Positions 1-64,000 of a stretch of DNA of 64,000 bases are shown piece by piece; positions within the stretch are counted from its first letter, which is position 1, and each line of letters opens with the position of its first letter. The position numbers and the translations under genes are program-made. The stretch spans positions 62,001-126,000 of IMG/VR virus record IMGVR_UViG_3300043464_001630. The stretch is one strand, 5' to 3'. Source of the DNA: a virus. The notes below the pieces were generated by a model that made no database searches, was not told where the DNA came from, and saw only the letters and a list, made by a program, of their open reading frames with translations.

Positions 1-1
1 T

Positions 2-148
2 TCTTCACCTAAATTAGAATATTCATTTAATGAAGAATTAGGATTAAAAGTAATAAATGTACATGAAATGGGTCATGACGATTATTGCGAGTTCGAAATT
101 GTTGATGAAAAGCTTTGGATGTTAGCAGTTGTTAAATATGGCTTCTAA
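2..148 (+). CDS. Partial gene, C-terminal 48 residues
   Basis: An open frame enters from the left edge and stops with TAA at 146-148. The visible 48 residues end in the motif DEKLWMLAVVKYGF. The stop overlaps the stop of the convergent spike gene by 4 nt, which is how other convergent pairs in this window end, so it is probably the tail of a real gene. No family is recognised from so short a piece. Confidence 0.55.
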   Translation, partial: SSPKLEYSFNEELGLKVINVHEMGHDDYCEFEIVDEKLWMLAVVKYGF

Positions 149-1197
149 GCCGTAGGAGTTTTGTATCCGTGCTGAATTGGGGCTGCTGTACCTATATTGC
201 CAGAATTCAGTACGGATGCTCTAGCTCTCATTTGTTCATTACCCGTAGTGAATGAAAGTGGTATATTATTGAACGGATGTTGATGAGGAAGAACAAATAC
301 CGAATATTCTGGATTTTTATGACTTCCTCCGTTACCAGCACTAGATGCTACGCTAGTTCCTCCGTCTGATAAAACCAAAACAGGAACCTTGTCGGGGCCT
401 GTCCAAGGAGATTTTGGAGCACCGATACTATTATACAAATTTTTAATATAACTTACATCAGCATATGCAATAATAGCAGTTCCTCCTCCACCTTTTCCGT
501 CTCCGTTTATTCCACTAGAAGACATTAACTGTCCAAAACTACCAATACCTCCTCCTGTGTATTGAACTTCTGCTGGACAAGTGATATGGTTTACATAAAC
601 TTCTCCATCAATAAATGCACATCCATTGATAATTGCATTTTTAGCCACTCCTAAATTAGAATTAACTACAACCTGATTTGGAGTTTCGAGATTCATAGAA
701 TCTGATTTCAATGATATATTATTACCAGATCTAATATTAACATTTCCTTCCGAAGCTACGTTCATTTCTTCCGAAGCAGAAATGATACTTCTTCCGCCAG
801 AACCTAATCGCATGTTTCCAGCAGTTGCTATACTAGCACCTCCTGCTCCTACAGAAACATCATACTTATTTCCAATATTTAAAGAATAAGTTCCGCAAGG
901 AAATTTACTATTTTCTACTTCTTCTGTATAAGGAACTGGTTCGTTTTTTACGAAAGATCCTTTTCCTTCGATATCTACAGACTTGGGTCTGAATTCTCCT
1001 TTAACATCTTTTCTAATATGAGGAAAAGTATTTGTGGCTGCACCTATGTGTTCTTGTTTATCTTTTTCGTAAGAAATTATTTGATTTCCTCCTGCCTTGA
1101 TATTGCTTTCAATTGGAATCAAATTTTCACAAACTTTTGCTAAAACTTCACCTTGATTTGATTTATCAAATTTTTGTGTATTCGTTACGTCTGGCAT
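145..1197 (-). CDS. Baseplate spike/needle-like structural protein
   Basis: 350 residues, not assigned to a named family. The middle (about 110-210) has short alternating polar/hydrophobic repeats (SEEMNVASEGNVNIRSGNNISLKSD shortened here to its NVNIRSG and NISLKSD units), as in intertwined beta-helices of T4 gp5 or VgrG spikes. The C-terminal third is glycine-rich and contains HQHPF, an HxH motif of the kind that binds metal in spike tips and in T4 gp12-type fibres. It lies directly downstream of the gp5-like hub gene in the same direction (12 nt gap), which supports a baseplate spike or tip role. A TAAATA late element lies 9 nt before the ATG. A short-tail-fibre-like protein is the alternative. 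Confidence 0.55.
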   Translation of the reverse strand: MPDVTNTQKFDKSNQGEVLAKVCENLIPIESNIKAGGNQIISYEKDKQEHIGAATNTFPHIRKDVKGEFRPKSVDIEGKGSFVKNEPVPYTEEVENSKFPCGTYSLNIGNKYDVSVGAGGASIATAGNMRLGSGGRSIISASEEMNVASEGNVNIRSGNNISLKSDSMNLETPNQVVVNSNLGVAKNAIINGCAFIDGEVYVNHITCPAEVQYTGGGIGSFGQLMSSSGINGDGKGGGGTAIIAYADVSYIKNLYNSIGAPKSPWTGPDKVPVLVLSDGGTSVASSAGNGGSHKNPEYSVFVLPHQHPFNNIPLSFTTGNEQMRARASVLNSGNIGTAAPIQHGYKTPTA

Positions 1198-1206
1198 ATT
1201 ATTTTA

Positions 1207-1212
1207 TATTTA
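1207..1212 (-). promoter_or_regulatory. Late promoter element TTAAATA
   Basis: TAAATA on the minus strand, 9 nt before the ATG at 1197; wider spacing than the usual 5-6 nt. Confidence 0.5.
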
Positions 1213-2436
1213 AGCAGGTTTTACTCCTAATTCAACATGCTGAACCTTTTTCATATATTTACTAGGATTCATACCCTTTAACAGATTTGTCCAATTTGTA
1301 GACAATGTTAATTGATTTGATGGATGAGAAAAGGTATTGTTTGCGTTTCCCTTAGATGCGCCACTCTTTGTGGGGTCTGTTATTTTTCTTTCTTTTTGTG
1401 AAAATTGTGCAGATTGAGCAAATGCAGGTGCTGCGGTTTCTACCCATTCGTCGTAGTACGTTTTGTTATCAGGATCTCCGTATGTTAAATAATGATCTCC
1501 TTCGTACCTTTCGTGATTATCTCCCATCACACGAATTGCGCGATCACCTTTTACTGTGTGGGTTTCTTGCTGATTAACAACAGAGATTTTATTTTCTACT
1601 GCAACTTCTGCGGTTACGTGATTTGAAATTTCATAAAAAGAACCGCTATAATGTGATATTTTTATTTTTTCAAAATCATCAGTTTCAATAAATTCTAATG
1701 ATCCTGCTTTTGAATTGAAAACTGTTTTTCCTGTAAAGAAAAAAGGTTCGCCATCTTGCATGTTTTCGCTTCCTGCTGGATAATGTAAGTCTGGATTACT
1801 TCCTTGTGTATTCATTACACTATTCCAATCTGACTTGTCGAATACATATCCGATATATACAGGATAATCTAAACTACCATTTTCGAAAAATACCCAAACT
1901 TGCGATCCAACACGAGGAACCGAAAACATTCCTTTTGTTGCATTGTTAATTGGTGATGGTGCTAATGTTTGATTATAAACATCACATATTCCAGTTTTAT
2001 ATCCCACATCAAACCCTCCGGGAATTGCATTAACCGATGCTGCTGCTTTTGGTGATACACTTTCGCCCGATGGTGTAATACTTTCTTCACCTAATGGTTC
2101 ACGCAAAGTTCCCCGATATCCTTCTCCTACGGTTGCGTCTCCATTTTTAGCATTAAACACCCCAGCGGTTCCTCCTCCAATTAACGGTGCGGCTTGTTCT
2201 GCCCATTTCAATACATCACAAAATTTTTGTAAAATGTCTCTGCTGTAAATTGTATTGATATTATCTCCTACAAATCGTGCATTGTAAATATCAGGAGGCA
2301 ATCCTAGATCTCTTGCTAATTGTGAAGTAAATTCTGGTATTGCTATTTTAACTCGTCCTCTTCTGTCTGGGTCATTGTTTTGTACAACAGTTCCCCGAAA
2401 GAATCCATAATGTTTTTCTTCGAAAGGATTTGGCAT
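1210..2436 (-). CDS. 5: Baseplate hub protein, gp5-like OB-fold, no lysozyme
   Basis: 408 residues. The N-terminus (about 10-60) reads YGFFRGTVVQNNDPDRRGRV, typical of the OB-fold of T4 gp5 and VgrG-like hubs. A second conserved block (about 170-205) reads VPRVGSQVWVFFENGSLDYP followed by YIGYV, the gp5-type VWVFFE signature. The C-terminal half has short beta repeats (NHVTAEVAVENKISV, VKGDRAIRVMGDNHERYEGD) that probably begin the triple-stranded spike. I see no T4L-type lysozyme insertion between OB and spike, so wall cutting must be done elsewhere. It acts at the central baseplate hub. Only a weak TAAATT element precedes it, 11 nt away, so it may be read from upstream late transcripts. Confidence 0.75.
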   Translation of the reverse strand: MPNPFEEKHYGFFRGTVVQNNDPDRRGRVKIAIPEFTSQLARDLGLPPDIYNARFVGDNINTIYSRDILQKFCDVLKWAEQAAPLIGGGTAGVFNAKNGDATVGEGYRGTLREPLGEESITPSGESVSPKAAASVNAIPGGFDVGYKTGICDVYNQTLAPSPINNATKGMFSVPRVGSQVWVFFENGSLDYPVYIGYVFDKSDWNSVMNTQGSNPDLHYPAGSENMQDGEPFFFTGKTVFNSKAGSLEFIETDDFEKIKISHYSGSFYEISNHVTAEVAVENKISVVNQQETHTVKGDRAIRVMGDNHERYEGDHYLTYGDPDNKTYYDEWVETAAPAFAQSAQFSQKERKITDPTKSGASKGNANNTFSHPSNQLTLSTNWTNLLKGMNPSKYMKKVQHVELGVKPA

Positions 2437-2437
2437 A

Positions 2438-3019
2438 CTATGTTAATAATTTAGTTTGAAGATCTGCTTTTACTAGAAATTGAGTGTGACGATTTACGAA
2501 CGTATCAATAGTTCCGTTCACTTTTAATGATTCTTTGGTCACATTATTTGCGATCTTTCCTATGTGTTTATCTACATTCATTGCTACTTTATTTGTTATT
2601 TTATTAATAGCATTTTGTGCTAAACAATTCATAAGTTCCGCAGCAAATCCAGAACAATCTTGTTTGTTTTTAAAGTAATTATCCATATTAGTAGCTTTGT
2701 CTAATATGTTTTGTACTCCTACTAATGTATCTGTTAGATCTTTTATTAATCCTTCTATTTTTCTAATAGGAGATAATACAGAATTAACTATTTGATCTAC
2801 TCGTTCCATTATAACAGTTGTTACTGCTCCTATAATGGCAGATACCATTCCTGCTGCTACACTTGCTAGACCTCCTAGTATAGATGCTGGATTTGGTATT
2901 GCTCCAACTATAGCTGATTTCAAACACATCAAACCATTTGATGCGGAAATTAATTTATCAACAGTACCGTTAACTGGATTTAAGAATCCTGTTTTGTTAC
3001 GTTCGAATAATAATCCCAT
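2438..3019 (-). CDS. Hydrophobic structural protein of unknown function
   Basis: 193 residues from the ATG at 3019. This start is chosen over upstream TTG/ATG codons at 3037/3034 because TTAAATA lies exactly 5 nt before it. Residues about 25-65 are small and hydrophobic (SAIVGAIPNPASILGGLASV, AAGMVSAIIGAVTTVIM), followed by helical segments with leucine/isoleucine heptads (IRKIEGLIKDLTDTLVGVQN). One CSGFAAELMNCLAQ stretch carries two cysteines. It ends 1 nt before the gp5-like start, so it shares the baseplate transcript. A membrane-penetrating baseplate component or tape-measure-adjacent protein is possible, but the function is unknown. Confidence 0.6.
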   Translation of the reverse strand: MGLLFERNKTGFLNPVNGTVDKLISASNGLMCLKSAIVGAIPNPASILGGLASVAAGMVSAIIGAVTTVIMERVDQIVNSVLSPIRKIEGLIKDLTDTLVGVQNILDKATNMDNYFKNKQDCSGFAAELMNCLAQNAINKITNKVAMNVDKHIGKIANNVTKESLKVNGTIDTFVNRHTQFLVKADLQTKLLT

Positions 3020-3024
3020 AAAAA

Positions 3025-3030
3025 TATTTA
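3025..3030 (-). promoter_or_regulatory. Late promoter element TTAAATA
   Basis: TTAAATA followed by TTTTT and ATG at 3019: 5 nt spacing. It decides the start of the downstream gene. Confidence 0.75.
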
Positions 3031-3042
3031 ACATCAAAATAC

Positions 3043-3074
3043 AAAAAACCCCACCATTTCTGGTGGGGTTTTAT
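3043..3074 (-). terminator. Rho-independent terminator
   Basis: Stem CCCCACCA / TGGTGGGG with a 4-nt loop, flanked by A and T runs on both sides. It ends minus-strand transcription of the gene at 3103-3744 (T run in minus sense). Confidence 0.85.
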
Positions 3075-3102
3075 GCCTACGAAAACTTAAACAACAACAA
3101 AA

Positions 3103-3744
3103 TTAGATTTCAATAGCAAAGCGACGACGTTCATTAGGCCCACGATTATCAAAACCGATAGCACCAGTCACAACTTGTGTAGCAGTGGCGGTAGCCACTG
3201 TGAATGTAGTAGTGGAACGATCTGGGAAATAAAGACTAAAAGTTGCGCCGTCGTATTCTGGAGCTACCTTAAATTGAATACGATCAGCTACAGAAAGTGT
3301 AACACTGGCAGTAGATGCACCAGAGAGTTCATCAAAAAGAATTCCATTTACAGGTACTCCGTTGTAGCTACCAGAAGAGAAAATAGAAGTAGCAGTGATA
3401 CGAGAAGTTAATACATCAACTTGTGTACTGAGTAAGGGAGTAGATGCATAAATTGCGGTAAGCGCACCGAATTGTAGATCTGTATATTTCGTATTCAATG
3501 GAATACCACTTGCGACCCAACCAGCAAAAAATCCAGAAAGAACAGAACTTCCAGTGATAGCAGTATTTTGTGTAGAACTAAGTGGAGGAGTAGTAAATAC
3601 TGTATTAGGAACTGCGGTAGCGGTGTTAAAAACAGTTACAGTGGGAAGAAAAACTACAGAATTATTAGATGCAGAAAGACTAACTCCAATTTGAGGAGGA
3701 TTTTCTGCTGCTGAATTGAATACGAAATTCGTAAATGTTGCCAT
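3103..3744 (-). CDS. Putative virion protein, Ser/Thr/Val-rich
   Basis: 213 residues, almost all Ser, Thr, Ala and Val in beta-type alternation (e.g. TTTFTVATATATQVVTGAIG), few charges until the C-terminal GPNERRRFAIEI. No motif identifies an enzyme. It has its own late element 5 nt before ATG and its own strong terminator, so it is a single-gene late transcript, as expected for an abundant virion protein (decoration protein, head fibre or tail component). No homology is claimed. Confidence 0.6.
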   Translation of the reverse strand: MATFTNFVFNSAAENPPQIGVSLSASNNSVVFLPTVTVFNTATAVPNTVFTTPPLSSTQNTAITGSSVLSGFFAGWVASGIPLNTKYTDLQFGALTAIYASTPLLSTQVDVLTSRITATSIFSSGSYNGVPVNGILFDELSGASTASVTLSVADRIQFKVAPEYDGATFSLYFPDRSTTTFTVATATATQVVTGAIGFDNRGPNERRRFAIEI

Positions 3745-3749
3745 ATTTT

Positions 3750-3755
3750 TATTTA
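3750..3755 (-). promoter_or_regulatory. Late promoter element ATAAATA
   Basis: ATAAATA, 5 nt (aaaat), then ATG at 3744. Divergent from the plus-strand element at 3787. Confidence 0.75.
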
Positions 3756-3786
3756 TCTTTATATGACTATTTTTTCAATTATAAAG

Positions 3787-3792
3787 TAAATA
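3787..3792 (+). promoter_or_regulatory. Late promoter element GTAAATA
   Basis: TAAATA, 5 nt (atagt), then ATG at 3798; it decides that start. Confidence 0.75.
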
Positions 3793-3797
3793 ATAGT

Positions 3798-4070
3798 ATG
3801 AATTTCGAAATGTTATTAGAAAGAATGGAACTACTAGAAGCCAAATGTACAAAGGTAACAAAGAAAGCACATTCAAACAGAAAAGGAAAAAAGTGGACTA
3901 AATGTGCTCGTCAATCTGATGGTAGTATTAAACGAATTCACTGGGGACAAGCAGGTGTGCGCGTAGGAAGTGGAAATTCCAAACGTGCTAAAAGCTTTCG
4001 TAAAAGGCATGGCTGTAGCAAAGCAAAAGCAGGAACTCCAAAAGCAATGAGCTGCAAAAATTGGAAATAG
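3798..4070 (+). CDS. Small basic cysteine-containing protein
   Basis: 90 residues from ATG 3798, chosen because TAAATA lies 5 nt upstream; a longer frame from 3735 would run through the promoter. The protein is very basic: KKAHSNRKGKKWTKCARQS, then HWGQAGVRVGSGNSKRAKSF, then RKRHGCSKAKAGTPKAMSC. The spaced cysteines (C-x(n)-C-x(n)-C near the end) could bind zinc, and the composition suggests nucleic-acid binding or a packaged core protein. The N-terminus MNFEMLLERMELLEAK contains L-L-E/A, a possible prohead-protease site. I recall similar small basic proteins in marine T4-like phages but cannot give a function. Confidence 0.65.
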   Translation: MNFEMLLERMELLEAKCTKVTKKAHSNRKGKKWTKCARQSDGSIKRIHWGQAGVRVGSGNSKRAKSFRKRHGCSKAKAGTPKAMSCKNWK

Positions 4071-4096
4071 CTTATTACCAAATACTTATAAAATAT

Positions 4097-4465
4097 TTAC
4101 TTCCTCCGTGGACTACTTGTAGTTCCAAATTTAGCATTCTTTAAAGATCTTAAATTCTTTTTAGCATCTTTTTCTACGTTTGGATTATAAGATTTCCAGT
4201 CACCCAGATGTCCAATTTTTAAATGACATCCCGCATCTCCTTTTTCTTCACACAATGTAATTAGATTTGTAGCTTCTAATTCTAATTCTGGATGAATATG
4301 AAACGGCTTTTTGTGGTGAACTTGAAGGTTATTAGAGTTACCACAATTTGCACAAGTTTTATTAGATTCTAAAAATTCTTTACGAACCTTTTGCCACTTG
4401 GATGATCTTACAGAAAATGGCTTTCCTTGTAACTTTTCTTTAATGGCAACTACGAATCTAATCAT
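4097..4465 (-). CDS. HNH homing endonuclease
   Basis: 122 residues. Layout: basic N-terminus, zinc pair CANC (about 38-41), the core LQVHHKKPFHIHPELELEAT, then LITLCEEKGDAGCH and a basic tail. This is the HNH/McrA-like nuclease fold (CxxC, HH, N, and CxxxxH). Such genes are usually free-standing homing endonucleases. The 5' end overlaps the preceding gene by 8 nt, and TAAATA lies 5 nt before its ATG inside that gene, so it is probably expressed late. It is the last of an endonuclease-rich island. Confidence 0.8.
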   Translation of the reverse strand: MIRFVVAIKEKLQGKPFSVRSSKWQKVRKEFLESNKTCANCGNSNNLQVHHKKPFHIHPELELEATNLITLCEEKGDAGCHLKIGHLGDWKSYNPNVEKDAKKNLRSLKNAKFGTTSSPRRK

Positions 4466-4790
4466 TTAAGTATTTAATGTATAAATCTTTCGGATCTTCA
4501 AATAGATTAAAATAAGAACCGAATTTACTTCCCATGAAAAACGATTCACCATTCCATTCGTAAATTAAAGTATAGTCAGTATTATCTTCGTATTTCAAAA
4601 TGACATCATAATCTTCTATATATTCCGTAGAAATTTCTACTTCGAAGTCTTTACACATAAATTGGTGCTTGTCCATTATGTGATCTATGACAATATTCAT
4701 TTCTGTACTGATATAATCATATAACCCATCTTCGGATTCAATCCTCCACATCAATCTGTCTGGGTCGTAAAATCTACAAATCTTTTTCAT
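4458..4790 (-). CDS. Acidic hypothetical protein
   Basis: 110 residues, acidic and aromatic-rich (EDYDVILKYEDNTDYTLIYE). No family recognised. The ATG overlaps the stop of the upstream gene (shared base at 4790) and its 3' end overlaps the HNH gene, so it is translationally coupled on both sides. A passenger in the endonuclease island is likely. Confidence 0.6.
   Translation of the reverse strand: MKKICRFYDPDRLMWRIESEDGLYDYISTEMNIVIDHIMDKHQFMCKDFEVEISTEYIEDYDVILKYEDNTDYTLIYEWNGESFFMGSKFGSYFNLFEDPKDLYIKYLND
4471..4476 (-). promoter_or_regulatory. Late promoter element TTAAATA
   Basis: TTAAATA, 5 nt (cttaa), ATG at 4465; it lies within the 3' end of the neighbouring gene. Confidence 0.65.
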
Positions 4791-5440
4791 TAAGATTTAA
4801 TTAAAAAATAACTTAAATGTTTTTGTATCGAAAGCTCTGGGTATACAGGTTTTACTATTTTATCAAAAGCTCTTTTATATAAATTTTCTCTTTGAGAGAA
4901 TCCTCGTTTTGATTCTCTATCGTTTCTTATTTGTTTAGATATTTTATTCATTGAGAAATTCGCTAAGACATCAAAACGAATTATTCCGTTTTTAGTTCTA
5001 TTTTCCCAATCTTTTGTTGTCTTATTTACACAATTTTTATAAGAATTTAAAAACATTATCGCGATATTCATAACCGTAGAAACGATAGTCGTCGCATCGA
5101 ATGAACTTGTTTTAAGTTTAAATTTATCTATTTTAGGACGGAAAAGAATAACGAAAGTTTCTAAAACATCCTCGATAAAAAGATTTCCATTCAATGTCGA
5201 TGGATATATCATCACTTCTATTTCTTCTCCTGTTTTATTTTCAAAATAACATTTTATATAATAAACTGGATTTTTGCTTTTATATTTTAAATGATAATTA
5301 AATATCTTATCAAAATTTGGAAATCTTTCTTCTCTACCAGCAGCAAATACTGCCGTTATTTCTTTTAATGGATAAGAATTATCGAATAATTCACATAATA
5401 AATATTTTTCATAAATCAGTTCATTATCCGATAAGTTCAT
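4790..5440 (-). CDS. Hypothetical protein, possible internal head protein
   Basis: 216 residues, unrecognised. The N-terminus DNELIYEKYLLCELFDNSYP resembles the amphipathic leaders of other late genes here (LLCE could be a gp21 site). The middle has a hydrophobic helix (TTIVSTVMNIAIMFLNSYKN) and the C-terminus is basic. TAAATA lies 5 nt before the ATG, so it is a late gene. The function is unknown; lying between endonuclease genes it could also be a diverged mobile-element protein. Confidence 0.55.
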   Translation of the reverse strand: MNLSDNELIYEKYLLCELFDNSYPLKEITAVFAAGREERFPNFDKIFNYHLKYKSKNPVYYIKCYFENKTGEEIEVMIYPSTLNGNLFIEDVLETFVILFRPKIDKFKLKTSSFDATTIVSTVMNIAIMFLNSYKNCVNKTTKDWENRTKNGIIRFDVLANFSMNKISKQIRNDRESKRGFSQRENLYKRAFDKIVKPVYPELSIQKHLSYFLIKS

Positions 5441-5445
5441 ATCAT

Positions 5446-5451
5446 TATTTA
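5446..5451 (-). promoter_or_regulatory. Late promoter element ATAAATA
   Basis: TAAATA, 5 nt (atgat), ATG at 5440. Confidence 0.65.
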
Positions 5452-5976
5452 TAAGTACTTTTTTAATTCTGAATATATTACCAATCTTTCGTCTTTATTC
5501 TTAAAGATCAGTTCTTTCAAATTATTAATAATTGATTTATTAAATTCTGTATCTTTCGTACTTTCTAAAAAGTTTGTGAATTCTATTTGACCTAGTTCAC
5601 AAAAATCCGCAGGAAGCATTGCTTTCTGATCAATAAAGCCGTGTGGATAATCATTAAACTTGTCTTTATTGCTGATTAAATCTCTGAAATAATAATCGAT
5701 AGCTTCCGAATTTAATTGCACGAAATAAGGAATTCTTATTAATTTAAATCCCAAATCATTTGCTACTCGATTTTTTATTTTATCAGAAATGATTTGTTTA
5801 GAAGAATTGAAATGTCGATACCCATCAAATTCTACGATTAATTTATGATCGTAAAAAATATAATCATATCGTCCTCGTATATTAGATTCTTTTAAGACTC
5901 TGTCGTTTTCGAAATTATCAGAGAATCTTTGCCTGAGGAAATCACCAAGTAAATTTTCGGTTAAATATTCTTTCAT
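5449..5976 (-). CDS. PD-(D/E)XK / DUF559-like endonuclease
   Basis: 175 residues. Residues about 32-90 have a restriction-endonuclease-like core: YDYIFYDHKLIVEFDGYRHF, then KNRVANDLGFKLIRIPYF. This matches the DUF559/Vsr-type pattern D...VEFDGxxH...D..R...L...G..(L/I)IRI. Such domains occur as nuclease modules of phage homing endonucleases. The gene starts 1 nt after the stop of the zinc-finger protein at 5978-6454, so the pair may be a two-subunit form of an enzyme often found fused (DNA-binding N-part, nuclease C-part). Confidence 0.65.
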   Translation of the reverse strand: MKEYLTENLLGDFLRQRFSDNFENDRVLKESNIRGRYDYIFYDHKLIVEFDGYRHFNSSKQIISDKIKNRVANDLGFKLIRIPYFVQLNSEAIDYYFRDLISNKDKFNDYPHGFIDQKAMLPADFCELGQIEFTNFLESTKDTEFNKSIINNLKELIFKNKDERLVIYSELKKYL

Positions 5977-5977
5977 T

Positions 5978-6454
5978 TTATCGATTGAACCCTACTGTTT
6001 TGATTTTATTTTTAAAATCTTCACTTTTAGCATAGTTCTCTACTCCATATTTTTCCATATTCGTAGCCTTTATCCTTTGCTTTCCTTCTTCAGAAGCTAG
6101 ATAGTTAGTAGAACCGTATTTTGCCAAATTAGTTTCTTTCAATTTTTCCATTCTATCTTCCGATTTTATATGGCAAGTTCTGCTGCATGATGTCTGCCAG
6201 CCGTTATTTGAATTAAAAATTGTATTTTTGCCACATACTTTACACTTGGGATTTTCAAAAACTTCTTCAACATAAGACCTAACTCTCACAGAAAACGCAT
6301 AACCACTATTGTCTAAAAATGAAGTTTTTTCTATGACTTCATCAAAAGCATCTTTTCCGAACTGTGAAATGAACATCTTTTCTTTAACAAAACGATATGA
6401 TCCGTTGTATTTATTTTTCAATAAATCCGACACTTTATTTTTTAAGTTTTCCAT
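5978..6454 (-). CDS. Zinc-finger DNA-binding protein with NUMOD/DUF7487-type repeats
   Basis: 158 residues from ATG 6454, preferred to the ATG at 6472 because a GGGGG run lies just upstream. A zinc motif CKVCGK...CSRTCH occurs at about 90-115. It is followed by two copies of a short repeat, KETNLAKYGSTNYLASEEGK and KATNMEKYGVENYAKSEDFK, typical of the DNA-recognition part of phage homing endonucleases. No nuclease core is present in this frame; the adjacent downstream gene supplies one. Confidence 0.65.
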   Translation of the reverse strand: MENLKNKVSDLLKNKYNGSYRFVKEKMFISQFGKDAFDEVIEKTSFLDNSGYAFSVRVRSYVEEVFENPKCKVCGKNTIFNSNNGWQTSCSRTCHIKSEDRMEKLKETNLAKYGSTNYLASEEGKQRIKATNMEKYGVENYAKSEDFKNKIKTVGFNR

Positions 6455-6508
6455 AGACCCCCAATATATCATCTCTTAATAAATTATCAATAAATTTTTA
6501 AATTATTT

Positions 6509-7294
6509 TTATTCGTCTATTCTTCCTGTAGATTCGAATACACAGCCAACTTCGAAATTATGGGTAGTTCTAGATGTTCTTCTTTTAATTTTGAAAGTTT
6601 GTCCCTTACTTAACATTGTGAAATATTCTCCATCTATTTTAAGTTCATTCATAAAATTTGTGTAGTTGTATAGATATTCTTGAGTATTTCCATTTGGATG
6701 AGTAACTCTAATGTTTAGTTTGAAATGGCCGAACTCTCTTAATTTTTTTGAAAATTCCTTTTGTTTTTCGCTAGTTCCATTATTTTTATAATATTGTTTT
6801 AATTTTTCTGAATTATCTTTACATTTCTTTAAATGCATTTGTTTGAAATTTTCATCATTTTTGTATTTCTCTTTCATGGTTGCGGATTGTTTGATTCTTC
6901 CCAATAATTGTAATTCTGTGTGTCCTTCTTTGTATCTTTTCTTTTTAGTTGTTGATATTTTTTCAAAAACTTGATTTTTGAAAGATTCATCAAAATAACA
7001 AAGCATATACCCACCAGTTCCTCCAATATGGATATTGTAACAATTTTTTCCATATTTATACTTCAATCTTCTTATTAATTTTTTCTCTAATAAATCTAAT
7101 TTTTCTTTACTGTCTATTTTTAATTTTAACCAACGTCTGGTGAAATTTTCTCTTCCGTACTTTTTAACTGCTTTCAGAAAAATGGTAGTGCCAGAACCAA
7201 TATAATCATCGGTTCTATATCCTATGTGTTGTCCTCCGTAAACTTTTCCATTTATGTTGTTGACTGTTATATATAATAAAAATTCTTTTTGCAT
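6509..7294 (-). CDS. GIY-YIG homing endonuclease
   Basis: 261 residues from ATG 7294, chosen because TAAATA lies 7 nt upstream and the GIY-YIG domain then begins at the natural place. The core reads LLYITVNNINGKVYGGQHIG, then DDYIGSG, then YGRENFTRRWL, the order GIY...YIG...R of this nuclease family. The tail is lysine-rich with helical repeats, as in DNA-binding arms. It lies just downstream of the terminator of the capsid gene, a common insertion neighbourhood for T4-type homing genes. Confidence 0.85.
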   Translation of the reverse strand: MQKEFLLYITVNNINGKVYGGQHIGYRTDDYIGSGTTIFLKAVKKYGRENFTRRWLKLKIDSKEKLDLLEKKLIRRLKYKYGKNCYNIHIGGTGGYMLCYFDESFKNQVFEKISTTKKKRYKEGHTELQLLGRIKQSATMKEKYKNDENFKQMHLKKCKDNSEKLKQYYKNNGTSEKQKEFSKKLREFGHFKLNIRVTHPNGNTQEYLYNYTNFMNELKIDGEYFTMLSKGQTFKIKRRTSRTTHNFEVGCVFESTGRIDE

Positions 7295-7301
7295 ATGAAG
7301 G

Positions 7302-7307
7302 TATTTA
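7302..7307 (-). promoter_or_regulatory. Late promoter element GTAAATA
   Basis: TAAATA, 7 nt, ATG at 7294. Confidence 0.55.
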
Positions 7308-7365
7308 CTATAATGATAACCGGAAATATAGCAATTTGTTAGATAAAAGCATAATGACAAAAAAA

Positions 7366-7394
7366 AAACACCGCAGATTTCTCTGCGGTGTTTT
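7366..7394 (-). terminator. Rho-independent terminator after capsid gene
   Basis: Stem CACCGCAGA / TCTGCGGTG with a 4-nt loop and long flanking A/T runs; on the minus strand it ends in a long T run after the gp23 gene. Confidence 0.9.
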
Positions 7395-7426
7395 GTAAGT
7401 TACTTATTTTTAAGTATTTATGTGAC

Positions 7427-8983
7427 TTAAAAATATATTGAGCTGTTACCGGGCGTAAATGCCTGACCAAGATTCTTGAGAATAATGGTGTGGTAGTATA
7501 AACTAGCTCCGAAGATGTTATCTACCACCCCATATCTCGTCAATAGTCCAACGCGAGGAGCGAAGTCATTCGGTCCGATTGTGCGTTGTACCATTACAGG
7601 AATGTAAGGGCAATAGATGATACCAGAATCATAAAATTCAGTACCTTTGTATCCGAGGAGTGCATACTCGATGCCTTCTGGACCAGTACCAACTCCATAG
7701 CCTACGTCACCATAAACTCCACTGTTCTGTACTTCGGTGCGTGTATCACGATAAACTTGGAAACGACCACCGAGTGAACCAACTTTAGCTACGCCAGTTT
7801 GCTGGGTAGAAACGTTGCCTTGTACAGTTACCCACTGGAATTCGGGGAGCATTTCAAAAATAGCGCACACGCGAGGTGTTGCTACGATGAAGTTTGCTGG
7901 TCCACGACGATTGCGGATAGCGATACGATTTGCTTCAATAATTACTCTCTGGTAGAAGTCACGATTACGTTCAACAAGCCAACGGCCATCGGCAGTAGAT
8001 GGAGACCAGACTGAGAATCCTTTACGGAAACCACCATTTAAGGAGGTTTGGATCATACGGATAATCATTTCACGGTCGATTTCTGCTTGAATCTCATATG
8101 CCATTGCATTAGTGATTTCAGCGTCGATATCAATACCGTTCATGTTACGTAAGTCTTGCTCTAGCTCGACAGACCATTTTGCACCTAACCTACGAGTACC
8201 AGCTTCAACGGCAGTCTTCTCGAAGGATACTTCAACAGTTGGGATGTTTGCGTTGATTTCGAAATTCTTGAGAATTTCAGCAACACCACCATCAGCAGCA
8301 TTAAAGTTCCACGTTACGCCAGATTCGGCATGAGTACCGAGACCTGATAGCGCACCAGCAGAAACGCCAGTGAAACGTGAATCGAGATATTGCCATCCTA
8401 GTTCGTTGTCGCCTTGTGGGGACTTACCACCTGCTCCACCGGGAAGACCACTTCCGAAGTTATCACCAGAAGCTCTGTAATTTACAGTAGTTTGGTTATG
8501 AACTCCGGGGGCTGCATCCCAAGAACCACTCTGAGAGGAGTCTTGATAGTTGCCACCTAGGGTATCCTTGGAGTACTTATAACGTAGAGCGAATGCTAGT
8601 CCAACGGGACCAGACATGGGCTGAACGCCAACGATTTCGTTGGAGATAAGTTCTGGGAAGGTACGACGAATCATCGGAATAAGAATCTTAGGAAGACGAT
8701 TGTCGCCAGAAGCATAGCTATCAGAGCCACCGGGGAATGCTCCACCAGTGCCACCGTTGTTGATAGAACCGAACATAGTTCCTGTTCCACCAGCTACGTT
8801 TGCTTCACGTAAGCAATAAGCTTCTTGGTTTTCAAGTAGCATTGCAGTGTTTAGACGAGTATGATCATCTTCAATTGCGGCTACGCTCTTGCTGGTGTAG
8901 TCGAGCACTGGTGCCCACTTTTCCAAAAGAACCTTAGCGCGATCTTGATCGATGTATGATTGTGCGGGTTTGATTTGTTTCAT
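7427..8983 (-). CDS. 23: Major capsid protein, gp23-like
   Basis: 518 residues, the usual gp23 length. After a helical leader, residues 58-66 read LREANVAGG, matching the place where T4 gp23 is cut by protease gp21 (LNE/A, residue 65), so the mature protein should start at Ala61. The next block contains YASGDNRLPKIL (90-101) and RRTFPELISNEIVGVQPMSG, the HK97-type capsid core of the T4 family (compare IGVQPM in gp23). The C-terminus YGVVDNIFGASLYYHTIILK is also gp23-like. Codon use is richer in G+C at third positions than neighbours, as expected for high expression. It has two upstream late elements, a 40-nt leader, and its own terminator. Confidence 0.95.
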   Translation of the reverse strand: MKQIKPAQSYIDQDRAKVLLEKWAPVLDYTSKSVAAIEDDHTRLNTAMLLENQEAYCLREANVAGGTGTMFGSINNGGTGGAFPGGSDSYASGDNRLPKILIPMIRRTFPELISNEIVGVQPMSGPVGLAFALRYKYSKDTLGGNYQDSSQSGSWDAAPGVHNQTTVNYRASGDNFGSGLPGGAGGKSPQGDNELGWQYLDSRFTGVSAGALSGLGTHAESGVTWNFNAADGGVAEILKNFEINANIPTVEVSFEKTAVEAGTRRLGAKWSVELEQDLRNMNGIDIDAEITNAMAYEIQAEIDREMIIRMIQTSLNGGFRKGFSVWSPSTADGRWLVERNRDFYQRVIIEANRIAIRNRRGPANFIVATPRVCAIFEMLPEFQWVTVQGNVSTQQTGVAKVGSLGGRFQVYRDTRTEVQNSGVYGDVGYGVGTGPEGIEYALLGYKGTEFYDSGIIYCPYIPVMVQRTIGPNDFAPRVGLLTRYGVVDNIFGASLYYHTIILKNLGQAFTPGNSSIYF

Positions 8984-9023
8984 ATGTGTTTGTTTTCTTT
9001 CTTTTTTAGTTTCGACCTCAAGA

Positions 9024-9029
9024 TATTTA
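9024..9029 (-). promoter_or_regulatory. Late promoter element, proximal (capsid gene)
   Basis: TTAAATA followed by tCTTGAG; 40 nt before the capsid ATG, so this transcript has a leader, unlike most. Confidence 0.6.
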
Positions 9030-9048
9030 ATATCAGGATCTCAAGTAA

Positions 9049-9054
9049 TATTTA
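9049..9054 (-). promoter_or_regulatory. Late promoter element, distal (capsid gene)
   Basis: GTAAATA followed by ttaCTTGAG, 25 bp upstream of the proximal element; the two units look duplicated. Confidence 0.5.
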
Positions 9055-9085
9055 CTTCTACCAAATTTTTATAAGAGCAAATATA

Positions 9086-9973
9086 TTAGTATTTACTCAA
9101 TTCGTTCAAATAATTTGAAACGCTACCAAATTTTTCTTCGGTTGTTGCGACTTCTTCGATTGTATCTTCTTCTAATACAACACGATCTTGTTTAATTTGA
9201 CGATGTGTGAAAGCTTCTTCTTTTAAAGTCTGAAGACGTTCTTCTTCTTTCTTATCAAAAAGTGAAAGTGTGTAATCAATGTTCTCCATGATGAACTTAG
9301 GAGACTTACCTTCGAAAACACGTTGTGCATATTCTTTCTTCTTAGGACTTAGCTTAGAAGTCTTTTGTTCGAGAATTAATGCAGCCTTTGCCTTGGCAAG
9401 TGTTTCACGAAGTGTTGATACTTCTGATTTGGCTTCTTCTGCAACTTTACGTGATTCGGTGATTTGAGTTTTGCCGTCTAGAATAGCTTCTTTTAATGAG
9501 TCGTTCATTAATGCAGAATCAATTGCGAGACTTTCGCGAAGATTGTTTAGAATGATACGAGCTTTCTTGTTTTGAACGGCTTCTTCGATAGCTTTCTTTG
9601 GAATTTTGCTTTCGATAAATACGTCGATATAATCAGAAACTTTTCCTACCAAGTCAGACTTGAATTGTTTAGCTTGTTCGCTGATAACAGATTGATACTT
9701 ATTAACTACTGCTTTTAGTTTAGCGGTGTTATTAACGTCTAGTGCTTCTACAACTTTTTGTAATTTCTTGCTATGATCAGCATCGATAGCTTCTAAGAGT
9801 TGTTGTGCTTTTTCTGTATATTCAGAATCTTGTTCAGTTAGAGCTTTTTCTACGTGAATCTTTACTCGTTCATTAACAGCACTATCAAATGCTTCTTGAA
9901 TTTGGCCGAGTGTTTCGTCTGTTAAAATTCCTTGGGTAGCTTCTTTTAGAAGTTTTGTAATTTCAGTTGCCAT
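9086..9973 (-). CDS. 22: Prohead scaffold protein, gp22-like
   Basis: 295 residues, nearly all charged helix, forming the assembly core around which gp23 polymerises. The N-terminus is MATEITKLLKEATQG with L-K-E/A, and several further L-x-E or V-x-E sites follow (QQLLEAID, KVVEALD, LRESLA, LRETLA), as expected for a scaffold chopped by gp21. The C-terminal region (SPKKKEYAQRVFEGKSPKFI) resembles T4 gp22, where this helical part contacts capsid protein. Gene order gp21, core protein, gp22, gp23 is the T4 order. A TAAATA element is 19 nt upstream. Confidence 0.85.
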   Translation of the reverse strand: MATEITKLLKEATQGILTDETLGQIQEAFDSAVNERVKIHVEKALTEQDSEYTEKAQQLLEAIDADHSKKLQKVVEALDVNNTAKLKAVVNKYQSVISEQAKQFKSDLVGKVSDYIDVFIESKIPKKAIEEAVQNKKARIILNNLRESLAIDSALMNDSLKEAILDGKTQITESRKVAEEAKSEVSTLRETLAKAKAALILEQKTSKLSPKKKEYAQRVFEGKSPKFIMENIDYTLSLFDKKEEERLQTLKEEAFTHRQIKQDRVVLEEDTIEEVATTEEKFGSVSNYLNELSKY

Positions 9974-9992
9974 AATATTAGTTAGTCTTTTT

Positions 9993-9998
9993 TATTTA
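9993..9998 (-). promoter_or_regulatory. Late promoter element ATAAATA
   Basis: TAAATA, 19 nt before ATG 9973; longer spacing gives a short leader. Confidence 0.5.
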
Positions 9999-10014
9999 TT
10001 TTTATTGAGAAATA

Positions 10015-10653
10015 TTAAAAATCTTCAGGAATGTTTGGGGGAACGTCTAGATGTTCTTTGGTATCAAACTGCATTTGATCTTCGAACCTTTGTTCGAGTT
10101 TTCCCAATTCTCTATATAACTCTTTGAAATTTTCTTCGTGTTCGATTTCGCCTTGTTGATGAGCAATTTTAATTGCTTTTCCGATTTCAGATTTAAGACC
10201 TCCGATATCTTCGATTCTAATTTTTCCGCTAGAACTTACTCCATACATATGTGAGCGTTGACCACCGTGATAATGTTGTAAATCAAACAAAGCAGAAGCA
10301 GCTCCGCTTCCATCAGAAACATAATCATGAAGATCAATCAAAGATGATTCTGACAAACCTTCTTTAACTAATTTTTTTTTAGATTTTGCTTTAGGAAATT
10401 TTCCCTTACCAAATGCGCTTTTATCTGCGGCGGCTTTTTCACCTTTTTCGTTTCGAGCTTTCTTTTTGAATGGCTTGAAACCTTTCTTTTTATCTTCTTT
10501 GGTCTTTTTAAATGGATTAACTTTTGCTGCTTCTGAGATTGTAATTTTAATTTTTTGATTAATTACATTTTCTAGAAATTTATGAGCAGTACTAAAGTCA
10601 TCAATAATTAAAGAATCGACAAATTTTACAATATTTTGTTCTACGATATTCAT
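10015..10653 (-). CDS. Prohead core protein, gp68-like N-terminus
   Basis: 212 residues between protease and scaffold genes. The N-terminal 45 residues (VDSLIIDDFSTAHKFLENVI, then KIKITISEAAKV) resemble the start of T4 gp68 core proteins (short helix, a K-x-L/I repeat, then a charged tail), and ISE/A fits a gp21 site. A strongly basic stretch follows (PFKKTKEDKKKGFKPFKKKA), then an acidic helical C-terminus. Position and composition support an internal core protein degraded or trimmed on maturation. Its late element sits inside the end of the gp21 gene, 5 nt before the ATG. Confidence 0.6.
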   Translation of the reverse strand: MNIVEQNIVKFVDSLIIDDFSTAHKFLENVINQKIKITISEAAKVNPFKKTKEDKKKGFKPFKKKARNEKGEKAAADKSAFGKGKFPKAKSKKKLVKEGLSESSLIDLHDYVSDGSGAASALFDLQHYHGGQRSHMYGVSSSGKIRIEDIGGLKSEIGKAIKIAHQQGEIEHEENFKELYRELGKLEQRFEDQMQFDTKEHLDVPPNIPEDF

Positions 10654-10658
10654 ATTTT

Positions 10659-10664
10659 TATTTA
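10659..10664 (-). promoter_or_regulatory. Late promoter element CTAAATA
   Basis: TAAATA, 5 nt (aaaat), ATG at 10653; it overlaps the gp21 stop codon region. Confidence 0.7.
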
Positions 10665-11333
10665 GCTTAATTTAATTTTATTTAAAAAATTAATGATGGA
10701 TTCTTTTAAATATTCTTCTACTTTCTTTTTTGGTAGATTAGAAATGCTACGTTCGAAGTCATCATATATTTCTTCAAAAGATCCAGATTCTCCCAGAACC
10801 CATGCTTTGGATTCTAGAATTCCGTTTACGAATGCTTTTGGAAAACTTGGGTCGGCTACACAATCAATAGAAATAAGACGTAGATCTTTTACTACATTTT
10901 TACCACCAGCGGCTTCTTCTAGTTGTCCTAGTGCTCTGGAACTCATGCCCACTCGAACTCCGTCATTTACTAGTGCTCTTACGATATGTCCGCAAGGTGT
11001 AGTTAGTACTTTGCTTTTTCCGTGGAAAATATTACCGTCTTGATAAAGTTCAGTTACGATATGACAAGCTTTGTCGAGACTAACTTCTGCGCTACTTTCG
11101 TGGTTTAAAGTTCCCATCGAACGGTTGGTACGAATCATCTCTTCTTTATAACGATTAACTTCTTTAACCATTTCGTCTAATTTGTACAAACGATTGTTGC
11201 GGTTGTAATTTTCCGCCATCATGTAAGGCCCTTTAATAAACAGGGTAGATGGACTCTTTCTATCTTTTTCCTCAAAGATATACTCAAACTGTTCGTCTGG
11301 TGCAGGTTTTTCTACAATTAATCGTAGTGACAT
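10662..11333 (-). CDS. 21: Prohead maturation protease, gp21-like
   Basis: 223 residues, the usual length of the T4 prohead serine protease (peptidase U9/S77, herpesvirus-assemblin fold). Diagnostic blocks are FIKGPYMMAENYNRNNRLY near residue 32, MGTLNHESSAEVSLDKACHI near 78 (catalytic His), and VNDGVRVGMSSRALGQLEE near 126 (catalytic Ser in GMSSR). It should cut scaffold, capsid and internal proteins at (L/I)-x-E sites. The late element is 5 nt before ATG and the gene is divergent from the internal-protein candidate at 11397. Confidence 0.92.
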   Translation of the reverse strand: MSLRLIVEKPAPDEQFEYIFEEKDRKSPSTLFIKGPYMMAENYNRNNRLYKLDEMVKEVNRYKEEMIRTNRSMGTLNHESSAEVSLDKACHIVTELYQDGNIFHGKSKVLTTPCGHIVRALVNDGVRVGMSSRALGQLEEAAGGKNVVKDLRLISIDCVADPSFPKAFVNGILESKAWVLGESGSFEEIYDDFERSISNLPKKKVEEYLKESIINFLNKIKLS

Positions 11334-11338
11334 AAAAC

Positions 11339-11344
11339 TATTTA
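11339..11344 (-). promoter_or_regulatory. Late promoter element CTAAATA
   Basis: TAAATA, 5 nt (gtttt), ATG at 11333. Confidence 0.75.
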
Positions 11345-11385
11345 GAGTAATTAATTATTTTTTCAGATATATTTAACCAAAAATA

Positions 11386-11391
11386 TAAATA
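11386..11391 (+). promoter_or_regulatory. Late promoter element ATAAATA
   Basis: TAAATA, 5 nt (atcgt), ATG at 11397. Confidence 0.75.
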
Positions 11392-11396
11392 ATCGT

Positions 11397-12422
11397 ATGA
11401 CTACAGATTCAGTAGAAATTTTTGAAAATTATTTAAAATCGTTAAACGAAGCACGAGCACCAAAAGGTACTCCTCGTCCAGATGTTATTGGAAGCAAAAT
11501 GCACATTCAAAAAACTACAATGGCGAGTAATCCAGACGCCGCAGAATCACAAGGAGCTACTATTGGTAGAAATACTGCACTAACTCCAACGCAATCAGAT
11601 AGAATTCGTGATAGAAACTTCGAAGAATATATGATGGATGATATGGAAGAAGGTTTATATCTTCAATTAACTGGAGAAGGATCTAGAGTTCCGAGAAATT
11701 CGCAAAAAAATTTAATGAAATTAATGCGTGAATATTCAAATAACAAATACTTTCAAACCCAAGTAGATGGCGATTTAGTAATTCCTTATTGGATAGTTCC
11801 AGAATGTATTCAATATTTCACAATGAATGCAAAGTCTGAAAAAGATCAGAATATCAAACAAGCATATATAGATGCACTCATATTTATGTACGAAGCCATG
11901 AGTGATAAAAGTACATACGAAGATGTGTATAGAAATTCCAAACCTGTATTAAGAATTAAAACAGAAGGAGGAACAAGAGAAGTATCAGATTTGAAAGATA
12001 CATATGAAGAATTCTCTCCTAAAATAATCGGAAGAATTAAAACATTAAAATCTAACCCAGCTATGGGATTAGCATTAAAGACATTTCTACTTCCAAATCA
12101 AACAAAACCAAGAGAACAAATAAAATTCGGATCTGACATTTATAGAGATGCTCCGTTCGTACACGATCCCGAAACAGGTCGTCATGGTATTCACGGAAAA
12201 GGTGAACACGAACCTAAAAATAAATATGATGCGACAGATCCAACATACGGAGTAAGCAGTGCTGAAAATCTCAGAGATAGTGATTTCGAAAAGATTCGCA
12301 TAAAAAACAAAGAACAAAGAGAAAGTACTCCGACTCCAGCAAGATCATTAGGAGCGCCAAAAGTTAAAAAATCTAGAAAAAAAGTTAACGAATCCTTTTT
12401 TATTAAAGTTATTCCATTCTAA
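11397..12422 (+). CDS. Putative head-packaged protein with capsid-targeting N-terminus
   Basis: 341 residues, no recognised domain. The leader VEIFENYLKSLNEARAPKG is amphipathic and ends in L-N-E/A, closely like the T4 capsid-targeting sequence cut by gp21. The remainder is soluble and mixed alpha/beta with a basic tail (ARSLGAPKVKKSRKK). It is a lone plus-strand gene among minus-strand head genes, placed next to the protease gene and driven by a late element 5 nt before ATG. Packaging in the head is inferred; activity is unknown. Its stop overlaps the convergent gene by 4 nt. Confidence 0.65.
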   Translation: MTTDSVEIFENYLKSLNEARAPKGTPRPDVIGSKMHIQKTTMASNPDAAESQGATIGRNTALTPTQSDRIRDRNFEEYMMDDMEEGLYLQLTGEGSRVPRNSQKNLMKLMREYSNNKYFQTQVDGDLVIPYWIVPECIQYFTMNAKSEKDQNIKQAYIDALIFMYEAMSDKSTYEDVYRNSKPVLRIKTEGGTREVSDLKDTYEEFSPKIIGRIKTLKSNPAMGLALKTFLLPNQTKPREQIKFGSDIYRDAPFVHDPETGRHGIHGKGEHEPKNKYDATDPTYGVSSAENLRDSDFEKIRIKNKEQRESTPTPARSLGAPKVKKSRKKVNESFFIKVIPF

Positions 12423-12889
12423 ACAAAAATCTCAGACAGAAAACTTTCCCACTTTTCGTGGTGCTCTGCTATGTCTTCTTGATTGTTTTTTATGAACAAG
12501 GTTTTAGATAAACCTCTATAAAAATCAGAAGAAGGTGCTCCTCTTTTTGCTCTGCGCTCCATTGCAGCTCTGAAGAAAGATAATGCTACCAGAGTTTTTT
12601 CGGCTAGAATAAATCCTCTATCATCTAGTACATACGGAAGTGGATCTTTTCTCTTTAATCCATTATATACAATAATTGCTACTTGATGGCATTCTTCTTT
12701 GTTTTCTGCAAAAGTAGCAGTCATACACAGAAAAGTTAAAACATCTAATGGTTTGGAAGATAAGAATGTTTCGCTTTTCTCTAAAATTTTAGTTCCGAAA
12801 GCAAAATAGAGTTGTTTTGGATCTTCGGAATACAATACTTTGATTATCTTGGCCGATTTATCATCGTATAACTCATCAATTAAGCTCAC
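12419..12889 (-). CDS. Hypothetical late protein
   Basis: 156 residues, GTG start at 12889 supported by TTAAATA 5 nt upstream. The protein is helical and soluble, with motifs PLDVLTFLCMTATFAENKEE and FFRAAMERRAKRGAP. No family recognised. It lies immediately downstream of the gp4-like head-completion gene (8 nt gap) and could serve head completion or neck assembly. Confidence 0.6.
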   Translation of the reverse strand: MSLIDELYDDKSAKIIKVLYSEDPKQLYFAFGTKILEKSETFLSSKPLDVLTFLCMTATFAENKEECHQVAIIVYNGLKRKDPLPYVLDDRGFILAEKTLVALSFFRAAMERRAKRGAPSSDFYRGLSKTLFIKNNQEDIAEHHEKWESFLSEIFV

Positions 12890-12894
12890 TATAT

Positions 12895-12900
12895 TATTTA
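12895..12900 (-). promoter_or_regulatory. Late promoter element TTAAATA
   Basis: TTAAATA, 5 nt (atata), GTG at 12889. Confidence 0.7.
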
Positions 12901-13356
12901 ACTTGGAAAGAGTTCTTTTTCGGTTAATATTATAAACTCTGCTCCTCTATCTTTTGCATACTTTTTAGCGGCTTCCCATTTAGCTTGGTTAACCGCCCAT
13001 TGTGTGTTTTCATACAATACCGTAGCTTTCTTTTTCTTTTTAGAAGGAACTGGAGCCAAAGTTTGTTTGTATGGCTTTATTTCTATGAGATATTTCTTAA
13101 TTTTATCTCCTTCTTTTAAGACTATGTAATTGTCTACAAAATATCGGTGTATTCTGTTGTCTATTGGACTTCTATAATTTACTACGATATTCTCAGATCC
13201 CCACTCAATAACATTAGGGTTGGAATCTGCCCATAAAAGAAACTTTCGTTCATAAGAAGATCTGAAGACTGCATATTCTCCCATGAACTTTTGGGGATTT
13301 TTAGGTTTAAAATAACCTTGTTTAAATCGTTCATCTTTTTTTCCTAATGGAAGCAC
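12898..13356 (-). CDS. 4: Head completion protein, gp4-like nuclease
   Basis: 152 residues (T4 gp4 about 150). Strong T4-family blocks: GYFKPKNPQKFMGEYAVFRS near the start, SYERKFLLWADSNPNVIEWG, then YRSPIDNRIHRYFVDNYIVL and KKYLIEIKPYKQT. These form the TnsA/PD-(D/E)XK-like fold of gp4 (50/65), which finishes packaged heads before tail joining. GTG start at 13356 is fixed by TTAAATA 5 nt upstream. Confidence 0.88.
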   Translation of the reverse strand: MLPLGKKDERFKQGYFKPKNPQKFMGEYAVFRSSYERKFLLWADSNPNVIEWGSENIVVNYRSPIDNRIHRYFVDNYIVLKEGDKIKKYLIEIKPYKQTLAPVPSKKKKKATVLYENTQWAVNQAKWEAAKKYAKDRGAEFIILTEKELFPS

Positions 13357-13361
13357 GTTAT

Positions 13362-13367
13362 TATTTA
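13362..13367 (-). promoter_or_regulatory. Late promoter element TTAAATA
   Basis: TTAAATA, 5 nt (ataac), GTG at 13356. Confidence 0.7.
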
Positions 13368-15521
13368 ACTTTTCAATAATAAACTTCTGATTAAATTGTA
13401 AATCACAGAATCATTTAATTTTTCCTTTTGTTCCGTAGGTTCTACTATTTCTAAATTTTGTAGATCAATTCCAGATATATATTTTATCAAATTTCTGCTA
13501 ATCGTAATTTTTTGTAACTTGCTAGAATAAATAACTGCATAATCTCCTTTAAGTTCTTGTAACTTTGGTAAATAAATAATATTTGCGTTATGAGCACGGA
13601 TATAACCGCTCTCTTTTAATTGTGGTAATTCTATTTTAGCAGCTTTTTCACAATCAATATCACCACTTTCTTTTAATTGTGTTAAATGTAATGAACGTAC
13701 CGAATTCGCAGAAATTTTACCACTTTTTACTAATTCTGGTAATGATAAAGTCTGTGTTAAACTAGCATATATAGCCCCACTCTGGATTAATTCGGGTAAT
13801 GATAAATTTAATGTTCTTCGGCAGAAAATAGATTTACAATATTTTAATTTTGGTAACGATAAATTTCGTATTTCTTCAAAAAGAATATTTTCACTTTTTT
13901 CTAATTGTGGTAATGTTATTGTTATGGCTTTTTCGCATCCAATATCACCACTTTCTTTTAATTGTGGTAAGTCCAAATTTGTCGCTAAATGTGCAGTTAT
14001 ATTACCGCTCTTTTTTAAGAATGGTAAAGATACAACTGTTGCGTATTCGAAATTCATATCTCCGCATTCTAACAAATTAAATGGAAATAATACATATTTA
14101 AGAGGCCATACAAATCTATCTAAAATAACCACCCCATTTTCATTTATTTGATGTTTTCGATTATTTAAAAAATCTTGAACAATTTTATTTATATTTTTAT
14201 TAAATTTTGGATCATCTTTCTTTAAACTTAAAAACCACATGGTGCTACCAAAATTTTCCAAAAAACTATTTGAAAAATTTTCCACATCTTTCAAAGCATA
14301 TAATTGATTTGGCGTAAAATCCAGTCCATCTTCATAATCATAGTCGTCAGGAGTCCATTCCGATACTTCAAGTTCCACTCTTCTTTTTACATTTTGTAAA
14401 TATTGTTTATGTAATCTAGGCTTTCCTTCGAAAACATAATCAGGAATATCATATTTTTCCGTAACATAAATAGCCTTTTCCAAAATCTTATTCCATTCTT
14501 CTTTTGGAATTCCATTCCATTCTTCTGGTTTTATATCTTTAAATGATGCAAACGTCACTCGATCTTCCGTATTTTTAAGTTCTAAGATACTTTCTAAATC
14601 ATAAAATTTTTGATAGAATTCCAATTCTCTGCCTCTAATTCGAACATAATTGAATACATTATTTTCAAAAGGTTCTGTCAATTCTGGGTAAAGTTTCAAT
14701 AATTCTTCTTTAGAAATACTAATATCCTCATTTTTTGTCATCGGATTGTACTCTAATTCTCCATCTTCATCTACATCAACCAACATATAGCGTCCTCTTT
14801 TTTTGAGATAACAGAAATATGTAGTTAACTTGTCATTCCATCTATAATCGTGATAATGATAACTAGCATTTGACCCAGAAATACACAGATTTGTTCCTTT
14901 TCCAAATTCTTTACATCTTTTGACTCCATTAATCGGATTTTCCGTATCATTAGCCAAATACACCGCAACATCATCATTTTCGAACAATGCTTGTTCTGTT
15001 TGAGTTTTTTTAATTTCTTGTGGTTTATGTTTTTCCTTACCAGCCAAGGAATGCACAATATCCATCCATTTTGGGATACCTTTTTGAAAAAGATTAGAAA
15101 ATTGAGGGTTGTTCAGTAATTCCTCTTTCTTATCTAAACTATCTTTGTAATCATGTAGAAGAACTGGTAATGCTCTATTATATAAATTTTTATTAATCTT
15201 GGATTCATCTCCATTAATCTGATTAACATATTGTTGTGTACCAGACATCATAAGCAAAGAATTGATCAAGCTCATTAAATCTTTACCTTCAAATAATTCC
15301 CCGCCTTTTTGTTTTTGTATTTGTAAAATCTGATTTATTATATCAGTAGCTATCGAATCTGCTTCGTTTTTTAAATTTGGATTAGATTCATAAAGAGAAG
15401 ATCCAGTAATAAATTTAGCCAATAATTCTTCAGGATCATCAGATTTTATAACATCTTTAGCTTCTAATAAAATTCTATTATAATATATATCAAATATACT
15501 ATTTTCGTCATTCATCAACAT
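13365..15521 (-). CDS. Large repeat protein with capsid-targeting-like N-terminus
   Basis: 718 residues. The N-terminus IFDIYYNRILLEAKDVIKSD ends in L-L-E/A, like a gp21-cut targeting peptide. Near 200-260 is a domain with GKGTNLCISGSNASYHY and TYFCYLKKRGRYMLVDVDED, a G-K-G-T-x-x-C pattern I associate with large phage proteins of unknown activity. From about 480 to 680 there are roughly nine leucine-rich-like units of about 20 residues (LPQLKESGDIGCEKAITI style, 'LPxLxxSGxI'). The late element is 5 nt before the ATG. A virion-packaged protein delivered to the host is the working idea; binding through the repeats is inference. Confidence 0.65.
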   Translation of the reverse strand: MLMNDENSIFDIYYNRILLEAKDVIKSDDPEELLAKFITGSSLYESNPNLKNEADSIATDIINQILQIQKQKGGELFEGKDLMSLINSLLMMSGTQQYVNQINGDESKINKNLYNRALPVLLHDYKDSLDKKEELLNNPQFSNLFQKGIPKWMDIVHSLAGKEKHKPQEIKKTQTEQALFENDDVAVYLANDTENPINGVKRCKEFGKGTNLCISGSNASYHYHDYRWNDKLTTYFCYLKKRGRYMLVDVDEDGELEYNPMTKNEDISISKEELLKLYPELTEPFENNVFNYVRIRGRELEFYQKFYDLESILELKNTEDRVTFASFKDIKPEEWNGIPKEEWNKILEKAIYVTEKYDIPDYVFEGKPRLHKQYLQNVKRRVELEVSEWTPDDYDYEDGLDFTPNQLYALKDVENFSNSFLENFGSTMWFLSLKKDDPKFNKNINKIVQDFLNNRKHQINENGVVILDRFVWPLKYVLFPFNLLECGDMNFEYATVVSLPFLKKSGNITAHLATNLDLPQLKESGDIGCEKAITITLPQLEKSENILFEEIRNLSLPKLKYCKSIFCRRTLNLSLPELIQSGAIYASLTQTLSLPELVKSGKISANSVRSLHLTQLKESGDIDCEKAAKIELPQLKESGYIRAHNANIIYLPKLQELKGDYAVIYSSKLQKITISRNLIKYISGIDLQNLEIVEPTEQKEKLNDSVIYNLIRSLLLKS

Positions 15522-15526
15522 ATTTT

Positions 15527-15532
15527 TATTTA
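15527..15532 (-). promoter_or_regulatory. Late promoter element GTAAATA
   Basis: TAAATA, 5 nt (aaaat), ATG at 15521. Confidence 0.75.
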
Positions 15533-15533
15533 C

Positions 15534-16091
15534 CTACTTTCTAAAAAAGAACCCTATTATGGAGCTTCCAATACTTAGAAACTTAGTAGGAAAAAAGTAA
15601 AACAAAGCTCCTAAAGAAGAAAGTATGATTCCAAGTATTGCATATAGCTTTATGGTTTTCTTTCTTTCGTAATCTTTAATTGTCTTTGCTTCTATATTAT
15701 CAGTAACTATTTCAGCTACTAATTCTTCGTTCTTTTCTTCTAGAACTTCGATATCTGATAAGTCTTTTTTACTTTCGTTGAACACTTCTTCTATAGCTTT
15801 ATCTTGTTCTTCTGTAGATAAATCTTTATATTCCGAACCGTCGTCTACTTTTGCTCCTAGTAGAGTTTGACTTTTTTCTATAATATCAATAGCTCTTTTA
15901 ATTTCAGACTTTTTTAAATCTTTTTTGTTTAAAATGTTTTTAGCAGTTGCTATGAAATCTTTGGCATCTTCTTGAAGCTTTTGTTGCTTCGTGTCGATTT
16001 CTTTTTGATATTTTGTACGACTTGCTGTGGGTGTTGAACATCCAGAAATCAATAAACAAAGTATTAATAAATATTTGTATAAAGTTTTCAT
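15534..16091 (-). CDS. Lipoprotein with C-terminal membrane segment; u-spanin candidate
   Basis: 185 residues. The N-terminal signal KYLLILCLLISGC is a clear lipobox (LISG/C, Cys18). Residues 25-145 are charged alpha-helix with coiled-coil character (SDIEVLEEKNEELVAEIVTD). The C-terminus (about 148-182) is hydrophobic, YAILGIILSSLGALFYFF then FLSIGSSIIGFFFRK. Outer-membrane lipid anchor plus C-terminal inner-membrane anchor is the topology of unimolecular spanins (phage T1 gp11), which fuse the two membranes at lysis. The helical ectodomain is longer than in classical u-spanins, and the hydrophobic tail could be a hairpin, so a different envelope role is possible. No TAAATA precedes it. Confidence 0.55.
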   Translation of the reverse strand: MKTLYKYLLILCLLISGCSTPTASRTKYQKEIDTKQQKLQEDAKDFIATAKNILNKKDLKKSEIKRAIDIIEKSQTLLGAKVDDGSEYKDLSTEEQDKAIEEVFNESKKDLSDIEVLEEKNEELVAEIVTDNIEAKTIKDYERKKTIKLYAILGIILSSLGALFYFFPTKFLSIGSSIIGFFFRK

Positions 16092-16118
16092 AAGTAATTG
16101 ATAATAAGTAAATTATGT

Positions 16119-17294
16119 CTACGAAATCATAAAAATCGCAGGTGAACTGTCGCCGAACGCCGCCGCGTTAGTAAACAATTGTGTTTCTAACTTCTCTTTT
16201 TCAGTTAAACCTTGTTGCATTAAATCATTTGTAAATACTTGTCCTCCGAATAGATTCACTCCGCTAAATTTACCTCTAACATTACCTATCATTATTTTTG
16301 ATAGAGCTAATGCATATTGATATACCCACATTTCTTTTATTAAATCGCGTATCGGGCGTTCTACATAACAATAGATAACTCCGTAAAATCTGACCGAATC
16401 TGAAGGTTCTGGATATATTCTTAATATTTGAGTTCTGTCATCAAATTCAAAAGATCTTTTAGTTGCTAAAACCTTTTCACGAGTATCTAGCCATTGCTTT
16501 ACAGTATACCAACTAACAAGATCAAATCCATAGTTACCCATTGCATAACTAAAATAAGTTTGTTGTGCTAAAGTCTGTTCAATAGTGAAAAGAGTATTAA
16601 TACCAGTAGATGCTCCTTCTTGGAAATCGGTAACTGCTATTACTTTTCTATAATCCATTGCATCATAATCAAACATGTTGTTATAAATTACTGTAGGTTG
16701 ATTTTCGTCTACAGTTCCTTGCATACTTATAGTCTGGCTATATGATGGTATGAAATAAGTTGAAATTGGTATTACATTTAATGTAGGATCAGCCGCAAAT
16801 GCGGTGACTACTTGATTGTAAGTAGAATAATCCAAAATAACATTTCTTTCTAATCCATCTACGAATAATCCAGATAATTCAGAATTAATGGAAAAGAATG
16901 CTTTATTAAGAGCAGAAGCTGATATATAAAAAGTATCTTCGTTCTTTATGTAAGGAGCAGTATCTCTAGATTGTGTACGATGTGCTACTTTGTTTTGTGG
17001 AGAAATATTGCCATTTGCTAACGTAAATAACTTATCAATTGGCAATCCTCTTCCTCTTTCATATAAACTAGAATCTATTACTAGATATTCTTGGGTATAC
17101 CCAGCATATTTAGAGAAAAATTCACATGCTTGCGAAATAGCATCAAATAGTTGGTCTCTGCTAATTTCAACAGAAACCAATGGTGCTCCCAGAGTTCTTA
17201 CGATTCTTTGTGCCAACTTATCAAAAGAATCCATTTTATTATTCAGATTGGTATTCTGAAAAGCCGAAACTGGCGTTAAATTTCCACAAGACAT
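16119..17294 (-). CDS. 13: Neck protein, gp13-like
   Basis: 391 residues. The N-terminal helix block (FDKLAQRIVRTLGAPLVSVE, then ISRDQLFDAISQACEFFSKY) and C-terminal block (DRTQILRIYPEPSDSVRFYG, IKEMWVYQYALALSKIMIGN, then LFGGQVFTNDLMQQGLTEKE) follow the architecture of T4-family neck gp13 proteins: an N-terminal dimer helix, a beta domain, a QYALALSK-type helix and a GGV-N-like loop. It is longer than T4 gp13 (309). It sits between lysis and portal genes with its own late element 5 nt before ATG. Confidence 0.65.
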   Translation of the reverse strand: MSCGNLTPVSAFQNTNLNNKMDSFDKLAQRIVRTLGAPLVSVEISRDQLFDAISQACEFFSKYAGYTQEYLVIDSSLYERGRGLPIDKLFTLANGNISPQNKVAHRTQSRDTAPYIKNEDTFYISASALNKAFFSINSELSGLFVDGLERNVILDYSTYNQVVTAFAADPTLNVIPISTYFIPSYSQTISMQGTVDENQPTVIYNNMFDYDAMDYRKVIAVTDFQEGASTGINTLFTIEQTLAQQTYFSYAMGNYGFDLVSWYTVKQWLDTREKVLATKRSFEFDDRTQILRIYPEPSDSVRFYGVIYCYVERPIRDLIKEMWVYQYALALSKIMIGNVRGKFSGVNLFGGQVFTNDLMQQGLTEKEKLETQLFTNAAAFGDSSPAIFMIS

Positions 17295-17299
17295 ATAAT

Positions 17300-17305
17300 T
17301 ATTTA
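17300..17305 (-). promoter_or_regulatory. Late promoter element TTAAATA
   Basis: TTAAATA, 5 nt (attat), ATG at 17294; located between portal terminator and gene. Confidence 0.75.
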
Positions 17306-17308
17306 ATG

Positions 17309-17341
17309 AAAACGCCTATCATTTTTGGTGATAGGCGTTTT
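17309..17341 (-). terminator. Rho-independent terminator after portal gene
   Basis: 13-bp stem AAAACGCCTATCA / TGATAGGCGTTTT with a 7-nt loop, directly after the gp20 stop on the minus strand. Confidence 0.9.
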
Positions 17342-17350
17342 CTAATTATT

Positions 17351-19588
17351 TTATGCTGCTGGTGGGGGAGCTGATTCTGCTGGTGGAGGAGTTTCTCCTC
17401 CTTCTGGTGGCGCTCCTTCTTCTCCTCCTTCTGGAGGTGGAGGTGGTGCTCCTCCCATTCCACCCATGCCGCCTCCTCCCATTCCTCCACCCATACCACC
17501 ACTTGGTGGTGCTCCTCCACCTCCGGGGGCTCCTCCTGCTTCTGCTTGCGCAGCTACGGCTTGTTTCCAGTTAGGCCCCATATTTTCAATTTGTGTCAAT
17601 TCCCAACGTAATTCTTTATCTTTTCTCAAGAATTCACGATTCGCTTTGATATCTACATCACTCCATCCCAGATATCTCTTCTGTGCAAAAGAAGGAGAAA
17701 TTGATTCATTAGATGCTAACGAACCGAAATTCTGTACTTTAAGTTCTAGCTTCTGACTTTCTCTAAGTTCGTAGAAGTTCGTCGGAACATTAAATTCAAT
17801 ATGAATAGTTTCTTCTTTTAATTCATATTCTTTCCACATTCCTTTTAATTGTAAATGTGTAATAAATCCATTCTTTAATCCACTTGCAAATATATTTTGT
17901 AAACGAATAATAAAACGTGCAAATTTTAATTCTTCACGAAGCATATCAGCACCATCACGAAATGCATCTTGTGGATCTAAACGAGTCGTAGGAACTTTTA
18001 ATGATTGATAAAGCTTCTTAACGAAGTACATTAAATCTTCCAAATTTCCAAGGTTCGAATTTTTCGTAAATACCCCACAATCAAGGGCAAACGTATGATA
18101 ATCATGATATTTCTCATCGTTATCAATAGTCAGTGTACCTACTTGAATTTTTTCTGATAATTTGTTTATAGTTTTTATATAAACCTCATTATCATCAATA
18201 CTCATCATTTTCTGACCTTCTGTTAGATCTTTGGCTTCTACATTTCCAATTCCATATATAGGAAATTTATGATCTAACGTACATACAACATTTTTACCAT
18301 TAGTAAAAATTATTTCCAATACTTCCGCAGAATCTTGGGTAACTCCAGCCCAAGATACAATTCCTTGTTTAATATCACCAGTCTTGTAATCAACGCTATA
18401 AGACCACAATTCCTTGCCATTTTTAAATTCTTCTGTTATTTCAGAAATAGACAATATTCTTCCATCAGTAAGAAGAACCTTCGTATCCATAGCCAAACAT
18501 CCTCCAGCTAATTGCGTAACACTAGTTCCTTCAGAACCAGCACGTTTTGCAAACCAAAAGTTATCAAGAATTGATTGTGGTTTAAATTTCTGCACAATAC
18601 CAGCTTGATCTGGATCATATGTTTTAGAAGACCAATAATTAGTAATTAATTTACGAAGGTATGCTTCTGCTTTTGGTGCTGGCATGTTTCCAACATCAAC
18701 ATTAAACACCAAACGTTCGGGAGCACGAGCCAAACGATAAATGATAATCGAATCTTCGATCATGGATAATTGGCGATATGCTCTTCTTGCGTTTTCTAAG
18801 AATGGAAGACGCATGGTTTTATTTTCATTCCATACATCAGAATGTACATATGTAATCTGATTTTTATCCATCGGAACGTAATCAATACCAACTTGTTTCA
18901 AAGGATTATTCGGATCAAATTTAGGCTTACGATACAAATATCCCTTTACCATTACATTCTGAACATTAGAAAATACAGGATCAATTAATTCAGTAGGAAC
19001 CTGAACAACTCCCAAAACTCCTTCTTCTACATAATCTTTATGAATAATATGTTCCCAATAAATTTCTCCTTCGACTAATAGCTGACGAAAATAACTCCAG
19101 CCTTTATGTTCGAAGTCGAAATAATTAGTATACTTTAAAAACTCCTTTTCGATGGTTTCTTTTTGGAAATCCGAAAGATTGACATTTCTGTATTTTATTT
19201 TTAAACAGCTACTTGTGTGAGGATCTATATTAATAATTTCATCACAAATCTCATCTAATGCATTAGCAACTTCGGAAAAAGCTGCCATGATACGATAATC
19301 TTTAACACGAGCCAATTTATCCTTTTGGATATTGGCATACATTACTTCACTGTAACGCTTATCAGAAGATACGGTTCCTACGGTTTCGTTGTTAAACTCA
19401 AAATTTTGTGAAATCGAATGGCGGGACAAAACTTCCGCACGTTTCATTCCAGTATCTTCAAAATATCTATACTTCGGATTTAAATTCTGAACCATTTGAT
19501 TTGTATCAAATCCAGAATACGGAAGCTTAGATGAAATATAATTCATCAATTCTTGTCTAAAGGATGTAGATCCATTAATTTCAGCCAT
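17351..19588 (-). CDS. 20: Portal protein, gp20-like, with in-frame mini-intein
   Basis: 745 residues, of which 364-510 are an intein, leaving about 598 for the portal. T4-family blocks include WSYFRQLLVEGEIYWEHII, YRLARAPERLVFNVDVGNMP, AEAYLRKLITNYWSSKTYDP, FWFAKRAGSEGTSVTQLAGG and, after the intein, SNLGNLEDLMYFVKKLYQSL then VPTTRLDPQ. The portal is the dodecameric DNA channel and starting point of head assembly. The C-terminus is an unusual flexible tail of about 65 residues rich in Gly, Pro, Ala, Met and Glu (GGMGGGMGGGGMGG, PPPPPEGGEEG). Splicing must occur before the portal can fold or assemble. The late element is 5 nt before ATG; a strong terminator follows. Confidence 0.93.
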   Translation of the reverse strand: MAEINGSTSFRQELMNYISSKLPYSGFDTNQMVQNLNPKYRYFEDTGMKRAEVLSRHSISQNFEFNNETVGTVSSDKRYSEVMYANIQKDKLARVKDYRIMAAFSEVANALDEICDEIINIDPHTSSCLKIKYRNVNLSDFQKETIEKEFLKYTNYFDFEHKGWSYFRQLLVEGEIYWEHIIHKDYVEEGVLGVVQVPTELIDPVFSNVQNVMVKGYLYRKPKFDPNNPLKQVGIDYVPMDKNQITYVHSDVWNENKTMRLPFLENARRAYRQLSMIEDSIIIYRLARAPERLVFNVDVGNMPAPKAEAYLRKLITNYWSSKTYDPDQAGIVQKFKPQSILDNFWFAKRAGSEGTSVTQLAGGCLAMDTKVLLTDGRILSISEITEEFKNGKELWSYSVDYKTGDIKQGIVSWAGVTQDSAEVLEIIFTNGKNVVCTLDHKFPIYGIGNVEAKDLTEGQKMMSIDDNEVYIKTINKLSEKIQVGTLTIDNDEKYHDYHTFALDCGVFTKNSNLGNLEDLMYFVKKLYQSLKVPTTRLDPQDAFRDGADMLREELKFARFIIRLQNIFASGLKNGFITHLQLKGMWKEYELKEETIHIEFNVPTNFYELRESQKLELKVQNFGSLASNESISPSFAQKRYLGWSDVDIKANREFLRKDKELRWELTQIENMGPNWKQAVAAQAEAGGAPGGGGAPPSGGMGGGMGGGGMGGMGGAPPPPPEGGEEGAPPEGGETPPPAESAPPPAA
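18059..18499 (-). mobile_element. Mini-intein in portal protein (147 aa)
   Basis: The insert begins with Cys364 (CLAMDTKVLLTDGRILSI, block A), has block B as GKNVVCTLDHKFPIYG (T-x-x-H), and ends with block F/G YHDYHTFALDCGVFTKN followed by Ser511. Removing it joins QLAGG to SNLGNLEDL, restoring the conserved portal sequence. No LAGLIDADG or HNH domain lies between blocks B and F, so it is a mini-intein without its own endonuclease. The penultimate residue is Lys rather than the usual His. Confidence 0.9.
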
Positions 19589-19593
19589 GAATC

Positions 19594-19599
19594 TATTTA
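19594..19599 (-). promoter_or_regulatory. Late promoter element GTAAATA
   Basis: TAAATA, 5 nt (gattc), ATG at 19588. Confidence 0.75.
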
Positions 19600-19632
19600 C
19601 TCTGACTTATACCAAAAGATATTTACTTCTTT

Positions 19633-21222
19633 TCACGGTTTGTTATTTTTATTTTTATTTCGAGATTCCGTGAAGAATGTTTTAAAGGATTCTAATTTAG
19701 TTGAGTTTCTCTGTTTAGATTTTTCCATAGCTTCTATGATATCTACATCTGTAAATTTTACAGGATTGTAATTAGAATCGAACATTAGTACTATCTGGGG
19801 TGCTCCTTCTAGTGTAGTTAATTTATTATAACTACAATCAAATGTACCATTTACTTCGTGTGGTGCCCCTTCTAGTGTAGTTAATTTATTATAACTACAA
19901 TCAAATGTACCGCCGACTTTTTTCGGCGAGCCTTCTAATGAAGTTAATCTATTTTTTCTACACAAGAATCCACCATATGTATTCTGAGGTGCTCCTTCTA
20001 ATGAAGTTAATTGATTATCAGAACAATCAAACGAACCATATACAATTTCAGCAGGAGCACCTCGCAAATTAGTTAATTTATTTTTTCTACAATCAAAAGT
20101 TCCGATAACTTTTTTTGGTGCTCCTTCTAATGTGGTTAACAAATTATCTTCACAAGAAAACTTACCAGTACATGTAATATTACTAAAATCTGGTAATTTT
20201 TTAATTAACATATTTGATATATTGATATCAGAATCAATAAATCCGTTTTTTATTTTACTAGCATAATAAGAAAATCTAGCCTCTTGGAAAGGTATTATTT
20301 CGAGTTCATATAATTTTTTAAATTCTTTGGTATCTTCGTGATAAAATTTTCCTTTCCATTCCAACATTCCTATATTTTTACCATCAGATACAACTGTGAA
20401 ATTTTGATCTTCTATAAATTTTCTACAAGCTTTCCTATATCTTTCGCTAACTTCTCGGTTTGCTGGCCCTTTTATTTGAACTATATGAAATTTTTTTTCT
20501 CCATATACTTTGTTTAATTCGAATGTTACTGATGGATGATTGTGTTTTTTGGGATCTCTTAAAGAATATATAAGCAATTCACCTTCTTTATATCTTTTAA
20601 AATAACGACTCTCTCCACCTTCAATCCTAGTTACTTTAGTCTCTCCTGCTGCTTGCCCCACACAGTGCCCCATGTACATACTTTCTTCTCTAAAAGCTTT
20701 ATTTGAAATTAACTTCCAAACTGGATAACCCTCATAAACTCCAACTACTTCGTAATCTACTCCATCTACACTCTCTAGTTTAGCCTTCTCAGCCTTCTCA
20801 GAGGATCGTTCCATTTCTTGATCCCACTTTTGTACTTCCTCAAACATCTGAGGAACAGTTACTTTAAATAAAGATTTTAAATAATTTTCGTCTTTAGTCT
20901 CTAAAAAATCTATTAAGTGCAATAAACGATCTTTGTACTCTGGTGCGAACTGATTGAATTGGTATATACCTTCTTTCTTAGCCCATTCTGGATCGGTATC
21001 TTTAGCTTGATAAGGAGATATGAATCCAATCTTTTGGTTATCATCAGCAGGTGACTGAAACCATTTAATATAGGTTTTTAAAAACCAATCTTTAATCTGT
21101 GAATTCTGTACGTTCTTTTCTTTTAAAATATTTTCTAATTCTAAATGTAAAGGATCTTTGGAAATTAAATTAGCTTCATGTAAGCTAGTGTATTTTTCCC
21201 ATATTAATACGGAATCATTCAT
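19633..21222 (-). CDS. PcfJ-like/repeat protein with capsid-targeting-like N-terminus
   Basis: 529 residues. The leader MNDSVLIWEKYTSLHEANLI carries L-H-E/A, like a gp21-processed targeting peptide. Residues about 160-300 contain YPVWKLISNKAFREESMYMG, then HCVGQAAG, then ELLIYSLRDPKKHNHPSVTF, similar to the PcfJ-type domain (HCVG...SLR...T.E) of plasmid and phage proteins of unknown biochemistry. From about 350 to 480 there are six 21-residue leucine-rich-like repeats (CSYNKLTTLEGAPHEVNGTF). The last two are almost identical in DNA. It resembles the 718-residue protein in layout, and both are late. A packaged, host-directed protein is inferred. Confidence 0.65.
   Translation of the reverse strand: MNDSVLIWEKYTSLHEANLISKDPLHLELENILKEKNVQNSQIKDWFLKTYIKWFQSPADDNQKIGFISPYQAKDTDPEWAKKEGIYQFNQFAPEYKDRLLHLIDFLETKDENYLKSLFKVTVPQMFEEVQKWDQEMERSSEKAEKAKLESVDGVDYEVVGVYEGYPVWKLISNKAFREESMYMGHCVGQAAGETKVTRIEGGESRYFKRYKEGELLIYSLRDPKKHNHPSVTFELNKVYGEKKFHIVQIKGPANREVSERYRKACRKFIEDQNFTVVSDGKNIGMLEWKGKFYHEDTKEFKKLYELEIIPFQEARFSYYASKIKNGFIDSDINISNMLIKKLPDFSNITCTGKFSCEDNLLTTLEGAPKKVIGTFDCRKNKLTNLRGAPAEIVYGSFDCSDNQLTSLEGAPQNTYGGFLCRKNRLTSLEGSPKKVGGTFDCSYNKLTTLEGAPHEVNGTFDCSYNKLTTLEGAPQIVLMFDSNYNPVKFTDVDIIEAMEKSKQRNSTKLESFKTFFTESRNKNKNNKP
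19797..20160 (-). repeat. Tandem 63-bp coding repeats (LRR-like)
   Basis: About six direct repeats of roughly 63 bp encode CxxNxLTxLEGAP units. The two copies starting near 19799 and 19862 are nearly identical over 50 bp (one obvious difference, gct versus gcc), which suggests recent duplication or gene conversion. Confidence 0.75.
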
Positions 21223-21227
21223 GAAAT

Positions 21228-21233
21228 TATTTA
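21228..21233 (-). promoter_or_regulatory. Late promoter element ATAAATA
   Basis: TAAATA, 5 nt (atttc), ATG at 21222. Confidence 0.75.
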
Positions 21234-21247
21234 TTTATAAACTATAT

Positions 21248-22369
21248 TTACAAACTATGATATAAGAATGTATCTATACTGTTTGTGTCTTTCCAGCCCA
21301 CTGGATTCACTACTACTAAATTAAAGTCTCCTTCGGCAGACAACGGAGGAAGATTTAAATGTATTACATTCTCGCTCATTATAGTGTAATAAGAACTTGG
21401 AATTAAAAATCCACTTACTGTTGGATAATATTCAAAATCAAACGAAGTTAATGTTTCATACATACTAGTCACATTTGTGCTGATCAATATACATGTAGTA
21501 TATTGCAACATTTCTCCTAATATGTTAAATGAAAGATTTTGATCTTTTGTTTTCTTTACAGTAGAGTTTCCGACCAATTCTATCGGATATGTATTATTAC
21601 GATTTAACGAATAGATATTTGTTAATAAAGGTGCTGCTGAAATAGATATAGTATCCATTTCTGTTAAATCTCCACTCAATGTAGGATACAGATCATAGTC
21701 TAATTTAAATCTATTTGTTAAATGGAAATTAGAATCAATAAAGTATATGGTTTTATTCAGGTCTTTAGGAACCGCAGGAAATAACCATCCTTTAATAGTA
21801 AAATTAGTAGTAGACTGAAATCTTGGCTTGTCTGTGGGTTGTAGTTCTATTGGTTGTTCTACTGAAATAGAACCACTCCACAACACTTCAGAACGTATCT
21901 CACTCAATTCTGATAAACCAAATTCAAGTGGTATTTTCCAAGAAATAACAAGATAAGGATTGGAATAAGGAACAAAATTCGAAAGAATCTGATCCATATC
22001 ACTCTGATAATTTGTTAATATGGTAACAGTTACTCCAAGATTAATTGGAATAGGCATTGGTACACGAGTAGACATTTTATCGACTCCTCGTGTAACTGGA
22101 GTATAAAATCCCTCGATCTTATTAAAAACTCTGTTCTCGTCTCTATCTATCGATGAAACATTAACTGCTATTACTGGTACAGTAATGTTCTGGGATTTGT
22201 TTATTATATCTAACAGAACTCTTTGTACTGGAGCATTGACATATCTTACTTTTAATTGTTCTTGCTCTTCACGATTTTTATTGTAACGAGAAATTACAAC
22301 ATCATCCATTGCCGCAACAAATTGCGTCAAAAGATCGTGTATTTCAAAATGAAATCCTTTATTGTACAT
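21248..22369 (-). CDS. 15: Tail sheath stabilizer/completion protein, gp15-like
   Basis: 373 residues. The N-terminal 200 residues follow the T4-family gp15 layout: HFEIHDLLTQFVAAMDDVVI (initial helix), YVNAPVQRVLLDIINKS, VPVIAVNVSSIDRDENRVFN, VTVTILTNYQSDMDQILSNF followed by VPYSNPYLVISW, and a beta C-terminus. gp15 caps the tail and joins it to the neck. The C-terminal ~170 residues are an extra beta-rich domain. It has a clear GAGGAG ribosome-binding site and a TAAATA element 10 nt upstream, one of few late genes with both. Confidence 0.65.
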   Translation of the reverse strand: MYNKGFHFEIHDLLTQFVAAMDDVVISRYNKNREEQEQLKVRYVNAPVQRVLLDIINKSQNITVPVIAVNVSSIDRDENRVFNKIEGFYTPVTRGVDKMSTRVPMPIPINLGVTVTILTNYQSDMDQILSNFVPYSNPYLVISWKIPLEFGLSELSEIRSEVLWSGSISVEQPIELQPTDKPRFQSTTNFTIKGWLFPAVPKDLNKTIYFIDSNFHLTNRFKLDYDLYPTLSGDLTEMDTISISAAPLLTNIYSLNRNNTYPIELVGNSTVKKTKDQNLSFNILGEMLQYTTCILISTNVTSMYETLTSFDFEYYPTVSGFLIPSSYYTIMSENVIHLNLPPLSAEGDFNLVVVNPVGWKDTNSIDTFLYHSL

Positions 22370-22379
22370 GCTCCTCTAT

Positions 22380-22385
22380 TATTTA
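22380..22385 (-). promoter_or_regulatory. Late promoter element CTAAATA with Shine-Dalgarno
   Basis: TAAATA, then 10 nt including AGAGGAGC, then ATG 22369; the longer spacing leaves room for an SD site. Confidence 0.65.
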
Positions 22386-22401
22386 GCGGAACAATCACAA
22401 G

Positions 22402-24036
22402 TTAAACGAACCTAGCCAAGAAATAGCGTGGGAGTTTTCTTGCTGATCTGAGTACCGCATCGGTAATAGATCCATCCAAGATATACGTGATACATTTGTC
22501 GTTTTTTGTACGAACCCCACGACCACAAGCCTGAATCAAATTGTTCAGCATCTTGTTTACGTACCAGTCAGGATCTTCTTTAAACAAACGCTTTATTCTT
22601 TCGTCATTTAATGGCATGTATGCAGCTTTCATCAAAATCTGAAATCTAGCCAAATCTTCTTTCAAATCCACCCCGAAAGCCATAGACGGACTCACTAATA
22701 CAGTAGGTTCTGGAGATTCGAAGTGCTGTTTAATAATACTTTCGTTATTCTGTCCATCAATTCTGAACAAAAATCTAGGATCGTTTGTACGATCTTTTAG
22801 ATATTGAGTGATCTCCATAGTATGAGTATGGATAATACCTTTTTGGTTTTTATGAAGCTCGCAAATCTTTAATACGTTCTCACATAATTTAGGAAGCTTT
22901 TCTTTTAAATTTTTGAAATTTATCTTGTCTCCCACTTTTACATAAATCGGAGCACTTTTAGGATCAAATCCAGAATCCACTTCAATGTATTTGTATTTTT
23001 TAATTCCTAGAGTTTTAGCAAAATTAGCAGGATCAATAATTGTTGCAGACATTAACAATACTTTATCTCCAAATCTGAAGATACTATCAGATAGTTTGTC
23101 AACACGAAGTGGCTTTAATGTCACTCCTTCTAAATTATGTTCGATTACGTATTCACATTCTTCCCATGTATCTAAAGTTACTTTGATTTGAGAATGTAAA
23201 TTACTAAAAAGCTTATAACGCTGAACATCAGAATCGACAAACGTACTCTTCTTCTTTTTGTTCAGAATCTTTTTTAGTTCTTCTACTTCTGTTCCTAAAT
23301 TAATCTTAACACTTTCCAACCAAACTCTGAACTTTTTGTAATTCTCTACTGGTACGTCTTGTGGACGAAATCCTAATCTTTTTAAGATTTTATAATTCAA
23401 ATTTCTACTGAAACGCTTAACCAGTTCGTCTTCTAGTTCAGAAGCCTCATCACACACTATATATTCTCTTCTCTTTACATGATCTGGAAGAGACATAAAC
23501 ATGCTGTAATTTAGAATTCCAAACTTGTTAATCAGCGTGTCTCTTCTACTATTGTAGTAATCGCAGCGAGAATTCAGAATACATCCTTCTTTTAATTTTG
23601 CATTAAAAAGACAAGGAGCTACTTCTACATCACAACTAGGATCAACCCTACAAAGATAGCTACTCTTGCCTTTCAAAGAAAAGGCATCATTGAAACTGTT
23701 TGTATATTGATCCTGCAATCCTTTTGTGATAGTCAACGCAAACGCACCAAAAGGTGGTTCGTCACGACATTCATCTGCTTTAAAATAATCTCCGTATTGA
23801 TCAGCTCTGAATGCATTGTACGATTCTACAAGAGTTCTGAACTTCTCTGTAACTTCACCAGAGAAGTTTGCTAATGTTTTAGAAAGAAATGATTTACCAC
23901 TTCCTGTAGGCGCACAGCAAATTACAAATTTATATCCACTATTGAATGCTTCATCAATACTTTCTATTAAAGTTACTTGTTCTTTAGAAGGTTCGAATTT
24001 ACCACCTTCGTAAGGAAAATAATCAATCAACGGCAT
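22402..24036 (-). CDS. DinG/XPD-like superfamily 2 helicase
   Basis: 544 residues. Walker A APTGSGKS at 42-49, a cysteine cluster (CRVDPSC, then C and C-x(5)-C) at about 130-160 that fits the 4Fe-4S domain of XPD/DinG helicases, DEAS box in EYIVCDEASELED, motif III LLMSATI, and motif VI QACGRGVRTKND. It would unwind DNA 5' to 3' in repair or replication. Unlike the late head genes around it, it has a sigma70-like promoter (TAGGAT, 6 nt before ATG). Confidence 0.85.
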   Translation of the reverse strand: MPLIDYFPYEGGKFEPSKEQVTLIESIDEAFNSGYKFVICCAPTGSGKSFLSKTLANFSGEVTEKFRTLVESYNAFRADQYGDYFKADECRDEPPFGAFALTITKGLQDQYTNSFNDAFSLKGKSSYLCRVDPSCDVEVAPCLFNAKLKEGCILNSRCDYYNSRRDTLINKFGILNYSMFMSLPDHVKRREYIVCDEASELEDELVKRFSRNLNYKILKRLGFRPQDVPVENYKKFRVWLESVKINLGTEVEELKKILNKKKKSTFVDSDVQRYKLFSNLHSQIKVTLDTWEECEYVIEHNLEGVTLKPLRVDKLSDSIFRFGDKVLLMSATIIDPANFAKTLGIKKYKYIEVDSGFDPKSAPIYVKVGDKINFKNLKEKLPKLCENVLKICELHKNQKGIIHTHTMEITQYLKDRTNDPRFLFRIDGQNNESIIKQHFESPEPTVLVSPSMAFGVDLKEDLARFQILMKAAYMPLNDERIKRLFKEDPDWYVNKMLNNLIQACGRGVRTKNDKCITYILDGSITDAVLRSARKLPRYFLARFV

Positions 24037-24042
24037 TCAGAC

Positions 24043-24071
24043 ATCCTACTGCTAGACAACAGAAAGATCAA
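24043..24071 (-). promoter_or_regulatory. Sigma70-like promoter TTGATC-N17-TAGGAT
   Basis: -35 at 24066-24071, -10 at 24043-24048, then 6 nt to ATG 24036; the expected start of transcription is next to the start codon. Confidence 0.65.
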
Positions 24072-24408
24072 GGGAATTTTTTTCGAACATCATAACCTTG
24101 TTGTTGTAAAATCTAGACACTTGATTCTTATTCAATGACAATAACCTATAATACAATTCCGAATCGTTCTTAGAAATAGACTCGATTTTATAATCAAATG
24201 TTAAATAATTCTTCTCTCGATCTATATTAAATGGATAAGGAAGTTCGTACTTTTTATTATCTCCGTTACTGTTTTTTAAATGAAAAATTAAGTAATAATC
24301 TTTTTGCGAAAAGAGAATTAATTTTCCTTCTTTAATTATTTTATTATCCATCGAAAACACTACGTCTCTTTGTAAAAAATAATTAAACTTACTTTCGATA
24401 TTATGCAT
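24052..24408 (-). CDS. Hypothetical late protein
   Basis: 118 residues, unrecognised; beta-rich (VVFSMDNKIIKEGKLILFSQ, DYYLIFHLKN). It has a late element 6 nt before ATG. Its 3' end lies across the sigma70-like promoter of the helicase gene. Confidence 0.6.
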   Translation of the reverse strand: MHNIESKFNYFLQRDVVFSMDNKIIKEGKLILFSQKDYYLIFHLKNSNGDNKKYELPYPFNIDREKNYLTFDYKIESISKNDSELYYRLLSLNKNQVSRFYNNKVMMFEKNSLDLSVV

Positions 24409-24414
24409 TTGTGA

Positions 24415-24420
24415 TATTTA
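24415..24420 (-). promoter_or_regulatory. Late promoter element CTAAATA
   Basis: TAAATA, 6 nt (tcacaa), ATG at 24408. Confidence 0.7.
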
Positions 24421-24446
24421 GGATCATAATACAAATGATCAACAAA

Positions 24447-24932
24447 CTAATCCATCCATGCGTATCTTTCTGATTGAGACATTGAGAGATATGCATTATT
24501 TAAAATATATTTTCTTATAAAGTTCAATCCACCCATGAAATTGTCTTTTGGATCTACTTTTACCCACATTAAACTTATTGGATGTAAAAACAATCCTTTT
24601 TTCATCCAAACCCTTATGTCTTTTTGATTCACTGCGTATTTGTGAATCATGTATGTATCATCTAAGTTTACGTTACGATGATCATGCATTAATATATCCC
24701 ACGTAGTTACTAAATTATATCTACGAGCATCAAATGGTGGTGGATTTTTTGGTATTCTAAACAACAAACGAGTTGCTCCGTGAAATGAACGAAGCAACTC
24801 GTTAGAATTTGTACACAACATTCTCCTATAAACAGGACGATCTCTAACTAATATCCTGCGACGTTTTATGAAAACTTCACAGAGATTATTTCTCAAATCA
24901 TTTTCTAAAGTAGAGAGAGACAGTTTCTGCAC
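24447..24932 (-). CDS. Hypothetical late protein
   Basis: 161 residues from GTG 24932. This start is chosen because CTAAATA lies 5 nt upstream and because it avoids overlap with the co-chaperonin gene; an ATG at 24971 would put the promoter inside the gene. The N-terminal part (LENDLRNNLCEVFIKRRRIL then YRRMLCTNS) has a faint likeness to small phage SH3-like proteins. The rest (KNPPPFDARRYNLVTTWDIL) is unrecognised. Confidence 0.6.
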   Translation of the reverse strand: MQKLSLSTLENDLRNNLCEVFIKRRRILVRDRPVYRRMLCTNSNELLRSFHGATRLLFRIPKNPPPFDARRYNLVTTWDILMHDHRNVNLDDTYMIHKYAVNQKDIRVWMKKGLFLHPISLMWVKVDPKDNFMGGLNFIRKYILNNAYLSMSQSERYAWMD

Positions 24933-24936
24933 ATAA

Positions 24937-25365
24937 CTATTTAGTTTTAGAAGACTCTTTCTTCTTAGCAATTCCGAACATGCGCTGTTCGTTCAGAAAC
25001 ATTCCCTTTTTTACCTTTCCGTATCCGTCAATTTCTAGATTAGCAACCGATACTCCTTTATCATTCGGAAAGATGACGATATCGTCTTTCTTGCAGTAAG
25101 ACACGTTAGGCCCAGTTAACACGACTTTCGCCTTCCTCCATGCCTTTGTATTCACGTTAGTTGGAACATACAGTCCATTACGCATTACAGCAGATCCCTT
25201 AGAATCTTCTACTTCATCAACAAATTCAACTAAAACAATGTCATCGAACACGAAAAAAAGCTTATAATCATCTAGTCCGAAAAATCCTTCGGAATTTGCA
25301 TCTAGATCGATCATTCCTTTTTTATGCTTAACATTATCCATGTGAGAAGGTACTTCTATAGCCAT
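24937..25365 (-). CDS. 31: GroES/gp31-like co-chaperonin
   Basis: 142 residues. The C-terminal 100 residues follow the GroES fold: FVFDDIVLVEFVDEVED, a mobile-loop-like segment SKGSAVMRNGLYVPTN, KAWRKAKVVLTGPNVSYCKK, DDIVIFPNDKG and KGMFLNEQRMFGI. T4 gp31 replaces GroES so that host GroEL can fold gp23, and this is the expected role here. It carries about 30 extra N-terminal residues. A sigma70-like promoter ends 5 nt before the ATG. Confidence 0.65.
   Translation of the reverse strand: MAIEVPSHMDNVKHKKGMIDLDANSEGFFGLDDYKLFFVFDDIVLVEFVDEVEDSKGSAVMRNGLYVPTNVNTKAWRKAKVVLTGPNVSYCKKDDIVIFPNDKGVSVANLEIDGYGKVKKGMFLNEQRMFGIAKKKESSKTK
24938..24943 (-). promoter_or_regulatory. Late promoter element CTAAATA
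   Basis: TAAATA, 5 nt (gttat), GTG at 24932; it overlaps the stop region of the co-chaperonin gene. Confidence 0.7.
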
Positions 25366-25370
25366 GAAAA

Positions 25371-25398
25371 TAGTTAAGACACTATTTTAAGAAATCAA
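25371..25398 (-). promoter_or_regulatory. Sigma70-like promoter TTGATT-N16-TAACTA
   Basis: -35 at 25393-25398, -10 at 25371-25376, 5 nt to ATG 25365. Confidence 0.6.
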
Positions 25399-25404
25399 GA
25401 ATGT

Positions 25405-26244
25405 TTATATTGTTTGTATCAAATAATTTTTGTATTCTGAATTAGGAAGACCGTTTAATAAATTAGAAAATTCAATCTTATTTATAAAATGCTTATTAAA
25501 TGCGATTTCTTCTAAACATGCTATCTTAATTCCTTGACGAGCTTGAATAGTTTCTACATAAGAAGAAGCTTGATGTAGTGTAGAAGGAACGCCAGCATCT
25601 AGCCAAACAAATCCTCTGTCTAATTTACTTACGTATAACCTGTCATTTTCAAGGTATACTTTATTCAAATCAGTAATTTCCAATTCTCCTCTTGGAGATG
25701 GTTTTAAATTTTTTGAGATATCAATTACTTCATTGTCATAAATGTATAGACCGGGAATAGCAAATTTACTTACAAATTCTTTAGGCTTTTCTACCAACAT
25801 TGTTGCCTTTCCGTTCTCGTCAAATTTTACAACTCCGTAATCTTGTGGATTACTAACTTCGTAGGCAAATACTTTTGCTCCAGTGAAGAAAGTGAAATCT
25901 ATGTTTCCGTGAAAAATATTATCACCAAGAATCAACATCACTGAATCATTTCCGATGAAATCTTCGGCAATAATGAAAGATTGAGCAATACCATCAGGCT
26001 TTTCTTGAATTTCATATGTAATATCCAAACCAAGATGTCTGCCGTTCTTTAATAATTTTTTATATGCAGGAACATAATCAGGAGAAGATATAATGCAAAC
26101 TTCCTGAATACCAGCATTCATTAATGTTGCCATTGGATAATAAATCAATGGTACATCATATACCGGCAATAATTGTTTATTGACGGATTGTGTTAATGGA
26201 TAAAGACGAGATCCAGTTCCTCCTGCTAAAATAATTCCTTTCAT
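25405..26244 (-). CDS. rmlA: Glucose-1-phosphate thymidylyltransferase RmlA
   Basis: 279 residues (family about 290). It couples glucose-1-phosphate and dTTP to make dTDP-glucose. Signatures: KGIILAGGTGSRLYPLT at the N-terminus, KQLLPVYDVPLIYYPMATLM, LILGDNIFHG, and DAGVPSTLHQASSYVETIQ. It is the last gene of a 12-gene minus-strand operon and its start overlaps the clamp-loader gene by 4 nt. With rmlB at the other end it supplies dTDP-4-keto-6-deoxyglucose. Confidence 0.93.
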   Translation of the reverse strand: MKGIILAGGTGSRLYPLTQSVNKQLLPVYDVPLIYYPMATLMNAGIQEVCIISSPDYVPAYKKLLKNGRHLGLDITYEIQEKPDGIAQSFIIAEDFIGNDSVMLILGDNIFHGNIDFTFFTGAKVFAYEVSNPQDYGVVKFDENGKATMLVEKPKEFVSKFAIPGLYIYDNEVIDISKNLKPSPRGELEITDLNKVYLENDRLYVSKLDRGFVWLDAGVPSTLHQASSYVETIQARQGIKIACLEEIAFNKHFINKIEFSNLLNGLPNSEYKNYLIQTI

Positions 26245-26615
26245 CCTAGTAATTCTAATAATTTAATATTTTCTTCTAATTCTCTTTTAGACATCTCCAT
26301 AGCTTTTGCAATTAAAGCTAATTCGGTATCTTCTTTTTTAGGTTCTTCTTTGGTTTTCTTAATATAATTAATTCGTTTCTTTTTAACTTTTGGAAACAGG
26401 TTTAGTACAAATTGGTACTGCTCTTCTTTCGTCTGAAATAATTTACCGTATTTGTTCGATGTTTCGTTGATGATGTAAGCAACATCGGAAGAATACATAG
26501 AACCCCAGCGATTAAGCATATACAAATTGAATTGAGTTTCGCCTTCATTGATGGTATTTAGTTTCTTCTTTGTAAAAAGAACAGAATCTATATAATTAAA
26601 AATAGTGTCATCCAT
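26241..26615 (-). CDS. 62: Clamp-loader small subunit, gp62-like
   Basis: 124 residues. Pattern of marine T4-like gp62: short N-terminal helix (FNYIDSVLFTKKKLNTINEG), LYMLNRWGSMYSSDVAYIIN with NET, EEQYQFVLNLFPKVKKKRIN, then a C-terminal helix (DTELALIAKAMEMSKRELEE). gp62 with gp44 loads the gp45 clamp for replication and late transcription. It is far from the other replication genes and embedded in the sugar operon by 4-nt and 1-nt overlaps. Confidence 0.65.
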   Translation of the reverse strand: MDDTIFNYIDSVLFTKKKLNTINEGETQFNLYMLNRWGSMYSSDVAYIINETSNKYGKLFQTKEEQYQFVLNLFPKVKKKRINYIKKTKEEPKKEDTELALIAKAMEMSKRELEENIKLLELLG

Positions 26616-27091
26616 TATCGTTTCAAATTAATATAACAAGCTTCTTTACTATACATGTTTTGTTCGAAAATTTCTTCTAGTTCTTCTTTAGAAGAAGGAT
26701 GAATAGATTTGATATTTTTGAAATTACTCATGATGCTTAAATCATCTTCAGCCCAATGACTGAAACCATCATGTGAGTAATCTTTATCTCTTCCAGATCC
26801 GATAAGCTTTACTGGAATTTTTTCTTCATTCAAGTAATTTCTGATTAATTCAAAAGGTCTGTACAGAAGAAAAGGTGTGATACTATAACACACTGGAATT
26901 TTCCCATCAAGAGCCAAACCAACAGCAGCACCAATCATTAATTGCTCTGCTGCGCCAACATTATAGCAACGATCTGGATATTTTTGTAAAATATTATCAA
27001 AAAACCTAAATCCCAAATCTGCTGTTAAAAAATAAGCATTGGGTTCTTTCTCGATAAAGTTTTCAATTAAATTTGCGAATGTTTTTCTCAT
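26615..27091 (-). CDS. Transketolase C-terminal half (pyrimidine-binding domain)
   Basis: 158 residues. Matches the central transketolase domain: NAYFLTADLGFRFFDNILQK, RCYNVGAAEQLMIGAAVGLA (with the catalytic Glu of GAAEQ), YSHDGFSHWAEDDLSIMSNF. The final transketolase C-terminal domain is absent. It works with the product of the upstream gene as a split thiamine-diphosphate enzyme moving two-carbon units. The ATG overlaps that gene by 4 nt, favouring equal production. Confidence 0.8.
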   Translation of the reverse strand: MRKTFANLIENFIEKEPNAYFLTADLGFRFFDNILQKYPDRCYNVGAAEQLMIGAAVGLALDGKIPVCYSITPFLLYRPFELIRNYLNEEKIPVKLIGSGRDKDYSHDGFSHWAEDDLSIMSNFKNIKSIHPSSKEELEEIFEQNMYSKEACYINLKR

Positions 27092-27726
27092 GAAAATAAT
27101 AGTTGGTTTTTCTCCTCTTCACTTCTCAATACATAGTAGTGAGCTTCCATTTCTTTCTCTTTTAAGAGGGGATATTCATTAAGATTTGTTAGATGAAATT
27201 TAGCATCTGGACAGAATAGTTTAATTTTTTGAATTAGCAAATCAGTATCCACTAAATCATAAGCAGAATATCCATTTGCATTTACATGCAATTCTAAATT
27301 AGAAATTTTCTTATTTCCGATAAAATTTAAACTTTCCCAAATACTTCCTTCGAAGGATTCCCCATCGGAAATAAGGCAATAAGAAGTTTTATCAGGATTA
27401 GCCAAAGCAAATCCAACTGCTATAGGCAGTCCTAACCCAAGGCTTCCGGTAGAACAGTCTAGACGATTCTCTTCATCAAAACAAGGATGAATTCCATGCT
27501 TTTCCAAAAGGTACTCTGCATCTACCTCATAGAAATGCTCCAACACAACATACAAAGCCAACCCTGCATGTCCGTTCGATAAAACAAAACGTTCGTCGTC
27601 TTTCTTTTTGTTGTAGATATCGTATATAATTGGTAGAGAAGTCAAACAACTGCTAATGTGAGATAACTTATGATCATAAGAAATCTGAACAATACGATTT
27701 GAAAGTTTTTTTATAATATCTTCCAT
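27088..27726 (-). CDS. Transketolase N-terminal half (TPP-binding domain)
   Basis: 212 residues. TPP-binding motif SDGESFEGSIWESLNFIGNK (GDGE...N type, here SDGE) preceded by FVLSNGHAGLALYVVLEHFY and LDCSTGSLGLGLPIAVGFAL, all transketolase hallmarks. With the gene at 26615 it forms a split transketolase as seen in some bacteria and in sugar-antibiotic and O-antigen loci. In this operon it probably modifies a nucleotide sugar rather than central metabolism. Confidence 0.8.
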   Translation of the reverse strand: MEDIIKKLSNRIVQISYDHKLSHISSCLTSLPIIYDIYNKKKDDERFVLSNGHAGLALYVVLEHFYEVDAEYLLEKHGIHPCFDEENRLDCSTGSLGLGLPIAVGFALANPDKTSYCLISDGESFEGSIWESLNFIGNKKISNLELHVNANGYSAYDLVDTDLLIQKIKLFCPDAKFHLTNLNEYPLLKEKEMEAHYYVLRSEEEKNQLLFS

Positions 27727-27728
27727 TT

Positions 27729-28439
27729 TTATAAATTTTTAAAAGCAAGCATGTTCAAATTGTTATTCAAAAATTCACTATTCATCATTTTAATCTGATA
27801 TCCCATATTAATGAATTTCTGAGCCAACTGCTCTGGATAAGAAAATGGAGGATGTATTTCGATATAGATATTATTACAAATATCCTTACATTCTTCAAAT
27901 GTCGGATCTTTCAATACAGCAGACACTTCACCGCCTTCAATGTCCAATTTCAATAAGTCAATTACAGGTTCTTTGATTACATTTTTGATAAAATTTAAAA
28001 TAGTAGTGCATCGTACCAATCTACCTGTTTCTGAAATTCGATTCGTCGTAGTATTGCTGTCGTCAATACTAAAACTACAAAATCCATGATAGTCATTAAA
28101 TGCTAAATCGTGTAGTTCGATATTAGTCAAATTGTTACTACGGCATAAGTCTTGTAGTACTTCGATATGCTCGACTGTAGGTTCGATGGCGTAAATCTTT
28201 TTAGAAACTTTATTCAAGTATAGAGAAAATAATCCAATATTTGCTCCCGCATCAATTACTACTGCATCTTTATTTTCGAAGATTTTTAAAAACTGCGGAT
28301 CGTTATAATGACCGTTATTAATTTCTCGCTCAATAATATGCTTTGAGTAAGAATTCTTATTATTATAATAATTTAGAAAAGAATTCGAACCCGACAAATC
28401 AATAGGACTATCTCCCAAAATGTTTAGTAATATACTCAT
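27729..28439 (-). CDS. FkbM-family SAM methyltransferase
   Basis: 236 residues. SAM motif AVVIDAGANIGLFSLYLNKV, then IYAIEPTVEHIEVLQDLCRS, and LLKLDIEGGEVSAVLKDPTF, all typical of FkbM methyltransferases that O-methylate sugars and other small molecules. It likely caps or decorates the sugar made or transferred by neighbouring gene products. Overlaps the upstream epimerase gene by 32 nt. Confidence 0.85.
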   Translation of the reverse strand: MSILLNILGDSPIDLSGSNSFLNYYNNKNSYSKHIIEREINNGHYNDPQFLKIFENKDAVVIDAGANIGLFSLYLNKVSKKIYAIEPTVEHIEVLQDLCRSNNLTNIELHDLAFNDYHGFCSFSIDDSNTTTNRISETGRLVRCTTILNFIKNVIKEPVIDLLKLDIEGGEVSAVLKDPTFEECKDICNNIYIEIHPPFSYPEQLAQKFINMGYQIKMMNSEFLNNNLNMLAFKNL

Positions 28440-29250
28440 TTTGATATATTTTATACGATTCTAAACCTTTTTCAAGTGTAAACTTACTTTTAAAGTTGTA
28501 TTTTGTAGAAATATAATCTGTGTCAGCTTTCCATATCACCGAATCACATTCTTTAAATTTATCAATTAGTATACATTTTAAATCTTTATTCAAAACTTTA
28601 GAAAATATATATGCAATTTCTAAATTAGAATAAGACACTCCAGACCCTGCATTCAAAATATCTGCTTTAGTTAAACTTTTATCAGATTTTAATACCAATT
28701 CAATTAAACTAGTAAAATCTTGGATGTAGAAAAAATCATGATAACCATGTATCAAAGATACTTCTTCTCCGTTTAATATCTTTCTGTATAGCGTAGGAAT
28801 TAAACGATGTTCTGGTTCGAATTCTCCGTATATGCTAAATGGACGAACCACACAAATGTCTTTATCATATGTTCGTGCATATGCCTGTGCTAAAACCGTT
28901 CCGCATGTTTTAGTAGCTGCATATATTGTTTCTGGATTGCACACATCTGTTTCTTTCATATTATTTTGAACTTTTCCGTATTCAGAAGAAGATCCAAAAT
29001 ATATCATTTTATTCACATCATTATCACGAACATAATTAAGAATATCTAATGTCAAAACGACATTACTATCAAACATTAATTCATTTTTGTAAATTTCTCC
29101 AGCACTATGAATAATAATTTCTGGTTTAAACTCTTTTAATTTTTCGGTTACATTATCTCCTCTTTTATAACAAAAATATTCATATTGAGGAAGATAATGC
29201 ATGATAGCTTTTCCTAAAAAGCCAGAAGACCCTGTTAAAAACAATCTCAT
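28408..29250 (-). CDS. NAD-dependent sugar epimerase/dehydratase (extended SDR)
   Basis: 280 residues. Rossmann motif LFLTGSSGFLGKAIM at the N-terminus, IIIHSAG, YFGSSSEYG, and catalytic YAATK. It would epimerise, reduce or dehydrate a nucleotide-sugar; with RmlA and RmlB but no RmlC or RmlD seen nearby, it could act as the 4-keto reductase or an epimerase. Substrate not determinable. Confidence 0.8.
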   Translation of the reverse strand: MRLFLTGSSGFLGKAIMHYLPQYEYFCYKRGDNVTEKLKEFKPEIIIHSAGEIYKNELMFDSNVVLTLDILNYVRDNDVNKMIYFGSSSEYGKVQNNMKETDVCNPETIYAATKTCGTVLAQAYARTYDKDICVVRPFSIYGEFEPEHRLIPTLYRKILNGEEVSLIHGYHDFFYIQDFTSLIELVLKSDKSLTKADILNAGSGVSYSNLEIAYIFSKVLNKDLKCILIDKFKECDSVIWKADTDYISTKYNFKSKFTLEKGLESYKIYQNEYITKHFGR

Positions 29251-30074
29251 AAAGTTTCACAAATTTTAACAAGATTACGAACCGTATCAAGTTGTTTATT
29301 AGAAAATTCTTTAAAATTATCAGAAACTAAATGTAATGTCGATTTGGCATGTTCTATATTATCCATTCCGTATGCTACGCCACATCTTTTGTGAGGAAAT
29401 TTAGAGTACCATTCTTCCGCAGACATCTCTGAATCTGGTATTACAATCGGAATACAACCACACAATGCTGCTATAACCACCCAAAAACAAGCATTGTCGT
29501 AGCAATAAAAATATTCCACTTTTCTCAAAACATCACCCATAACTTTCCAATTATTTTCTAATTTAGATAGGTCAATTGCATCATCTGGATGAATTTTATT
29601 TTTCATACCACCTTTTTTTACAAAAAACGCCGATCCTTTTCTAGGTTCAGAAGATGCAAAAAAATAATCAGTATCAATAAAAGTTGTAGTTAATAATCCT
29701 CTAGACTCTGATTCATTTTTAATATGAAAATATTCGGAATATTTAAATATTAAATCTGTATCTAATTTATTAGAATAAAATCCATTAGCTCCAACTCCAG
29801 CACATTCACCCGGAGTGTTGAGAATCCATCTTACCACATTTTTAGCCTTCATTGGATTTCCTATAGTAATCTCTGGATATATAACTACTACCTCTTCTCT
29901 GGAGAACTTTTTAGCTCCTACAAATGGAGCATTTAAATCTTTATGCGTTATTTTAGAAGTGACGTATGCTTCTTCTCCCAATTCATTTAAATCATGACAC
30001 AATTTATGTAAAGCTACAATTCCTCCCGAATTGTATATAAATGTACAAATATCAATTATATATTTTTTCTTCAT
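29247..30074 (-). CDS. Glycosyltransferase, GT-B type
   Basis: 275 residues. Layout: N-terminal IDICTFIYNSGGIVALHKLC (start of WbbX/GT4-like enzymes), VVVIYPEITIGNPMKAKNVV, RWILNTPGE, and a nucleotide-binding-like C-terminal segment CFWVVIAALCGCIPIVIPDS. Transfers a sugar to an unknown acceptor; 4-nt overlap with the next gene in the operon. Confidence 0.7.
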   Translation of the reverse strand: MKKKYIIDICTFIYNSGGIVALHKLCHDLNELGEEAYVTSKITHKDLNAPFVGAKKFSREEVVVIYPEITIGNPMKAKNVVRWILNTPGECAGVGANGFYSNKLDTDLIFKYSEYFHIKNESESRGLLTTTFIDTDYFFASSEPRKGSAFFVKKGGMKNKIHPDDAIDLSKLENNWKVMGDVLRKVEYFYCYDNACFWVVIAALCGCIPIVIPDSEMSAEEWYSKFPHKRCGVAYGMDNIEHAKSTLHLVSDNFKEFSNKQLDTVRNLVKICETL

Positions 30075-31027
30075 TAGAATTTTTTAATAACAAAATTATT
30101 AGAATCAATCTCTATCTTTGATGGATTGAATTTATCAATCTTATACAAGATCTTTTTTATTAAGTCTTCGGTTAGTGTCATGTTACAATCGAACACATAA
30201 TGACCATAAACTTCTTCATCATTTTTATTGTAAAATTTAACCAAATCATTATCTACTCGAATCTGATCATCTGTCACAACTGCTAATTTTACATACTTCA
30301 AGAATTTCTTGGTGAAAGGCTCGTATCTCCACTTAGAGATGAAAGTATTACCAGATTCTCTTAATTTCTTGTGTGTTTCTTCTGTCGAAACGCCTGTGTC
30401 TGGTTTGTTTTCTCCGTGTACAATATGAGCAGACGTAACCAATGCATGTTTTAGTTTATTAACTTTTAAACAAACTTCGTAATCATTGTCTTGATGATAG
30501 AACCCAAATCTTTCGTCGTACTTTCCAATCACATCATATACCGAACGCCTACAATAAACATTGAAACCTAACAAATATTTCGTGGTTTGATATCCATAAT
30601 AGATATGATCATCTAATGGAAAATTATTGTAAGAGTTTTGATGCCATGTTCGATCTACCGGACTTGCAGACATTAATTCTGGATCTTTCTCGAACTCTTT
30701 TAGAATATTACCGACACAATTTGGTAATACTTTCAAATCACTATTTGAAATACAAATAAATTCAGAATCACAATGTTCTAATGCAATGTTTAAAAATTTG
30801 TTGTAGTTAAAATCAAATTCTGGACAAATTGCTAAAATTTTATCAGAAACCGAAGACCATACAGATAAATCAAAATTTTTATTAGATTCTACCAATACGA
30901 TACGCTTAATGAAGCGATCCCCGTCTTGTAAAGAAGACTCTACACATTTCTTCACCATTTGGAAATGTGCTTCATCTTTAGCTAAAGAAAGTACGATAAT
31001 ATCAAGATTTTCCATAAGATAAAACAA
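30074..31027 (-). CDS. Glycosyltransferase family 2-like
   Basis: 317 residues (or 313 from the second ATG at 31015). IIVLSLAKDEAHFQMVKKCV, then FICISNSDLKVLPN (metal-binding S-x-D type), FGFYHQDNDYEVCLKVNKLK, and VHGENKPDTG fit the GT-A fold. The last ~100 residues (YVKLAVVTDDQIRVDNDLVK) are an added domain. The start overlaps the upstream glycosyltransferase gene by 26 nt. Confidence 0.75.
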   Translation of the reverse strand: MFYLMENLDIIVLSLAKDEAHFQMVKKCVESSLQDGDRFIKRIVLVESNKNFDLSVWSSVSDKILAICPEFDFNYNKFLNIALEHCDSEFICISNSDLKVLPNCVGNILKEFEKDPELMSASPVDRTWHQNSYNNFPLDDHIYYGYQTTKYLLGFNVYCRRSVYDVIGKYDERFGFYHQDNDYEVCLKVNKLKHALVTSAHIVHGENKPDTGVSTEETHKKLRESGNTFISKWRYEPFTKKFLKYVKLAVVTDDQIRVDNDLVKFYNKNDEEVYGHYVFDCNMTLTEDLIKKILYKIDKFNPSKIEIDSNNFVIKKF

Positions 31028-31736
31028 GCGAGTTCAAGCAACTCGTTTCTTTTTTATAATTTTCTAAAACTTGTAATCCATAATTATAGAGAGCTTTGTT
31101 ATTGTGTGTTCCCGAAACATCATTATCAATATCACCATCAGAATCACCGAATCTATTCACTCTCCACGACATTCCTTCATAATGTTTAAAATAGTATGGT
31201 TCTGCTTTAACTTCGCCAATTCTTAATCCAGATTTTTTAATGTCTTCAAAAAAAGAAGATCCAACATCATAACGAATTTCTCCTCGGCTTCTTAAACGTT
31301 CTTCATCATAAAACTTAATACCCTTCGACTTGATGTTCTTAACATTGATGAAACAAAACCAAGGATGCGCTCGTTTATGTAAACGCTTTCCTCCACGATC
31401 ACCTACGATTTCTCCCATTAAACTCAAATCATTATTTTTAAAAGATTCGAATAATTCTGAACAAGATCTGAAGAATACCACATCTGTATCTACTAAAAGT
31501 GCATAATCTGTATCAACTTTTTCTAATAAAAGATCCACAGATGATCCATGCAATCCTCCTGAGTTTAGAAAAAATGGTACATTTCCTTTTTCTAAAATAT
31601 CTTTTGTTTCAGTATTAGTAGAATTTTCAGAAATTAAAATTTTTGTATCAGGATGAATGTTCAAAAATGATTTGAGCATGTTCTCCGTAACTAACGGAGT
31701 ATTATAAGAGCAAGAAATTAAGGTAAGGTTATTCAT
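31002..31736 (-). CDS. Glycosyltransferase, GT-A type
   Basis: 244 residues. LTLISCSYNTPLVTENMLKS at the N-terminus and LLVDTDVVFFRSCSEL with the DxD motif identify a GT-A enzyme. The C-terminal part (YYFKHYEGMSWRVNRF) probably binds the acceptor. Coupled by 4-nt overlap to the gene upstream. Confidence 0.75.
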   Translation of the reverse strand: MNNLTLISCSYNTPLVTENMLKSFLNIHPDTKILISENSTNTETKDILEKGNVPFFLNSGGLHGSSVDLLLEKVDTDYALLVDTDVVFFRSCSELFESFKNNDLSLMGEIVGDRGGKRLHKRAHPWFCFINVKNIKSKGIKFYDEERLRSRGEIRYDVGSSFFEDIKKSGLRIGEVKAEPYYFKHYEGMSWRVNRFGDSDGDIDNDVSGTHNNKALYNYGLQVLENYKKETSCLNSLVLSYGKS

Positions 31737-32518
31737 TTATTTTTGTAAATTTGTTTAAGTGTATTTTGCACCATATCAATGGATACTGAGGGGATTTTCA
31801 ATAATTCTTCTCCGTGTTTTTTATGAAAATAATTAAGTCCCCTTAGTACTGTTTCATTGTGTTTTGGAGAAGACGAAATAGTACTGGTACTCACAGACCA
31901 AGGAATATCAGCCAAATACTTGTTGGAATTTGCTATATCAGCAAACCACCAAAAAGGAGGATGCATATCATTCTTAATAATATTATAGGTATGTTCTAAA
32001 TGCTCCGTCGCATTGAAGAAATTTTCATCCATCAATCCTACTTTATCCAAACACTTCTTTGTGTAAAAGCAAAATGCCCCCACACAATGGGGATAAAGCT
32101 CAACAGAGACATCATTTTTATAATCAATCTTAACTCTCGGATTTGGCGTTTCTGAATTCGGGAATTTATTCATCAATCCATGTTGACTGTAATTGAAATG
32201 CTGAATTCCAGTTTCCTTAGAAGCATTTATATATCTCTCAAATACCGAAGAATCTTTGATAATAATATCATCTTCCATTAAGAAGATATATTCACATCCC
32301 TTTTCTAAAAGATGCTTCATTGCATCGTTTTTACTAACTCCAATTCCTTTATTCGTTTCGTGCTGAATTAAAGTCGCATCAATATCGAAATCATAAGGAG
32401 TTCCGTCATTTACTACCACAAGTTCATGTACTGCTTCTTTAGGAACAGAAGAGAAAATCTTTTTAAAATAATCAGGACGTTTATACGTCATGATTCCTAA
32501 ACCAATTTTATTAGACAT
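31733..32518 (-). CDS. Glycosyltransferase family 2
   Basis: 261 residues. Classic GT2 start GLGIMTYKRPDYFKKIFSSV, LVVVNDGTPYDFD, GIGVSKNDAMKHLLEKG, and FLMEDDIIIKDSSVFERYIN with the EDD metal site. It has a sigma70-like promoter of its own 6 nt before the ATG in addition to read-through from rmlB. Confidence 0.85.
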   Translation of the reverse strand: MSNKIGLGIMTYKRPDYFKKIFSSVPKEAVHELVVVNDGTPYDFDIDATLIQHETNKGIGVSKNDAMKHLLEKGCEYIFLMEDDIIIKDSSVFERYINASKETGIQHFNYSQHGLMNKFPNSETPNPRVKIDYKNDVSVELYPHCVGAFCFYTKKCLDKVGLMDENFFNATEHLEHTYNIIKNDMHPPFWWFADIANSNKYLADIPWSVSTSTISSSPKHNETVLRGLNYFHKKHGEELLKIPSVSIDMVQNTLKQIYKNK

Positions 32519-32524
32519 AATGTA

Positions 32525-32552
32525 ATTATAAACTAAAATGAATAAAATTCAA
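32525..32552 (-). promoter_or_regulatory. Sigma70-like promoter TTGAAT-N16-TATAAT
   Basis: -35 at 32547-32552, perfect -10 at 32525-32530, 6 nt to ATG 32518; the -35 lies in the end of rmlB. Confidence 0.7.
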
Positions 32553-33480
32553 TAGTTTTCATTAATCCGTCAATAAAATTAGTTTTAGGAGTCCAGTTTA
32601 ATTCGTTCTTAATTTTACTGAAATCAATGGCATACCTATAATCATGTCCTTTTCTGTCTTCTACGTATTCAATAACATCGCCTACTTTAACGTCCATCAA
32701 ACAACATACTGTTTGTAAAATCTGTAGGTTATTTCGTTCGCAATCTCCTCCGATGTTATAAGATTCTCCGTCTTTACCATTCTTTAGAATTTCCCAAATT
32801 CCATCACAATGGTCATCTACATACAGCCAATCGCGGATGTTCTGACCGTTTCCATAAATAGGAACTTTCTTTCCTTCGCGGATGTTTTTAATAATTTTGG
32901 GAATTAGCTTTTCCTCGTGTTGACGAGGTCCATAATTGTTCGAACAATTAGACATCGTAACAGGAAGCTTATAAGTATGATGATAACTGTTCACTAAATG
33001 ATCACTAGCTGCTTTTGATGCCGAATATGGCGAGCGTGGACTATATGGCGTGGTTTCGGTAAAATACCCAATATCTGTTAATGAACCGAATACTTCATCA
33101 GTAGAAATGTGGTGAAATCTTTCCAAGTTTCCGTATTTTCTACTAGCTTCTAACAGAGAAAATGTACCATTAATATTTGTTTTGATAAACTTGTCGGGAT
33201 TAGCGATAGAATTATCTACGTGACTCTCTGCTGCGAAATGAACCACGTGTGTAATTTTATTAACATACAACAAACTTTCCATCAAATGAGTATCATTGAT
33301 ATCAGCTTCTACGTTGATTAACTTGTAATTTAAAATATTATCTACATTTAAATTATCTTTATTTCCTGCATAAGTACAAGAATCTACATTAACTACAACG
33401 TTAACTTCCGGAAGATTTATAATCTTATTAATGAAGTTACTTCCGATAAATCCGTATCCTCCAGTTACTAGAATTTTCAT
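32533..33480 (-). CDS. rmlB: dTDP-glucose 4,6-dehydratase RmlB
   Basis: 315 residues from ATG 33480 (preferred to an ATG at 33513 because MKILVTGGYGFIGSNF is the natural start). Motifs: GGYGFIG (NAD), HFAAESHVDNSI, STDEVFGSL, YSASKAASDHLV (YxxxK), NNYGPRQ and GNGQNIRDWLYVDDHC. It makes dTDP-4-keto-6-deoxyglucose from the RmlA product. First gene of the 12-gene operon, driven by a sigma70-like promoter 5 nt upstream. Confidence 0.95.
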   Translation of the reverse strand: MKILVTGGYGFIGSNFINKIINLPEVNVVVNVDSCTYAGNKDNLNVDNILNYKLINVEADINDTHLMESLLYVNKITHVVHFAAESHVDNSIANPDKFIKTNINGTFSLLEASRKYGNLERFHHISTDEVFGSLTDIGYFTETTPYSPRSPYSASKAASDHLVNSYHHTYKLPVTMSNCSNNYGPRQHEEKLIPKIIKNIREGKKVPIYGNGQNIRDWLYVDDHCDGIWEILKNGKDGESYNIGGDCERNNLQILQTVCCLMDVKVGDVIEYVEDRKGHDYRYAIDFSKIKNELNWTPKTNFIDGLMKTIEFYSF

Positions 33481-33485
33481 CCTAA

Positions 33486-33513
33486 AATTTATCAGTTTGT
33501 CTAAATAATTCAA
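33486..33513 (-). promoter_or_regulatory. Sigma70-like promoter TTGAAT-N16-TAAATT of the sugar operon
   Basis: -35 at 33508-33513, -10 at 33486-33491, 5 nt to ATG 33480. The late element of the divergent gene (33502-33507) lies inside its spacer. TAAATT could also be read as a weak late element. Confidence 0.6.
33502..33507 (+). promoter_or_regulatory. Late promoter element CTAAATA
   Basis: TAAATA, 6 nt (attcaa), ATG at 33514; interlocked with the opposite-strand sugar-operon promoter. Confidence 0.7.
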
Positions 33514-34134
33514 ATGGCTAATGAAGTATTCATAAATATTAAAGATTTACCAGAAATAACAGAACCAGCTAATGGAGAATATCTATTAATAGAGACTTCT
33601 ACTGGTACTCATATTATAGATTTTGCTAATTTCATTATACCAACTGCAAATACCGTAATTACTACAACAGTAGAACAGAATACTACCGCAATTTTAAATC
33701 TGTCTTCTGCTTACACTAGCGGAGACGATTCACTTTCTGCTAGTATTGATACTACTAATACAAAATTAGAAACATTATCCACTTCTACTCTAGAATTATC
33801 TAGTACTGTCGGAACTTTCCAAAATGTTTATATTGGAAAAACACAAATAACCATTCCTTTTGGTGGATTTCAAGCATCTAATATATTATCTCCTCTGTCT
33901 ACTTCTGTAAATCTACTAGCCAGTGATTTGATCATCACTCCAGCAAATCAATATGCCACAAAACAAAGTGCATATGTAACAACTATTGATAACGGAGTAG
34001 TGACAATAAAAGGAGGGTTTTACAAACTTTATGCCAATATTTCAGCATTAAGCAGTAAAACCCTCATAACTTCAGAGGAAGGATTAGCAGAAGAAGATGC
34101 TATCTATAATGTAATGGCAATTAAGAAAGTTTAG
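33514..34134 (+). CDS. Putative virion/fibre protein
   Basis: 206 residues. The N-terminus (VFINIKDLPEITEPANGEYL, LIETSTGTHIIDFANFI) resembles the attachment region of the fibre protein at 46683 (ISEFPVTTTLAGGDAFLINH), a common start in phage fibre and neck-appendage proteins. The remainder is Ser/Thr-rich and beta-like. Late element 6 nt before ATG. Its 3' end overlaps the convergent NTPase gene by 14 nt. Confidence 0.6.
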   Translation: MANEVFINIKDLPEITEPANGEYLLIETSTGTHIIDFANFIIPTANTVITTTVEQNTTAILNLSSAYTSGDDSLSASIDTTNTKLETLSTSTLELSSTVGTFQNVYIGKTQITIPFGGFQASNILSPLSTSVNLLASDLIITPANQYATKQSAYVTTIDNGVVTIKGGFYKLYANISALSSKTLITSEEGLAEEDAIYNVMAIKKV

Positions 34135-34882
34135 TCTTCTTAACGAAATCACGAATAAGTTCTTCTTGTTCTTTGATGTGCTTTTCTTTTCTGTCTTCTT
34201 CGACTTGTTGACTGATCAATCTTTCCAAGTCTTCGATGTTTTCTGGATTTAGAATAGTGTCGTCTTCTTCTCCGTAAACATTACCTGTTTCATCTAAGTA
34301 TTGACGAATCAATAGAATACGCTCTTCTGGCTTACCGAAAATTTCAATAATAGCAGGACAATCGTCTGCTGAAAAGAAAGGTGTCTTTCCTAAAGAATGT
34401 TGGTATTCGTGAAACAATGCCTTAAAGATGTTATCAATTTCCCCAATATACTGAGGATCGGTTTCTCGCTTTCCGTTATCAACAATTTCAACTGGTGAAA
34501 CTGCTGTGATAGGAATGAAGAAAATTAAGTCTAAATTCTTTAGAGATTCCTTAACAATAGGAATCATTTTATCGATGAATTGCTTATCGATGTCAGAAGT
34601 TTCCATTTCCGCAGCCCACAATGAAAACACCAAACAATCTAACGGATTTCGGTCAAAAATAACGTCATCCGTCTTAGAATACTTCTGCATTTCATCAATC
34701 ATATGATTGAGAATAGCCCACTGTCCTTCTTTATTGCAGTTCTTACTATGGGGATAGTTCCCAGACTTCAGAAGATCTCTGTAAGAGGATTCTGGAGTTT
34801 TGTAATTAGGCCAAGCTCTTAAAAAGTCATTTACTAATGTGGTTTTACCAACATTGATACTTCCTGAAATTCCAATTCGCAT
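34121..34882 (-). CDS. P-loop NTPase (AAA/nucleoside-kinase-like)
   Basis: 253 residues. Walker A GISGSINVGKTTL at the N-terminus and DVIFDRNPLDCLVFSLW in the position of a Walker B/DRx lid. The fold resembles NadR/Ttd14-type AAA or deoxynucleoside-kinase-like phage NTPases. The C-terminus is a charged helix (EEDRKEKHIKEQEELIRDFV). It stands downstream of a Nudix gene, hinting at nucleotide metabolism. Promoter TTGAAA-N17-TAAGAT lies 8 nt upstream. Confidence 0.65.
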   Translation of the reverse strand: MRIGISGSINVGKTTLVNDFLRAWPNYKTPESSYRDLLKSGNYPHSKNCNKEGQWAILNHMIDEMQKYSKTDDVIFDRNPLDCLVFSLWAAEMETSDIDKQFIDKMIPIVKESLKNLDLIFFIPITAVSPVEIVDNGKRETDPQYIGEIDNIFKALFHEYQHSLGKTPFFSADDCPAIIEIFGKPEERILLIRQYLDETGNVYGEEDDTILNPENIEDLERLISQQVEEDRKEKHIKEQEELIRDFVKKTKLS

Positions 34883-34890
34883 AAGTTATT

Positions 34891-34919
34891 ATCTTACTAC
34901 TAAAGTTCTGGATTTTCAA
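34891..34919 (-). promoter_or_regulatory. Sigma70-like promoter TTGAAA-N17-TAAGAT
   Basis: -35 at 34914-34919, -10 at 34891-34896, 8 nt to ATG 34882. Confidence 0.45.
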
Positions 34920-35310
34920 GGCGTTTCTTCCTCTCTTTAATCTTTTCGTAGCTTTTCTGTAAACCCCAAATGTCGCGTTTTGTATAATTACAGAGAGGAT
35001 ATTTGTGGGCATCTTCAATTTTAGCCCAAATATATCCATCATGTTCATCACTTAACTTAACAGGAGAAGCATAAGCTCCTCCTTTATATAAGCAGAAATT
35101 AGGTTTACAAAAAATAATCTTAGACCAAGAAATAGTCAAACCTGTCTCTTCTTTGACTTCACGATTCAATCCTTGAGTAAATGTTTCGTTGTTCTTGATA
35201 TGACCACCGGGAAGATGGAACTTCTTCAAATGTTTAGACATTAATAGAAGAACCTTATCTTTATTCAAGATCAAAATTTTGGCAATTTTATTAGTATCAT
35301 TATCATCCAT
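34900..35310 (-). CDS. Nudix hydrolase
   Basis: 136 residues. Complete Nudix box at about 36-58: GHIKNNETFTQGLNREVKEE then TGL (GX5EX7REUXEEXGU). Hydrolyses a nucleoside diphosphate linked to another group; substrate unknown (nucleotide sugar, NAD, capped RNA or damaged dNTP are all possible). It is led by an excellent sigma70-like promoter 6 nt before the ATG. Confidence 0.9.
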   Translation of the reverse strand: MDDNDTNKIAKILILNKDKVLLLMSKHLKKFHLPGGHIKNNETFTQGLNREVKEETGLTISWSKIIFCKPNFCLYKGGAYASPVKLSDEHDGYIWAKIEDAHKYPLCNYTKRDIWGLQKSYEKIKERKKRLENPEL

Positions 35311-35316
35311 GAATGG

Positions 35317-35345
35317 ATTATAACAGCCAAGGATGATAGAATCAA
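35317..35345 (-). promoter_or_regulatory. Sigma70-like promoter TTGATT-N17-TATAAT
   Basis: -35 at 35340-35345, perfect -10 at 35317-35322, 6 nt to ATG 35310. Confidence 0.8.
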
Positions 35346-35380
35346 CGTTTTATTTGTGCTTACAAACGGTACATTTTTGC

Positions 35381-35386
35381 TAAATA
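35381..35386 (+). promoter_or_regulatory. Late promoter element CTAAATA
   Basis: TAAATA, 6 nt (atattg), ATG at 35393. Confidence 0.7.
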
Positions 35387-35392
35387 ATATTG

Positions 35393-36151
35393 ATGGCAAA
35401 AAAAGTTCGTAAACGCGAAGTCGTGGAGAATATCGAAGAAGATATACTCCTTCATGGTTTAGAAGACACCCACAAAAAAGAACTATTTTGTAATTTCAAA
35501 ATAACAAATAACTTCAAACTAAATGAAGTACATAATTCATTTTTAGAACTAGTTTTGTATAAAGATACAAAAATGGTTTTTGTGGACGGCCCAGCAGGAA
35601 GTGGTAAGAGTTATCTTGCCGTATATGCAGCATTACAATTACTGAAGAAAAAACAAACAAATAAAATAATTTATATTCGTTCAATAGCAGAAAGCGCATC
35701 AAAAAGTATCGGAAGTTTACCCGGAGAGCTATCTGTCCGATTTCAGCCTTGGACACTACCATTGATCGAGAAAGTCGAGGAATTAGTAGGTTCTAAAATA
35801 GGAGGAGAACTTATGAGAAATGGATTTATCGAAAGTATTCCAATCAATTTCGTAAGAGGTCTAACATTTAGAGATTCTGTTGTGATTCTCGAAGAGTCAC
35901 AAAATTTCACAAAAGAAGAACTAGTGACAGCACTTACTAGATTTGGAGAAAATACAAAATATATAGTAATCGGAGACAGCTTTCAATCAGATATTGCAAA
36001 CAAATCAGGTTTTAACAAAATTCGTGATGCATTCGATGACGAGGAAAGTGAGGCAAAAGGAATTCATAATTTCACATTCACTGAAAACGAAGTAGTGCGG
36101 TCTCAAATATTACGATTTATTGTTAAAAAATTGGAGAATTCTCCGCATTAA
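35393..36151 (+). CDS. phoH: PhoH-like P-loop ATPase
   Basis: 252 residues from ATG 35393 (a TTG precedes it by one codon). Walker A GPAGSGKS at 66-73, IIYIRSIAESASKSIGSLPG, Walker B VVILEESQNFTKEEL, and GDSFQSDIANKSGFNKIRDA, the complete PhoH signature. PhoH is common in marine phages; an RNA-helicase or phosphate-stress role is suggested for bacterial relatives. Here it has a late element rather than an early promoter. Its end overlaps the convergent gene by 29 nt. Confidence 0.9.
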   Translation: MAKKVRKREVVENIEEDILLHGLEDTHKKELFCNFKITNNFKLNEVHNSFLELVLYKDTKMVFVDGPAGSGKSYLAVYAALQLLKKKQTNKIIYIRSIAESASKSIGSLPGELSVRFQPWTLPLIEKVEELVGSKIGGELMRNGFIESIPINFVRGLTFRDSVVILEESQNFTKEELVTALTRFGENTKYIVIGDSFQSDIANKSGFNKIRDAFDDEESEAKGIHNFTFTENEVVRSQILRFIVKKLENSPH

Positions 36152-36410
36152 TACTCTTTTCTAATTCTAGCAATTCTTTCATCGCTTCTTCGATAGAAAC
36201 CACTTTCAGATCATTTTGTTTATTAGGTGGTCTGTTAGTGGGTTCTTCGAATTGTTTAGTCAATTCGTTTATTTTAGAAAAAACGCTATTTTCTAATTTT
36301 CTAAAAGCAGGATCACGTTCATACACCGCACCGAAAGAACCTCCAGCAGATCCAGCTCGTACAGATCCTCTTGGTTGTACTTGTGAAGTATATACTTTCT
36401 CCAAGTCCAT
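36123..36410 (-). CDS. Hypothetical small protein
   Basis: 95 residues, unrecognised; Gly/Ser-rich N-terminus (GSVRAGSAGGSFGAVYERD) and helical acidic C-terminus (SIEEAMKELLELEKSI). It follows the gene at 36414 by 3 nt and is probably co-transcribed. Confidence 0.55.
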   Translation of the reverse strand: MDLEKVYTSQVQPRGSVRAGSAGGSFGAVYERDPAFRKLENSVFSKINELTKQFEEPTNRPPNKQNDLKVVSIEEAMKELLELEKSINAENSPIF

Positions 36411-36413
36411 GTT

Positions 36414-37157
36414 TTAAAAACTTATTTGTTGATTTTGTTTTGCCAAAATATACATCCACAAAATCTTTTTACCTAAAATATCTTTTGTTGGGCGGGTATC
36501 TTTAAATAAAGATTCTACATATTTCACAAGATCCGACCAAACTTCATTAGGATTCAATTTCGTTTTAGTCTTTTGATCTCTTTCAAAGTCTTCAATTTCC
36601 TTAGTTATATAAGGAATATAAGTATTTTCCAAAGTTCTTACTTTAATTTGTTTATTTAAATCATTACTAATAAACAATTGACTAATTCTTCTATCTTGTT
36701 TTAAGAAATTTTTTAGTTGCTTGTATGTCAAAACATAATTACCAATACTAGGAAAACTGAATCGAACATACTTGTTAGCAGTAAAATACTTATCTTGTAT
36801 CTGTTTTATTATTTTATTAGAATTATAAGAACTTTTTTGTTCGTTTTCTTCATCCTTGTCTTGTCCTACAAATGGATTATACTTATCACTTTTAAAAGGA
36901 TCTGTAATATCTTTATACAAACGCTTTCCTACTGCTTTTAAAGCTCCTCCTACCGCATCAAAAAACCCTTCGTTTTGCAGTGTATATTGTTTCAGTAACT
37001 TTTCATAAGTCTTTTCAAATTCTTTCTCTGCCAATACAAATCCTACGTATTCCTTAAAATGAGTAATTTCTCCGTTCTTACATGCGGCAGGATCTACCTT
37101 CATAGTAACCTTCATCATCTCGTGTTTCTTCTGAATAAGATCCGAAAACTTGCTCAT
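36414..37157 (-). CDS. Hypothetical late protein, possible internal head protein
   Basis: 247 residues, basic and helical. The segment YTLQNEGFFDAVGGALKAVG near 90 resembles a processing site followed by an amphipathic glycine-rich helix, as seen in membrane-active or internal phage proteins. N-terminus MSKFSDLIQKKHEMMKVTMK. Late element 5 nt before ATG. Function unknown. Confidence 0.55.
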   Translation of the reverse strand: MSKFSDLIQKKHEMMKVTMKVDPAACKNGEITHFKEYVGFVLAEKEFEKTYEKLLKQYTLQNEGFFDAVGGALKAVGKRLYKDITDPFKSDKYNPFVGQDKDEENEQKSSYNSNKIIKQIQDKYFTANKYVRFSFPSIGNYVLTYKQLKNFLKQDRRISQLFISNDLNKQIKVRTLENTYIPYITKEIEDFERDQKTKTKLNPNEVWSDLVKYVESLFKDTRPTKDILGKKILWMYILAKQNQQISF

Positions 37158-37161
37158 AACA

Positions 37162-37563
37162 TTATTTAATTTCGATTACCGCTTTAATGGGTTTCAAGAA
37201 CTTTAAACCAATTAAAACTTTCTCGTCGTTGTCTTTTCTATCGCCTATCGAAAACTTAACATTTTTGTGTGTTTGTTTTTTAATTTCCATGTCAAATTCC
37301 ACGACTGGACGATCTTCGTGTGTTCCTGCTCCTACATTCACTTTTATGGTATCAATTAAAGGCTTCTTGATTGTTTTACCATCAATTGTATCAAATGATA
37401 CCTCATTACCATTTATAGAGATATTGTCTCCGTGTAAAACACAATATCCATCATTGCCGCTATCTACTTTAGCTTTATAATTACCAACACCAAGAATTTT
37501 CACATTTTCTTTCTGTGAAAATTCTTCAGTGTTTTCGTAAAAATATCTGCTAAACGAGATCAT
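37162..37563 (-). CDS. Retropepsin-like aspartic protease domain (RimB/PF05618 type)
   Basis: 133 residues. The blocks YKAKVDSGNDGYCVLHGDNI, VNVGAGTHEDRPVVEFDMEI and FSIGDRKDNDEKVLIGLKFL follow the small retropepsin-like family linked to RimK-type ATP-grasp ligases (formerly called putative ATP-dependent zinc protease), with D-S-G as the catalytic triad. Similar proteins are seen in T4-like marine phages. It could process a virion or host protein. It starts 1 nt from the end of the upstream gene. Confidence 0.7.
   Translation of the reverse strand: MISFSRYFYENTEEFSQKENVKILGVGNYKAKVDSGNDGYCVLHGDNISINGNEVSFDTIDGKTIKKPLIDTIKVNVGAGTHEDRPVVEFDMEIKKQTHKNVKFSIGDRKDNDEKVLIGLKFLKPIKAVIEIK
37163..37168 (-). 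promoter_or_regulatory. Late promoter element TTAAATA
   Basis: TTAAATA, 5 nt (atgtt), ATG at 37157; inside the end of the gene at 37162. Confidence 0.7.
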
Positions 37564-37989
37564 TTAAAATGTACTAGTAGAAGTTGATCCAGTATTTGGC
37601 TTTATCATTCTGCCAAGTTGCATTCCAGCCTTTAGAGTTTCTCTCATCCTAGGATCTGTCTTGGCTTTCTTCAAATTCATGATTTCTAGTTGCTTCTTCT
37701 TTTCTAGCTCATTTGCTGCTTTTTGTTCGTCTGGAGATAAAGGAGCAGGTTGTTGAGTCGGCATAATAGCTTCATCAAAGATGAAAAGCTTCAAGTAATC
37801 GTTAACAACATTATCAAAAGATTCTTTATTTACGGACTTCTTTTTCTTCGTAGCCTTCTTCTTCTTTTTGCTCAAACCAGCTACACTATAAGCAATAGCA
37901 ACTGCTTGTTTTGGTGGCTTGCCCGCTTTGATTTCTGTCTTAATATTTTTTGCAATAGTTTTCTTGGATTTTCCTTTTTTAAGTGGCAT
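37564..37989 (-). CDS. Lysine-rich small protein (MPLKKGKSKK type)
   Basis: 141 residues from ATG 37989, chosen because CTAAATA lies 5 nt upstream; a longer frame to 38070 would include the promoter. The N-terminus MPLKKGKSKKTIAKNIKTEI then KAGKPPKQAVAIAYSVAG is a motif widespread in small phage proteins of unknown role. It continues with KKKKKATKKKKS and a C-terminal helix. Probably nucleic-acid binding and packaged; FDE/A near 100 is only a weak cleavage candidate. Confidence 0.6.
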   Translation of the reverse strand: MPLKKGKSKKTIAKNIKTEIKAGKPPKQAVAIAYSVAGLSKKKKKATKKKKSVNKESFDNVVNDYLKLFIFDEAIMPTQQPAPLSPDEQKAANELEKKKQLEIMNLKKAKTDPRMRETLKAGMQLGRMIKPNTGSTSTSTF

Positions 37990-37993
37990 AACC

Positions 37994-38434
37994 TTATTTA
38001 GCTTTTTTCCAACTTTGGAAGAAGCTTTCTCCCATAGTTTCTGAAGCAGGTTCGTACAACCCCTTTCCAAGATTAGAATTTATCACCTTTTCCATTTCCG
38101 ATAACTTAGAAGTATAGTCAGCTCCACTCATCGAAGCTTCTTCTAAATTTTTAAGAAATTCTTCTAATTCTGGAGACAAGCGAGTTTTTTCTTTATCTGT
38201 AGAGGCTTCGCGAATAAAAGAAACGATGTTATTAATCATGTCATACACCCTTCTTTGTGATTTTTCAATCATTTCTTGCATCTGCTTCGCCTGATCATCT
38301 TGTTCTGGCAATCCTTCCTCGCCCATTCCCGATTTCTGGGGGGTTTCTGGAGTTTCTGGTACATTTTGACCCTGAGGAGGATTTTCCTGTTCTAGCAAAG
38401 TATAATGAGTTTCTAAAAGGCTTTTAAATTTCAT
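37994..38434 (-). CDS. Putative internal head protein
   Basis: 146 residues. The N-terminus MKFKSLLETHYTLLEQENPP has two L-L-E sites followed by T or Q, then a Pro/Glu/Gln-rich linker (PQGQNVPETPETPQ) and acidic helices. This matches the style of capsid-targeting leaders in this window. Late element 7 nt upstream. Function unknown. Confidence 0.55.
   Translation of the reverse strand: MKFKSLLETHYTLLEQENPPQGQNVPETPETPQKSGMGEEGLPEQDDQAKQMQEMIEKSQRRVYDMINNIVSFIREASTDKEKTRLSPELEEFLKNLEEASMSGADYTSKLSEMEKVINSNLGKGLYEPASETMGESFFQSWKKAK
37995..38000 (-). promoter_or_regulatory. Late promoter element CTAAATA
   Basis: TAAATA, 5 nt (aggtt), ATG at 37989. Confidence 0.75.
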
Positions 38435-38440
38435 ATAAAC

Positions 38441-38953
38441 TTATTTATGCAACAAATTTTTTAAACTGAGATCTTCTTCAACTTTTTTGCCAATAAATCT
38501 AAGATTTGAAGTTTTGCAAAATTCTTTTAATTTTTTGTAGTTTATACTTTTTTTGTTCTGCAAGAATTTTTTCAACGAATAAATATTGTTATTATCAATT
38601 ACAAAATTTGTAGAAATTTCAAATAAAGAATAATTAAATATTTTTGTTGACTTTGTAATTATTTTATGTAAAATAGATTTACAATCTTTTTCTGCATATA
38701 AATTATGCAAAGTCTTTAATTCATATTCTGGATTAAAAATTAATATATTATTGTAATCTTCTTTTAAGTGTTTAATTATTTCTTCGTTGAGAAAATGTAA
38801 TATTATTTTACTTAAATCTCTGCTGTTAATTTTTAATTTTAAATTATTATCAAATAAGTAATTACCTATTACTGTTTCTATTTTTTCTTGTAAAAGATAA
38901 TTTAAATTTATTATATTAATATTATATTCTGTTAATATAACGTTTAAGAACAT
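38441..38953 (-). CDS. Hypothetical protein, very AT-rich
   Basis: 170 residues rich in Asn, Lys, Ile and Leu (KLKINSRDLSKIILHFLNEE), with DNA more AT-rich than its neighbours, which may mark recent acquisition. No family recognised. A TAAATA element is only 2 nt from the ATG, so either a later start is used or the element is fortuitous. Confidence 0.5.
   Translation of the reverse strand: MFLNVILTEYNINIINLNYLLQEKIETVIGNYLFDNNLKLKINSRDLSKIILHFLNEEIIKHLKEDYNNILIFNPEYELKTLHNLYAEKDCKSILHKIITKSTKIFNYSLFEISTNFVIDNNNIYSLKKFLQNKKSINYKKLKEFCKTSNLRFIGKKVEEDLSLKNLLHK
38442..38447 (-). promoter_or_regulatory. Late promoter element ATAAATA
   Basis: TAAATA, 7 nt, ATG at 38434. Confidence 0.55.
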
Positions 38954-38955
38954 TT

Positions 38956-38961
38956 TATTTA
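38956..38961 (-). promoter_or_regulatory. Possible late promoter element ATAAATA
   Basis: TAAATA 2 nt before ATG 38953; atypical spacing. Confidence 0.35.
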
Positions 38962-39038
38962 TCTTAACTTAAAAAAATTAATTGTCAAGTAAAAATTTTA
39001 AAGAAAAATGAAAAAAGTTGAAAAAACTTAATTATTGG

Positions 39039-39044
39039 TAAATA
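39039..39044 (+). promoter_or_regulatory. Late promoter element GTAAATA
   Basis: TAAATA, 7 nt, ATG at 39052. Confidence 0.55.
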
Positions 39045-39051
39045 AAATTTA

Positions 39052-39477
39052 ATGGAATGGGAAAATATACCCGAAGACGTTAATAATTGGTTTGGTTTTG
39101 TATATTGCATCGAAAGATTGAATGCAAAAGAAGGAGAGAAACGTTATTATTGGGGATGTAAACAATTTATACGAAATTCTAAATTACCGCCATTAAAAGG
39201 TAAAACTCGCAAAAGAAAAGTAGTAAAAGAATCTGACTGGAGAAATTACTACGGAAGTAGCGAAGAGCTAAAAAAAGATGTAGCAGAACACGGAAAAGAA
39301 AATTTTAAACGTACAATTTTAAAATTATGTACTTGTAAATGGCAATTAAAGTACGAAGAGTTGAAGACGCAATTAGAGAATGATGTACTGCTAAGAAGAG
39401 ACTCGTACAACGGCATTATCCATGCTCGTATAAACTTCTGTCCCAAGAGTTTACACGAACACTACAATATATTATAG
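39052..39477 (+). CDS. GIY-YIG-like (Seg-type) endonuclease
   Basis: 141 residues. FGFVYCIERLNAKEGEKRYY then WGCKQF in place of GIY...YIG, followed by WRNYYGSSEELKKDVAEHGK and NFKRTILKLCTCKWQLKYEE, the arrangement of diverged phage Seg-type nucleases (FVY-C...YYG-S...G...F...L). Likely a free-standing homing endonuclease. It ends 6 nt into the convergent small gene. Confidence 0.6.
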   Translation: MEWENIPEDVNNWFGFVYCIERLNAKEGEKRYYWGCKQFIRNSKLPPLKGKTRKRKVVKESDWRNYYGSSEELKKDVAEHGKENFKRTILKLCTCKWQLKYEELKTQLENDVLLRRDSYNGIIHARINFCPKSLHEHYNIL

Positions 39478-39648
39478 TGTATTTTTTAATTTTCTTTTTT
39501 GATATTTTTTCTTTTTCCCGAGAATTACAGGAATTCTGTTATCTCCAGCGGCATATTCTTTGTTTTGATCTGGATTTAAGATACTTCCTGCTCCTCCAGC
39601 AGTCATTGTTTCTAACAATTTTTGATATAATTCATCAAATCTCTTCAT
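39472..39648 (-). CDS. 58-residue late protein mimicking the mature capsid N-terminus
   Basis: 58 residues from ATG 39648, fixed by TTAAATA 5 nt upstream. Leader MKRFDELYQKLLE is followed by TMTAGGAG, then YAAGDNRIPVIL at 32-43 and a basic tail (GKKKKYQKRKLKN). The capsid protein has LRE then ANVAGGTG, and YASGDNRLPKIL at 90-101, in the same order. It thus looks like a targeting peptide plus a copy of the segment following the capsid cleavage site. A head-internal or capsid-binding protein is inferred. Confidence 0.65.
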   Translation of the reverse strand: MKRFDELYQKLLETMTAGGAGSILNPDQNKEYAAGDNRIPVILGKKKKYQKRKLKNTL

Positions 39649-39675
39649 TGCAATATTTAACTCTAATGTTATAAT
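39648..39675 (+). promoter_or_regulatory. Sigma70-like promoter TTGCAA-N16-TATAAT (uvsY)
   Basis: -35 at 39648-39653, perfect -10 at 39670-39675, 10 nt to ATG 39686. Confidence 0.6.
39654..39659 (-). promoter_or_regulatory. Late promoter element TTAAATA
   Basis: TTAAATA, 5 nt (ttgca), ATG at 39648; lies inside the spacer of the opposite-strand uvsY promoter. Confidence 0.7.
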
Positions 39676-39685
39676 TATAATCAAG

Positions 39686-40081
39686 ATGAGTCTTTACGAT
39701 AGATATAAAAAAGAAATCGCAGAAGAAGTTAAAATTGATGCTTTTAACATCAAAGATGTAGCAATGTTAGCTCCTTCTAAGAAGCATTTCTGGGCAGCGA
39801 GATTAAATGATCACAGAATTGAAATTCAAGATTTAAAATCTAAAAAAGCAAAAATTATCCGAGCTTTGGTAGAAAAGGCAGATCAAAACTCTCCAGTAAA
39901 GCTATCTAAAGTGAATCTAGAAAAAATGGTAGAAGATATGCCAGAGATTCAAGAATTAGACTCAAAAATTAAAGAACAAGAACATTTAATAGCATATCTC
40001 GAAGATGAACGTTGGACATTCTCAAAGCTCACAGAAGACATCAAGAATGTGATTGAAATCATGAAACTCGAACAACTATAA
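39686..40081 (+). CDS. uvsY: UvsY-like recombination mediator
   Basis: 131 residues (T4 UvsY 137). Helical, with KKHFWAARLNDHRIEIQDLK, DSKIKEQEHLIAYLEDERWT and FSKLTEDIKNVIEIMKLE, the UvsY layout ending in the W-D/E-I-K-N-x-I-E helix. It loads UvsX on gp32-coated single strands. Directly followed by uvsW with stop/start overlap (TAATG), the T4 gene pair. Confidence 0.8.
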   Translation: MSLYDRYKKEIAEEVKIDAFNIKDVAMLAPSKKHFWAARLNDHRIEIQDLKSKKAKIIRALVEKADQNSPVKLSKVNLEKMVEDMPEIQELDSKIKEQEHLIAYLEDERWTFSKLTEDIKNVIEIMKLEQL

Positions 40082-41517
40082 TGTTAAAGGTAGATTTCGA
40101 TACTAAAAAAGGAAAGGGAATTATTTTTGGAGATCGTCTTCCAGAAATAAGAGAGTATTTTTCTGTTGAAAATCCAGCATCGAAGTTCAATCGTTCTTTT
40201 TTTGTACCGAAACGGTTATATTGCATTGCTCCCAACGGATACTTCGACATTGGTCTTTCGCATGAAATAGATCTTTTCTTGGAAAAGAGAGGATACAAAG
40301 ACAGAATAGAATACACAGAAGAAGCAAAAAAAGAATTATTCCCAAAATTAGATAAAAAGCTAATACAAAGATTAGCATTAGATCTCAGAGACTATCAAGT
40401 CGATGCAGTTAACAAATGCATGGAAAATGGAAGAGGTATTGCAGTAATGGGAACTGGAGCTGGCAAAACTCTGACCATAGCTACTTTAATAGAAAATTTC
40501 TATCTTTATTCCGAAGAACTTAAAAAGTTCAAGTGTTTGGTTATTGTTCCTGATTTAGGTTTGGTAAATCAGACATATACCGACTTTGTGTCTTATAAAT
40601 CCAGCTTCACATGTTCTAGGTGGACTGGAAGTATCAAGCCAGACTTTTCTTGTAATGTCATTATAGCAAATATTGACATTATCCGAAGCAAATTCGAACA
40701 AAATCAGTGGCTCACTGATGTCGATCTTTTAATTGTTGACGAAGCTCATAAATTCGGCAAAGGAAACAAATCTTCTAAATTAATAGAAAAAATCAAAACT
40801 CCGAATAAGTTTGGATTTACGGGAACCTTACCAGACGATAATTTAGACAGATGGAATGTAATCGGAAAGCTTGGAAGAGTATTGATAGAAAAAAATTCAC
40901 ACGAATTGCGAGAAGAAAAGTTTCTCACAACTGTTCATGTGAATATGATAAAGCTTTCTTATAACGACGTTCCTGCCAGAATTATTAATTCAGGAAATCC
41001 TACGGACGATTATTATAACGAACTAATATTCATATCAAACAATCCTTTCAGAAACAAAGTTATTCAAACAACCTGTAATAACTTTAATAATAACATACTG
41101 ATATTAATCAATAACATTGATCATGGTCAGCATTTGTATGATTTGTTCTCTCAGAATTTAAAGAACAAACAGGTATTCTTTATTAAAGGAGACGTAGCAG
41201 TAGACGACCGAGACAAGGTTAAACAGATCATGGAGTCTACAAACAACGTAGTGTGTATCGCAGTGAGTGCTATTTTTTCCACTGGTGTTAACATCAAGAA
41301 TATTCATATGATTATTTTCGCCGCTGGTGGAAAGAGCTTTATCCGAACTGTACAAAGTATCGGTCGCGGACTTCGCTTAAATGATAACAAAGAAGAATTA
41401 AAAATTATAGATATATCTGATAATCTTCAATACGGAAAAGAGCATTCTTCTAAACGCAAAGAAATATACAATAACGAAAAAATATCATATAGCGAACATA
41501 TTATAAAAGAAAAGTAG
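40081..41517 (+). CDS. uvsW: UvsW-like superfamily 2 helicase
   Basis: 478 residues. RDYQVDAVNKCMENGRGIAV, Walker A MGTGAGKTLTIA, LLIVDEAHKFGKG (DEAH), KFGFTGTLPDD, and QSIGRGLRLND (motif VI). In T4, UvsW reverses forks, resolves branched DNA and shuts off origin use. N-terminal ~85 residues form the accessory domain. Co-transcribed with uvsY. Confidence 0.92.
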   Translation: MLKVDFDTKKGKGIIFGDRLPEIREYFSVENPASKFNRSFFVPKRLYCIAPNGYFDIGLSHEIDLFLEKRGYKDRIEYTEEAKKELFPKLDKKLIQRLALDLRDYQVDAVNKCMENGRGIAVMGTGAGKTLTIATLIENFYLYSEELKKFKCLVIVPDLGLVNQTYTDFVSYKSSFTCSRWTGSIKPDFSCNVIIANIDIIRSKFEQNQWLTDVDLLIVDEAHKFGKGNKSSKLIEKIKTPNKFGFTGTLPDDNLDRWNVIGKLGRVLIEKNSHELREEKFLTTVHVNMIKLSYNDVPARIINSGNPTDDYYNELIFISNNPFRNKVIQTTCNNFNNNILILINNIDHGQHLYDLFSQNLKNKQVFFIKGDVAVDDRDKVKQIMESTNNVVCIAVSAIFSTGVNIKNIHMIIFAAGGKSFIRTVQSIGRGLRLNDNKEELKIIDISDNLQYGKEHSSKRKEIYNNEKISYSEHIIKEK

Positions 41518-41545
41518 TTGAATTATTATGGTTTTGAGGTATAAT
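41518..41545 (+). promoter_or_regulatory. Sigma70-like promoter TTGAAT-N16-TATAAT (gp55)
   Basis: -35 at 41518-41523 immediately after the uvsW stop, perfect -10 at 41540-41545, 9 nt to ATG 41555; it supports that start rather than the ATG at 41528. Confidence 0.7.
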
Positions 41546-41554
41546 GCTTATTAT

Positions 41555-43030
41555 ATGGAAATACCACTGGATTTATCAAATTCTCCTAAAAAGTTAAAAG
41601 AACAATTTTATGTAGATCCTGAAAAATTTAAAAAAGCTATTAAGGAATATTATGTAGATGGTGAATGTACGGAATATCTTGGGGGTTGTTTGAATAAAAT
41701 TGCTGAAGGATTAGGTTATAATCCTAAGTTCATAAATTATTGTGTTGACGAAGAAACAGAAGCGTTAACTAAACGCGGATGGTTAAAATACGATCAAATA
41801 ACCCTAAATGATAAGATTTTATCTTATGATGTTAATACTAAAAACTTAGTATGGAGTAATATTATAGATGTGTTTGTGGGTCATCATAATGATTTGATGT
41901 TTAAATTGACTAATATCGGACTTGATGCATTGGTTACCCCCAATCATAAATTTGTAAGTTTGAAAGATGGTATCAAGCCAATCGAAGAATTCCGAACTGA
42001 TGATCATTTAGTTTTGATGGGATCTCATGTTTCTGATGAAAATCAAACGGAAAAATACTCAAATGAATTTGTTCAATTAGTAGGATGGGCTGTTACCGAA
42101 GGAAATTACTTATTAGGTAAACGAACCAACTCTGTTCAGATCTTCCAAAAAGAAGGAGAAAAGGCAGATAGGATCAGAAAAATTCTAAGCGTTCTAAACG
42201 AAGATTACAAGGAATATAACTGGACAAATCCAGAAATTAAGTGCTTCCGCCTTAAGGGTAATACCGCCAATCAAATTGTTGAGAAAGCCGCCAATAAGAT
42301 TGTTAGTATGGATTTCATTCTGGATTTAACACAAAATCAAAGAATGCTTTTGATAGAAACGATGATATCAGGAGATGGCTGGCGCAGAAATAGTATCGAA
42401 AATAAAACAAATTGGTCATATTCCCAGCAAAATAAAGAACACGTAGATAATTTTATTGCTTTATGTACTATAGCTGGATTAAGTACTTCTACACATTTTA
42501 ATACCAAACTGAGAGGTTTTACCAAAAAGCCTTATTATATTGTAAATATCTTTCTTGAGCCTAAGAAGACTTGTTTTTTCGAAAATGTTAACATGTATGG
42601 AGGAAGAGCGAAAGCTGGAGGAAATCGACGAAATGGTAATATTATTCCGAATACGCCAACTGTTCCTTACGATGGAGCTATTTGGTGTCCTCAAACTGAA
42701 TACGGAACATTTGTTTGCAGAAGAGGAAAGTACGTATATATTACTGGAAATTCTTACAAGGAAGATATGATTGGAGATGCACTCATTAAGATGTTCAGTG
42801 CATTAAAGCGTAAGAAGTTTAACGTTGACTCTGAAACTTCGCCATTTGGCTATTTTACTACAATAGCATTCCATGCATTTATTAATAGAATCAAGAAAGA
42901 AAAGAAGCACCACGATACTTTGGTAGAGTATCGACAAAGAAAGTACGAAGAAGAATTGTCTTCTTCTGAAGGGCATATTTACGTAAAGCCTATCTTGGAT
43001 TCTACAGAAGAAGAATTAGTTTTGGAATAA
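41555..43030 (+). CDS. 55: Late sigma factor gp55-like, interrupted by an intein
   Basis: 491 residues from ATG 41555; 337 of them (41741-42751) are an intein, leaving 154 of sigma factor. Exteins read KIAEGLGYNPKFINY joined to SYKEDMIGDALIKMFSALKR, then PFGYFTTIAFHAFINRIKKE, the region-2-like core of T4-type gp55. gp55 redirects host RNA polymerase to TATAAATA late promoters, with gp33 and the gp45 clamp. The recurrent TAAATA elements of this window are its expected targets. Sigma70-like promoter upstream. Stop overlaps the next ATG (TAATGA). Confidence 0.9.
   Translation: MEIPLDLSNSPKKLKEQFYVDPEKFKKAIKEYYVDGECTEYLGGCLNKIAEGLGYNPKFINYCVDEETEALTKRGWLKYDQITLNDKILSYDVNTKNLVWSNIIDVFVGHHNDLMFKLTNIGLDALVTPNHKFVSLKDGIKPIEEFRTDDHLVLMGSHVSDENQTEKYSNEFVQLVGWAVTEGNYLLGKRTNSVQIFQKEGEKADRIRKILSVLNEDYKEYNWTNPEIKCFRLKGNTANQIVEKAANKIVSMDFILDLTQNQRMLLIETMISGDGWRRNSIENKTNWSYSQQNKEHVDNFIALCTIAGLSTSTHFNTKLRGFTKKPYYIVNIFLEPKKTCFFENVNMYGGRAKAGGNRRNGNIIPNTPTVPYDGAIWCPQTEYGTFVCRRGKYVYITGNSYKEDMIGDALIKMFSALKRKKFNVDSETSPFGYFTTIAFHAFINRIKKEKKHHDTLVEYRQRKYEEELSSSEGHIYVKPILDSTEEELVLE
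41741..42751 (+). mobile_element. Intein with LAGLIDADG homing endonuclease in gp55 (337 aa)
   Basis: Starts with Cys (CVDEETEALTKRGWLKYDQI, block A), block B LDALVTPNHKFVSL, the two dodecapeptide motifs LVGWAVTEGNYL and LIETMISGDGWR (blocks C and E), and ends WCPQTEYGTFVCRRG then KYVYITGN before Ser. Splicing joins KFINY to SYKED. The penultimate residue is Gly instead of His. Confidence 0.93.
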
Positions 43031-43764
43031 TGAAAAGATTGGGATTTACATTTAAAGAATTGTACGAATCTATAATAGAAGATAATATTTTATTAGAAGG
43101 TTTACAATACACACATTATTCTAATGTAACTTTAACGCATATTATACAAGAATTCGGAAACATACTTTTGGGTAAGTATTGCAGATCTAGTGCCGATTTA
43201 AAATCTACCAGTCCTAAAGAATTTATAGATTTGGTTCATTTAGTACCTTTGGCAGATAATGAAGAATTGAGGAAAAGAATGAAATTTTTTGGTTATCATT
43301 ATTCCATAACCAAACTCATTTCTCCCGAAGAAATGGAATTTTTTAAATTTCCTAGCAAATATAAAAATGTATACGTTTCTACATTTGAGGGAACATATCC
43401 TACTTTAGTAGAAAGAAATAATTTGCCAAGAATTTTATATCATGTTACTTTAAGAAAAAATGCAGAAGAAATAAAAAAACGCGGATTGCTTACCAAAGCC
43501 TCAAAGACTTCGTTTGATCATCCTTCTAATAGAATATATTTATTTGCTACTGTAAATCCTTCTTCTGACTTACCTAAGTTAATTCGAATTTTGGCAAAAA
43601 ACAAAAAAGAAGTCACAAGCGAATACGTAATATTGAAGATTGTGGATTATTATCCAACAGGAGAAAAGTTTTTTCTAGATCCTTCTATGGATATAGGAGA
43701 TGTTTCGAACACTTGTCGAGGAATTTTTGTACACAGAGCAATCCATCCGAAATTTATTGACTAA
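43030..43764 (+). CDS. ADP-ribosyltransferase/KptA-like protein with possible targeting peptide
   Basis: 244 residues. The C-terminal ~110 residues read RILYHVTLRKNAEEIKKRGL, DHPSNRIYLFATVNPSSDLP and EYVILKIVDYYP, like the RNA 2'-phosphotransferase (Tpt1/KptA) and ADP-ribosyltransferase fold (H..T...I...GL...R-I-Y-L-F). The N-terminus FKELYESIIEDNILLEGLQY includes L-L-E/G, similar to gp21-processed leaders. It is coupled to gp55. A function analogous to T4 Alt (head-delivered ADP-ribosylation of host RNA polymerase) is a hypothesis only. Confidence 0.5.
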   Translation: MKRLGFTFKELYESIIEDNILLEGLQYTHYSNVTLTHIIQEFGNILLGKYCRSSADLKSTSPKEFIDLVHLVPLADNEELRKRMKFFGYHYSITKLISPEEMEFFKFPSKYKNVYVSTFEGTYPTLVERNNLPRILYHVTLRKNAEEIKKRGLLTKASKTSFDHPSNRIYLFATVNPSSDLPKLIRILAKNKKEVTSEYVILKIVDYYPTGEKFFLDPSMDIGDVSNTCRGIFVHRAIHPKFID

Positions 43765-43784
43765 GCAGACAGTTCAGGTATCAT
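43757..43784 (+). promoter_or_regulatory. Sigma70-like promoter TTGACT-N16-TATCAT (gp47)
   Basis: -35 at 43757-43762, -10 at 43779-43784, 6 nt to ATG 43791. Confidence 0.7.
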
Positions 43785-43790
43785 CCAATA

Positions 43791-44837
43791 ATGGGATTAT
43801 TTAGGAATTCTAAAATAGCTATCTTCTCTGATATTCATATTGGGGTTCATCAAGATTCAAAATTTTGGCACGACATTTCTTCTGATTGGGCGAAATGGTA
43901 TATCTCTGATTTAAAGAGTAAGGGAATCACAGACATTGTTTTTTGTGGTGATTATTTCCACACAAGAGACGAAGTTAATGTAGACACATTACACTTTGGA
44001 ACTAAACTGTTAGAATACTTCTCTGATTTCAACATGGTGATGTTAGTGGGAAATCATGATTGCTATCTTAAAGACAGTTCTGAAGTAAATTCAATCGCTC
44101 AGTATAAAAACTGGCCGAATATAAAGATTGTAGACTCTACTCTTTCAGTTAAAGAATACGGAAAAACTTTAAATTTCATTCCTTGGGGAATTAAATTAGA
44201 AGACATTCCAAAGGCAGATGTAACATTCGGTCATTTTGAAATTCAATTGTTCAGAATGAACACATTCGCATTGTGTGATGACGGATTCTTGGCTGAAGAA
44301 ATTCTAGAGAAAAGCCCATTAATTTTCTCTGGGCATTTTCATTTAAAAGATGAAAAAGAATACGGAAATGGAAAGATCGTGTACGTAGGAAATCCATTTC
44401 AGATGGATTTTAACGATGCAGGAACAGAAAAAGGTTACTACACTTTTGATATAGAAACTGGTGAACTAGATTTTACAAAAAATACAGTATCGCCAAAGCA
44501 CTACAATTTTAAGCTATCTGAGTTAATTTCTCAGAAAACAATTACAGAATCTATTAAAGAAAAGTTTTTAAATAATTTTGTTAAGTTAAAAATTGATCGT
44601 AGAATTACTCCAGAAGATACGGAATTTTTATTGACAGTATTTAAGTCTTTAAATCCGTCGCAGCTTAATGTAGAATACGAGTCTAATGTATCAGATTATG
44701 ATCTTGAAGAAGAAAAGAGAGACTTTTCTGGAATTGATGTACAACAAGCTATCATTGAATTTATTGACATGTTAGACACTAACAATAAAAAAGATCTTAT
44801 TCAGTATACAATCGAACTTTACCAAAAAAGCATCTAA
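43791..44837 (+). CDS. 47: Recombination nuclease subunit gp47 (SbcD/Mre11-like)
   Basis: 348 residues. Metallophosphoesterase motifs IFSDIHIGVH (I), CGDYFHTRDE (II), LVGNHDCY (III) and FSGHFHLKDE (IV-V). With gp46 it resects DNA ends for recombination-dependent replication and degrades host DNA. Overlaps gp46 by one base (TAATG). Confidence 0.95.
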   Translation: MGLFRNSKIAIFSDIHIGVHQDSKFWHDISSDWAKWYISDLKSKGITDIVFCGDYFHTRDEVNVDTLHFGTKLLEYFSDFNMVMLVGNHDCYLKDSSEVNSIAQYKNWPNIKIVDSTLSVKEYGKTLNFIPWGIKLEDIPKADVTFGHFEIQLFRMNTFALCDDGFLAEEILEKSPLIFSGHFHLKDEKEYGNGKIVYVGNPFQMDFNDAGTEKGYYTFDIETGELDFTKNTVSPKHYNFKLSELISQKTITESIKEKFLNNFVKLKIDRRITPEDTEFLLTVFKSLNPSQLNVEYESNVSDYDLEEEKRDFSGIDVQQAIIEFIDMLDTNNKKDLIQYTIELYQKSI

Positions 44838-46645
44838 TGAAACGAGTAAATTTTAAGAAAATTAGTATCAGTAACTTTCTCTCATTTGGAGAAGAACCAG
44901 TTGTTCTGGAGTTTAAAAAAGGTTTACATATTGTTACTGGAGTAAATCGCGACAAGTCGGATAGACAAAATGGAATTGGTAAATCCGCGATGATAGAATC
45001 GTTGTATTTTGCTATTTTTGGAATGACTATCAGAGATTTGAAGAAAGATCTGATTCCTAATTCATTCACTAGTGGAGCATGTCAGGTGATATTAGATTTT
45101 GATGTAATTTCTGAAAATTCACAAGATTCTTACAAGATTCACAGAACACTGAATCCTTCTAAGTTACATTTTTATAAGAACGGAGAAGATGTTACCAGAG
45201 ACAGTATCAAAAATACTGAGTCTGTGATTCATTCTATTCTTAATGCTACTCCAAGTATTTTTGAAAATTGTGTTATCATGACACTCAATAACACAACTCC
45301 ATTCATGGCGAAATCTAAAGTAGATAAGCGCAAGTTTATCGAAGGAATTTTTAATTTAGATGTCTTCAGCCGAATGCTCACAAATGCCAGAGATTCTTAT
45401 AATGATAAGAAGCGAGAATACGAAATTGAACTGAACAACATGGAGAATGCCGATAAGAATTTGTCTTCTTTAGTTCTCCAAAAAGATCGTATCGTTTCAA
45501 ATAGAAAAACTAAAATCACTACTTATGAGAAGAGAAAAGTAGATAACACAGAAGAGAAAAGTAAGCTTAACGAAGAAATTTCTAAGCAAGAAGTCTTAAA
45601 TTTAGAAGAGATTAAGAATAATATTAAATCATTAAAAGATGCAAAGATTTCTTTAGAAGAAAAGATTGAATCTCTCACAGATGAACGTTCTAAAATTCGT
45701 GCATCAGTAAATCATAATACAGCATTATTGCCTAAGATTGGAGTAAGCGGCTCTTCTTGTCCTGTTTGTTTGCGCACCATGAGTGAGCACGACAAAGAAT
45801 ACATCACAGAAGAAAAGACTAAGATCTCAGAACTTATAAAAGAAGATCAGAAGAAAATTTCTGATCTAGATGAAAAGATTGAAAAGGTAAAATCTAACAA
45901 AATTAAGTTAGAAAGTGCTTATGAAAAGTGTACCAAGAAACTGAATCAATATGCACTAAATGAGCAAAAGAAAAAAGGAATTAAAGACAGAATCAAACAA
46001 TTAGATCAATGGTTAATTCAGTTGGACGGAGATATAGCCGAACTAAATTCAGAAAAGACTGAAGTAGATCCATTCATCGGTCAAGCTAAAGATGTTTTAG
46101 AAACACTCAAGGACTCTGTTAATAAGTTCAGATACGAAATGAATCTATTAGATACAGTTAAGTTTATTGTATCTGAAGAAGGTGTTAAATCTTATATCTT
46201 AAAGAAGATTCTTTTATTATTCAATGAAAGAATTCGCCATTATTTATCTAAACTAGATGCAAATTGTATCTGTAACTTTGATGAATATTTTGAAGAACAA
46301 ATTGTAAACAGTAAGAATAAAGTTTCAAGTTACTTTAGTTTCAGTGGTGCTGAGAGAAAGGCAATTGATTTTGCATGTTTGTTTACATTTATGGACATGC
46401 GTAGATTACAAGGAGACGTTACTTATAATATCAGCATCTATGACGAATTATTCGATTCTTGTTTAGACGAACGTGGAATTGATCATATCACTAAAATCAT
46501 TAACGAACGTGTAGAAAAATACGACGAATGTGTTTTAGTAATCTCACATAGAAAAGAAAGTGTAAAAGCCGCAACAGGTGATGTTATTTTTCTAGAGAAA
46601 CGCGACGGTATTACATCTAAGCTAAATTATAATCCATTTGTTTAA
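44837..46645 (+). CDS. 46: Recombination nuclease subunit gp46 (SbcC/Rad50-like)
   Basis: 602 residues. Walker A GIGKSAMIESLYFAIFG near 46, long coiled coils, a zinc hook SCPVC near 310, ABC signature YFSFSGAERKAIDFA, Walker B ISIYDELFDSCLDE and the H-loop VISHRKES. Forms the gp46-gp47 complex. Followed by a 37-nt gap and a convergent fibre gene. Confidence 0.95.
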   Translation: MKRVNFKKISISNFLSFGEEPVVLEFKKGLHIVTGVNRDKSDRQNGIGKSAMIESLYFAIFGMTIRDLKKDLIPNSFTSGACQVILDFDVISENSQDSYKIHRTLNPSKLHFYKNGEDVTRDSIKNTESVIHSILNATPSIFENCVIMTLNNTTPFMAKSKVDKRKFIEGIFNLDVFSRMLTNARDSYNDKKREYEIELNNMENADKNLSSLVLQKDRIVSNRKTKITTYEKRKVDNTEEKSKLNEEISKQEVLNLEEIKNNIKSLKDAKISLEEKIESLTDERSKIRASVNHNTALLPKIGVSGSSCPVCLRTMSEHDKEYITEEKTKISELIKEDQKKISDLDEKIEKVKSNKIKLESAYEKCTKKLNQYALNEQKKKGIKDRIKQLDQWLIQLDGDIAELNSEKTEVDPFIGQAKDVLETLKDSVNKFRYEMNLLDTVKFIVSEEGVKSYILKKILLLFNERIRHYLSKLDANCICNFDEYFEEQIVNSKNKVSSYFSFSGAERKAIDFACLFTFMDMRRLQGDVTYNISIYDELFDSCLDERGIDHITKIINERVEKYDECVLVISHRKESVKAATGDVIFLEKRDGITSKLNYNPFV

Positions 46646-46682
46646 ACATGGATAGGAGTAATAAAATTCTCTTGAATATTAT

Positions 46683-47243
46683 CTAATTTCCGAACGCAAT
46701 CCAGTATACGTTAACATTCACCGCATTGCCATTACCTGCATTTGTGTATGGAGTAGCACCGGACAATGTGAATGTTACACCAGACCCGACGCCTATGCCC
46801 CCGTATGGTACGGGTGTAATGTTAACAGACCAACACGCATTAGGAAATGGAATTGGAAACGAAAATGCAGTACCTCCTGTGCCAGTACCCCATTGCATTA
46901 ATATTCCATTTGGAAGATATGTGTAACCTTTAGCTGATAAAGAAGCAGTGAATCCTTGTGCTGATAAACTACTAGCCATCCATGTACTAGTAGATCCATT
47001 ATAAGTTAATACTTGACCATTAGTAGCACTATCTGGCTTTTTAATGAAATTAGATGATAACTTCTGAATTACGGTATCTCCTGTTAAACTATTGGTAATA
47101 GAAGAACTTACTGTTTGAGAAATTGTATCAGATACTGTGCTAAAAGAAACTGTACTCGTAGTTCCTATATGATTAATTAAAAATGCATCACCACCTGCGA
47201 GTGTTGTTGTTACTGGAAATTCTGAAATCTTCTTGTTAGCCAT
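46683..47243 (-). CDS. Tail fibre protein with gp53-like receptor-binding C-terminus
   Basis: 186 residues. N-terminus KISEFPVTTTLAGGDAFLIN is a phage fibre attachment motif. The C-terminus YTYLPNGILMQWGTGTGG, FPIPFPNACWSVNITPVP and VYWIAFGN matches the C-terminal domain of side-tail-fibre/gp53-like proteins (LPNG-x-x-x-QWG ... W-x-A-x-G). It probably contacts the host receptor. Late element 6 nt before ATG. Confidence 0.8.
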   Translation of the reverse strand: MANKKISEFPVTTTLAGGDAFLINHIGTTSTVSFSTVSDTISQTVSSSITNSLTGDTVIQKLSSNFIKKPDSATNGQVLTYNGSTSTWMASSLSAQGFTASLSAKGYTYLPNGILMQWGTGTGGTAFSFPIPFPNACWSVNITPVPYGGIGVGSGVTFTLSGATPYTNAGNGNAVNVNVYWIAFGN

Positions 47244-47249
47244 AAAAAC

Positions 47250-47255
47250 TATTTA
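47250..47255 (-). promoter_or_regulatory. Late promoter element ATAAATA
   Basis: TAAATA, 6 nt (gttttt), ATG at 47243. Confidence 0.7.
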
Positions 47256-47279
47256 TATTTTTTTGTAAATTTTCTCTTC

Positions 47280-47307
47280 TTGAATAATTAGATATTTTTC
47301 ATAACTA
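47280..47307 (+). promoter_or_regulatory. Sigma70-like promoter TTGAAT-N16-TAACTA
   Basis: -35 at 47280-47285, -10 at 47302-47307, 8 nt to ATG 47316. Confidence 0.5.
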
Positions 47308-47315
47308 AACTGTAA

Positions 47316-48524
47316 ATGATCCCGACATTTACTCCTCCGAAACCTTTTCAGAGTTTCAGTCCAATTACTCCGATTTCTCAACCGCAACAACAGGTTCAGA
47401 AAGAAAAGCCACCAGAAGCACAACTTCCACGAATTGTACAGTACGGAGCTGATACTAGCGGTTGTGGATTGTATCGTCTAGGATGGGTAAACCATCTTCT
47501 TAATTATCAAGGAAAAGCTATGGTATGTGACAGTACTGTAATGGTCACAGATCCTCGTTTTTATCACAACGTAAAGAGCATTCGTCTACAACGCCAAGCC
47601 TTGAATGCACAAAGAGATTTCGTAAAATTTCTAAAAAGTATTCAAAAAGATTGTGGTTTTAAGCTTATTTACGAAGTAGATGATGTCGTATTCCGCGAAG
47701 ATATTCCAGATTATAATAAGTTTAAATCTGCTTTCGTATCAGATGAAATTCGCAATAATATCGTAGAGATCATTAATTTATGTGATGAAGTTAGTGTTAC
47801 TTGTGATTTTATGAAAGAACTTTACCAGATGCGTACTGGTAAGAAAGAAATCACAGTGATTCCCAATTTTCCCGCTAAATTCTGGATTGGTAATTTTTAT
47901 AATCAAGATCGAATCACATCCTTATACGAAAAGAATAAGAAGAAGCCTCGTATTCTTTATGCTGGAAGTGGAGCACATTTTGATGTAGAAAATCGAACAG
48001 GACAAAAAGATGACTTCGAACATGTAATCAAATCTATCATTGATAGCAGAAAGAAGTATCAATGGGTGTTTATGGGTGCGTTTCCTCTGGCATTACGTCC
48101 ATATATCGAAAATGGCGACATTGAATTTCATCCTTGGCAGAGACTTTACAATTATCCACAAAAGATTCATGATCTTGGAGTACAAATGACTGTAGCTCCT
48201 CTTCAGGATAATGCATTCAATAAGGCAAAGAGTGATTTGAAATATATCGAAGCATGTGCTTACGGACTTCCTGCGGCATGTCAGAATATTCGTACATACG
48301 AAAACGCTGAGATCAAGTTCAATAACGGGGATGAAATGATGGAGTGTATCGCAAAAGAAATGAAGAGTGGATGGGATTACAAGAAGAATGCACCAAAACG
48401 CCGACTTGTAGCAGAAGATAGATTCATGGAATTAGATAAAAATTTAGGATGTTATGAAGAATTATTCACAACTCCTTACGGAGATCCGAAGCGTGTGAAT
48501 CTTGGACGCTACAACAAGGTTTAG
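47316..48524 (+). CDS. Glycosyltransferase (GT-B, GT4-like)
   Basis: 402 residues. Proline/glutamine-rich N-terminus, then ADTSGCGLYRLGWVNHLLNY, KLIYEVDDVVFREDIPDYN, CDEVSVTCDFMKELYQ, ITVIPNFP, PRILYAGSGAHFD, and the sugar-donor site KSDLKYIEACAYGLPAACQN. It sits among early replication genes between gp46 and gp43, unlike the sugar operon, and has an early-type promoter. DNA-base glycosylation, as by T4 alpha/beta-gt, is possible but not shown. Confidence 0.75.
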   Translation: MIPTFTPPKPFQSFSPITPISQPQQQVQKEKPPEAQLPRIVQYGADTSGCGLYRLGWVNHLLNYQGKAMVCDSTVMVTDPRFYHNVKSIRLQRQALNAQRDFVKFLKSIQKDCGFKLIYEVDDVVFREDIPDYNKFKSAFVSDEIRNNIVEIINLCDEVSVTCDFMKELYQMRTGKKEITVIPNFPAKFWIGNFYNQDRITSLYEKNKKKPRILYAGSGAHFDVENRTGQKDDFEHVIKSIIDSRKKYQWVFMGAFPLALRPYIENGDIEFHPWQRLYNYPQKIHDLGVQMTVAPLQDNAFNKAKSDLKYIEACAYGLPAACQNIRTYENAEIKFNNGDEMMECIAKEMKSGWDYKKNAPKRRLVAEDRFMELDKNLGCYEELFTTPYGDPKRVNLGRYNKV

Positions 48525-48526
48525 GC

Positions 48527-48555
48527 TTGATTAGTGTGTGTATGTTTGGTAGTTT
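48527..48555 (+). promoter_or_regulatory. Sigma70-like promoter TTGATT-N17-TAGTTT (gp43)
   Basis: -35 at 48527-48532, -10 at 48550-48555, 6 nt to ATG 48562. Confidence 0.6.
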
Positions 48556-48561
48556 GAGTAG

Positions 48562-51123
48562 ATGTTTGGGTACAGAAACGCAGTATACGATTACAAGAAT
48601 AAAGCAGTAGACATATACACTTGGGCGGAGGACGGCACTCGAATTATGACTTCAGTCGAGTGCCGTCCTTATTTTTATTACGAAGATAATTACGGAAACG
48701 AAACCAGCATTTTTGATTCATCTGTATCTAAAAGGTCATTTGAAACAGTTTTTGATAAACATAAATTTATCAAAGAACGAGGGCTGAGAAGATTATTTGA
48801 TAACTTTAATCCAGTACAACAAGTACTGATTGATACTTTTTGGAACTATAACGACACAGAAGATTTTACTAAATTTCCACTTAAAATTCATTTCGTAGAC
48901 ATTGAAGCAGTAGGTCAAAATGGATTTTCGTCTCCAGACGATCCGAATGATGAAATTAATGTAATCACAATTTACGATTCATTAAAGAAGAAATTTTATG
49001 TATGGGGTACTGAACCATACACTCCATCACAAAGTGACGTTAAGTACTTTTATTGTGGAGCAGAGCACGTACTTTTAGATAAATTTGTAGATTTCCTCAA
49101 GAAAGATCCGCCAGATATTTTATCAGGATGGTCATCTAGCGGATACGATATCCCATATATTGTTAACAGAGTAGAGCGTGTCTTAGGAAAAGACAGAGCA
49201 GACGAACTTTCACCGTACGGAAGAAGGTATACCAAACAAGTATTAGGAAAATTCGGAAAAATGAATACCATTCATCATCTAGAGGGTATTTCTTCTGTGG
49301 ATTACATGGACATTTATAAAAAGTTTTGTCCTAAAAATCGAGAGAGTTATAAACTAGATTACATCGGTCAAGTTGAATTAGACGAAACGAAAGTAGACTA
49401 CGGAGACATGAGTCTTTACGAATTCATGACATCTGATTGGAATACATTCGTGGATTATAACATTCAGGACGTTCGTCTTTTGGTTAAACTAGAAGAAAGA
49501 TTACAATATATTGAATTGCTTAGAATGTTGGCATACATGGGATGTAGTACATTCGAATCTGCACTAGGAACCGTGAGTGTAGTTACAGGAGCCGCTGGTA
49601 TCGAAGCGAAGAAAAGAAATCAAAAGTTATTCACAAACGTAGTAGATGATCAAGAAGTAAGAGACTTCGAAGGAGGTTATGTAGCAGATCCTATTTCTGG
49701 TCACCATAGTGGGATTGTAACGTTTGATGCAAACTCGTTGTATCCTAATACAATGATTACATTAAACACTTCACCAGAAACAAAAGTAGGAAAAATACTA
49801 GAAATAGAAAAAGATAAAATAACAATCAGAAATGTAGACGGAATTATCGTAGACATGAAGAATCGGGAATTTAACGATTTTATTAGAAAAGAAAGAATAA
49901 CCATTTCTAGATCTAAAGTATTATTTTCACAGAAGAAAAGAGGAATTCTTCCAGACATGGTTGATAAATTTTACAAAAAGCGTGTTGAGATAAGATCTGT
50001 GTTAAAGCAATTAAAATTGGATATTAAAAATGCCGACAAAGAAAATAAGAAAAAGTTAAAAATCCGTATCAATCAATTAGATACGAAGCAACAATCTATC
50101 AAGTTGGCACTTAATTCTGTGTACGGATCTACTGGAAATAAATATTGCCCCATTGGAGATGCAGATATTGCAGAATCTATTACATTAACTGGGCAAGCAG
50201 TAATTAAACAAGCAAGAGAAATTTATAAAAATTACATCAGAGAAAACACAAACATCACTGACGAAGCAACAATAGAAAGTGGATTGATTTTCGGTGATAC
50301 AGACAGTTTAGGAGTGTTAATTACTCCATTGGTAAAACAATTTTCAGTAGATGGTAAGATAACAAAAGAAACTTACGAAGCTGCTGAAAAGTTACAAACT
50401 TATATCAACGACAACATCAATAAGTGGGCAGTAAAAACACTGAATACGAATGATTGTAGATTTGAATTTAAGCGTGAACTGATGTGTGATGCCGCTATTT
50501 TCTTAGAAAAGAAGCGTTACGTTTTTCATGTTTTAGATAAAGAAGGAATTCCATGTGATGATTGGAAATACACTGGAATTGAATTGGTTAGAACAACAAT
50601 GCCAAAAGCTATTAAGCCATATGTAGAAAAAATCATTCAAAGTATGGTGATGACTAAATCTGAAAAATTAGTAAATGACATTTTCCGCGAGGCATACGAA
50701 GAGTTCGTTAAAATGGATATTCCAGAAATATCTTTGTTATCAGGAATACGAAACATGGAAAAATACGAAGCAAAATCCGAAGGATTCAAAACTGCTAAAG
50801 GTATGCCTTGTCATGTAAAAGCTGCTTATTATTACAATTTATTACTAGATGAGCTTGGATTGGATAAGAAATATGAAAAGATAACCAGCGGCGACAAAAT
50901 CAAATATTTCTATACAGAAAAACCAAATGTTTATTCTATAGATGCAATTGCTTTTAAGAATAAGTATCCCACAGAATTCAATGATTTATTAAAACCAGAC
51001 ATGTATGTTATGTTTGAAAAAGATATGTACAAATGTGTAGAGCGTTTTTATAACATCATGAATTGGGTTCCTAGAAAGCCAACAGAACAATTGGTTATAA
51101 CATTAGATGAACTTTTTAGTTGA
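48562..51123 (+). CDS. 43: DNA polymerase gp43 (family B)
   Basis: 853 residues (T4 898). Exonuclease motif FVDIEAVG at 111, palm motif FDANSLYPN near 389, LALNSVYGSTGN, and GDTDS at 578-582. The C-terminus VITLDELFS fits a sliding-clamp-binding tail. Replicates the phage genome with gp45, gp44/62, gp41/61 and gp32. Confidence 0.97.
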   Translation: MFGYRNAVYDYKNKAVDIYTWAEDGTRIMTSVECRPYFYYEDNYGNETSIFDSSVSKRSFETVFDKHKFIKERGLRRLFDNFNPVQQVLIDTFWNYNDTEDFTKFPLKIHFVDIEAVGQNGFSSPDDPNDEINVITIYDSLKKKFYVWGTEPYTPSQSDVKYFYCGAEHVLLDKFVDFLKKDPPDILSGWSSSGYDIPYIVNRVERVLGKDRADELSPYGRRYTKQVLGKFGKMNTIHHLEGISSVDYMDIYKKFCPKNRESYKLDYIGQVELDETKVDYGDMSLYEFMTSDWNTFVDYNIQDVRLLVKLEERLQYIELLRMLAYMGCSTFESALGTVSVVTGAAGIEAKKRNQKLFTNVVDDQEVRDFEGGYVADPISGHHSGIVTFDANSLYPNTMITLNTSPETKVGKILEIEKDKITIRNVDGIIVDMKNREFNDFIRKERITISRSKVLFSQKKRGILPDMVDKFYKKRVEIRSVLKQLKLDIKNADKENKKKLKIRINQLDTKQQSIKLALNSVYGSTGNKYCPIGDADIAESITLTGQAVIKQAREIYKNYIRENTNITDEATIESGLIFGDTDSLGVLITPLVKQFSVDGKITKETYEAAEKLQTYINDNINKWAVKTLNTNDCRFEFKRELMCDAAIFLEKKRYVFHVLDKEGIPCDDWKYTGIELVRTTMPKAIKPYVEKIIQSMVMTKSEKLVNDIFREAYEEFVKMDIPEISLLSGIRNMEKYEAKSEGFKTAKGMPCHVKAAYYYNLLLDELGLDKKYEKITSGDKIKYFYTEKPNVYSIDAIAFKNKYPTEFNDLLKPDMYVMFEKDMYKCVERFYNIMNWVPRKPTEQLVITLDELFS

Positions 51124-51147
51124 TAAGTAATAAGTTTTTGTTAGAAT
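51120..51147 (+). promoter_or_regulatory. Sigma70-like promoter TTGATA-N16-TAGAAT (extended -10)
   Basis: -35 at 51120-51125 overlaps the gp43 stop; -10 TAGAAT at 51142-51147 preceded by TG; 10 nt to ATG 51158. Confidence 0.65.
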
Positions 51148-51157
51148 AATAACTGAC

Positions 51158-51499
51158 ATGAAAATCACTACATTCATCGATTCAATCGGACGAACTATTA
51201 TTGCTGACGAAGTTAAGACCGAAAATGGTCTCTTGTCTGTAAAGAATCCTGCTATGGTTAATGTTGTTCAAGCCCAAAACGGACAACTACAAGTTCAACT
51301 AATTCCATTATTCTTTGCTGAATTCATTGATCCTACCACACGAAATGAAGGAACAACTTGGCATTATAATACACAAAATATCACACGAGGTTCTGTAACT
51401 TTTGATCAGAAGCTTGTGGAACAATATACACGAGTGTTTAATCCTGCCGCAGCAGCTCCTCCACAAGAAGCTCCAGTAATTAAGCTATTTGAAGATTAG
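51158..51499 (+). CDS. Conserved-looking small protein with acidic C-terminal tip
   Basis: 113 residues. Core IDSIGRTIIADEVKTENGLL then SVKNPAMVNVVQAQNGQLQV and QLIPLFFAEF, a beta-rich small domain I recall from marine phages next to replication genes. It ends with an Ala/Pro linker (NPAAAAPPQEAP) and VIKLFED, similar in style to a clamp- or partner-binding tail (compare gp43 VITLDELFS). Own promoter and own terminator. Function unknown. Confidence 0.6.
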   Translation: MKITTFIDSIGRTIIADEVKTENGLLSVKNPAMVNVVQAQNGQLQVQLIPLFFAEFIDPTTRNEGTTWHYNTQNITRGSVTFDQKLVEQYTRVFNPAAAAPPQEAPVIKLFED

Positions 51500-51518
51500 A
51501 AAATAGTTGAATCCATAA

Positions 51519-51550
51519 AAAGCCACCAACTAAAAATTGGTGGCTTTTTT
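51519..51550 (+). terminator. Rho-independent terminator
   Basis: Stem AAAGCCACCAA / TTGGTGGCTTT, 7-nt loop, T run to 51550. Confidence 0.9.
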
Positions 51551-51553
51551 GTT

Positions 51554-51581
51554 TTGCATTTTCATAATTAACTGTTATTAT
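51554..51581 (+). promoter_or_regulatory. Sigma70-like promoter TTGCAT-N16-TATTAT (uvsX)
   Basis: -35 at 51554-51559 directly after the terminator T run, -10 at 51576-51581, 8 nt to ATG 51590. Confidence 0.5.
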
Positions 51582-51589
51582 AAAATTCC

Positions 51590-52699
51590 ATGGATAAAGA
51601 CATCTTAAAGACATTAGAAATTTTAGAAGAAGGAAACCCGTTCGCTACTTTTTTGAACGAGTCTAGCATGAGTAGGGTTGATACTTGGATTGATACTGGT
51701 TCGTATGTACTCAATGGTATCATGAGCGGAAAGTTAAGAGACGGAGGAGTGCCTATGGGTCGGGTGACCATGTTGTATGGCGAATCACAAACTGGAAAAA
51801 GTCTTTTCATTCAAAAGATTCTAGCAAATGCACAAAAGAAAGGACTCACTGCTGTTATTTTTGACACAGAAAATGCGATTGATGCAGAGAGTGCTGAACG
51901 TCTTGGGCTAGATACAACGAAAGTTAAGTACGTTCCAGTTTTCAATATCGAACAATGTCGAAACAGTATTCATAAGTTCTTAACAGCAGTAAAAGAAAAC
52001 AATCTAGAAGGAAAGTTTATTATTGCTATTGATTCTTTGGGTAACCTACAAAGTTCGATGGAAAATGCACGAATTGAAAAAGATTCTACTTCTGTAGACA
52101 TGGGTACACGTGCCAGAGCAATTAAGTCTTTGATGCAAACTTGCACTCAATTAGCAGCGATTACAAAGACTGGTATTGTGATTACAAATCATATTTACGA
52201 TAATCCCGGCGACATGCATCCTTCTTTAATCAAGACAATGAGCGGAGGAAAGAGTGTTGTATACATGCCAAGTCTTTCTGTTCAGCTTTCTAGGAAGCCA
52301 GTAAAAGAAGATGAAATTAAATCAGAAACTGGTTCTATTGCAGCATTACAAAAGAATTACGTAGGCATTCTACTAAGAGCACTAATTTCGAAGAATCGCT
52401 TTATTAAGCAATATTTACAAGGAGAAATTTATTTGTCTTTCAATACTGGAGTAGATAAGTATTATGGATTATTAGAATTAGCAGTAGGTTTAAATGTTCT
52501 GCAACAGACTGGATCTACTTACGTGTTTAATGGAGAAAAGATTGGATACGCAAAGACATTCATTAATGATTCCTCATTTTGGGAAGAAAAGATCATTCCT
52601 CTCTTAGAAACACGAGTTAAAGAAGAATGGGTATATTCCGCAGCACAACACGCAGAAATTAAGAAAATGGAATTAGAAGCAGAAAACGAAGAAATTTAA
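51590..52699 (+). CDS. uvsX: UvsX recombinase (RecA-like)
   Basis: 369 residues (T4 393). Walker A GESQTGKS at 64-71, AVIFDTENAIDAESAERLGL, FIIAIDSLGNLQSSMENARI (Walker B), ITNHIYDNPGDMHPS with the DNA-binding loop, KTMSGGKSVVYMPSLSVQLS. Forms filaments for strand exchange and recombination-dependent replication. Confidence 0.95.
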   Translation: MDKDILKTLEILEEGNPFATFLNESSMSRVDTWIDTGSYVLNGIMSGKLRDGGVPMGRVTMLYGESQTGKSLFIQKILANAQKKGLTAVIFDTENAIDAESAERLGLDTTKVKYVPVFNIEQCRNSIHKFLTAVKENNLEGKFIIAIDSLGNLQSSMENARIEKDSTSVDMGTRARAIKSLMQTCTQLAAITKTGIVITNHIYDNPGDMHPSLIKTMSGGKSVVYMPSLSVQLSRKPVKEDEIKSETGSIAALQKNYVGILLRALISKNRFIKQYLQGEIYLSFNTGVDKYYGLLELAVGLNVLQQTGSTYVFNGEKIGYAKTFINDSSFWEEKIIPLLETRVKEEWVYSAAQHAEIKKMELEAENEEI

Positions 52700-52701
52700 T
52701 T

Positions 52702-52926
52702 ATGAACACAATCAGTAACATCACATCATTATTGTTCCACGAATTTTCAAAAACTGGAAAGACCGTGGCAATTCATACGGAAAATAACTATCTAGTACTA
52801 AAAGTCGGAGATTCTGATACTAGGATCATGAATTGGGAAGGCATGACTCCTCAGTCTATTTTAGAAATCGCTAAGAGTTTAGTGATTCAAGAAACTTATA
52901 AAGGAAACGTTCTACTGCACGGCTAG
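52702..52926 (+). CDS. Hypothetical small protein downstream of uvsX
   Basis: 74 residues, 2-nt gap after uvsX and before a strong terminator, so co-expressed with UvsX. Mixed alpha/beta: ITSLLFHEFSKTGKTVAIHT, YLVLKVGDSDTRIMNWEGMT. No family recognised. Confidence 0.6.
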   Translation: MNTISNITSLLFHEFSKTGKTVAIHTENNYLVLKVGDSDTRIMNWEGMTPQSILEIAKSLVIQETYKGNVLLHG

Positions 52927-52944
52927 TGAACTAGTCGTATAAAT

Positions 52945-52979
52945 TAAAAAAGCCACCAGTAATTTGGTGGCTTTTTTTT
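52945..52979 (+). terminator. Rho-independent terminator (possibly bidirectional)
   Basis: Stem AGCCACCA / TGGTGGCT, 6-nt loop, A run before and T run after; may also serve the convergent gene at 52998. Confidence 0.9.
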
Positions 52980-52997
52980 GTTTTAAATTTAAATTTT

Positions 52998-53771
52998 TTA
53001 GTAGTTACGGTATTTTTCTTCTTGTTTAAATTTATGCTGGCGAGATTTAATATAATTTTCTTGTAATAGTTTTGTTACTTGTTCTTTTGATAATTTTACG
53101 TTTTCTTTTGCTATTTCTTTCGGATGATATACTTTCTTGATATTATTTTTTGCATATCCAGCATAAAAAGGTGATTGGCGAGTTTCACATCCGCATGTTT
53201 TGACTTCTTCGGCATCTTCTTCCTCTGATTCTTCGTCGTCTGATTCGTATCCTTCTTCGTCTTCGTAGTCGTGTTCTTCGTCTTCTTGTTGTTCGCCAGA
53301 AAATTCCATTTCCAAATCATCATCTTCTGATTTGATAGGAGTAGCATTAATTATTACTGCGGTCGGTGCTGATTCTTCGGTTTCGTCATCGTAAAAATCT
53401 TCGAAATCGTCGTCATCGTCGCTAGAATCTGAAGGAAGTCCGCTATCCATTACATCAGACATTTCACCTTCATCTTCTTGGCGAGAATTAGCAATTCCAT
53501 CTTTTAACTCAGGAATGAATTTATTTCTAGTGATAGATTCTGAATTTGCAATTCTGATGATATCTTCGTCAGTTACTTCGTTGATATCATAATCTTCTCC
53601 TAATTCTTCTCTGAGAGTATCTGCGATTTTACCAACTACATAAGTAGGAGAATTACCAAGAGAAGTTCTTTTAAATAAATTAGCAATTCGTTGCTTTAAT
53701 CCATCTGTATGAAGCAACCCTTCATTTATAATTTCTCTGTTAGCCCATCCTATGCGGTTTAAAATACTCAT
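52998..53771 (-). CDS. Highly acidic late protein, putative internal head protein
   Basis: 257 residues. N-terminus NRIGWANREIINEGLLHTDG has I-N-E/G, a possible gp21 site. Middle (about 105-190) is a long Asp/Glu stretch (SDDDDDFEDFYDDETEE, EDEEHDYEDEEGYESDDEE) followed by CGC and a basic C-terminus. Acidic core proteins are typical of T4-type proheads (gp67/gp68, IPs). Late element 6 nt before ATG. Confidence 0.6.
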   Translation of the reverse strand: MSILNRIGWANREIINEGLLHTDGLKQRIANLFKRTSLGNSPTYVVGKIADTLREELGEDYDINEVTDEDIIRIANSESITRNKFIPELKDGIANSRQEDEGEMSDVMDSGLPSDSSDDDDDFEDFYDDETEESAPTAVIINATPIKSEDDDLEMEFSGEQQEDEEHDYEDEEGYESDDEESEEEDAEEVKTCGCETRQSPFYAGYAKNNIKKVYHPKEIAKENVKLSKEQVTKLLQENYIKSRQHKFKQEEKYRNY

Positions 53772-53777
53772 ATTAAC

Positions 53778-53783
53778 TATTTA
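53778..53783 (-). promoter_or_regulatory. Late promoter element ATAAATA
   Basis: TAAATA, 6 nt (gttaat), ATG at 53771; abuts the -35 of the divergent promoter. Confidence 0.7.
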
Positions 53784-53811
53784 TTGATTTTTTGTTTATT
53801 TCTGTTAGATT
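53784..53811 (+). promoter_or_regulatory. Sigma70-like promoter TTGATT-N16-TAGATT
   Basis: -35 at 53784-53789, extended -10 TGTTAGATT ending 53811, 6 nt to ATG 53818. Confidence 0.65.
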
Positions 53812-53817
53812 ATAAGT

Positions 53818-54501
53818 ATGTTTAAAGTAATATTAGTTTCTTGTACTAGGAAATCAAAAGAAGAAGCACAATCACTTCCATTGTATCGTTCTTATATGAA
53901 CGGATTACATTCTTCTCTTATAAAATTAGATATGGTCTGGGATAATTCAGAGGGTATGCCCACTGTTTATAATAGAAAGTTAGAAGAATACCGAAACAGT
54001 GATGCTGAATTTTTAGTGTTCGTACATGATGACGTTTATATCGATGATCTTAAATTGTACGAAAAGCTAACATTAGCTAAAAACAAGCTAAATTACGATA
54101 TAGTAGGACTAGCTGGTGGATTAAATCCTCGTCTAACAGAATTAGCATTATGGCATATCATGACAGAAAAGAATCAGCAAAGAGGAGAAGTAGCACATCC
54201 AGCAGGTAATCAAGGACAAACCATGACGACTGCGTTTGGGCCTACCCCTTCACGAGTAGCCATTGCTGATGGGCTATTTCTCGCAGCTCATCTACCTTCT
54301 ATTAATAAAACAAAATGGAAGTTTAACGAAAATTATAAATTTCATCATTATGATATAGCTAGTTGTATTGATGCCAATCGACTTAATTTAAAGATCGGTG
54401 TGTATCCGATTCATGTAATACATAGTTCACCGGGATTGTTATCTATACATGATAAGTCGTGGTCAGAAAGCAATTCTAAATTTCTACAAGAATACAGATA
54501 A
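53818..54501 (+). CDS. Glycosyltransferase family 2-like (StrF type)
   Basis: 227 residues. FKVILVSCTRKSKEEAQSLP at the N-terminus, NSEGMPTVYNRKLEEYRNSD, and LVFVHDDVYIDDLKLYEKL with the D-D-x-x-x-D/D metal site, as in StrF-like GT2 proteins; KFHHYDIASCIDANRLNLKI near the end. Early-type promoter. Acceptor unknown. Confidence 0.75.
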   Translation: MFKVILVSCTRKSKEEAQSLPLYRSYMNGLHSSLIKLDMVWDNSEGMPTVYNRKLEEYRNSDAEFLVFVHDDVYIDDLKLYEKLTLAKNKLNYDIVGLAGGLNPRLTELALWHIMTEKNQQRGEVAHPAGNQGQTMTTAFGPTPSRVAIADGLFLAAHLPSINKTKWKFNENYKFHHYDIASCIDANRLNLKIGVYPIHVIHSSPGLLSIHDKSWSESNSKFLQEYR

Positions 54502-54506
54502 TGAAA

Positions 54507-54538
54507 ATGGATTTATTTATTATTATAGATAAATCCAT
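54507..54538. repeat. Intergenic inverted repeat
   Basis: 10-bp perfect arms ATGGATTTAT / ATAAATCCAT with a 12-nt loop between the stop at 54501 and the start at 54541. The right arm contains the TAAATC promoter-like element. Could be a weak terminator or a promoter-overlapping hairpin. Confidence 0.5.
54530..54535 (+). promoter_or_regulatory. Variant late element ATAAATC
   Basis: One mismatch from TAAATA, 5 nt before ATG 54541. Confidence 0.4.
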
Positions 54539-54540
54539 TC

Positions 54541-54930
54541 ATGAGTAATGATTTCGAAGAATCTGAAATTTCAAATGAAAATGTTCATAATTTTCTTTGC
54601 TTTTGTAGTTTAATTTGTTTGATCAATGGTAAGAAATTAAATCTTCCTAATATTTTTTTATTACTTTTGAATAATGATGCGTATAAAGCATTATTAAAAC
54701 ACATGCTAACAATAGACAACGATTTTGATCTATTTAAATTTTTCATTGATTACGAATCTTCTATTTCAAAAAGCAAATATATTTCAAAATATTTAAACTC
54801 GACACAAGGGATAAAAATTAAAAAAGATGTTTACGGATTTCGAAAAAGCGATTTACAACGCGCATCTAAAAGAGTCAAGAAGCGCAAAAAACCAGCCGTA
54901 CAAGCTACGAAAAGACTTCTCAAAAGTTAA
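54541..54930 (+). CDS. Hypothetical protein overlapping the next gene
   Basis: 129 residues. Leu/Asn-rich helical body (NVHNFLCFCSLICLINGKKL) and a very basic C-terminus (DLQRASKRVKKRKKPAVQ). The last 104 nt lie inside the next gene in another frame, where the basic tail is a by-product of that sequence. Unrecognised. Confidence 0.5.
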   Translation: MSNDFEESEISNENVHNFLCFCSLICLINGKKLNLPNIFLLLLNNDAYKALLKHMLTIDNDFDLFKFFIDYESSISKSKYISKYLNSTQGIKIKKDVYGFRKSDLQRASKRVKKRKKPAVQATKRLLKS

Positions 54931-55123
54931 CAGCACGGTAACTCTGTCTTTAAAAAAACTTTCTGATTTCTTCACAAAGCATAAAGAAATCCGTCCGAAC
55001 GATTTCTTCAAAGCTCCGTATTTCGTTTATCCAGAAGGAGAAACGTTCGATTTGAAGTTCTACACAACACAGAAAGCAATATCTGTGTACAAAATCTTCG
55101 CAGAATCTCAAAAACCAAGTTGA
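54827..55123 (+). CDS. Conserved-looking small protein
   Basis: 98 residues. FEKAIYNAHLKESRSAKNQP, YKLRKDFSKVN, DFFKAPYFVYPEGETFDLKF then YTTQKAISVYK look like a compact phage protein; similar unnamed proteins are carried by T4-like phages. It starts inside the preceding gene (different frame) and ends at the gp32 promoter. Confidence 0.6.
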   Translation: MFTDFEKAIYNAHLKESRSAKNQPYKLRKDFSKVNSTVTLSLKKLSDFFTKHKEIRPNDFFKAPYFVYPEGETFDLKFYTTQKAISVYKIFAESQKPS

Positions 55124-55149
55124 CAGAGTCATATTCTCTGCTAATATGG
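55122..55149 (+). promoter_or_regulatory. Strong sigma70 promoter TTGACA-N16-TAATAT (gp32)
   Basis: Consensus -35 at 55122-55127 overlapping the upstream stop, -10 at 55144-55149. Unlike the others it is 78 nt from the ATG, giving gp32 a real leader. Confidence 0.85.
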
Positions 55150-55155
55150 GCGCAT

Positions 55156-55184
55156 CAACAAAGCACACAACGCGGTGTTGATAA
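55156..55184 (+). promoter_or_regulatory. Hairpin in gp32 leader
   Basis: Arms ATCAACA (55156-55162) and TGTTGAT (55178-55184) at the 5' end of the predicted gp32 mRNA, 15-nt loop. T4 gp32 autoregulates through its leader, so this is a candidate control structure. Confidence 0.45.
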
Positions 55185-55227
55185 CAAAAACTAAACTAAA
55201 AATAAATTAACTAACCAACTAATTAAT

Positions 55228-56082
55228 ATGACATACAATCCATCAATGTTTCAATCAATTCGTGACGCAATCGCCAAGAGCGAAACCACAGGAGGAAATC
55301 CGCTTTATAAGGAAATTCTCAAGTTCAAGGTAGGAAACACATACGTTCTTCGTTTGCTTCCTAACATCAATACTCCTCAGAATACTTTCTATCACTTTTA
55401 CACACACGGTTGGAACAGCTTCACCACTGGTCAGTATGTTTCTACACTAAGTCTTCAGACAATCGGTCAGCCAGATCCTATCTCAAAGGAGCGTTATCGT
55501 CTTCTGAAGAATGGTACACTAGAAGAAAAGGCAAAGGCTGAAACTGTGAAGTGGCAAGAACAGTGGTACGTTAATGTCTACGTTGTGGATGATCCAGTAA
55601 ATCCAGAAAACAACGGAACAGTTAAGATCTTCCGATATGGTAAGATGCTCGATAAGATGATCAAGTCTGCTATCGAAGGTGACGATTCTGATGAATTCGG
55701 AGCACGAGTATTTGATCTTTCTCCTAATGGCGTTAACTTCAAGCTCAAGGTAGAAAAGCAAGGCGAATGGACTTCTTACAACAGCAGTCGCTTCACTTCT
55801 CCTGCGGATCTTGGTCTCTCTGAAGAACGGATCGAAGAAATCTACGGCAGTGTTCATGATCTGACTAGTGTTAATCAGATCAAGTCGGAGAGTGAAATTG
55901 TTGAAATGTGGAATACCCATTTCTTGGGAACTTCTACAGTAGAACAGAAGCCATCACTTCCAACTGTTGCTACTACTAACACTGCTCCAGCAGCAGCGAC
56001 CGCCTCTTCAAAAGAACCTCTTAACTCGAAAGAAGAGATTTCAGACGAAATGGTAGAAGAGCTACTGAAGGGTCTCAACTAA
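55228..56082 (+). CDS. 32: Single-stranded DNA-binding protein gp32
   Basis: 284 residues (T4 301). Core LKFKVGNTYVLRLLPNINTP then FYHFYTHGWNSFTTGQYVST, WQEQWYVNVYVVDDPVNPEN, KIFRYGKMLDKMIKSAIEGD, then an Ala/Ser/Pro linker and acidic C-terminal tail (EEISDEMVEELLKGLN) for partner binding. It contains no cysteine, so the zinc site of T4 gp32 is absent. Codon choice is more G+C-rich than neighbours, as expected for an abundant protein. Ends before a strong terminator. Confidence 0.93.
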   Translation: MTYNPSMFQSIRDAIAKSETTGGNPLYKEILKFKVGNTYVLRLLPNINTPQNTFYHFYTHGWNSFTTGQYVSTLSLQTIGQPDPISKERYRLLKNGTLEEKAKAETVKWQEQWYVNVYVVDDPVNPENNGTVKIFRYGKMLDKMIKSAIEGDDSDEFGARVFDLSPNGVNFKLKVEKQGEWTSYNSSRFTSPADLGLSEERIEEIYGSVHDLTSVNQIKSESEIVEMWNTHFLGTSTVEQKPSLPTVATTNTAPAAATASSKEPLNSKEEISDEMVEELLKGLN

Positions 56083-56095
56083 GTTTCGAGAAACC

Positions 56096-56132
56096 TAAAA
56101 AGCCCCAAGTATAGAAAACTTGGGGCTTTTTT
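56096..56132 (+). terminator. Rho-independent terminator after gp32
   Basis: 10-bp stem AGCCCCAAGT / ACTTGGGGCT, 7-nt loop, A run before and T run to 56132. Confidence 0.92.
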
Positions 56133-56151
56133 CTAACTAAAAATAAATTAT

Positions 56152-56619
56152 ATGAACGATAACGAATACGATATCTCACCAGAAGAACTACAGAAAACTT
56201 TGATTGGATTTTTAGGACACACTTACAAAGAAGTGTCTCAATTTGACAGCAGGCTTGTGTCTCCTAATAATACATTGACTCCTAAGAAACAAGAGTTTCA
56301 GAATATAGCCAACAAAGTATTTCAAGAAGCACTAACACCGAATACGGGACAGATTCCAGTTGGAAATGTTCAGCACAATCCCGTACATAGTCAGCATATT
56401 CAACCGAATATTGCACATCAAAATCTCGTACAACCACAAATTCATCAGCAATTACAACACGATCCGAATCAATTAGAATTTTCGTTTGATAACAGTGTTA
56501 CTGCGTTAACAATCGATAAGAAGTTAACTGATATCGAAAACCGTCTTAAAAAGCTAGACATCGCACTATCAAAAGTGTTAGGATTGTTAGATCAAAATGA
56601 TATTACGAATCTTAAATAA
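56152..56619 (+). CDS. Hypothetical protein with Gln/His-rich linker
   Basis: 155 residues. N-terminal helix (PEELQKTLIGFLGHTYKEVS), a low-complexity H/Q/N/P middle (IQPNIAHQNLVQPQIHQQLQ), then LEFSFDN and a coiled-coil C-terminus (KLTDIENRLKKLDIALSKVL). It overlaps the clamp gene by 23 nt. A small replication or transcription adaptor is possible; I could not show a gp33 identity. Confidence 0.55.
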   Translation: MNDNEYDISPEELQKTLIGFLGHTYKEVSQFDSRLVSPNNTLTPKKQEFQNIANKVFQEALTPNTGQIPVGNVQHNPVHSQHIQPNIAHQNLVQPQIHQQLQHDPNQLEFSFDNSVTALTIDKKLTDIENRLKKLDIALSKVLGLLDQNDITNLK

Positions 56620-57337
56620 AACAAACTTTGTTCAGAAGTTTTTAACTCCGATTTCTAGAATTAACGAACTTTGTACTTTAACTGTACAAAAAAATAACAT
56701 CTACAACTTAAACAGAACAGCAGATACAAATTTTAGTTTGTATTCTGTTTGTTCTGATGTGGAAACTGAAGGTGTAGAAGAAAATGTTAATTTAAGTTTT
56801 GCTGATGTTAAAAAGCTCATCAAAGTTTTAGATCTTTTATCAGAAAATTCATTAAATTTAGTCTTAAACAAAAACAATGTAGAATATAGTGACAAAGGAA
56901 CAAAATTCCGTTTTCATCTTATTAGTGATAACATTGTTAAGTCGCCAAATTATAACATTGATAAAATCAATGCACTACAATTTGACACTGAATTTAAGTT
57001 AAATAACACCGTAAATAGTCACTTGATAAAGAGCAGTACATTTATTACAGACAGTAATAAAATTTACATCTCTACTGAAAATGGCTATGTAATGGCAGAA
57101 TTAACTGATAAATCTAAAAACAACATCGACAGTTATTCTGTTAAAATTTCTGATTTTTATGGAGGAGATTCAATTACTAAGCCTATATCTTTTAATTTTG
57201 ATTTGTTTAGGAATCTTTGTTATTTAAAGACTACCGAAGCATCGGTTAGGTTAAATACTAAGATGGGATTTATCGCTTTTGATATCGAAGACGATAAGTA
57301 TAAACTGAAATACACCGCAACTGCATATTCGATATGA
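56597..57337 (+). CDS. 45: Sliding clamp gp45
   Basis: 246 residues (T4 228). NFVQKFLTPISRINELCTLT, VQKNNIYNLNRTADTNFSLY, NLSFADVKKLIKVLDLLSEN and the C-terminal LNTKMGFIAFDIEDDKYKLK follow the gp45 two-domain clamp. It gives processivity to gp43 and, in T4, activates late transcription with gp55/gp33. Overlaps neighbours on both sides. Confidence 0.85.
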   Translation: MILRILNKTNFVQKFLTPISRINELCTLTVQKNNIYNLNRTADTNFSLYSVCSDVETEGVEENVNLSFADVKKLIKVLDLLSENSLNLVLNKNNVEYSDKGTKFRFHLISDNIVKSPNYNIDKINALQFDTEFKLNNTVNSHLIKSSTFITDSNKIYISTENGYVMAELTDKSKNNIDSYSVKISDFYGGDSITKPISFNFDLFRNLCYLKTTEASVRLNTKMGFIAFDIEDDKYKLKYTATAYSI

Positions 57338-57696
57338 TCTTGAACAAAAGACAAAAAAATAAAATAAAAACGCCCGGCTATTTCATTAAACGTCTTAGAG
57401 ATTGTAAGTTTGGTGTGCTTCGTGTATTTCAAAATTACGCAATAATGGATTGCAGAAAATGGACAGTATTAATAGATCCGGGTAATACTTCTATTTTTGT
57501 AACTTGTTATGTTAACAAAGATTTTGATAATCAAATAATGTTTGAATTCAATGATAGTGGAAATTATTTTCCCAAGAATTTTTCTGTGAATACAGAATCA
57601 ATCGAAGTTATTGTACAAACATTAATTGACCGAGGTATTCCAACAATTTCAGAAAACAGTCAATTTTTCAAAGAAAAGGAGAATAATGCAAACTGA
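57334..57696 (+). CDS. Hypothetical protein after gp45
   Basis: 120 residues: TPGYFIKRLRDCKFGVLRVF, YAIMDCRKWTVLIDPGNTSI, FVTCYVNK. It looks like a conserved globular alpha/beta protein, but I do not recognise it. ATG overlaps the gp45 stop (ATGA), so it is translationally coupled; a replication-linked role is inferred from position. Confidence 0.6.
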   Translation: MILNKRQKNKIKTPGYFIKRLRDCKFGVLRVFQNYAIMDCRKWTVLIDPGNTSIFVTCYVNKDFDNQIMFEFNDSGNYFPKNFSVNTESIEVIVQTLIDRGIPTISENSQFFKEKENNAN

Positions 57697-58030
57697 TAGC
57701 GACAACCCAGAACTTCCAAAAAAGAAAAAGACTCCTATTAAGAAGTCTAAAGAAACAAAACCTGTCGTTTCTACTGATCAAATTAAAAAATTACTAAGAG
57801 ATGCATTGATTAAAAATATAGATGATGCTGCAAAGCAAAACGAAATTGAAATAGATGCATTAATTGCTACTATGGAAGAATTTCTAAGATCATTTATTTT
57901 AATTGGATACAACTTAAATAGCGAACCAGTGGTTATTACGAATGCTAGATCACAAATAGATGCTGATGCATTAAACACTGCATTATCTAGATTATTTTTT
58001 AGTATTCATGGAGGACACGGTGGAGTTTAA
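57686..58030 (+). CDS. Hypothetical protein
   Basis: 114 residues from ATG 57686, chosen for the AAGGAG Shine-Dalgarno 4 nt upstream (an ATG at 57626 would overlap by 71 nt). Lys/Pro-rich N-terminus (PELPKKKKTPIKKSKETK) then helices (IKKLLRDALIKNIDDAAKQN). One of few genes here with a clear SD site. Unrecognised. Confidence 0.6.
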   Translation: MQTDSDNPELPKKKKTPIKKSKETKPVVSTDQIKKLLRDALIKNIDDAAKQNEIEIDALIATMEEFLRSFILIGYNLNSEPVVITNARSQIDADALNTALSRLFFSIHGGHGGV

Positions 58031-58033
58031 TTT

Positions 58034-58291
58034 ATGAATCATCCTATTAAACGACATGCATATGCAGTGACTACAGGAGCGTATGTAGGCGAAATAATGG
58101 TTTTTGTTAATAAAAATGAAGACTCATATAATTTCATATCTATACCTAAAAACATCAATAGAAGTATTCCTGTAGGCAAATTTGAAATTGGTCTAGATCA
58201 TTCAATTGTTGAACATGTAGAAGAAATACCAAATGATGTTTATTCTATTTTAGAGAAACAATTTGAATTTAATCAAAATTTAGATAAATAG
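58034..58291 (+). CDS. Hypothetical small protein
   Basis: 85 residues: HAYAVTTGAYVGEIMVFVNK, then SYNFISIPKNINRSIPVGKF. Beta-rich, unrecognised, 3-nt gap after the upstream gene, so part of the gp45 transcript. Its end carries the late element of the next gene. Confidence 0.6.
   Translation: MNHPIKRHAYAVTTGAYVGEIMVFVNKNEDSYNFISIPKNINRSIPVGKFEIGLDHSIVEHVEEIPNDVYSILEKQFEFNQNLDK
58285..58290 (+). promoter_or_regulatory. Late promoter element ATAAATA
   Basis: TAAATA overlapping the previous stop codon, 6 nt (gtattt), ATG at 58297. Confidence 0.65.
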
Positions 58292-58296
58292 TATTT

Positions 58297-58500
58297 ATGG
58301 AAATAGTAAGACCAGTACAAATCACATCACCAATTAGCGGTCAGCCATCAATTCCTAAGATCACTGAACGCCAATATGGCGATAAGATTTACGTAGAAGC
58401 AGTATGGTATGATAATGCTTCTGGTGCCTTTATCAGGAAGGGTGTTGTACGAATTCTTGATGCTACCACCAAAGAAGACATCACTTCCCAATGTAAATAA
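58297..58500 (+). CDS. Small late protein
   Basis: 67 residues, PVQITSPISGQPSIPKITER then VWYDNASGAFIRKGVVRILD. Beta-rich, with a late element 6 nt upstream in a region otherwise early; possibly a small virion protein. Unrecognised. Confidence 0.55.
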   Translation: MEIVRPVQITSPISGQPSIPKITERQYGDKIYVEAVWYDNASGAFIRKGVVRILDATTKEDITSQCK

Positions 58501-58501
58501 G

Positions 58502-58530
58502 TTGATTTTTAGAATCACTTTTGTTAGCAT
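58502..58530 (+). promoter_or_regulatory. Sigma70-like promoter TTGATT-N17-TAGCAT (primase)
   Basis: -35 at 58502-58507, extended -10 TGTTAGCAT ending 58530, 6 nt to GTG 58537. Confidence 0.65.
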
Positions 58531-58536
58531 GGTTAT

Positions 58537-59520
58537 GTGAACCATATTTCCGAAGACTTTATTGTAAATAAATTCTATCAATTCGTTGGGCTTCCTAAAA
58601 AGAACCGATACAGTGATACTTATCAAGGTTCTTGCCCAATGTGTAGAGAGGGTTCTAGTTGGTTGAGAAAGCAGAGATTCTTCTTTATTCCTAAGAAGAA
58701 TCTTTGTTTTTGTCATAATTGTGGTTATTCGGCTAATCCTATAAAATGGGTCGCTGATGTTTCAGGAATCACAATAAAAGAGGTTATGGAAGAAATGGGA
58801 AATAACGTAGTCGATATTTCTCTAGAAGAAGAACATAAACCAAAAAAAGTAGCAGACACGCTTCCTAAAGATTGTATTAATCTTTTCGATCAAAGTCAGG
58901 TAGATTATTACAAGAATAATAAGATTGTAAACAAAGCAATAGAATTTATAAAGAATCGAAAATTAACTGATGCAGTTAATAAACCAAAGGCACTGTACTT
59001 GTCATTAAGTGACAGTGTACATAAAAATCGACTTATAATTCCTTTTTTTGATGATAACGAAAAGATTGTTTATTATCAAAGTAGAACAATCTTAGAAAAT
59101 GAAGAAATGTTCAAGCCCCGATACATTTCTAAAATAGGAGCAGAAAAGTCGGTATTTAATATAAATTTGGTGAGTGCAGATTCTGAGTATATCTTCGTTT
59201 TTGAAGGGCCTATCAATTCCTGCTTTATGAAAAACGGAGTAGCAGTCGGCGGAATACAAGAAAACTCCTATCAATTATTCACCAACTTCCAAGAAGAACA
59301 GATGAATAAATATCCGTTTCATAAAAGAATTTGGATATTAGATTCTCAGTGGAAAGACAAGGCGGCTTTCAATAAGACTAAAAAGTTAATAGAATCTAAA
59401 GAAAAAGTCTTTATGTGGCCTAAAGAAATAGGAAAAATCTGTAAAGATTTCAATGACATAACAATGAAGTTAGACAAAAACGAAATCTCTACAGATTTTG
59501 TATTGAAGAATATTATCTAA
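58537..59520 (+). CDS. 61: DNA primase, gp61-like
   Basis: 327 residues (T4 342), GTG start fixed by the promoter 6 nt upstream. Zinc domain CPMC...CFCHNC near 30-65, RNAP basic block NRLIIPFFDDNEKIVYYQSR, and TOPRIM-like core IFVFEGPINSCFMKNGVAVG then RIWILDSQWKDKA. It primes lagging-strand synthesis with gp41 helicase, which is not in this window. Confidence 0.9.
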   Translation: MNHISEDFIVNKFYQFVGLPKKNRYSDTYQGSCPMCREGSSWLRKQRFFFIPKKNLCFCHNCGYSANPIKWVADVSGITIKEVMEEMGNNVVDISLEEEHKPKKVADTLPKDCINLFDQSQVDYYKNNKIVNKAIEFIKNRKLTDAVNKPKALYLSLSDSVHKNRLIIPFFDDNEKIVYYQSRTILENEEMFKPRYISKIGAEKSVFNINLVSADSEYIFVFEGPINSCFMKNGVAVGGIQENSYQLFTNFQEEQMNKYPFHKRIWILDSQWKDKAAFNKTKKLIESKEKVFMWPKEIGKICKDFNDITMKLDKNEISTDFVLKNII

Positions 59521-59524
59521 AAAA

Positions 59525-59971
59525 CTAGACTCCTTTGAGACTAGAATTGTTAGAACTAGCTAGATAACCTTTAAACATTTCGTTTAAAGAAGAAACTTCC
59601 ATAGCAACACGGGCAATCTTCTTTGTTTCTGCTACACGAATCTTATCGAAGAGAGTATCTGGTACACAATTCTTTAGTTTTGATTGTAAAGAACTTTCAT
59701 CTGTACCGTTGAGAAATTTAGAGAATTGTTCGAGTTGTGTAATCCAACCTTTCAATGAAGCTACCATGTTGGCTTGCATCTTTGAAGTAGCCATCATGTG
59801 ATCAGCAGCAGCTCCTGCATCACCGTCAAAATCTGAAGGATTTGTTCCTTTATCTAGTGTTTGAGCCATAGCATCAGCATCTGATAGTTCTGATGCTGGA
59901 TCTGGTTGAACTGGTTCTGGAGCTTCGCGTAATACGTGTACGAATGCTTTTTCAAAAAGATTACTACTCAT
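59525..59971 (-). CDS. Putative head-packaged protein with targeting peptide
   Basis: 148 residues from ATG 59971, fixed by CTAAATA 5 nt upstream (a frame to 60034 would cross the promoter). N-terminus MSSNLFEKAFVHVLREAPEP: amphipathic leader with L-R-E/A, identical in the last four residues to the capsid cleavage site. The mature part is acidic and helical (ASELSDADAMAQTLDKG). A strong candidate internal protein. Confidence 0.7.
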   Translation of the reverse strand: MSSNLFEKAFVHVLREAPEPVQPDPASELSDADAMAQTLDKGTNPSDFDGDAGAAADHMMATSKMQANMVASLKGWITQLEQFSKFLNGTDESSLQSKLKNCVPDTLFDKIRVAETKKIARVAMEVSSLNEMFKGYLASSNNSSLKGV

Positions 59972-59976
59972 GAAAT

Positions 59977-59982
59977 TATTTA
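59977..59982 (-). promoter_or_regulatory. Late promoter element CTAAATA
   Basis: TAAATA, 5 nt (atttc), ATG at 59971; back-to-back with the plus element at 59994. Confidence 0.75.
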
Positions 59983-59993
59983 GTTCAAAATAG

Positions 59994-59999
59994 TAAATA
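59994..59999 (+). promoter_or_regulatory. Late promoter element GTAAATA
   Basis: TAAATA, 6 nt (attcta), GTG at 60006. Confidence 0.65.
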
Positions 60000-60005
60000 A
60001 TTCTA

Positions 60006-60347
60006 GTGAAACGTAAAATTTTAAAAGAAGACATGATGGCTAATGCAGAACGCCAAACGACAAGCGTTGGGCCGGGTGCAACAGATCATCCATTCTATCA
60101 AATGGCTGTTCCCACAAGTCCTGATGCATTTAAAAGTCCATCAGATCGTGTATTGCCGTTCGAAATAGATAAGTTTAAAAATAGACTGTTTGAAATCTTA
60201 GAAAAGACTATTTTATTACGAAAAGACTTTGATAAGTCTTTAAAGAATCCATCTGTAAAAGATTCACAAAAAGTAGCAATTCGTAAATCTATTAAAAGAT
60301 TAGATCGTATTAACGAAATGCTCATAGATATTCCTGATTATCTGTAG
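60006..60347 (+). CDS. Hypothetical late protein
   Basis: 113 residues from GTG 60006 (late element 6 nt upstream). MKRKILKEDMMANAER has a short L-K-E followed by D, a weaker cleavage candidate. The rest is a helical protein (KFKNRLFEILEKTILLRKDF, SIKRLDRINEMLIDIP). Unrecognised. Confidence 0.6.
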   Translation: MKRKILKEDMMANAERQTTSVGPGATDHPFYQMAVPTSPDAFKSPSDRVLPFEIDKFKNRLFEILEKTILLRKDFDKSLKNPSVKDSQKVAIRKSIKRLDRINEMLIDIPDYL

Positions 60348-60354
60348 TTTTTTA

Positions 60355-60383
60355 TTGAAAAATAACAAAAACTAGAGTATTAT
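60355..60383 (+). promoter_or_regulatory. Sigma70-like promoter TTGAAA-N17-TATTAT
   Basis: -35 at 60355-60360, -10 at 60378-60383, 6 nt to ATG 60390. Confidence 0.7.
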
Positions 60384-60389
60384 TATTTA

Positions 60390-60815
60390 ATGCTTAGAAA
60401 AATACTTGTTCCTATTCTCACATTAATCAGTGTGAGTACTTTAACATCTTTGCCATTATCTAATGATCTAATTTCGTTCTCCAAGGTATTTCTTTGTGCT
60501 ACTATCGCACAAATTATTCTCTATAATTTATATAAGAAATATTTAGAAATTAAATTAGAACACATCAAAAACGAAAGAATCAAAGAATTCTCTAAACAAG
60601 GGTTAGATATTAACTGTCCTTGTCATAAAAACATTCCGATGTTTGTTCCAGTTACTTTGAATCAAAAGAATTCGTTTAAGTGTGGTGAATGTAAAAAAAC
60701 CGTAGCAGTGGATATTACTGCAAAGGCTTTTCTAGAAACAGAAATCATTGATTTAGATGCAGCAGATGCTGCTTTTGTAGAAGTTTACAAGAAGATCCAA
60801 GAAACCAATGAATAA
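60390..60815 (+). CDS. Membrane protein with zinc-ribbon tail
   Basis: 141 residues. Two N-terminal hydrophobic helices (LVPILTLISVSTLTSLPL; VFLCATIAQIILYNLYK), a basic linker, then CPCHKNIPMF and CGECKKTV, a CxC/CxxC zinc ribbon facing the cytoplasm or periplasm, and an acidic end. Early-type promoter. Could be a host-takeover membrane protein. Function unknown. Confidence 0.65.
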   Translation: MLRKILVPILTLISVSTLTSLPLSNDLISFSKVFLCATIAQIILYNLYKKYLEIKLEHIKNERIKEFSKQGLDINCPCHKNIPMFVPVTLNQKNSFKCGECKKTVAVDITAKAFLETEIIDLDAADAAFVEVYKKIQETNE

Positions 60816-61209
60816 CGAAACTTTTCAATCACAAGAACTGAAAGATGCCGTTTCAGTTGCTCCCAGTATCACTTACTATGAATTACCAAAAGTTGATACA
60901 CAAAATTTAAAAGATGAAATTAAGAAATACTTAGTTCTTAAAGATTCTAAATTATTGGGTATTTTTGAAAATGCCTCAATGGGTCGTGTTAATAAGTCTT
61001 CTGGAAATGAAAATATTAAGAATTTGCTTCATTTAATAAGAGATTTATTTGCTCTTAAATTCAGAGAAGATAACACGAAGAATTTGACAGTTAGAAAAAA
61101 TATTGATATAATGTTTCTAGCATTAGAATCTATGATGATCAACAATATTGATCTTTCCGCAGATGAAATTAATGCACTAATTTTAGGATACATTTCAAAA
61201 ACTTTATGA
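60808..61209 (+). CDS. Hypothetical protein
   Basis: 133 residues, mostly helical (ENIKNLLHLIRDLFALKFRE, NIDIMFLALESMMINN). 8-nt overlap with the upstream gene and 4-nt with the downstream gene, so a three-gene operon from the promoter at 60355. Unrecognised. Confidence 0.6.
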   Translation: MNNETFQSQELKDAVSVAPSITYYELPKVDTQNLKDEIKKYLVLKDSKLLGIFENASMGRVNKSSGNENIKNLLHLIRDLFALKFREDNTKNLTVRKNIDIMFLALESMMINNIDLSADEINALILGYISKTL

Positions 61210-61448
61210 TCGAAAATATTTCAATTACTACCAAATCCAATAAAACACACGTAATGTCCGTAGATACTTACACACGTTGGTTATGTTTAGCAGAATCTAT
61301 GGAATTTATTAACTTAAAAGCCAAAGAATGTAAAATGGATTTGGAAAAAACTGATAAATGGATCAAGCCGTTGTCGTTACAAAAATACATTAACGAACGC
61401 TTTCCTAGCATGAGTCACGATTTTAGAATAGAAGAGTACTTGGATTAA
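61206..61448 (+). CDS. Hypothetical small protein
   Basis: 80 residues: SVDTYTRWLCLAESMEFINL, LQKYINERFPSMSHDFRIEE. Last gene of the operon; its stop overlaps the convergent beta-propeller gene by 4 nt. Unrecognised. Confidence 0.6.
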   Translation: MIENISITTKSNKTHVMSVDTYTRWLCLAESMEFINLKAKECKMDLEKTDKWIKPLSLQKYINERFPSMSHDFRIEEYLD

Positions 61449-62293
61449 AGTATTAATTTTTTAATTTTATTATTGTTTTTATCTGCTATATAAATAAAAT
61501 CATTTTTGTATAATATATTACGAATATTATTAAATTTTGACAGAGATGCTGCTCCTATACTATCTCCAGCAGTTGCAGTTCCTGCGAAATTGGATAAACT
61601 TCCCGGATAAAATTTTTTAATTATATTTCCGTCAACTACATATAAATTATCGTATTTATCTAAACAAATGCTATTGGGGTTGGTAAATCCTCCTCCGTAT
61701 TGCGTCCAACTTGATCCGTCTTTTTTTATTTTATATGTTACCTTATTTTTAGAATCTGAAAAATATACATTTTCATTATTATCTAAAGCTACTGCTTGTA
61801 TAGTCGGAGCAGCTTGTAAAGTATTTGTTTTGCCAAAATTAGAAGTTCTAGTTCCACTTAAATTAAATTTATTTATCTGAAAATAATCAGAAACAAAAAT
61901 ATTATCACTTTTGTCTATAACAATACCAGAACTATTGCCTAGATTTTTATAAAATGTAGACAGTTGACCTAGTGTATCTATTTTGTATATATTAAAGTTG
62001 TATATCGCACTTCCTTGTGTAGTGGGATCTGTCGTATAAATATTATTAGAACTATCTATTCCTAAAAATAATGGTCTTATACTTCTGGTTGCTGTTATAA
62101 TTTGAGTAAATGTTGTCATCACACCAGTTGGTGTGATTTTATTTATCCAACTTCCACCAGAACAAGTAACAAATAAATTACCACTAGAATCAAAAACCAT
62201 AGCTTCTGGTTGATTAATATTAATAAAAGTTTCCACCATTGGTACTTTTACTTTTACAGATTTTAAAATTGTAAATGCGTTTCCTATTGGCAT
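61445..62293 (-). CDS. NHL-repeat/SMP-30-like beta-propeller virion protein
   Basis: 282 residues with about five repeats of the NHL type: EAMVFDSSGNLFVTCSGGSW, FLGIDSSNNIYTTDP, GIVIDKSDNIFVSDYFQINK, AVALDNNENVYFSDSKNKVT, SICLDKYDNLYVVDGNIIKK. Such propellers bind glycans or proteins. It lies 3 nt after the fibre gene and is probably part of the adhesion apparatus. No late element of its own. Confidence 0.75.
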   Translation of the reverse strand: MPIGNAFTILKSVKVKVPMVETFININQPEAMVFDSSGNLFVTCSGGSWINKITPTGVMTTFTQIITATRSIRPLFLGIDSSNNIYTTDPTTQGSAIYNFNIYKIDTLGQLSTFYKNLGNSSGIVIDKSDNIFVSDYFQINKFNLSGTRTSNFGKTNTLQAAPTIQAVALDNNENVYFSDSKNKVTYKIKKDGSSWTQYGGGFTNPNSICLDKYDNLYVVDGNIIKKFYPGSLSNFAGTATAGDSIGAASLSKFNNIRNILYKNDFIYIADKNNNKIKKLIL

Positions 62294-62296
62294 AAA

Positions 62297-63241
62297 TTAA
62301 AAATTTTGTCCACCAATAAACCCGTACCAATCAGATCCTACTTTTGTAAAAGCAAATACATCAGTTTTTCCAGTAGTTGTATTCACTACGGGAATCACTC
62401 CATTAGCCCATTTTACACTAATTCCTGCTATTGTAAAATTAACAGTAAATGTGCCTGTTTGGGTGATGAACATGGTAATACTGAAAGAATCGGTAGGAAT
62501 AGTTCCAGCTAAAGTGAAACCTGTGATATTTCCTGTTAAATTAATAGGAAAAGTGTTTCCATTATCTAAATTAAGAGATACCGATCCAGTACCAGTAACG
62601 AAACTAGACTTTTCCGAAAATCCTTTCAATACCAAAGATCCTGTCATTTCTCCACCACTGAGCGGAAGAAACTTACCGAATGGATTAAACTTATCTACGT
62701 ATTGCTTTGGTGCTGCATGTAAATTTTGAGTTGGATCTGCTGCTAGTACCAATGATCCAGTCATGGTGTCTCCGGATTTTAAAATGTAATTAGCAGTGCT
62801 TGGAATCGGAATAGCAGAAATTTTACTATTTAATGTTTTTAAATTAACAGCATCATAATCTAAAATTGGATCTTTTACATTAACGATAAAATTGTTATGT
62901 ACATCGACTTTTTGATTAAAGTGCGCTTCTCCAAATGCAGATAAAGTAGCATTAACCGATAAAGTTCCGTTCATCCTCTCTGTTGGAGCGAACGTCAAAC
63001 CATTTTTATCTAATTTATTCGCAATAGACTGAGAAATTGTATTTAGATTTGTTTGTAAATTATCTATTTGAGTTTGTACTGACGTATTAACTTCTGTTTT
63101 TATTTTAGAAGTTAAATTATCAAAAGAAACTTTTTTCGTAAAATATCCTCCAGTTGCGGGATCTGCTATATCAAACGCAGTAAAATCAGTACCCTTTACC
63201 GTGGTACTTTCTGCTAGTTTATTAATGAAAGAATCAGCCAT
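62297..63241 (-). CDS. Tail fibre protein
   Basis: 314 residues. Coiled-coil stretch (SVQTQIDNLQTNLNTISQSI), then two copies of the phage fibre repeat (LKSGDTMTGSLVLAADPTQN then LHAAPKQYVD; LSGGEMTGSLVLKG), and a C-terminal KVGSDWYGFIGGQNF. This matches fibres with 'GDTMTG...A..KYVD' units. The C-terminal beta domain is the likely receptor contact. Late element 5 nt before ATG. Confidence 0.85.
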   Translation of the reverse strand: MADSFINKLAESTTVKGTDFTAFDIADPATGGYFTKKVSFDNLTSKIKTEVNTSVQTQIDNLQTNLNTISQSIANKLDKNGLTFAPTERMNGTLSVNATLSAFGEAHFNQKVDVHNNFIVNVKDPILDYDAVNLKTLNSKISAIPIPSTANYILKSGDTMTGSLVLAADPTQNLHAAPKQYVDKFNPFGKFLPLSGGEMTGSLVLKGFSEKSSFVTGTGSVSLNLDNGNTFPINLTGNITGFTLAGTIPTDSFSITMFITQTGTFTVNFTIAGISVKWANGVIPVVNTTTGKTDVFAFTKVGSDWYGFIGGQNF

Positions 63242-63246
63242 ACATC

Positions 63247-63252
63247 TATTTA
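63247..63252 (-). promoter_or_regulatory. Late promoter element CTAAATA
   Basis: TAAATA, 5 nt (gatgt), ATG at 63241. Confidence 0.75.
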
Positions 63253-63253
63253 G

Positions 63254-63964
63254 TTATTTTGATTTGTGCATCAGTGATCCCACACTAGTCGGATCTGGAT
63301 TTCCTATATCAATATGTCCACTCAATGGCGATTGAATAATATAGAATGTTTCGATTTTTGTTTCGATTTCTGGTCTTGGTCTGAAAATAGTAGTCGGAAC
63401 TGCTGTGTTTCCTTGTATGTGTATGTCTTTTATATTAAAAATACATTTTTGTTCACCTGAATTAAGAGGAGAAGAATATCCAAATCCTATTCTGTAAAAA
63501 TCAGTATCACTAGCAGAGATTCCGGTATTAATAGAAGCTAATTTGACGTATCTATTCGTTTCTTTATTTTTCGCTGCTATTTTCAAAGTCTGAGCACAAT
63601 TTGTAAAATTAAAACGAATAGTATCAAATTCGTTGTTAGGTTTTATCAACGAAGACAACATCGGAAAAAGTGCAAAAGAAGTGATAGTAGTAAATGACGT
63701 TCCTCTTTTTATAGTTAATGTGTCGTTGCTGTCTATCATTACACCTAAAACTGCTCCGGTCACTCCTGATCTACTTTGATATGGTGCGAATCCAAGTCCT
63801 TCGTATGTACCCCCTCCTACTAACGTGGGATTGTTAAATAAAAAAGTAGAAAATCCTCCGGTGGAATTTGTTGATCCTGATAAATTATATCCAAATGACC
63901 ATGTAATGTCAAAATTGGCATTGAATGCGCTATTGATAAAAAAATTGCAAGAAGATTCTGACAT
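63254..63964 (-). CDS. Lectin-like (concanavalin-fold) virion adhesin
   Basis: 236 residues. TGGFSTFLFNNPTLVGGGTY then EGLGFAPYQSRSGVTGAVLG and VMIDSNDTLTIKRG resemble the phage L-type-lectin-like pattern (GGxxxGLGY...GxxLGVxxD). C-terminus returns to fibre-like sequence (IQSPLSGHIDIGNPDPTSVG). Late element 6 nt before ATG. Carbohydrate binding is inferred. Confidence 0.6.
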   Translation of the reverse strand: MSESSCNFFINSAFNANFDITWSFGYNLSGSTNSTGGFSTFLFNNPTLVGGGTYEGLGFAPYQSRSGVTGAVLGVMIDSNDTLTIKRGTSFTTITSFALFPMLSSLIKPNNEFDTIRFNFTNCAQTLKIAAKNKETNRYVKLASINTGISASDTDFYRIGFGYSSPLNSGEQKCIFNIKDIHIQGNTAVPTTIFRPRPEIETKIETFYIIQSPLSGHIDIGNPDPTSVGSLMHKSK

Positions 63965-63970
63965 CCTAAT

Positions 63971-63976
63971 TATTTA
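63971..63976 (-). promoter_or_regulatory. Late promoter element CTAAATA
   Basis: TAAATA, 6 nt (attagg), ATG at 63964; part of a perfect inverted repeat with the plus element. Confidence 0.75.
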
Positions 63977-63987
63977 GACTATATAAC

Positions 63988-63993
63988 TAAATA
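63988..63993 (+). promoter_or_regulatory. Late promoter element for a gene beyond the window
   Basis: CTAAATA on the plus strand; 5 nt later (63999-64000) the window ends in 'at', the likely start of an ATG. Confidence 0.6.
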
Positions 63994-64000
63994 ATTGAAT

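What the first reader, a model, noticed from the sequence alone, without database searches (positions are those of the whole stretch)
3025..63993. Late promoters sit 5-6 nt from start codons: a genome-wide leaderless late mRNA design
I find TAAATA elements (mostly C/G/T/A-TAAATA) before about 35 genes on both strands. In 27 the gap to the start codon is exactly 5 nt (20 cases: e.g. ATG at 3019, 3744, 3798, 10653, 11333, 15521, 17294, 19588, 63241) or 6 nt (7 cases: 24408, 33514, 35393, 47243, 53771, 60006, 63964). In T4 the TATAAATA late element lies at about -13 to -6, so the first transcribed base would be at or next to the start codon. GTG starts (12889, 13356, 24932, 60006) obey the same rule. 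Shine-Dalgarno sites are almost absent. The spacing regularity is seen; leaderless translation is inference.
Basis: partly seen in the sequence, partly recalled or inferred. Interest (0 to 1): 0.9.

Follow-up and report, generated by a model that had tools for sequence, protein, structure and literature searches.

The report
Phage lineage with leaderless messenger RNAs
In this uncultured T4-like giant phage and its many environmental relatives, both the early and the late gene switches sit so close to the genes that the messenger RNA should begin exactly at the start codon, a whole-genome leaderless design not seen in T4 or in the other T4-like phages checked here.

Summary
The spacing is real. 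In the window TAAATA lies 5 nt (20 genes) or 6 nt (8 genes) before a start codon. Over 172 genes (window plus 80 kb elsewhere in the same 236-kb phage) gap 5 occurs 47 times against 0.8 in shuffles. It holds in over 100 IMG/VR relatives and is absent from T4, Synechococcus phage B23 and seven other T4-like phages, where TATAAATA boxes, when present, mostly lie about 15-50 nt from the start. The T4 box spans -13 to -6, so gap 5 puts +1 on the A of ATG. New here: early and replication genes show sigma70-type promoters (TTGAnn, 16-17 bp, TAnnnT) peaking at gap 6, which also puts +1 on the ATG. Two different promoters with different gaps predict one 5' end. Only ATG and GTG are enriched there; TTG and CTG are not. 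Shine-Dalgarno sites are nearly absent. Many other genes overlap the stop of the gene before, or have real leaders (major capsid, scaffold, gp32). Best reading: a lineage-wide leaderless design for both promoter classes, with stop-start coupling inside operons. RNA 5' ends are unmapped, so leaderlessness stays inferred. Host unknown.

The parts
3025..3030 (-). late promoter box TAAATA, gap 5 to ATG 3019 (baseplate hub/lysozyme-like)
3750..3755 (-). late box, gap 5 to ATG 3744
3787..3792 (+). late box, gap 5 to ATG 3798
4471..4476 (-). late box, gap 5 to ATG 4465
5446..5451 (-). late box, gap 5 to ATG 5440; its TAA is the stop codon of the upstream gene
7302..7307 (-). late box, gap 7 to ATG 7294
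8984..9060 (-). leader of the major capsid gene (exception): conserved hairpin, downstream purine-rich stretch, not leaderless
7427..8983 (-). major capsid protein gp23 homologue, leadered
10659..10664 (-). late box, gap 5 to ATG 10653; TAA is the upstream stop codon
11339..11344 (-). late box, gap 5 to ATG 11333 (gp21 head protease); 51 of 56 orthologues keep it at gap 5-7
11386..11391 (+). late box TATAAATA, gap 5 to ATG 11397
12895..12900 (-). late box, gap 5 to GTG 12889; TAA is the upstream stop codon
13362..13367 (-). late box, gap 5 to GTG 13356; TAA is the upstream stop codon
15527..15532 (-). late box, gap 5 to ATG 15521
17300..17305 (-). late box, gap 5 to ATG 17294 (head-tail adaptor)
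19594..19599 (-). late box, gap 5 to ATG 19588 (portal gp20)
21228..21233 (-). late box, gap 5 to ATG 21222
24043..24071 (-). early sigma70-type promoter TTGATC-17-TAGGAT, gap 6 to ATG 24036 (helicase)
24415..24420 (-). late box, gap 6 to ATG 24408
24938..24943 (-). late box, gap 5 to GTG 24932
32525..32552 (-). early promoter TTGAAT-16-TATAAT, gap 6 to ATG 32518
33486..33513 (-). early promoter TTGAAT-16-TAAATT, gap 5 to ATG 33480
33502..33507 (+). late box, gap 6 to ATG 33514
35317..35345 (-). early promoter TTGATT-17-TATAAT, gap 6 to ATG 35310
35381..35386 (+). late box, gap 6 to ATG 35393 (PhoH-like); 10 of 11 orthologues keep gap 6-7
37163..37168 (-). late box, gap 5 to ATG 37157
37995..38000 (-). 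late box, gap 5 to ATG 37989
38442..38447 (-). late box, gap 7 to ATG 38434
38961..38988 (-). early promoter TTGACA-16-TAAGAT, gap 7 to ATG 38953
39039..39044 (+). late-type box, gap 7 to ATG 39052 (only 3 of 32 orthologues have one, so uncertain)
39654..39659 (-). late-type box, gap 5 to ATG 39648 (70-aa ORF counted from a TTG 36 nt upstream; gene doubtful)
41528..43030 (+). gp55-like late sigma factor split by a probable intein (about residues 70-410)
43757..43784 (+). early promoter TTGACT-16-TATCAT, gap 6 to ATG 43791 (gp47); 24 of 39 orthologues early class
47250..47255 (-). late box, gap 6 to ATG 47243 (tail fibre-like)
48527..48555 (+). early promoter TTGATT-17-TAGTTT, gap 6 to ATG 48562 (DNA polymerase); 14 of 19 orthologues early class
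53778..53783 (-). late box, gap 6 to ATG 53771
53784..53811 (+). early promoter TTGATT-16-TAGATT, gap 6 to ATG 53818
58285..58290 (+). late-type box, gap 6 to ATG 58297 (67-aa ORF)
58502..58530 (+). early promoter TTGATT-17-TAGCAT, gap 6 to GTG 58537
59977..59982 (-). late box, gap 5 to ATG 59971
59994..59999 (+). late box, gap 6 to GTG 60006
60355..60383 (+). early promoter TTGAAA-17-TATTAT, gap 6 to ATG 60390
63247..63252 (-). late box, gap 5 to ATG 63241
63971..63976 (-). late box, gap 6 to ATG 63964

Best explanation
A lineage of T4-like phages uses leaderless mRNAs as its standard way of starting genes. Late genes have a gp55-type TAAATA box 5 (sometimes 6) nt before the start codon. Early and replication genes have a host-type sigma70 promoter whose -10 box ends 6 (5-7) nt before the start codon. 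In both cases transcription should begin at, or within a base or two of, the first base of an ATG or GTG, and the ribosome should start on the bare 5' end with no Shine-Dalgarno site. Genes without their own promoter are mostly coupled to the upstream stop codon (ATGA, TAATG), and a few highly made proteins (major capsid, scaffold, gp32) keep real leaders. Shown: box positions, two promoter classes, RTG-only starts, SD absence, conservation, absence in T4, B23 and seven others. Inferred: actual 5' ends, RNA polymerase usage, leaderless translation, host.
For: Gap 5: 47 genes against 0.82 shuffled, 0/500. Relatives by gp23: 235 genes at gap 5 and 52 at gap 6, other gaps mostly about 2-10. Relatives by gp55: TAAATA 101 at gap 5 and 52 at gap 6; sigma70 pair 85 at gap 6, 39 at gap 5, 33 at gap 7, background about 4. 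Choosing only TAnnnT at gap 6 and not asking for a -35, a TTG appears by itself at -34 to -32. T4 box position -13/-12 onward (PMC2988020). Annotation-free counts over 1.6 Mb: ATG 438 at gap 5 against 49 +/- 16, GTG 49 against 20 +/- 7, TTG 25 against 60 +/- 22, CTG 14 against 29 +/- 12; early: ATG 109 at gap 6 against 29 +/- 10, GTG 26 against 12 +/- 4, TTG 25 against 34 +/- 9. Orthologues keep class: late gives 149 late, 2 early, 99 neither; early gives 44 early, 0 late, 35 neither. SD words in 2% of late and 7% of early genes. In relatives, 111 promoter-less genes start at -4 and 44 at -1 relative to the upstream stop end. gp55 homologue present.
Against: No transcript or ribosome data exist here. 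About half of the genes in the window stretches have neither promoter under strict criteria (81 of 154), and not all of these are coupled. The T4 TATAAATA is reduced to (A)TAAATA: T at -13 is not conserved. A sliding clamp was not detected with the B23 clamp as query. Orthologue hits share ancestry, so counts over relatives are not independent.
Confidence: 0.87

Rival explanations
1. Ultra-short leaders: both boxes are real promoters, but RNA starts a few bases away from the start codon (1-8 nt leader or variable starts), so the mRNAs are near-leaderless rather than strictly leaderless.
For: Gaps of 6 and 7 are also over-represented, and start-site choice in bacteria can vary by one or two bases.
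Against: The late peak is sharply at 5 with gap 4 at or below background (23 ATG against 49), and the early peak at 6, exactly the registers predicted for +1 on the first base; TTG and CTG are not enriched, as expected if the codon itself is the 5' end.
Confidence: 0.09
2. TAAATA is not a promoter here but an A/U-rich translation signal in leadered mRNAs (Kozak-like or S1-binding), as proposed for SD-poor bacteria such as Bacteroidetes.
For: SD sites are absent; Flavobacterium johnsoniae has leadered, SD-less mRNAs with A-rich upstream preferences (PMC6847099).
Against: The match to the gp55 box is sequence-specific (permutations of TAAATA show no peak); A at -3 is not enriched (30-36%); early genes use a different sequence one base further away together with a -35 element 16-17 bp upstream; genes coupled to an upstream stop lack the box.
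Confidence: 0.02
3. The promoters are real but minor: late genes are mainly translated from long polycistronic mRNAs, and the leaderless transcripts add little.
For: Many late genes lie 4-13 nt behind another gene on the same strand, so readthrough mRNAs must exist.
Against: Those genes have no SD and, unlike promoter-less genes, rarely overlap the upstream stop, so an internal start on a polycistronic mRNA lacks a known signal; each has its own box, in 8 cases with the upstream stop codon TAA built into it.
Confidence: 0.02
4. Artefact of AT-rich composition or of choosing starts.
For: The genome is 67% A+T and TAAATA is common.
Against: Shuffles (0/500), the annotation-free count, and equally AT-rich controls B23, HTVC008M and AG-345-L05 without a peak.
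Confidence: 0

Closest known systems
T4 late promoters (gp55/gp33/gp45 system; TATAAATA at -13 to -6)
   Same: Same core box before virion genes; gp55 homologue encoded; no -35 hexamer in late promoters.
   Different: In T4 the box lies about 14-49 nt from the start codon (most often 27-28) and genes have SD sites (68-77%). Here the gap is 5 and SD is absent; box shortened to (A)TAAATA; gp55 carries a probable intein.
Synechococcus phage B23 and other Kyanoviridae
   Same: Closest gp55 in the phage collection, with the same intein-containing layout (43% identity) and similar gene order around gp55/47/46.
   Different: TATAAATA 23-42 nt from the start; no genes at gap 5 and one at gap 6; SD in 39% of uncoupled genes.
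Leaderless genes of mycobacteria and Deinococcus
   Same: Promoter directly before an RTG start, no SD (PMC4633059, PMC9031893).
   Different: Those are cellular genes, about 20-60% of the total; here a lytic phage does it with two promoter classes, one of them its own late promoter.
Lambda cI leaderless mRNA
   Same: A phage mRNA that starts with AUG (named in PMC9031893).
   Different: A single repressor gene of a temperate phage, not a genome-wide design.

Membership tests
T4-type late promoter system | gp55-like late sigma factor encoded | tested here: met
   41528-43030+, phrog_234 late sigma factor E 5.6e-21; intein-less relatives at 56-97% over the exteins
T4-type late promoter system | TATAAATA box | tested here: inconclusive
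   Core TAAATA kept; A at -12 in 66% of relatives; T at -13 not conserved
T4-type late promoter system | No -35 element in late promoters | tested here: met
   No -35 hexamer; only a weak A-rich stretch at -30 to -27
T4-type late promoter system | gp45 sliding clamp as activator | tested here: inconclusive
   PF02916 (control rang nowhere) and the B23 clamp found nothing; divergence not excluded
T4-type late promoter system | gp33 co-activator | not tested
   -
Leaderless gene organisation | Promoter register puts +1 on the start codon | tested here: met
   Late gap 5, early gap 6
Leaderless gene organisation | Start limited to ATG or GTG | tested here: met
Leaderless gene organisation | No Shine-Dalgarno site | tested here: met
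Leaderless gene organisation | Mapped RNA 5' end at the start codon | not testable with these tools
   needs infected cells
Bacteroidetes-type SD-less leadered translation | A at -3 preferred | tested here: not met
   A-3 30% and 36% in late genes
Bacteroidetes-type SD-less leadered translation | TTTG/TAnnTTTG promoters for early genes | not tested
   Early promoters found match TTGAnn/TAnnnT instead, but no scan for TAnnTTTG was run

The most novel reading that the evidence does not exclude
A whole lineage of lytic T4-like phages has moved both its early host-type and its late gp55-type promoters onto the start codons, so that nearly all promoter-proximal genes are expressed from leaderless mRNAs, with leaders kept only for a few very abundant proteins, among them a structured RNA leader on the major capsid gene.
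Probability: 0.8. Interest if true: 0.8.

Novelty: new variant of a known kind. Interest (0 to 1): 0.74.

Why it matters
Leaderless mRNAs are usually seen as a minority form in bacteria and as isolated cases in phages. A phage lineage that applies the rule to both of its promoter classes would be a natural system for studying leaderless initiation, would show that the T4 late promoter can be fused to the start codon, and gives a genome-wide prediction (5' ends on the start codon) that one dRNA-seq experiment can test. It also lets start codons and transcription units of these uncultured phages be annotated from promoters, and points to hosts that translate leaderless mRNAs well.

Tried and rejected
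(1) Kozak-like or Bacteroidetes explanation: rejected on A-3 and the sigma70 promoters. (2) WhiB as a marker of an actinobacterial host: none in 9 records. (3) Host through MAG contigs: the genome scan gave one distant T4-like contig (Paludibacteraceae MAG, 38% capsid identity, L088) without a clear peak (2 genes at gap 6, 1 at gap 7); its capsid found nothing further in IMG/VR. (4) Phage-encoded IF3: none in five records; ribosomal S21: not in this phage, present in one relative. (5) Rfam for the capsid leader: nothing. (6) Sliding clamp: not found. (7) Literature: ten searches; none of the papers listed describes leaderless early or late genes in T4-like or jumbo phages; AR9 leaders are 26-491 nt. 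(8) The comparison of GTG frequency between gene classes is biased by how starts were chosen, so one search was used instead.
Full report
Context. The window is bases 62001-126000 of a 236,391-base IMG/VR virus record. It is a T4-like myovirus: gp23 major capsid (phrog_138), gp21 protease, gp20 portal, tail sheath stabiliser, gp43 DNA polymerase, UvsX, gp46/gp47, gp32 and a gp55-like late sigma factor. It has no close relative among 50,697 phage records: no nucleotide match for bases 1-24000, portal and capsid about 30% identity. It has many relatives in IMG/VR.

Observation. TAAATA is not more frequent than chance, but its position is strongly fixed: 20 genes at gap 5 and 8 at gap 6 in the window. 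Over 172 genes of the same phage, 47 at gap 5 against 0.82 in shuffled upstream regions (0/500), 9 at gap 6 against 0.74. In loci around gp23 of relatives (66-95% capsid identity) 235 genes are at gap 5 and 52 at gap 6, other gaps mostly about 2-10. In loci around gp55, 101 and 52. Whole-record counts of TAAATANNNNNATG in eight records of the lineage exceed the reversed control in every one.

Controls. The same code on T4, B23, AG-345-L05, Melnitz, P-SSM4, C48C1, HTVC008M, phiM7 and DSL-LC02 finds zero to one gene at each of gaps 5 and 6; where TATAAATA occurs it is usually about 15-50 nt from the start. Only stretches of about 25-49 kb of these controls were scanned, for C48C1 and HTVC008M the replication region; the whole records of B23, T4, P-SSM4 and Melnitz were also counted. 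So the peak is not a property of AT-rich or of T4-like genomes in general.

What it is. In T4 the late box spans -13 to -6 (PMC2988020). A gap of 5 therefore places the first base of the start codon at +1. In the relatives the base at -12 is A in 66%, the same register as the T4 box.

Early genes. Genes without TAAATA often have TTGAnn, a 16-17 bp spacer and TAnnnT ending 6 nt before the start. Focal phage: 12 genes at gap 6 against 0.70 in shuffles (0/500). gp55 loci of relatives: 85 at gap 6 against a background near 4. When only TAnnnT at gap 6 is required, a TTG emerges at -34 to -32 (T 74%, T 56%, G 50%), so these are real promoters. In a sigma70 promoter -10 spans -12 to -7, so gap 6 again gives +1 on the start codon (established knowledge). 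These genes are DNA polymerase, gp47, a helicase and others; TAAATA genes are protease, portal, head-tail adaptor and baseplate genes. Orthologues almost never switch class: 2 of 250 from late to early, 0 of 79 from early to late.

Codon rule. Counted without gene calls on 1.6 Mb of the lineage, ATG and GTG are enriched at the predicted +1 after both promoters; TTG and CTG are not, and fall below background after TAAATA. This is the rule for leaderless initiation in mycobacteria, where ATG or GTG at the 5' end is necessary and sufficient and TTG or CTG are ineffective (PMC4633059). It would also follow from a purine preference at +1; either way it places the transcript start on the codon. Related sequences inflate the raw counts.

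The rest of the genes. SD words are nearly absent. Promoter-less genes typically overlap the upstream stop (in relatives 111 at -4 and 44 at -1), which suggests stop-start coupling. Late genes sitting 4-13 nt behind another gene still carry their own box; in 8 focal cases the upstream TAA stop is the first half of TAAATA. This makes sense if an internal start without SD or coupling would not be translated. Leadered exceptions are the major capsid gene (76 of 78 orthologues without a box at gap 5-7), the neighbouring scaffold-position gene (9086-9973) and gp32. The capsid leader has a hairpin with five pairs showing compensatory changes in 11 relatives and, in many relatives, an SD-like AAAGGAAA or AAGGAG before the ATG, so the host ribosome can probably use SD sites.

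Host. Unknown. Two DUF1501 genes occur in this phage and again in two relatives; the best of only five plasmid-collection hits is Singulisphaera (Planctomycetota), 47%. Together with sigma70-type promoters this weakly suggests a Planctomycetota/Verrucomicrobiota-type host; DUF1501 also occurs in control genomes of Caulobacter and Deinobacterium. No WhiB.

Verdict. Observation confirmed; leaderless reading strongly supported but not proven; extended to early genes. Parts known (T4 late promoters, leaderless mRNAs), combination and scale new as far as the searched papers show.

Noticed in passing
window 41528-43030 (+): The gp55-like late sigma gene carries a probable intein (500 aa; relatives encode about 140-160 aa without it; matches hint-domain and other intein-bearing phage proteins; Pfam Intein_splicing below cut-off). 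B23 has the same layout.
   Followed up: partly
window 8984-9060 (-), and the same place in L002-L080: Conserved structured leader of the major capsid gene: hairpin with compensatory changes followed by GGTCGAA and a purine-rich stretch; no Rfam family. Other branches show CCTGA/TGAGG repeats in the same place, possibly a kink-turn-like motif.
   Followed up: partly
L081:7100-8395 and L082:12244-13608: Two DUF1501 genes, also in records of L023 (two) and L005 (one); no match in the phage collection. Function in a phage unknown; possible host hint.
   Followed up: partly
L081:10760-12355: Protein with a Cas12f1/TnpB-like TNB domain in the same phage.
   Followed up: no
window 55228 (+) and 9973 (-), L082:5275 and 5741: Several leadered genes share AACTAATTAA-like sequence directly before the ATG; possibly a second leader type.
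   Followed up: no
late promoters of relatives, -30 to -27: Weak A-rich stretch upstream of the late box (A 47-57%, C and G depleted) where T4 has no conserved element.
   Followed up: no
L082 about 1800-3200: Sequences shaped like tRNA 3' ends lie upstream of several genes here; ARAGORN found no tRNA in the window itself.
   Followed up: no
window 5449-5976 (-) and 39052-39477 (+): HNH endonuclease-like gene, and a gene matching both phrog_447 (labelled NAD synthetase) and homing endonuclease families.
   Followed up: no

Follow-up and report, generated by a model that had tools for sequence, protein, structure and literature searches.

Known and proposed branch-forming enzymes of deoxysugar pathways

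The ThDP lyases YerE, ErwE and JanthE extend 4-keto-3,6-dideoxy sugars by branches of two or more carbons. AviB1/AviB2 and Pau11/Pau12, which are split E1 alpha/beta-like enzymes, are proposed to perform acetyl branching of 4-keto sugars in antibiotics. Branch formation on keto sugars is thus either proven or proposed for the YerE/JanthE-like and AviB-like classes. For the split transketolases (TKs) of Streptomyces, a branching role has been proposed but is unproven (PMC12247030). In the miharamycin and amipurimycin pathways, a keto sugar is proposed to receive its hydroxyacetyl unit from the split TK. Partial TKs, with one or two of the three domains, were also described in a hypervariable region of SAR11 Fonsibacter (PMC6811365). 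No earlier paper on branched-chain sugars in phages was found in the open-access literature.

The sugar gene cluster

The window studied here, a stretch of 64,000 nucleotides, belongs to a 236-kb viral record of a large uncultured phage. Its sugar cluster occupies positions 25405-33513 on the minus strand. All genes are co-directional, and most overlap or abut, as in an operon. An NDP-sugar 4,6-dehydratase (RmlB), a gene of a ThDP ligase family (TkN/TkC) and a reductase (SDR) occur together in it, the combination that marks a branched-chain deoxysugar cluster and that is general in phages. An earlier note, based on the sequence alone, had placed the cluster at 26615-33480; RmlA is found outside this range, behind an unassigned 124-aa gene.

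The first gene (32533-33513) encodes RmlB, the dTDP-glucose 4,6-dehydratase (TIGR01181, 427.7 bits, over the cut-off), with the motifs STDEVFG and YSASK. Its likely start is at about 33480, since the profile match begins near residue 13. RmlA, the glucose-1-phosphate thymidylyltransferase, is encoded at 25405-26244 (TIGR01207, 363.6 bits, over the cut-off). Both assignments agree with the earlier note. Of the four glycosyltransferases claimed in it, three are supported: two GT2 proteins at 31002-31736 and 30074-31027 (PF00535, 26 and 24.1 bits, cut-off 23.3) and one at 31733-32518 that matches a PHROG glycosyltransferase family (85.6 bits; GT2 at 22.3 bits, just under the cut-off). The fourth (29247-30074) had no family match in the Pfam, PHROG and TIGR profile searches and is a candidate GT-B glycosyltransferase by its position in the operon.

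The epimerase/reductase and the FkbM methyltransferase named in the same note were recovered as well. The former (28408-29250) belongs to the Epimerase-type SDR family (PF01370, 116.9 bits). It has SSSEYG in place of the TDE dehydratase motif, and homologues with 58% and 60% identity adjoin the compact TK in loci L018 and L070. This SDR is a candidate reductase of a branch ketone or of C4. The FkbM-family protein (27729-28439; TIGR01444, 69.7 bits, over the cut-off) is a candidate for O-methylation. The 124-aa gene between TkC and RmlA (26241-26615) had no match in the Pfam or PHROG family searches. Homologues follow TkC in L018 and L082, and by eye it is gp62-like; it probably serves phage replication and not the sugar pathway.

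A compact two-subunit transketolase

Both TK halves announced by the earlier note matched their families, and they are smaller than usual. TkN (27088-27726, PF00456, Transketolase_N) is the ThDP/PP-domain subunit with 212 aa, and TkC (26615-27091, PF02779) the Pyr-domain subunit with 158 aa; the two genes overlap by 4 bp. TkC stops where the C-terminal domain of a normal TK would start; Transket_pyr is its sole family match, and Transketolase_C is absent. Chains of the TkC type measure about 147-185 aa across all phage loci examined.

Every catalytic residue checked is retained. In TkN, H23, H53, H80, D121, N151 and H196 are invariant (46 sequences aligned), as are E49, D25 and H112 in TkC (45 sequences). 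The residues for ThDP/Mg binding and proton relay (Glu418 and His30/69/103/263/481 of the yeast enzyme, and the GDG..N motif) are thus kept in 45-46 sequences, with GDG of the ThDP motif reading SDG. R101 is specific to the family. The phosphate-ligand positions Ser386 and His469 are changed, the H469-type ligand being replaced by G. Catabolic split TKs have lost these ligands too, so the change does not discriminate the compact TK from them, and its use as proof against a role in the pentose phosphate pathway was dropped.

The AlphaFold models of TkN (pLDDT 94.3) and TkC (pLDDT 94.5) have their best fold matches in 6yak and 6yaj, respectively, the split TK of Carboxydothermus, which is also the best sequence match of TkC. 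In contrast to the phage proteins, the Carboxydothermus chains are about 300 aa long and include the C-terminal domain. An alpha2beta2 assembly of TkN and TkC is likely. Compared by description only, the miharamycin and amipurimycin enzymes differ from the phage form, which is minimal and lacks the C-terminal domain.

AviB1/AviB2 and Pau11/Pau12 resemble the phage pair in being two-subunit ThDP enzymes within a deoxysugar cluster. However, the PP subunit of the window matches Transketolase_N and not E1_dh. The AviB-type relationship considered in the earlier note was therefore not borne out, and the family is that of the transketolases. The yersiniose and erwiniose-type pathways share the arrangement in which a 4,6-dehydratase, in many cases RfbH, and an SDR reductase accompany a ThDP carbon-carbon ligase. 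They rely on a single-chain AHAS-type ThDP flavoprotein, whereas the window encodes two small TK-family chains; it also uses dTDP instead of CDP and has no RfbH.

Distribution and gene neighbourhoods

At least 290 viral contigs carry a member of the compact TK clade. A scan of viral contigs with a single TkN sequence gave no match, while an alignment query did recover loci. Only seven loci were obtained from GTDB contigs with a Pyr alignment, mostly on short contigs of marine MAGs, which are possibly viral. In the tree, the clade is distinct from TktA, catabolic split TKs and DXS (support 0.996), and its nearest bacterial kin, obtained by whole-genome profile searches, sit in polysaccharide loci. 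A grouping with central-metabolism enzymes, which the earlier note had regarded as fatal to its reading, was thus not observed.

TkN and TkC are adjacent and compact in all 97 loci examined, so the pairing is not a chance arrangement. Among 68 dereplicated TK loci, 66 have an SDR-family protein between six genes before and seven genes after TkN, and 33 have an FkbM methyltransferase. A TDE-motif 4,6-dehydratase is present in 43 of 65 TK loci, and RfbH 3-dehydrase, over its curated cut-off, adjoins the TK in some, and L079 is a locus with RfbH beside a compact TK.

Several observations were counted against a branching role. The RmlB of the window is canonical and distinct from the TK-linked phage dehydratase, and no strong RmlB occurs on the contigs, fragmentary as they are, of the relatives closest to the window. 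HldE-like and PfkB genes replace others at some TK loci, a hint of other sugars. The RmlC encoded in the record would also suit plain rhamnose-type sugars.

Survey of dehydratase loci

Eighty viral loci were fetched by their RmlB-like 4,6-dehydratase and not by TK. A ThDP ligase lies within four genes of the dehydratase in 67 of them (YerE/JanthE-like in 36, compact TK in 22, AviB-like E1 alpha/beta in 9). Within two genes, the number is 59 of 80, compared with 13.7 (maximum 28) for random genes. With two exceptions, each dehydratase locus has a single ligase class. In L285, for instance, a small AviB-like E1 alpha/beta pair (209 + 178 aa) fills the TK slot. Since the compact TK is exchanged in these loci with classes proven or proposed to install branches, its most likely role, judging from sequence, is the hydroxyacetyl branching of a 4-keto-6-deoxy sugar. 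In this respect, the branched-sugar reading of the earlier note gained independent support, although the enzyme of the window is not of the AviB type.

The JanthE-type CDG motif occurs in ten loci. MhpE and MhpF accompany it in 10/10 cases, L327 being one such locus, and are found in 0/30 otherwise. ErwE has been described as taking 4-hydroxy-2-oxopentanoate as donor and CDP-4-keto-3,6-dideoxyglucose as acceptor (PMC12247030). From their sequences, MhpE and MhpF would make a donor known for ErwE. In a control based on GT17, a dehydratase was present in 34/34 loci with TK versus 23/46 without (Fisher p 1.3e-7); this gives weak support only, as the query came from TK loci.

Proposed pathway and alternatives

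The cluster probably makes and uses an unusual dTDP-sugar, with TkN/TkC putting a hydroxyacetyl branch on its 4-keto precursor. From their strong family membership, RmlA and RmlB are expected to form dTDP-4-keto-6-deoxy-D-glucose, which RmlC may epimerise before branching. As a minimal two-subunit transketolase, TkN and TkC would then transfer the two-carbon unit to the C4 keto group, the donor probably being a ketose phosphate or hydroxypyruvate. The SDR would reduce the branch ketone, FkbM may O-methylate the sugar, and the glycosyltransferases would transfer it to a glycan of the surface or of the virion. DNA is an unlikely target because the record has no gene of the thymidylate-synthase/hydroxymethylase family.

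An ordinary dTDP-6-deoxyhexose of the L-rhamnose or 6-deoxy-talose type is a rather unlikely alternative. It would be formed by RmlA, RmlB and the distant RmlC, together with either the SDR or an RmlD from the host; the compact TK would serve a different glycan by supplying or consuming a sugar, free or phosphorylated. The earlier note saw neither rmlC nor rmlD. Within the window this is accurate for rmlC, but the gene lies in the same record at G000:9183-9683, about 80 kb from the cluster (TIGR01221, 234.6 bits). For RmlD, apart from RmlB itself, nothing over the cut-off was found in the record, which may be incomplete. The SDR is the sole reductase candidate, a weak similarity to rhamnosyltransferases (TIGR01556, 29 bits) is seen in one glycosyltransferase of the cluster, and in L284 RmlC fills the slot beside the dehydratase. 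Nevertheless, rmlC is present in only 4/20 TK-bearing contigs, the SDR reaches only 20 bits against the RmlD profile, which is under the cut-off, and the association of TkN/TkC, which lie within the tight operon of the cluster, with the SDR is conserved in distant phages.

It is improbable that the TK makes a heptulose or another ketose destined for its own nucleotide sugar by a heptose-like route, with no 4-keto branching. HldE-like cytidylyltransferase and PfkB-like kinase genes do adjoin TkN-TkC-SDR in L007, L014, L017 and L097, but they are absent from the cluster of the window, and the majority of TK loci include a 4,6-dehydratase. Least probable is a role in the pentose phosphate pathway, the TK acting as an auxiliary metabolic gene that increases nucleotide supply in the infected cell and sitting in a sugar cluster incidentally: viral transketolases have been so interpreted (PMC4053976) and the catalytic residues are all kept, but the clade is separate from TktA and the catabolic split TKs, its neighbours are SDR, FkbM, RmlB, RfbH and glycosyltransferases and not other genes of that pathway, its bacterial kin are in polysaccharide loci, and it swaps places with YerE-like and AviB-like enzymes.

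Branching by the compact TK may be part of a wider scheme. Chances are slightly in favour of a general, interchangeable phage module diversifying glycans, in which a 4,6-dehydratase and a reductase, in many cases with a 3-dehydrase, are combined with matching donor genes and one of three ThDP ligases (compact TK, YerE/JanthE-like or AviB-like). The compact TK would then be a new ketone-accepting enzyme moving hydroxyacetyl to a nucleotide sugar, and viral genes named transketolase or acetolactate synthase may partly belong to such modules.

Implications for phage glycans

If this reading is correct, phages produce sugars that are among the rarest known, using carbon-carbon bond-forming enzymes of their own. 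A testable function would be gained for the viral transketolases and acetolactate synthases whose genes are currently assigned to carbon or amino-acid metabolism. Moreover, nature would offer many ketone-accepting ThDP enzymes for making tertiary alcohols, among them a minimal transketolase that lacks the C-terminal domain. The SAR11 Fonsibacter island, compared by description, likewise holds partial TKs among glycosyltransferase, methyltransferase and epimerase genes, but it is a bacterial surface island and not a phage (PMC6811365). Since partial TKs occur there too, phage and host are suggested to compete over surface glycans by the same chemistry.

As for the carriers of the compact TK, a search for NCLDV capsids had no match anywhere and is uninformative, the controls being likewise silent. 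T4-type Gp23 was detected in 12 of 20 large contigs.

The sugar cluster and its compact transketolase

The window covers bases 62001-126000 of a viral record of 236,391 bases, a tailed phage judged from its portal, major head, UvsX-like and polymerase genes. Its sugar cluster spans 25405-33513 of the window on the minus strand. Read in the direction of transcription, it encodes RmlB, three glycosyltransferases and a possible fourth, a reductase/epimerase family protein (SDR), an FkbM methyltransferase, TkN and TkC (the PP-domain and Pyr-domain subunits of a compact transketolase, TK), an unassigned 124-aa gene and RmlA. Most neighbouring genes touch or share a few bases, so the cluster reads as a single operon. 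RmlA, RmlB and both TK halves, recognized in an earlier note, were confirmed: RmlA and RmlB score above curated equivalog cut-offs, TkN has 212 aa and a Transketolase_N match, and TkC has 158 aa and a Transket_pyr match. The four glycosyltransferases proposed there are reduced to three, as the fourth candidate had no family match in profile searches. That rmlC is unseen holds for the window but not for the record, where a homologue lies about 80 kb from the cluster (L101, a stretch of the same record, 9171-9695; G000:C1:9183-9683). In other respects the gene list of the earlier note stands for the window. Gene content, family membership, conservation and context of the cluster are matters of observation.

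Inspection of L101 by eye revealed an IS607-type pair of a serine recombinase and a TnpB-like protein (10174-12355) and a DUF1501-like Tat-signal protein (7100-8395), a possible hint of the host. Such proteins are typical of Planctomycetes and relatives. In the window, 19633-21222 encodes a 529-aa phage protein with a Leu-rich repeat-like tail (repeats LTSLEGAPxxVxGTFDCSxNKLT).

Usual split transketolases have two chains of about 300 aa each. The C-terminal domain is entirely absent from the window TK. Structure prediction, based on alignments with relatives, gave confident models (pLDDT 94.5 for TkC, 94.3 for TkN), and the Carboxydothermus split transketolase is the best structural match for both. 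Across 45-46 compact sequences, the catalytic glutamate, five His and the Asp and Asn that bind the metal are invariant; the GDG motif has become SDG, and R101 (Arg) is peculiar to the family. The positions of the yeast phosphate ligands Ser386 and His469 are changed; as an argument against a pentose-phosphate role this was dropped because catabolic split TKs also lack these ligands.

Distribution and kinship

An alignment search of IMG/VR placed TkN relatives on at least 290 contigs, and the two subunits are adjacent and compact in 97/97 loci examined. A T4-type major head protein on 12 of 20 large contigs marks these as phage and not bacterial contamination. After removal of near-identical copies, 68 loci were kept, with an SDR near TK in 66 and FkbM in 33. 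TK-linked dehydratases carry the STDEVYG and YxxxK motifs of 4,6-dehydratases, and such a motif-bearing enzyme occurs in 43 of 65 dereplicated loci. Two orders recur: glycosyltransferase-SDR-FkbM-TkN-TkC-dehydratase and RfbH-dehydratase-TkN-TkC-SDR; RfbH, a 3-dehydrase, exceeds its curated cut-off in L001 and L041.

Viral transketolases have been interpreted as pentose-phosphate genes (PMC4053976). In trees of the PP and Pyr domains, however, the 67 compact sequences all group in a single clade (support 0.996) separate from Salmonella TktA, catabolic split TKs and DXS, in a small reference set that leaves out further bacterial compact forms. The pair thus does not group with central-metabolism enzymes; such a grouping would, by the earlier note, have refuted its branched-sugar pathway. 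An Omnitrophica sequence, itself part of a polysaccharide locus, is sister to the phage TKs. Among 98 proteins that flank the best-scoring bacterial relatives (13 loci), GT2, sugar epimerases, DegT aminotransferases, methyltransferases, Wzy and sugar transferases are abundant, which assigns compact TK to glycan making; for the window TK this is very probable. An Omnitrophica polysaccharide locus (L016, 463-10477) holds an acetolactate-synthase-like thiamine diphosphate (ThDP) enzyme and a compact TK about 7-9 kb apart.

Comparable genes have been described, and are set beside compact TK by published description. In Micromonas virus MpV-SP1, two transketolase genes (for an N-terminal and a B subunit) were interpreted as Calvin-cycle/pentose-phosphate, and genes for dTDP-glucose 4,6-dehydratase and acetolactate synthase occur in related viruses (PMC5454428). 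The hypervariable surface region of SAR11 Fonsibacter encodes four partial transketolases, of uncertain function according to the authors (PMC6811365). An ocean catalogue of viral metabolic genes left out contigs with lipopolysaccharide-island genes (PMC11360552), so clusters like this one would be hidden from it.

ThDP enzymes beside the dehydratase

So as not to start from TK, 80 viral loci were fetched by the phage 4,6-dehydratase. A ThDP enzyme lies within four genes of it in 67 loci and within two in 59, while genes picked at random from these loci in 2000 draws gave, for the two-gene distance, a mean of 13.7 and a maximum of 28. The slot holds an acetolactate-synthase (AHAS) type in 36 loci, compact TK in 22 and a compact E1 alpha/beta pair in 9; the query was made from TK-locus dehydratases, and any bias favours TK. 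Over whole fetched stretches, two classes occur together only in L294 and L290. For the AHAS-type proteins tested, the best match is PDB 8rph, which ranks above true acetolactate synthases.

Ten AHAS-type proteins share an NCDG motif with 8rph. CDG in place of GDG marks JanthE, a YerE-like ketone-accepting enzyme (PMC12247030), and we infer that 8rph is JanthE. In these loci (L300, 10001-15318; L301, L302, L303, L305, L324, L327, L335, L351, L352), 4,6-dehydratase, NCDG lyase, acetylating acetaldehyde dehydrogenase and 4-hydroxy-2-oxovalerate aldolase adjoin, followed by an SDR in most of those inspected. MhpF and MhpE occur in 10/10 of them and in 0/30 other AHAS-type loci, above curated cut-offs where tested; RfbH is also present in four. 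The product of MhpE is 4-hydroxy-2-oxopentanoate. This compound is named as a donor of ErwE, an erwiniose-synthesis enzyme (PMC12247030). By gene content, dehydratase, 3-dehydrase, JanthE-like ligase and donor synthesis in the four loci with RfbH come close to a full erwiniose-like route, and the NCDG loci likely encode such a long-branch sugar pathway.

Role of the transketolase in the window

Branch addition to keto sugars has been shown for YerE-like and ErwE enzymes and proposed for AviB-like ones (PMC12247030; PMC4753412). Split transketolases in miharamycin and amipurimycin synthesis have likewise been proposed, not proven, to branch sugars (PMC12247030). As TK occupies the YerE-like/AviB-like slot beside the same dehydratase, it most likely does the same job with a hydroxyacetyl unit. 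RmlA and RmlB would supply the 4-keto sugar, TK would add the hydroxyacetyl unit and the SDR would reduce the branch. Acceptor, donor, branch position, reduction, methylation and target are what we infer for this scheme.

A rhamnose-type sugar would suit the cluster too, given rmlC in the record. RmlB of the window is of the canonical kind and shares only some 35% identity with the phage dehydratase linked to TK, and no strong RmlB was found in the contigs, mostly fragments, of the nearest TK relatives (L018, L019, L020, L022, L024, L026, L043, L054, L070). Some TK loci may make another sugar, as they have heptose-type genes in place of the dehydratase-type context. For these reasons, sugar branching by the window TK is put at somewhat better than an even chance. 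HldE-like cytidylyltransferase, PfkB kinase, small HAD and cupin genes were seen in TK loci L007, L014, L017 and L097, whose end product may possibly differ.

Other combinations were observed in phages. In L282 (10942-13684), L290, L297, L316, L331, L334 and L357, an AHAS-type enzyme is followed by a homologue of PanB (ketopantoate hydroxymethyltransferase), above the PanB cut-off in L282; PanB could supply the ligase with a 4-hydroxy-2-oxo acid as donor. A NeuB/PseI-like synthase and an AHAS-type enzyme adjoin the dehydratase in L312 (10942-13745), L281 (9468-10964) and nine more. Compact E1 alpha/beta-like pairs (about 209 + 178 aa) in L285 (10939-12108), L283, L294, L315, L345-L347, L353 and L355 are the AviB-like counterpart of compact TK.
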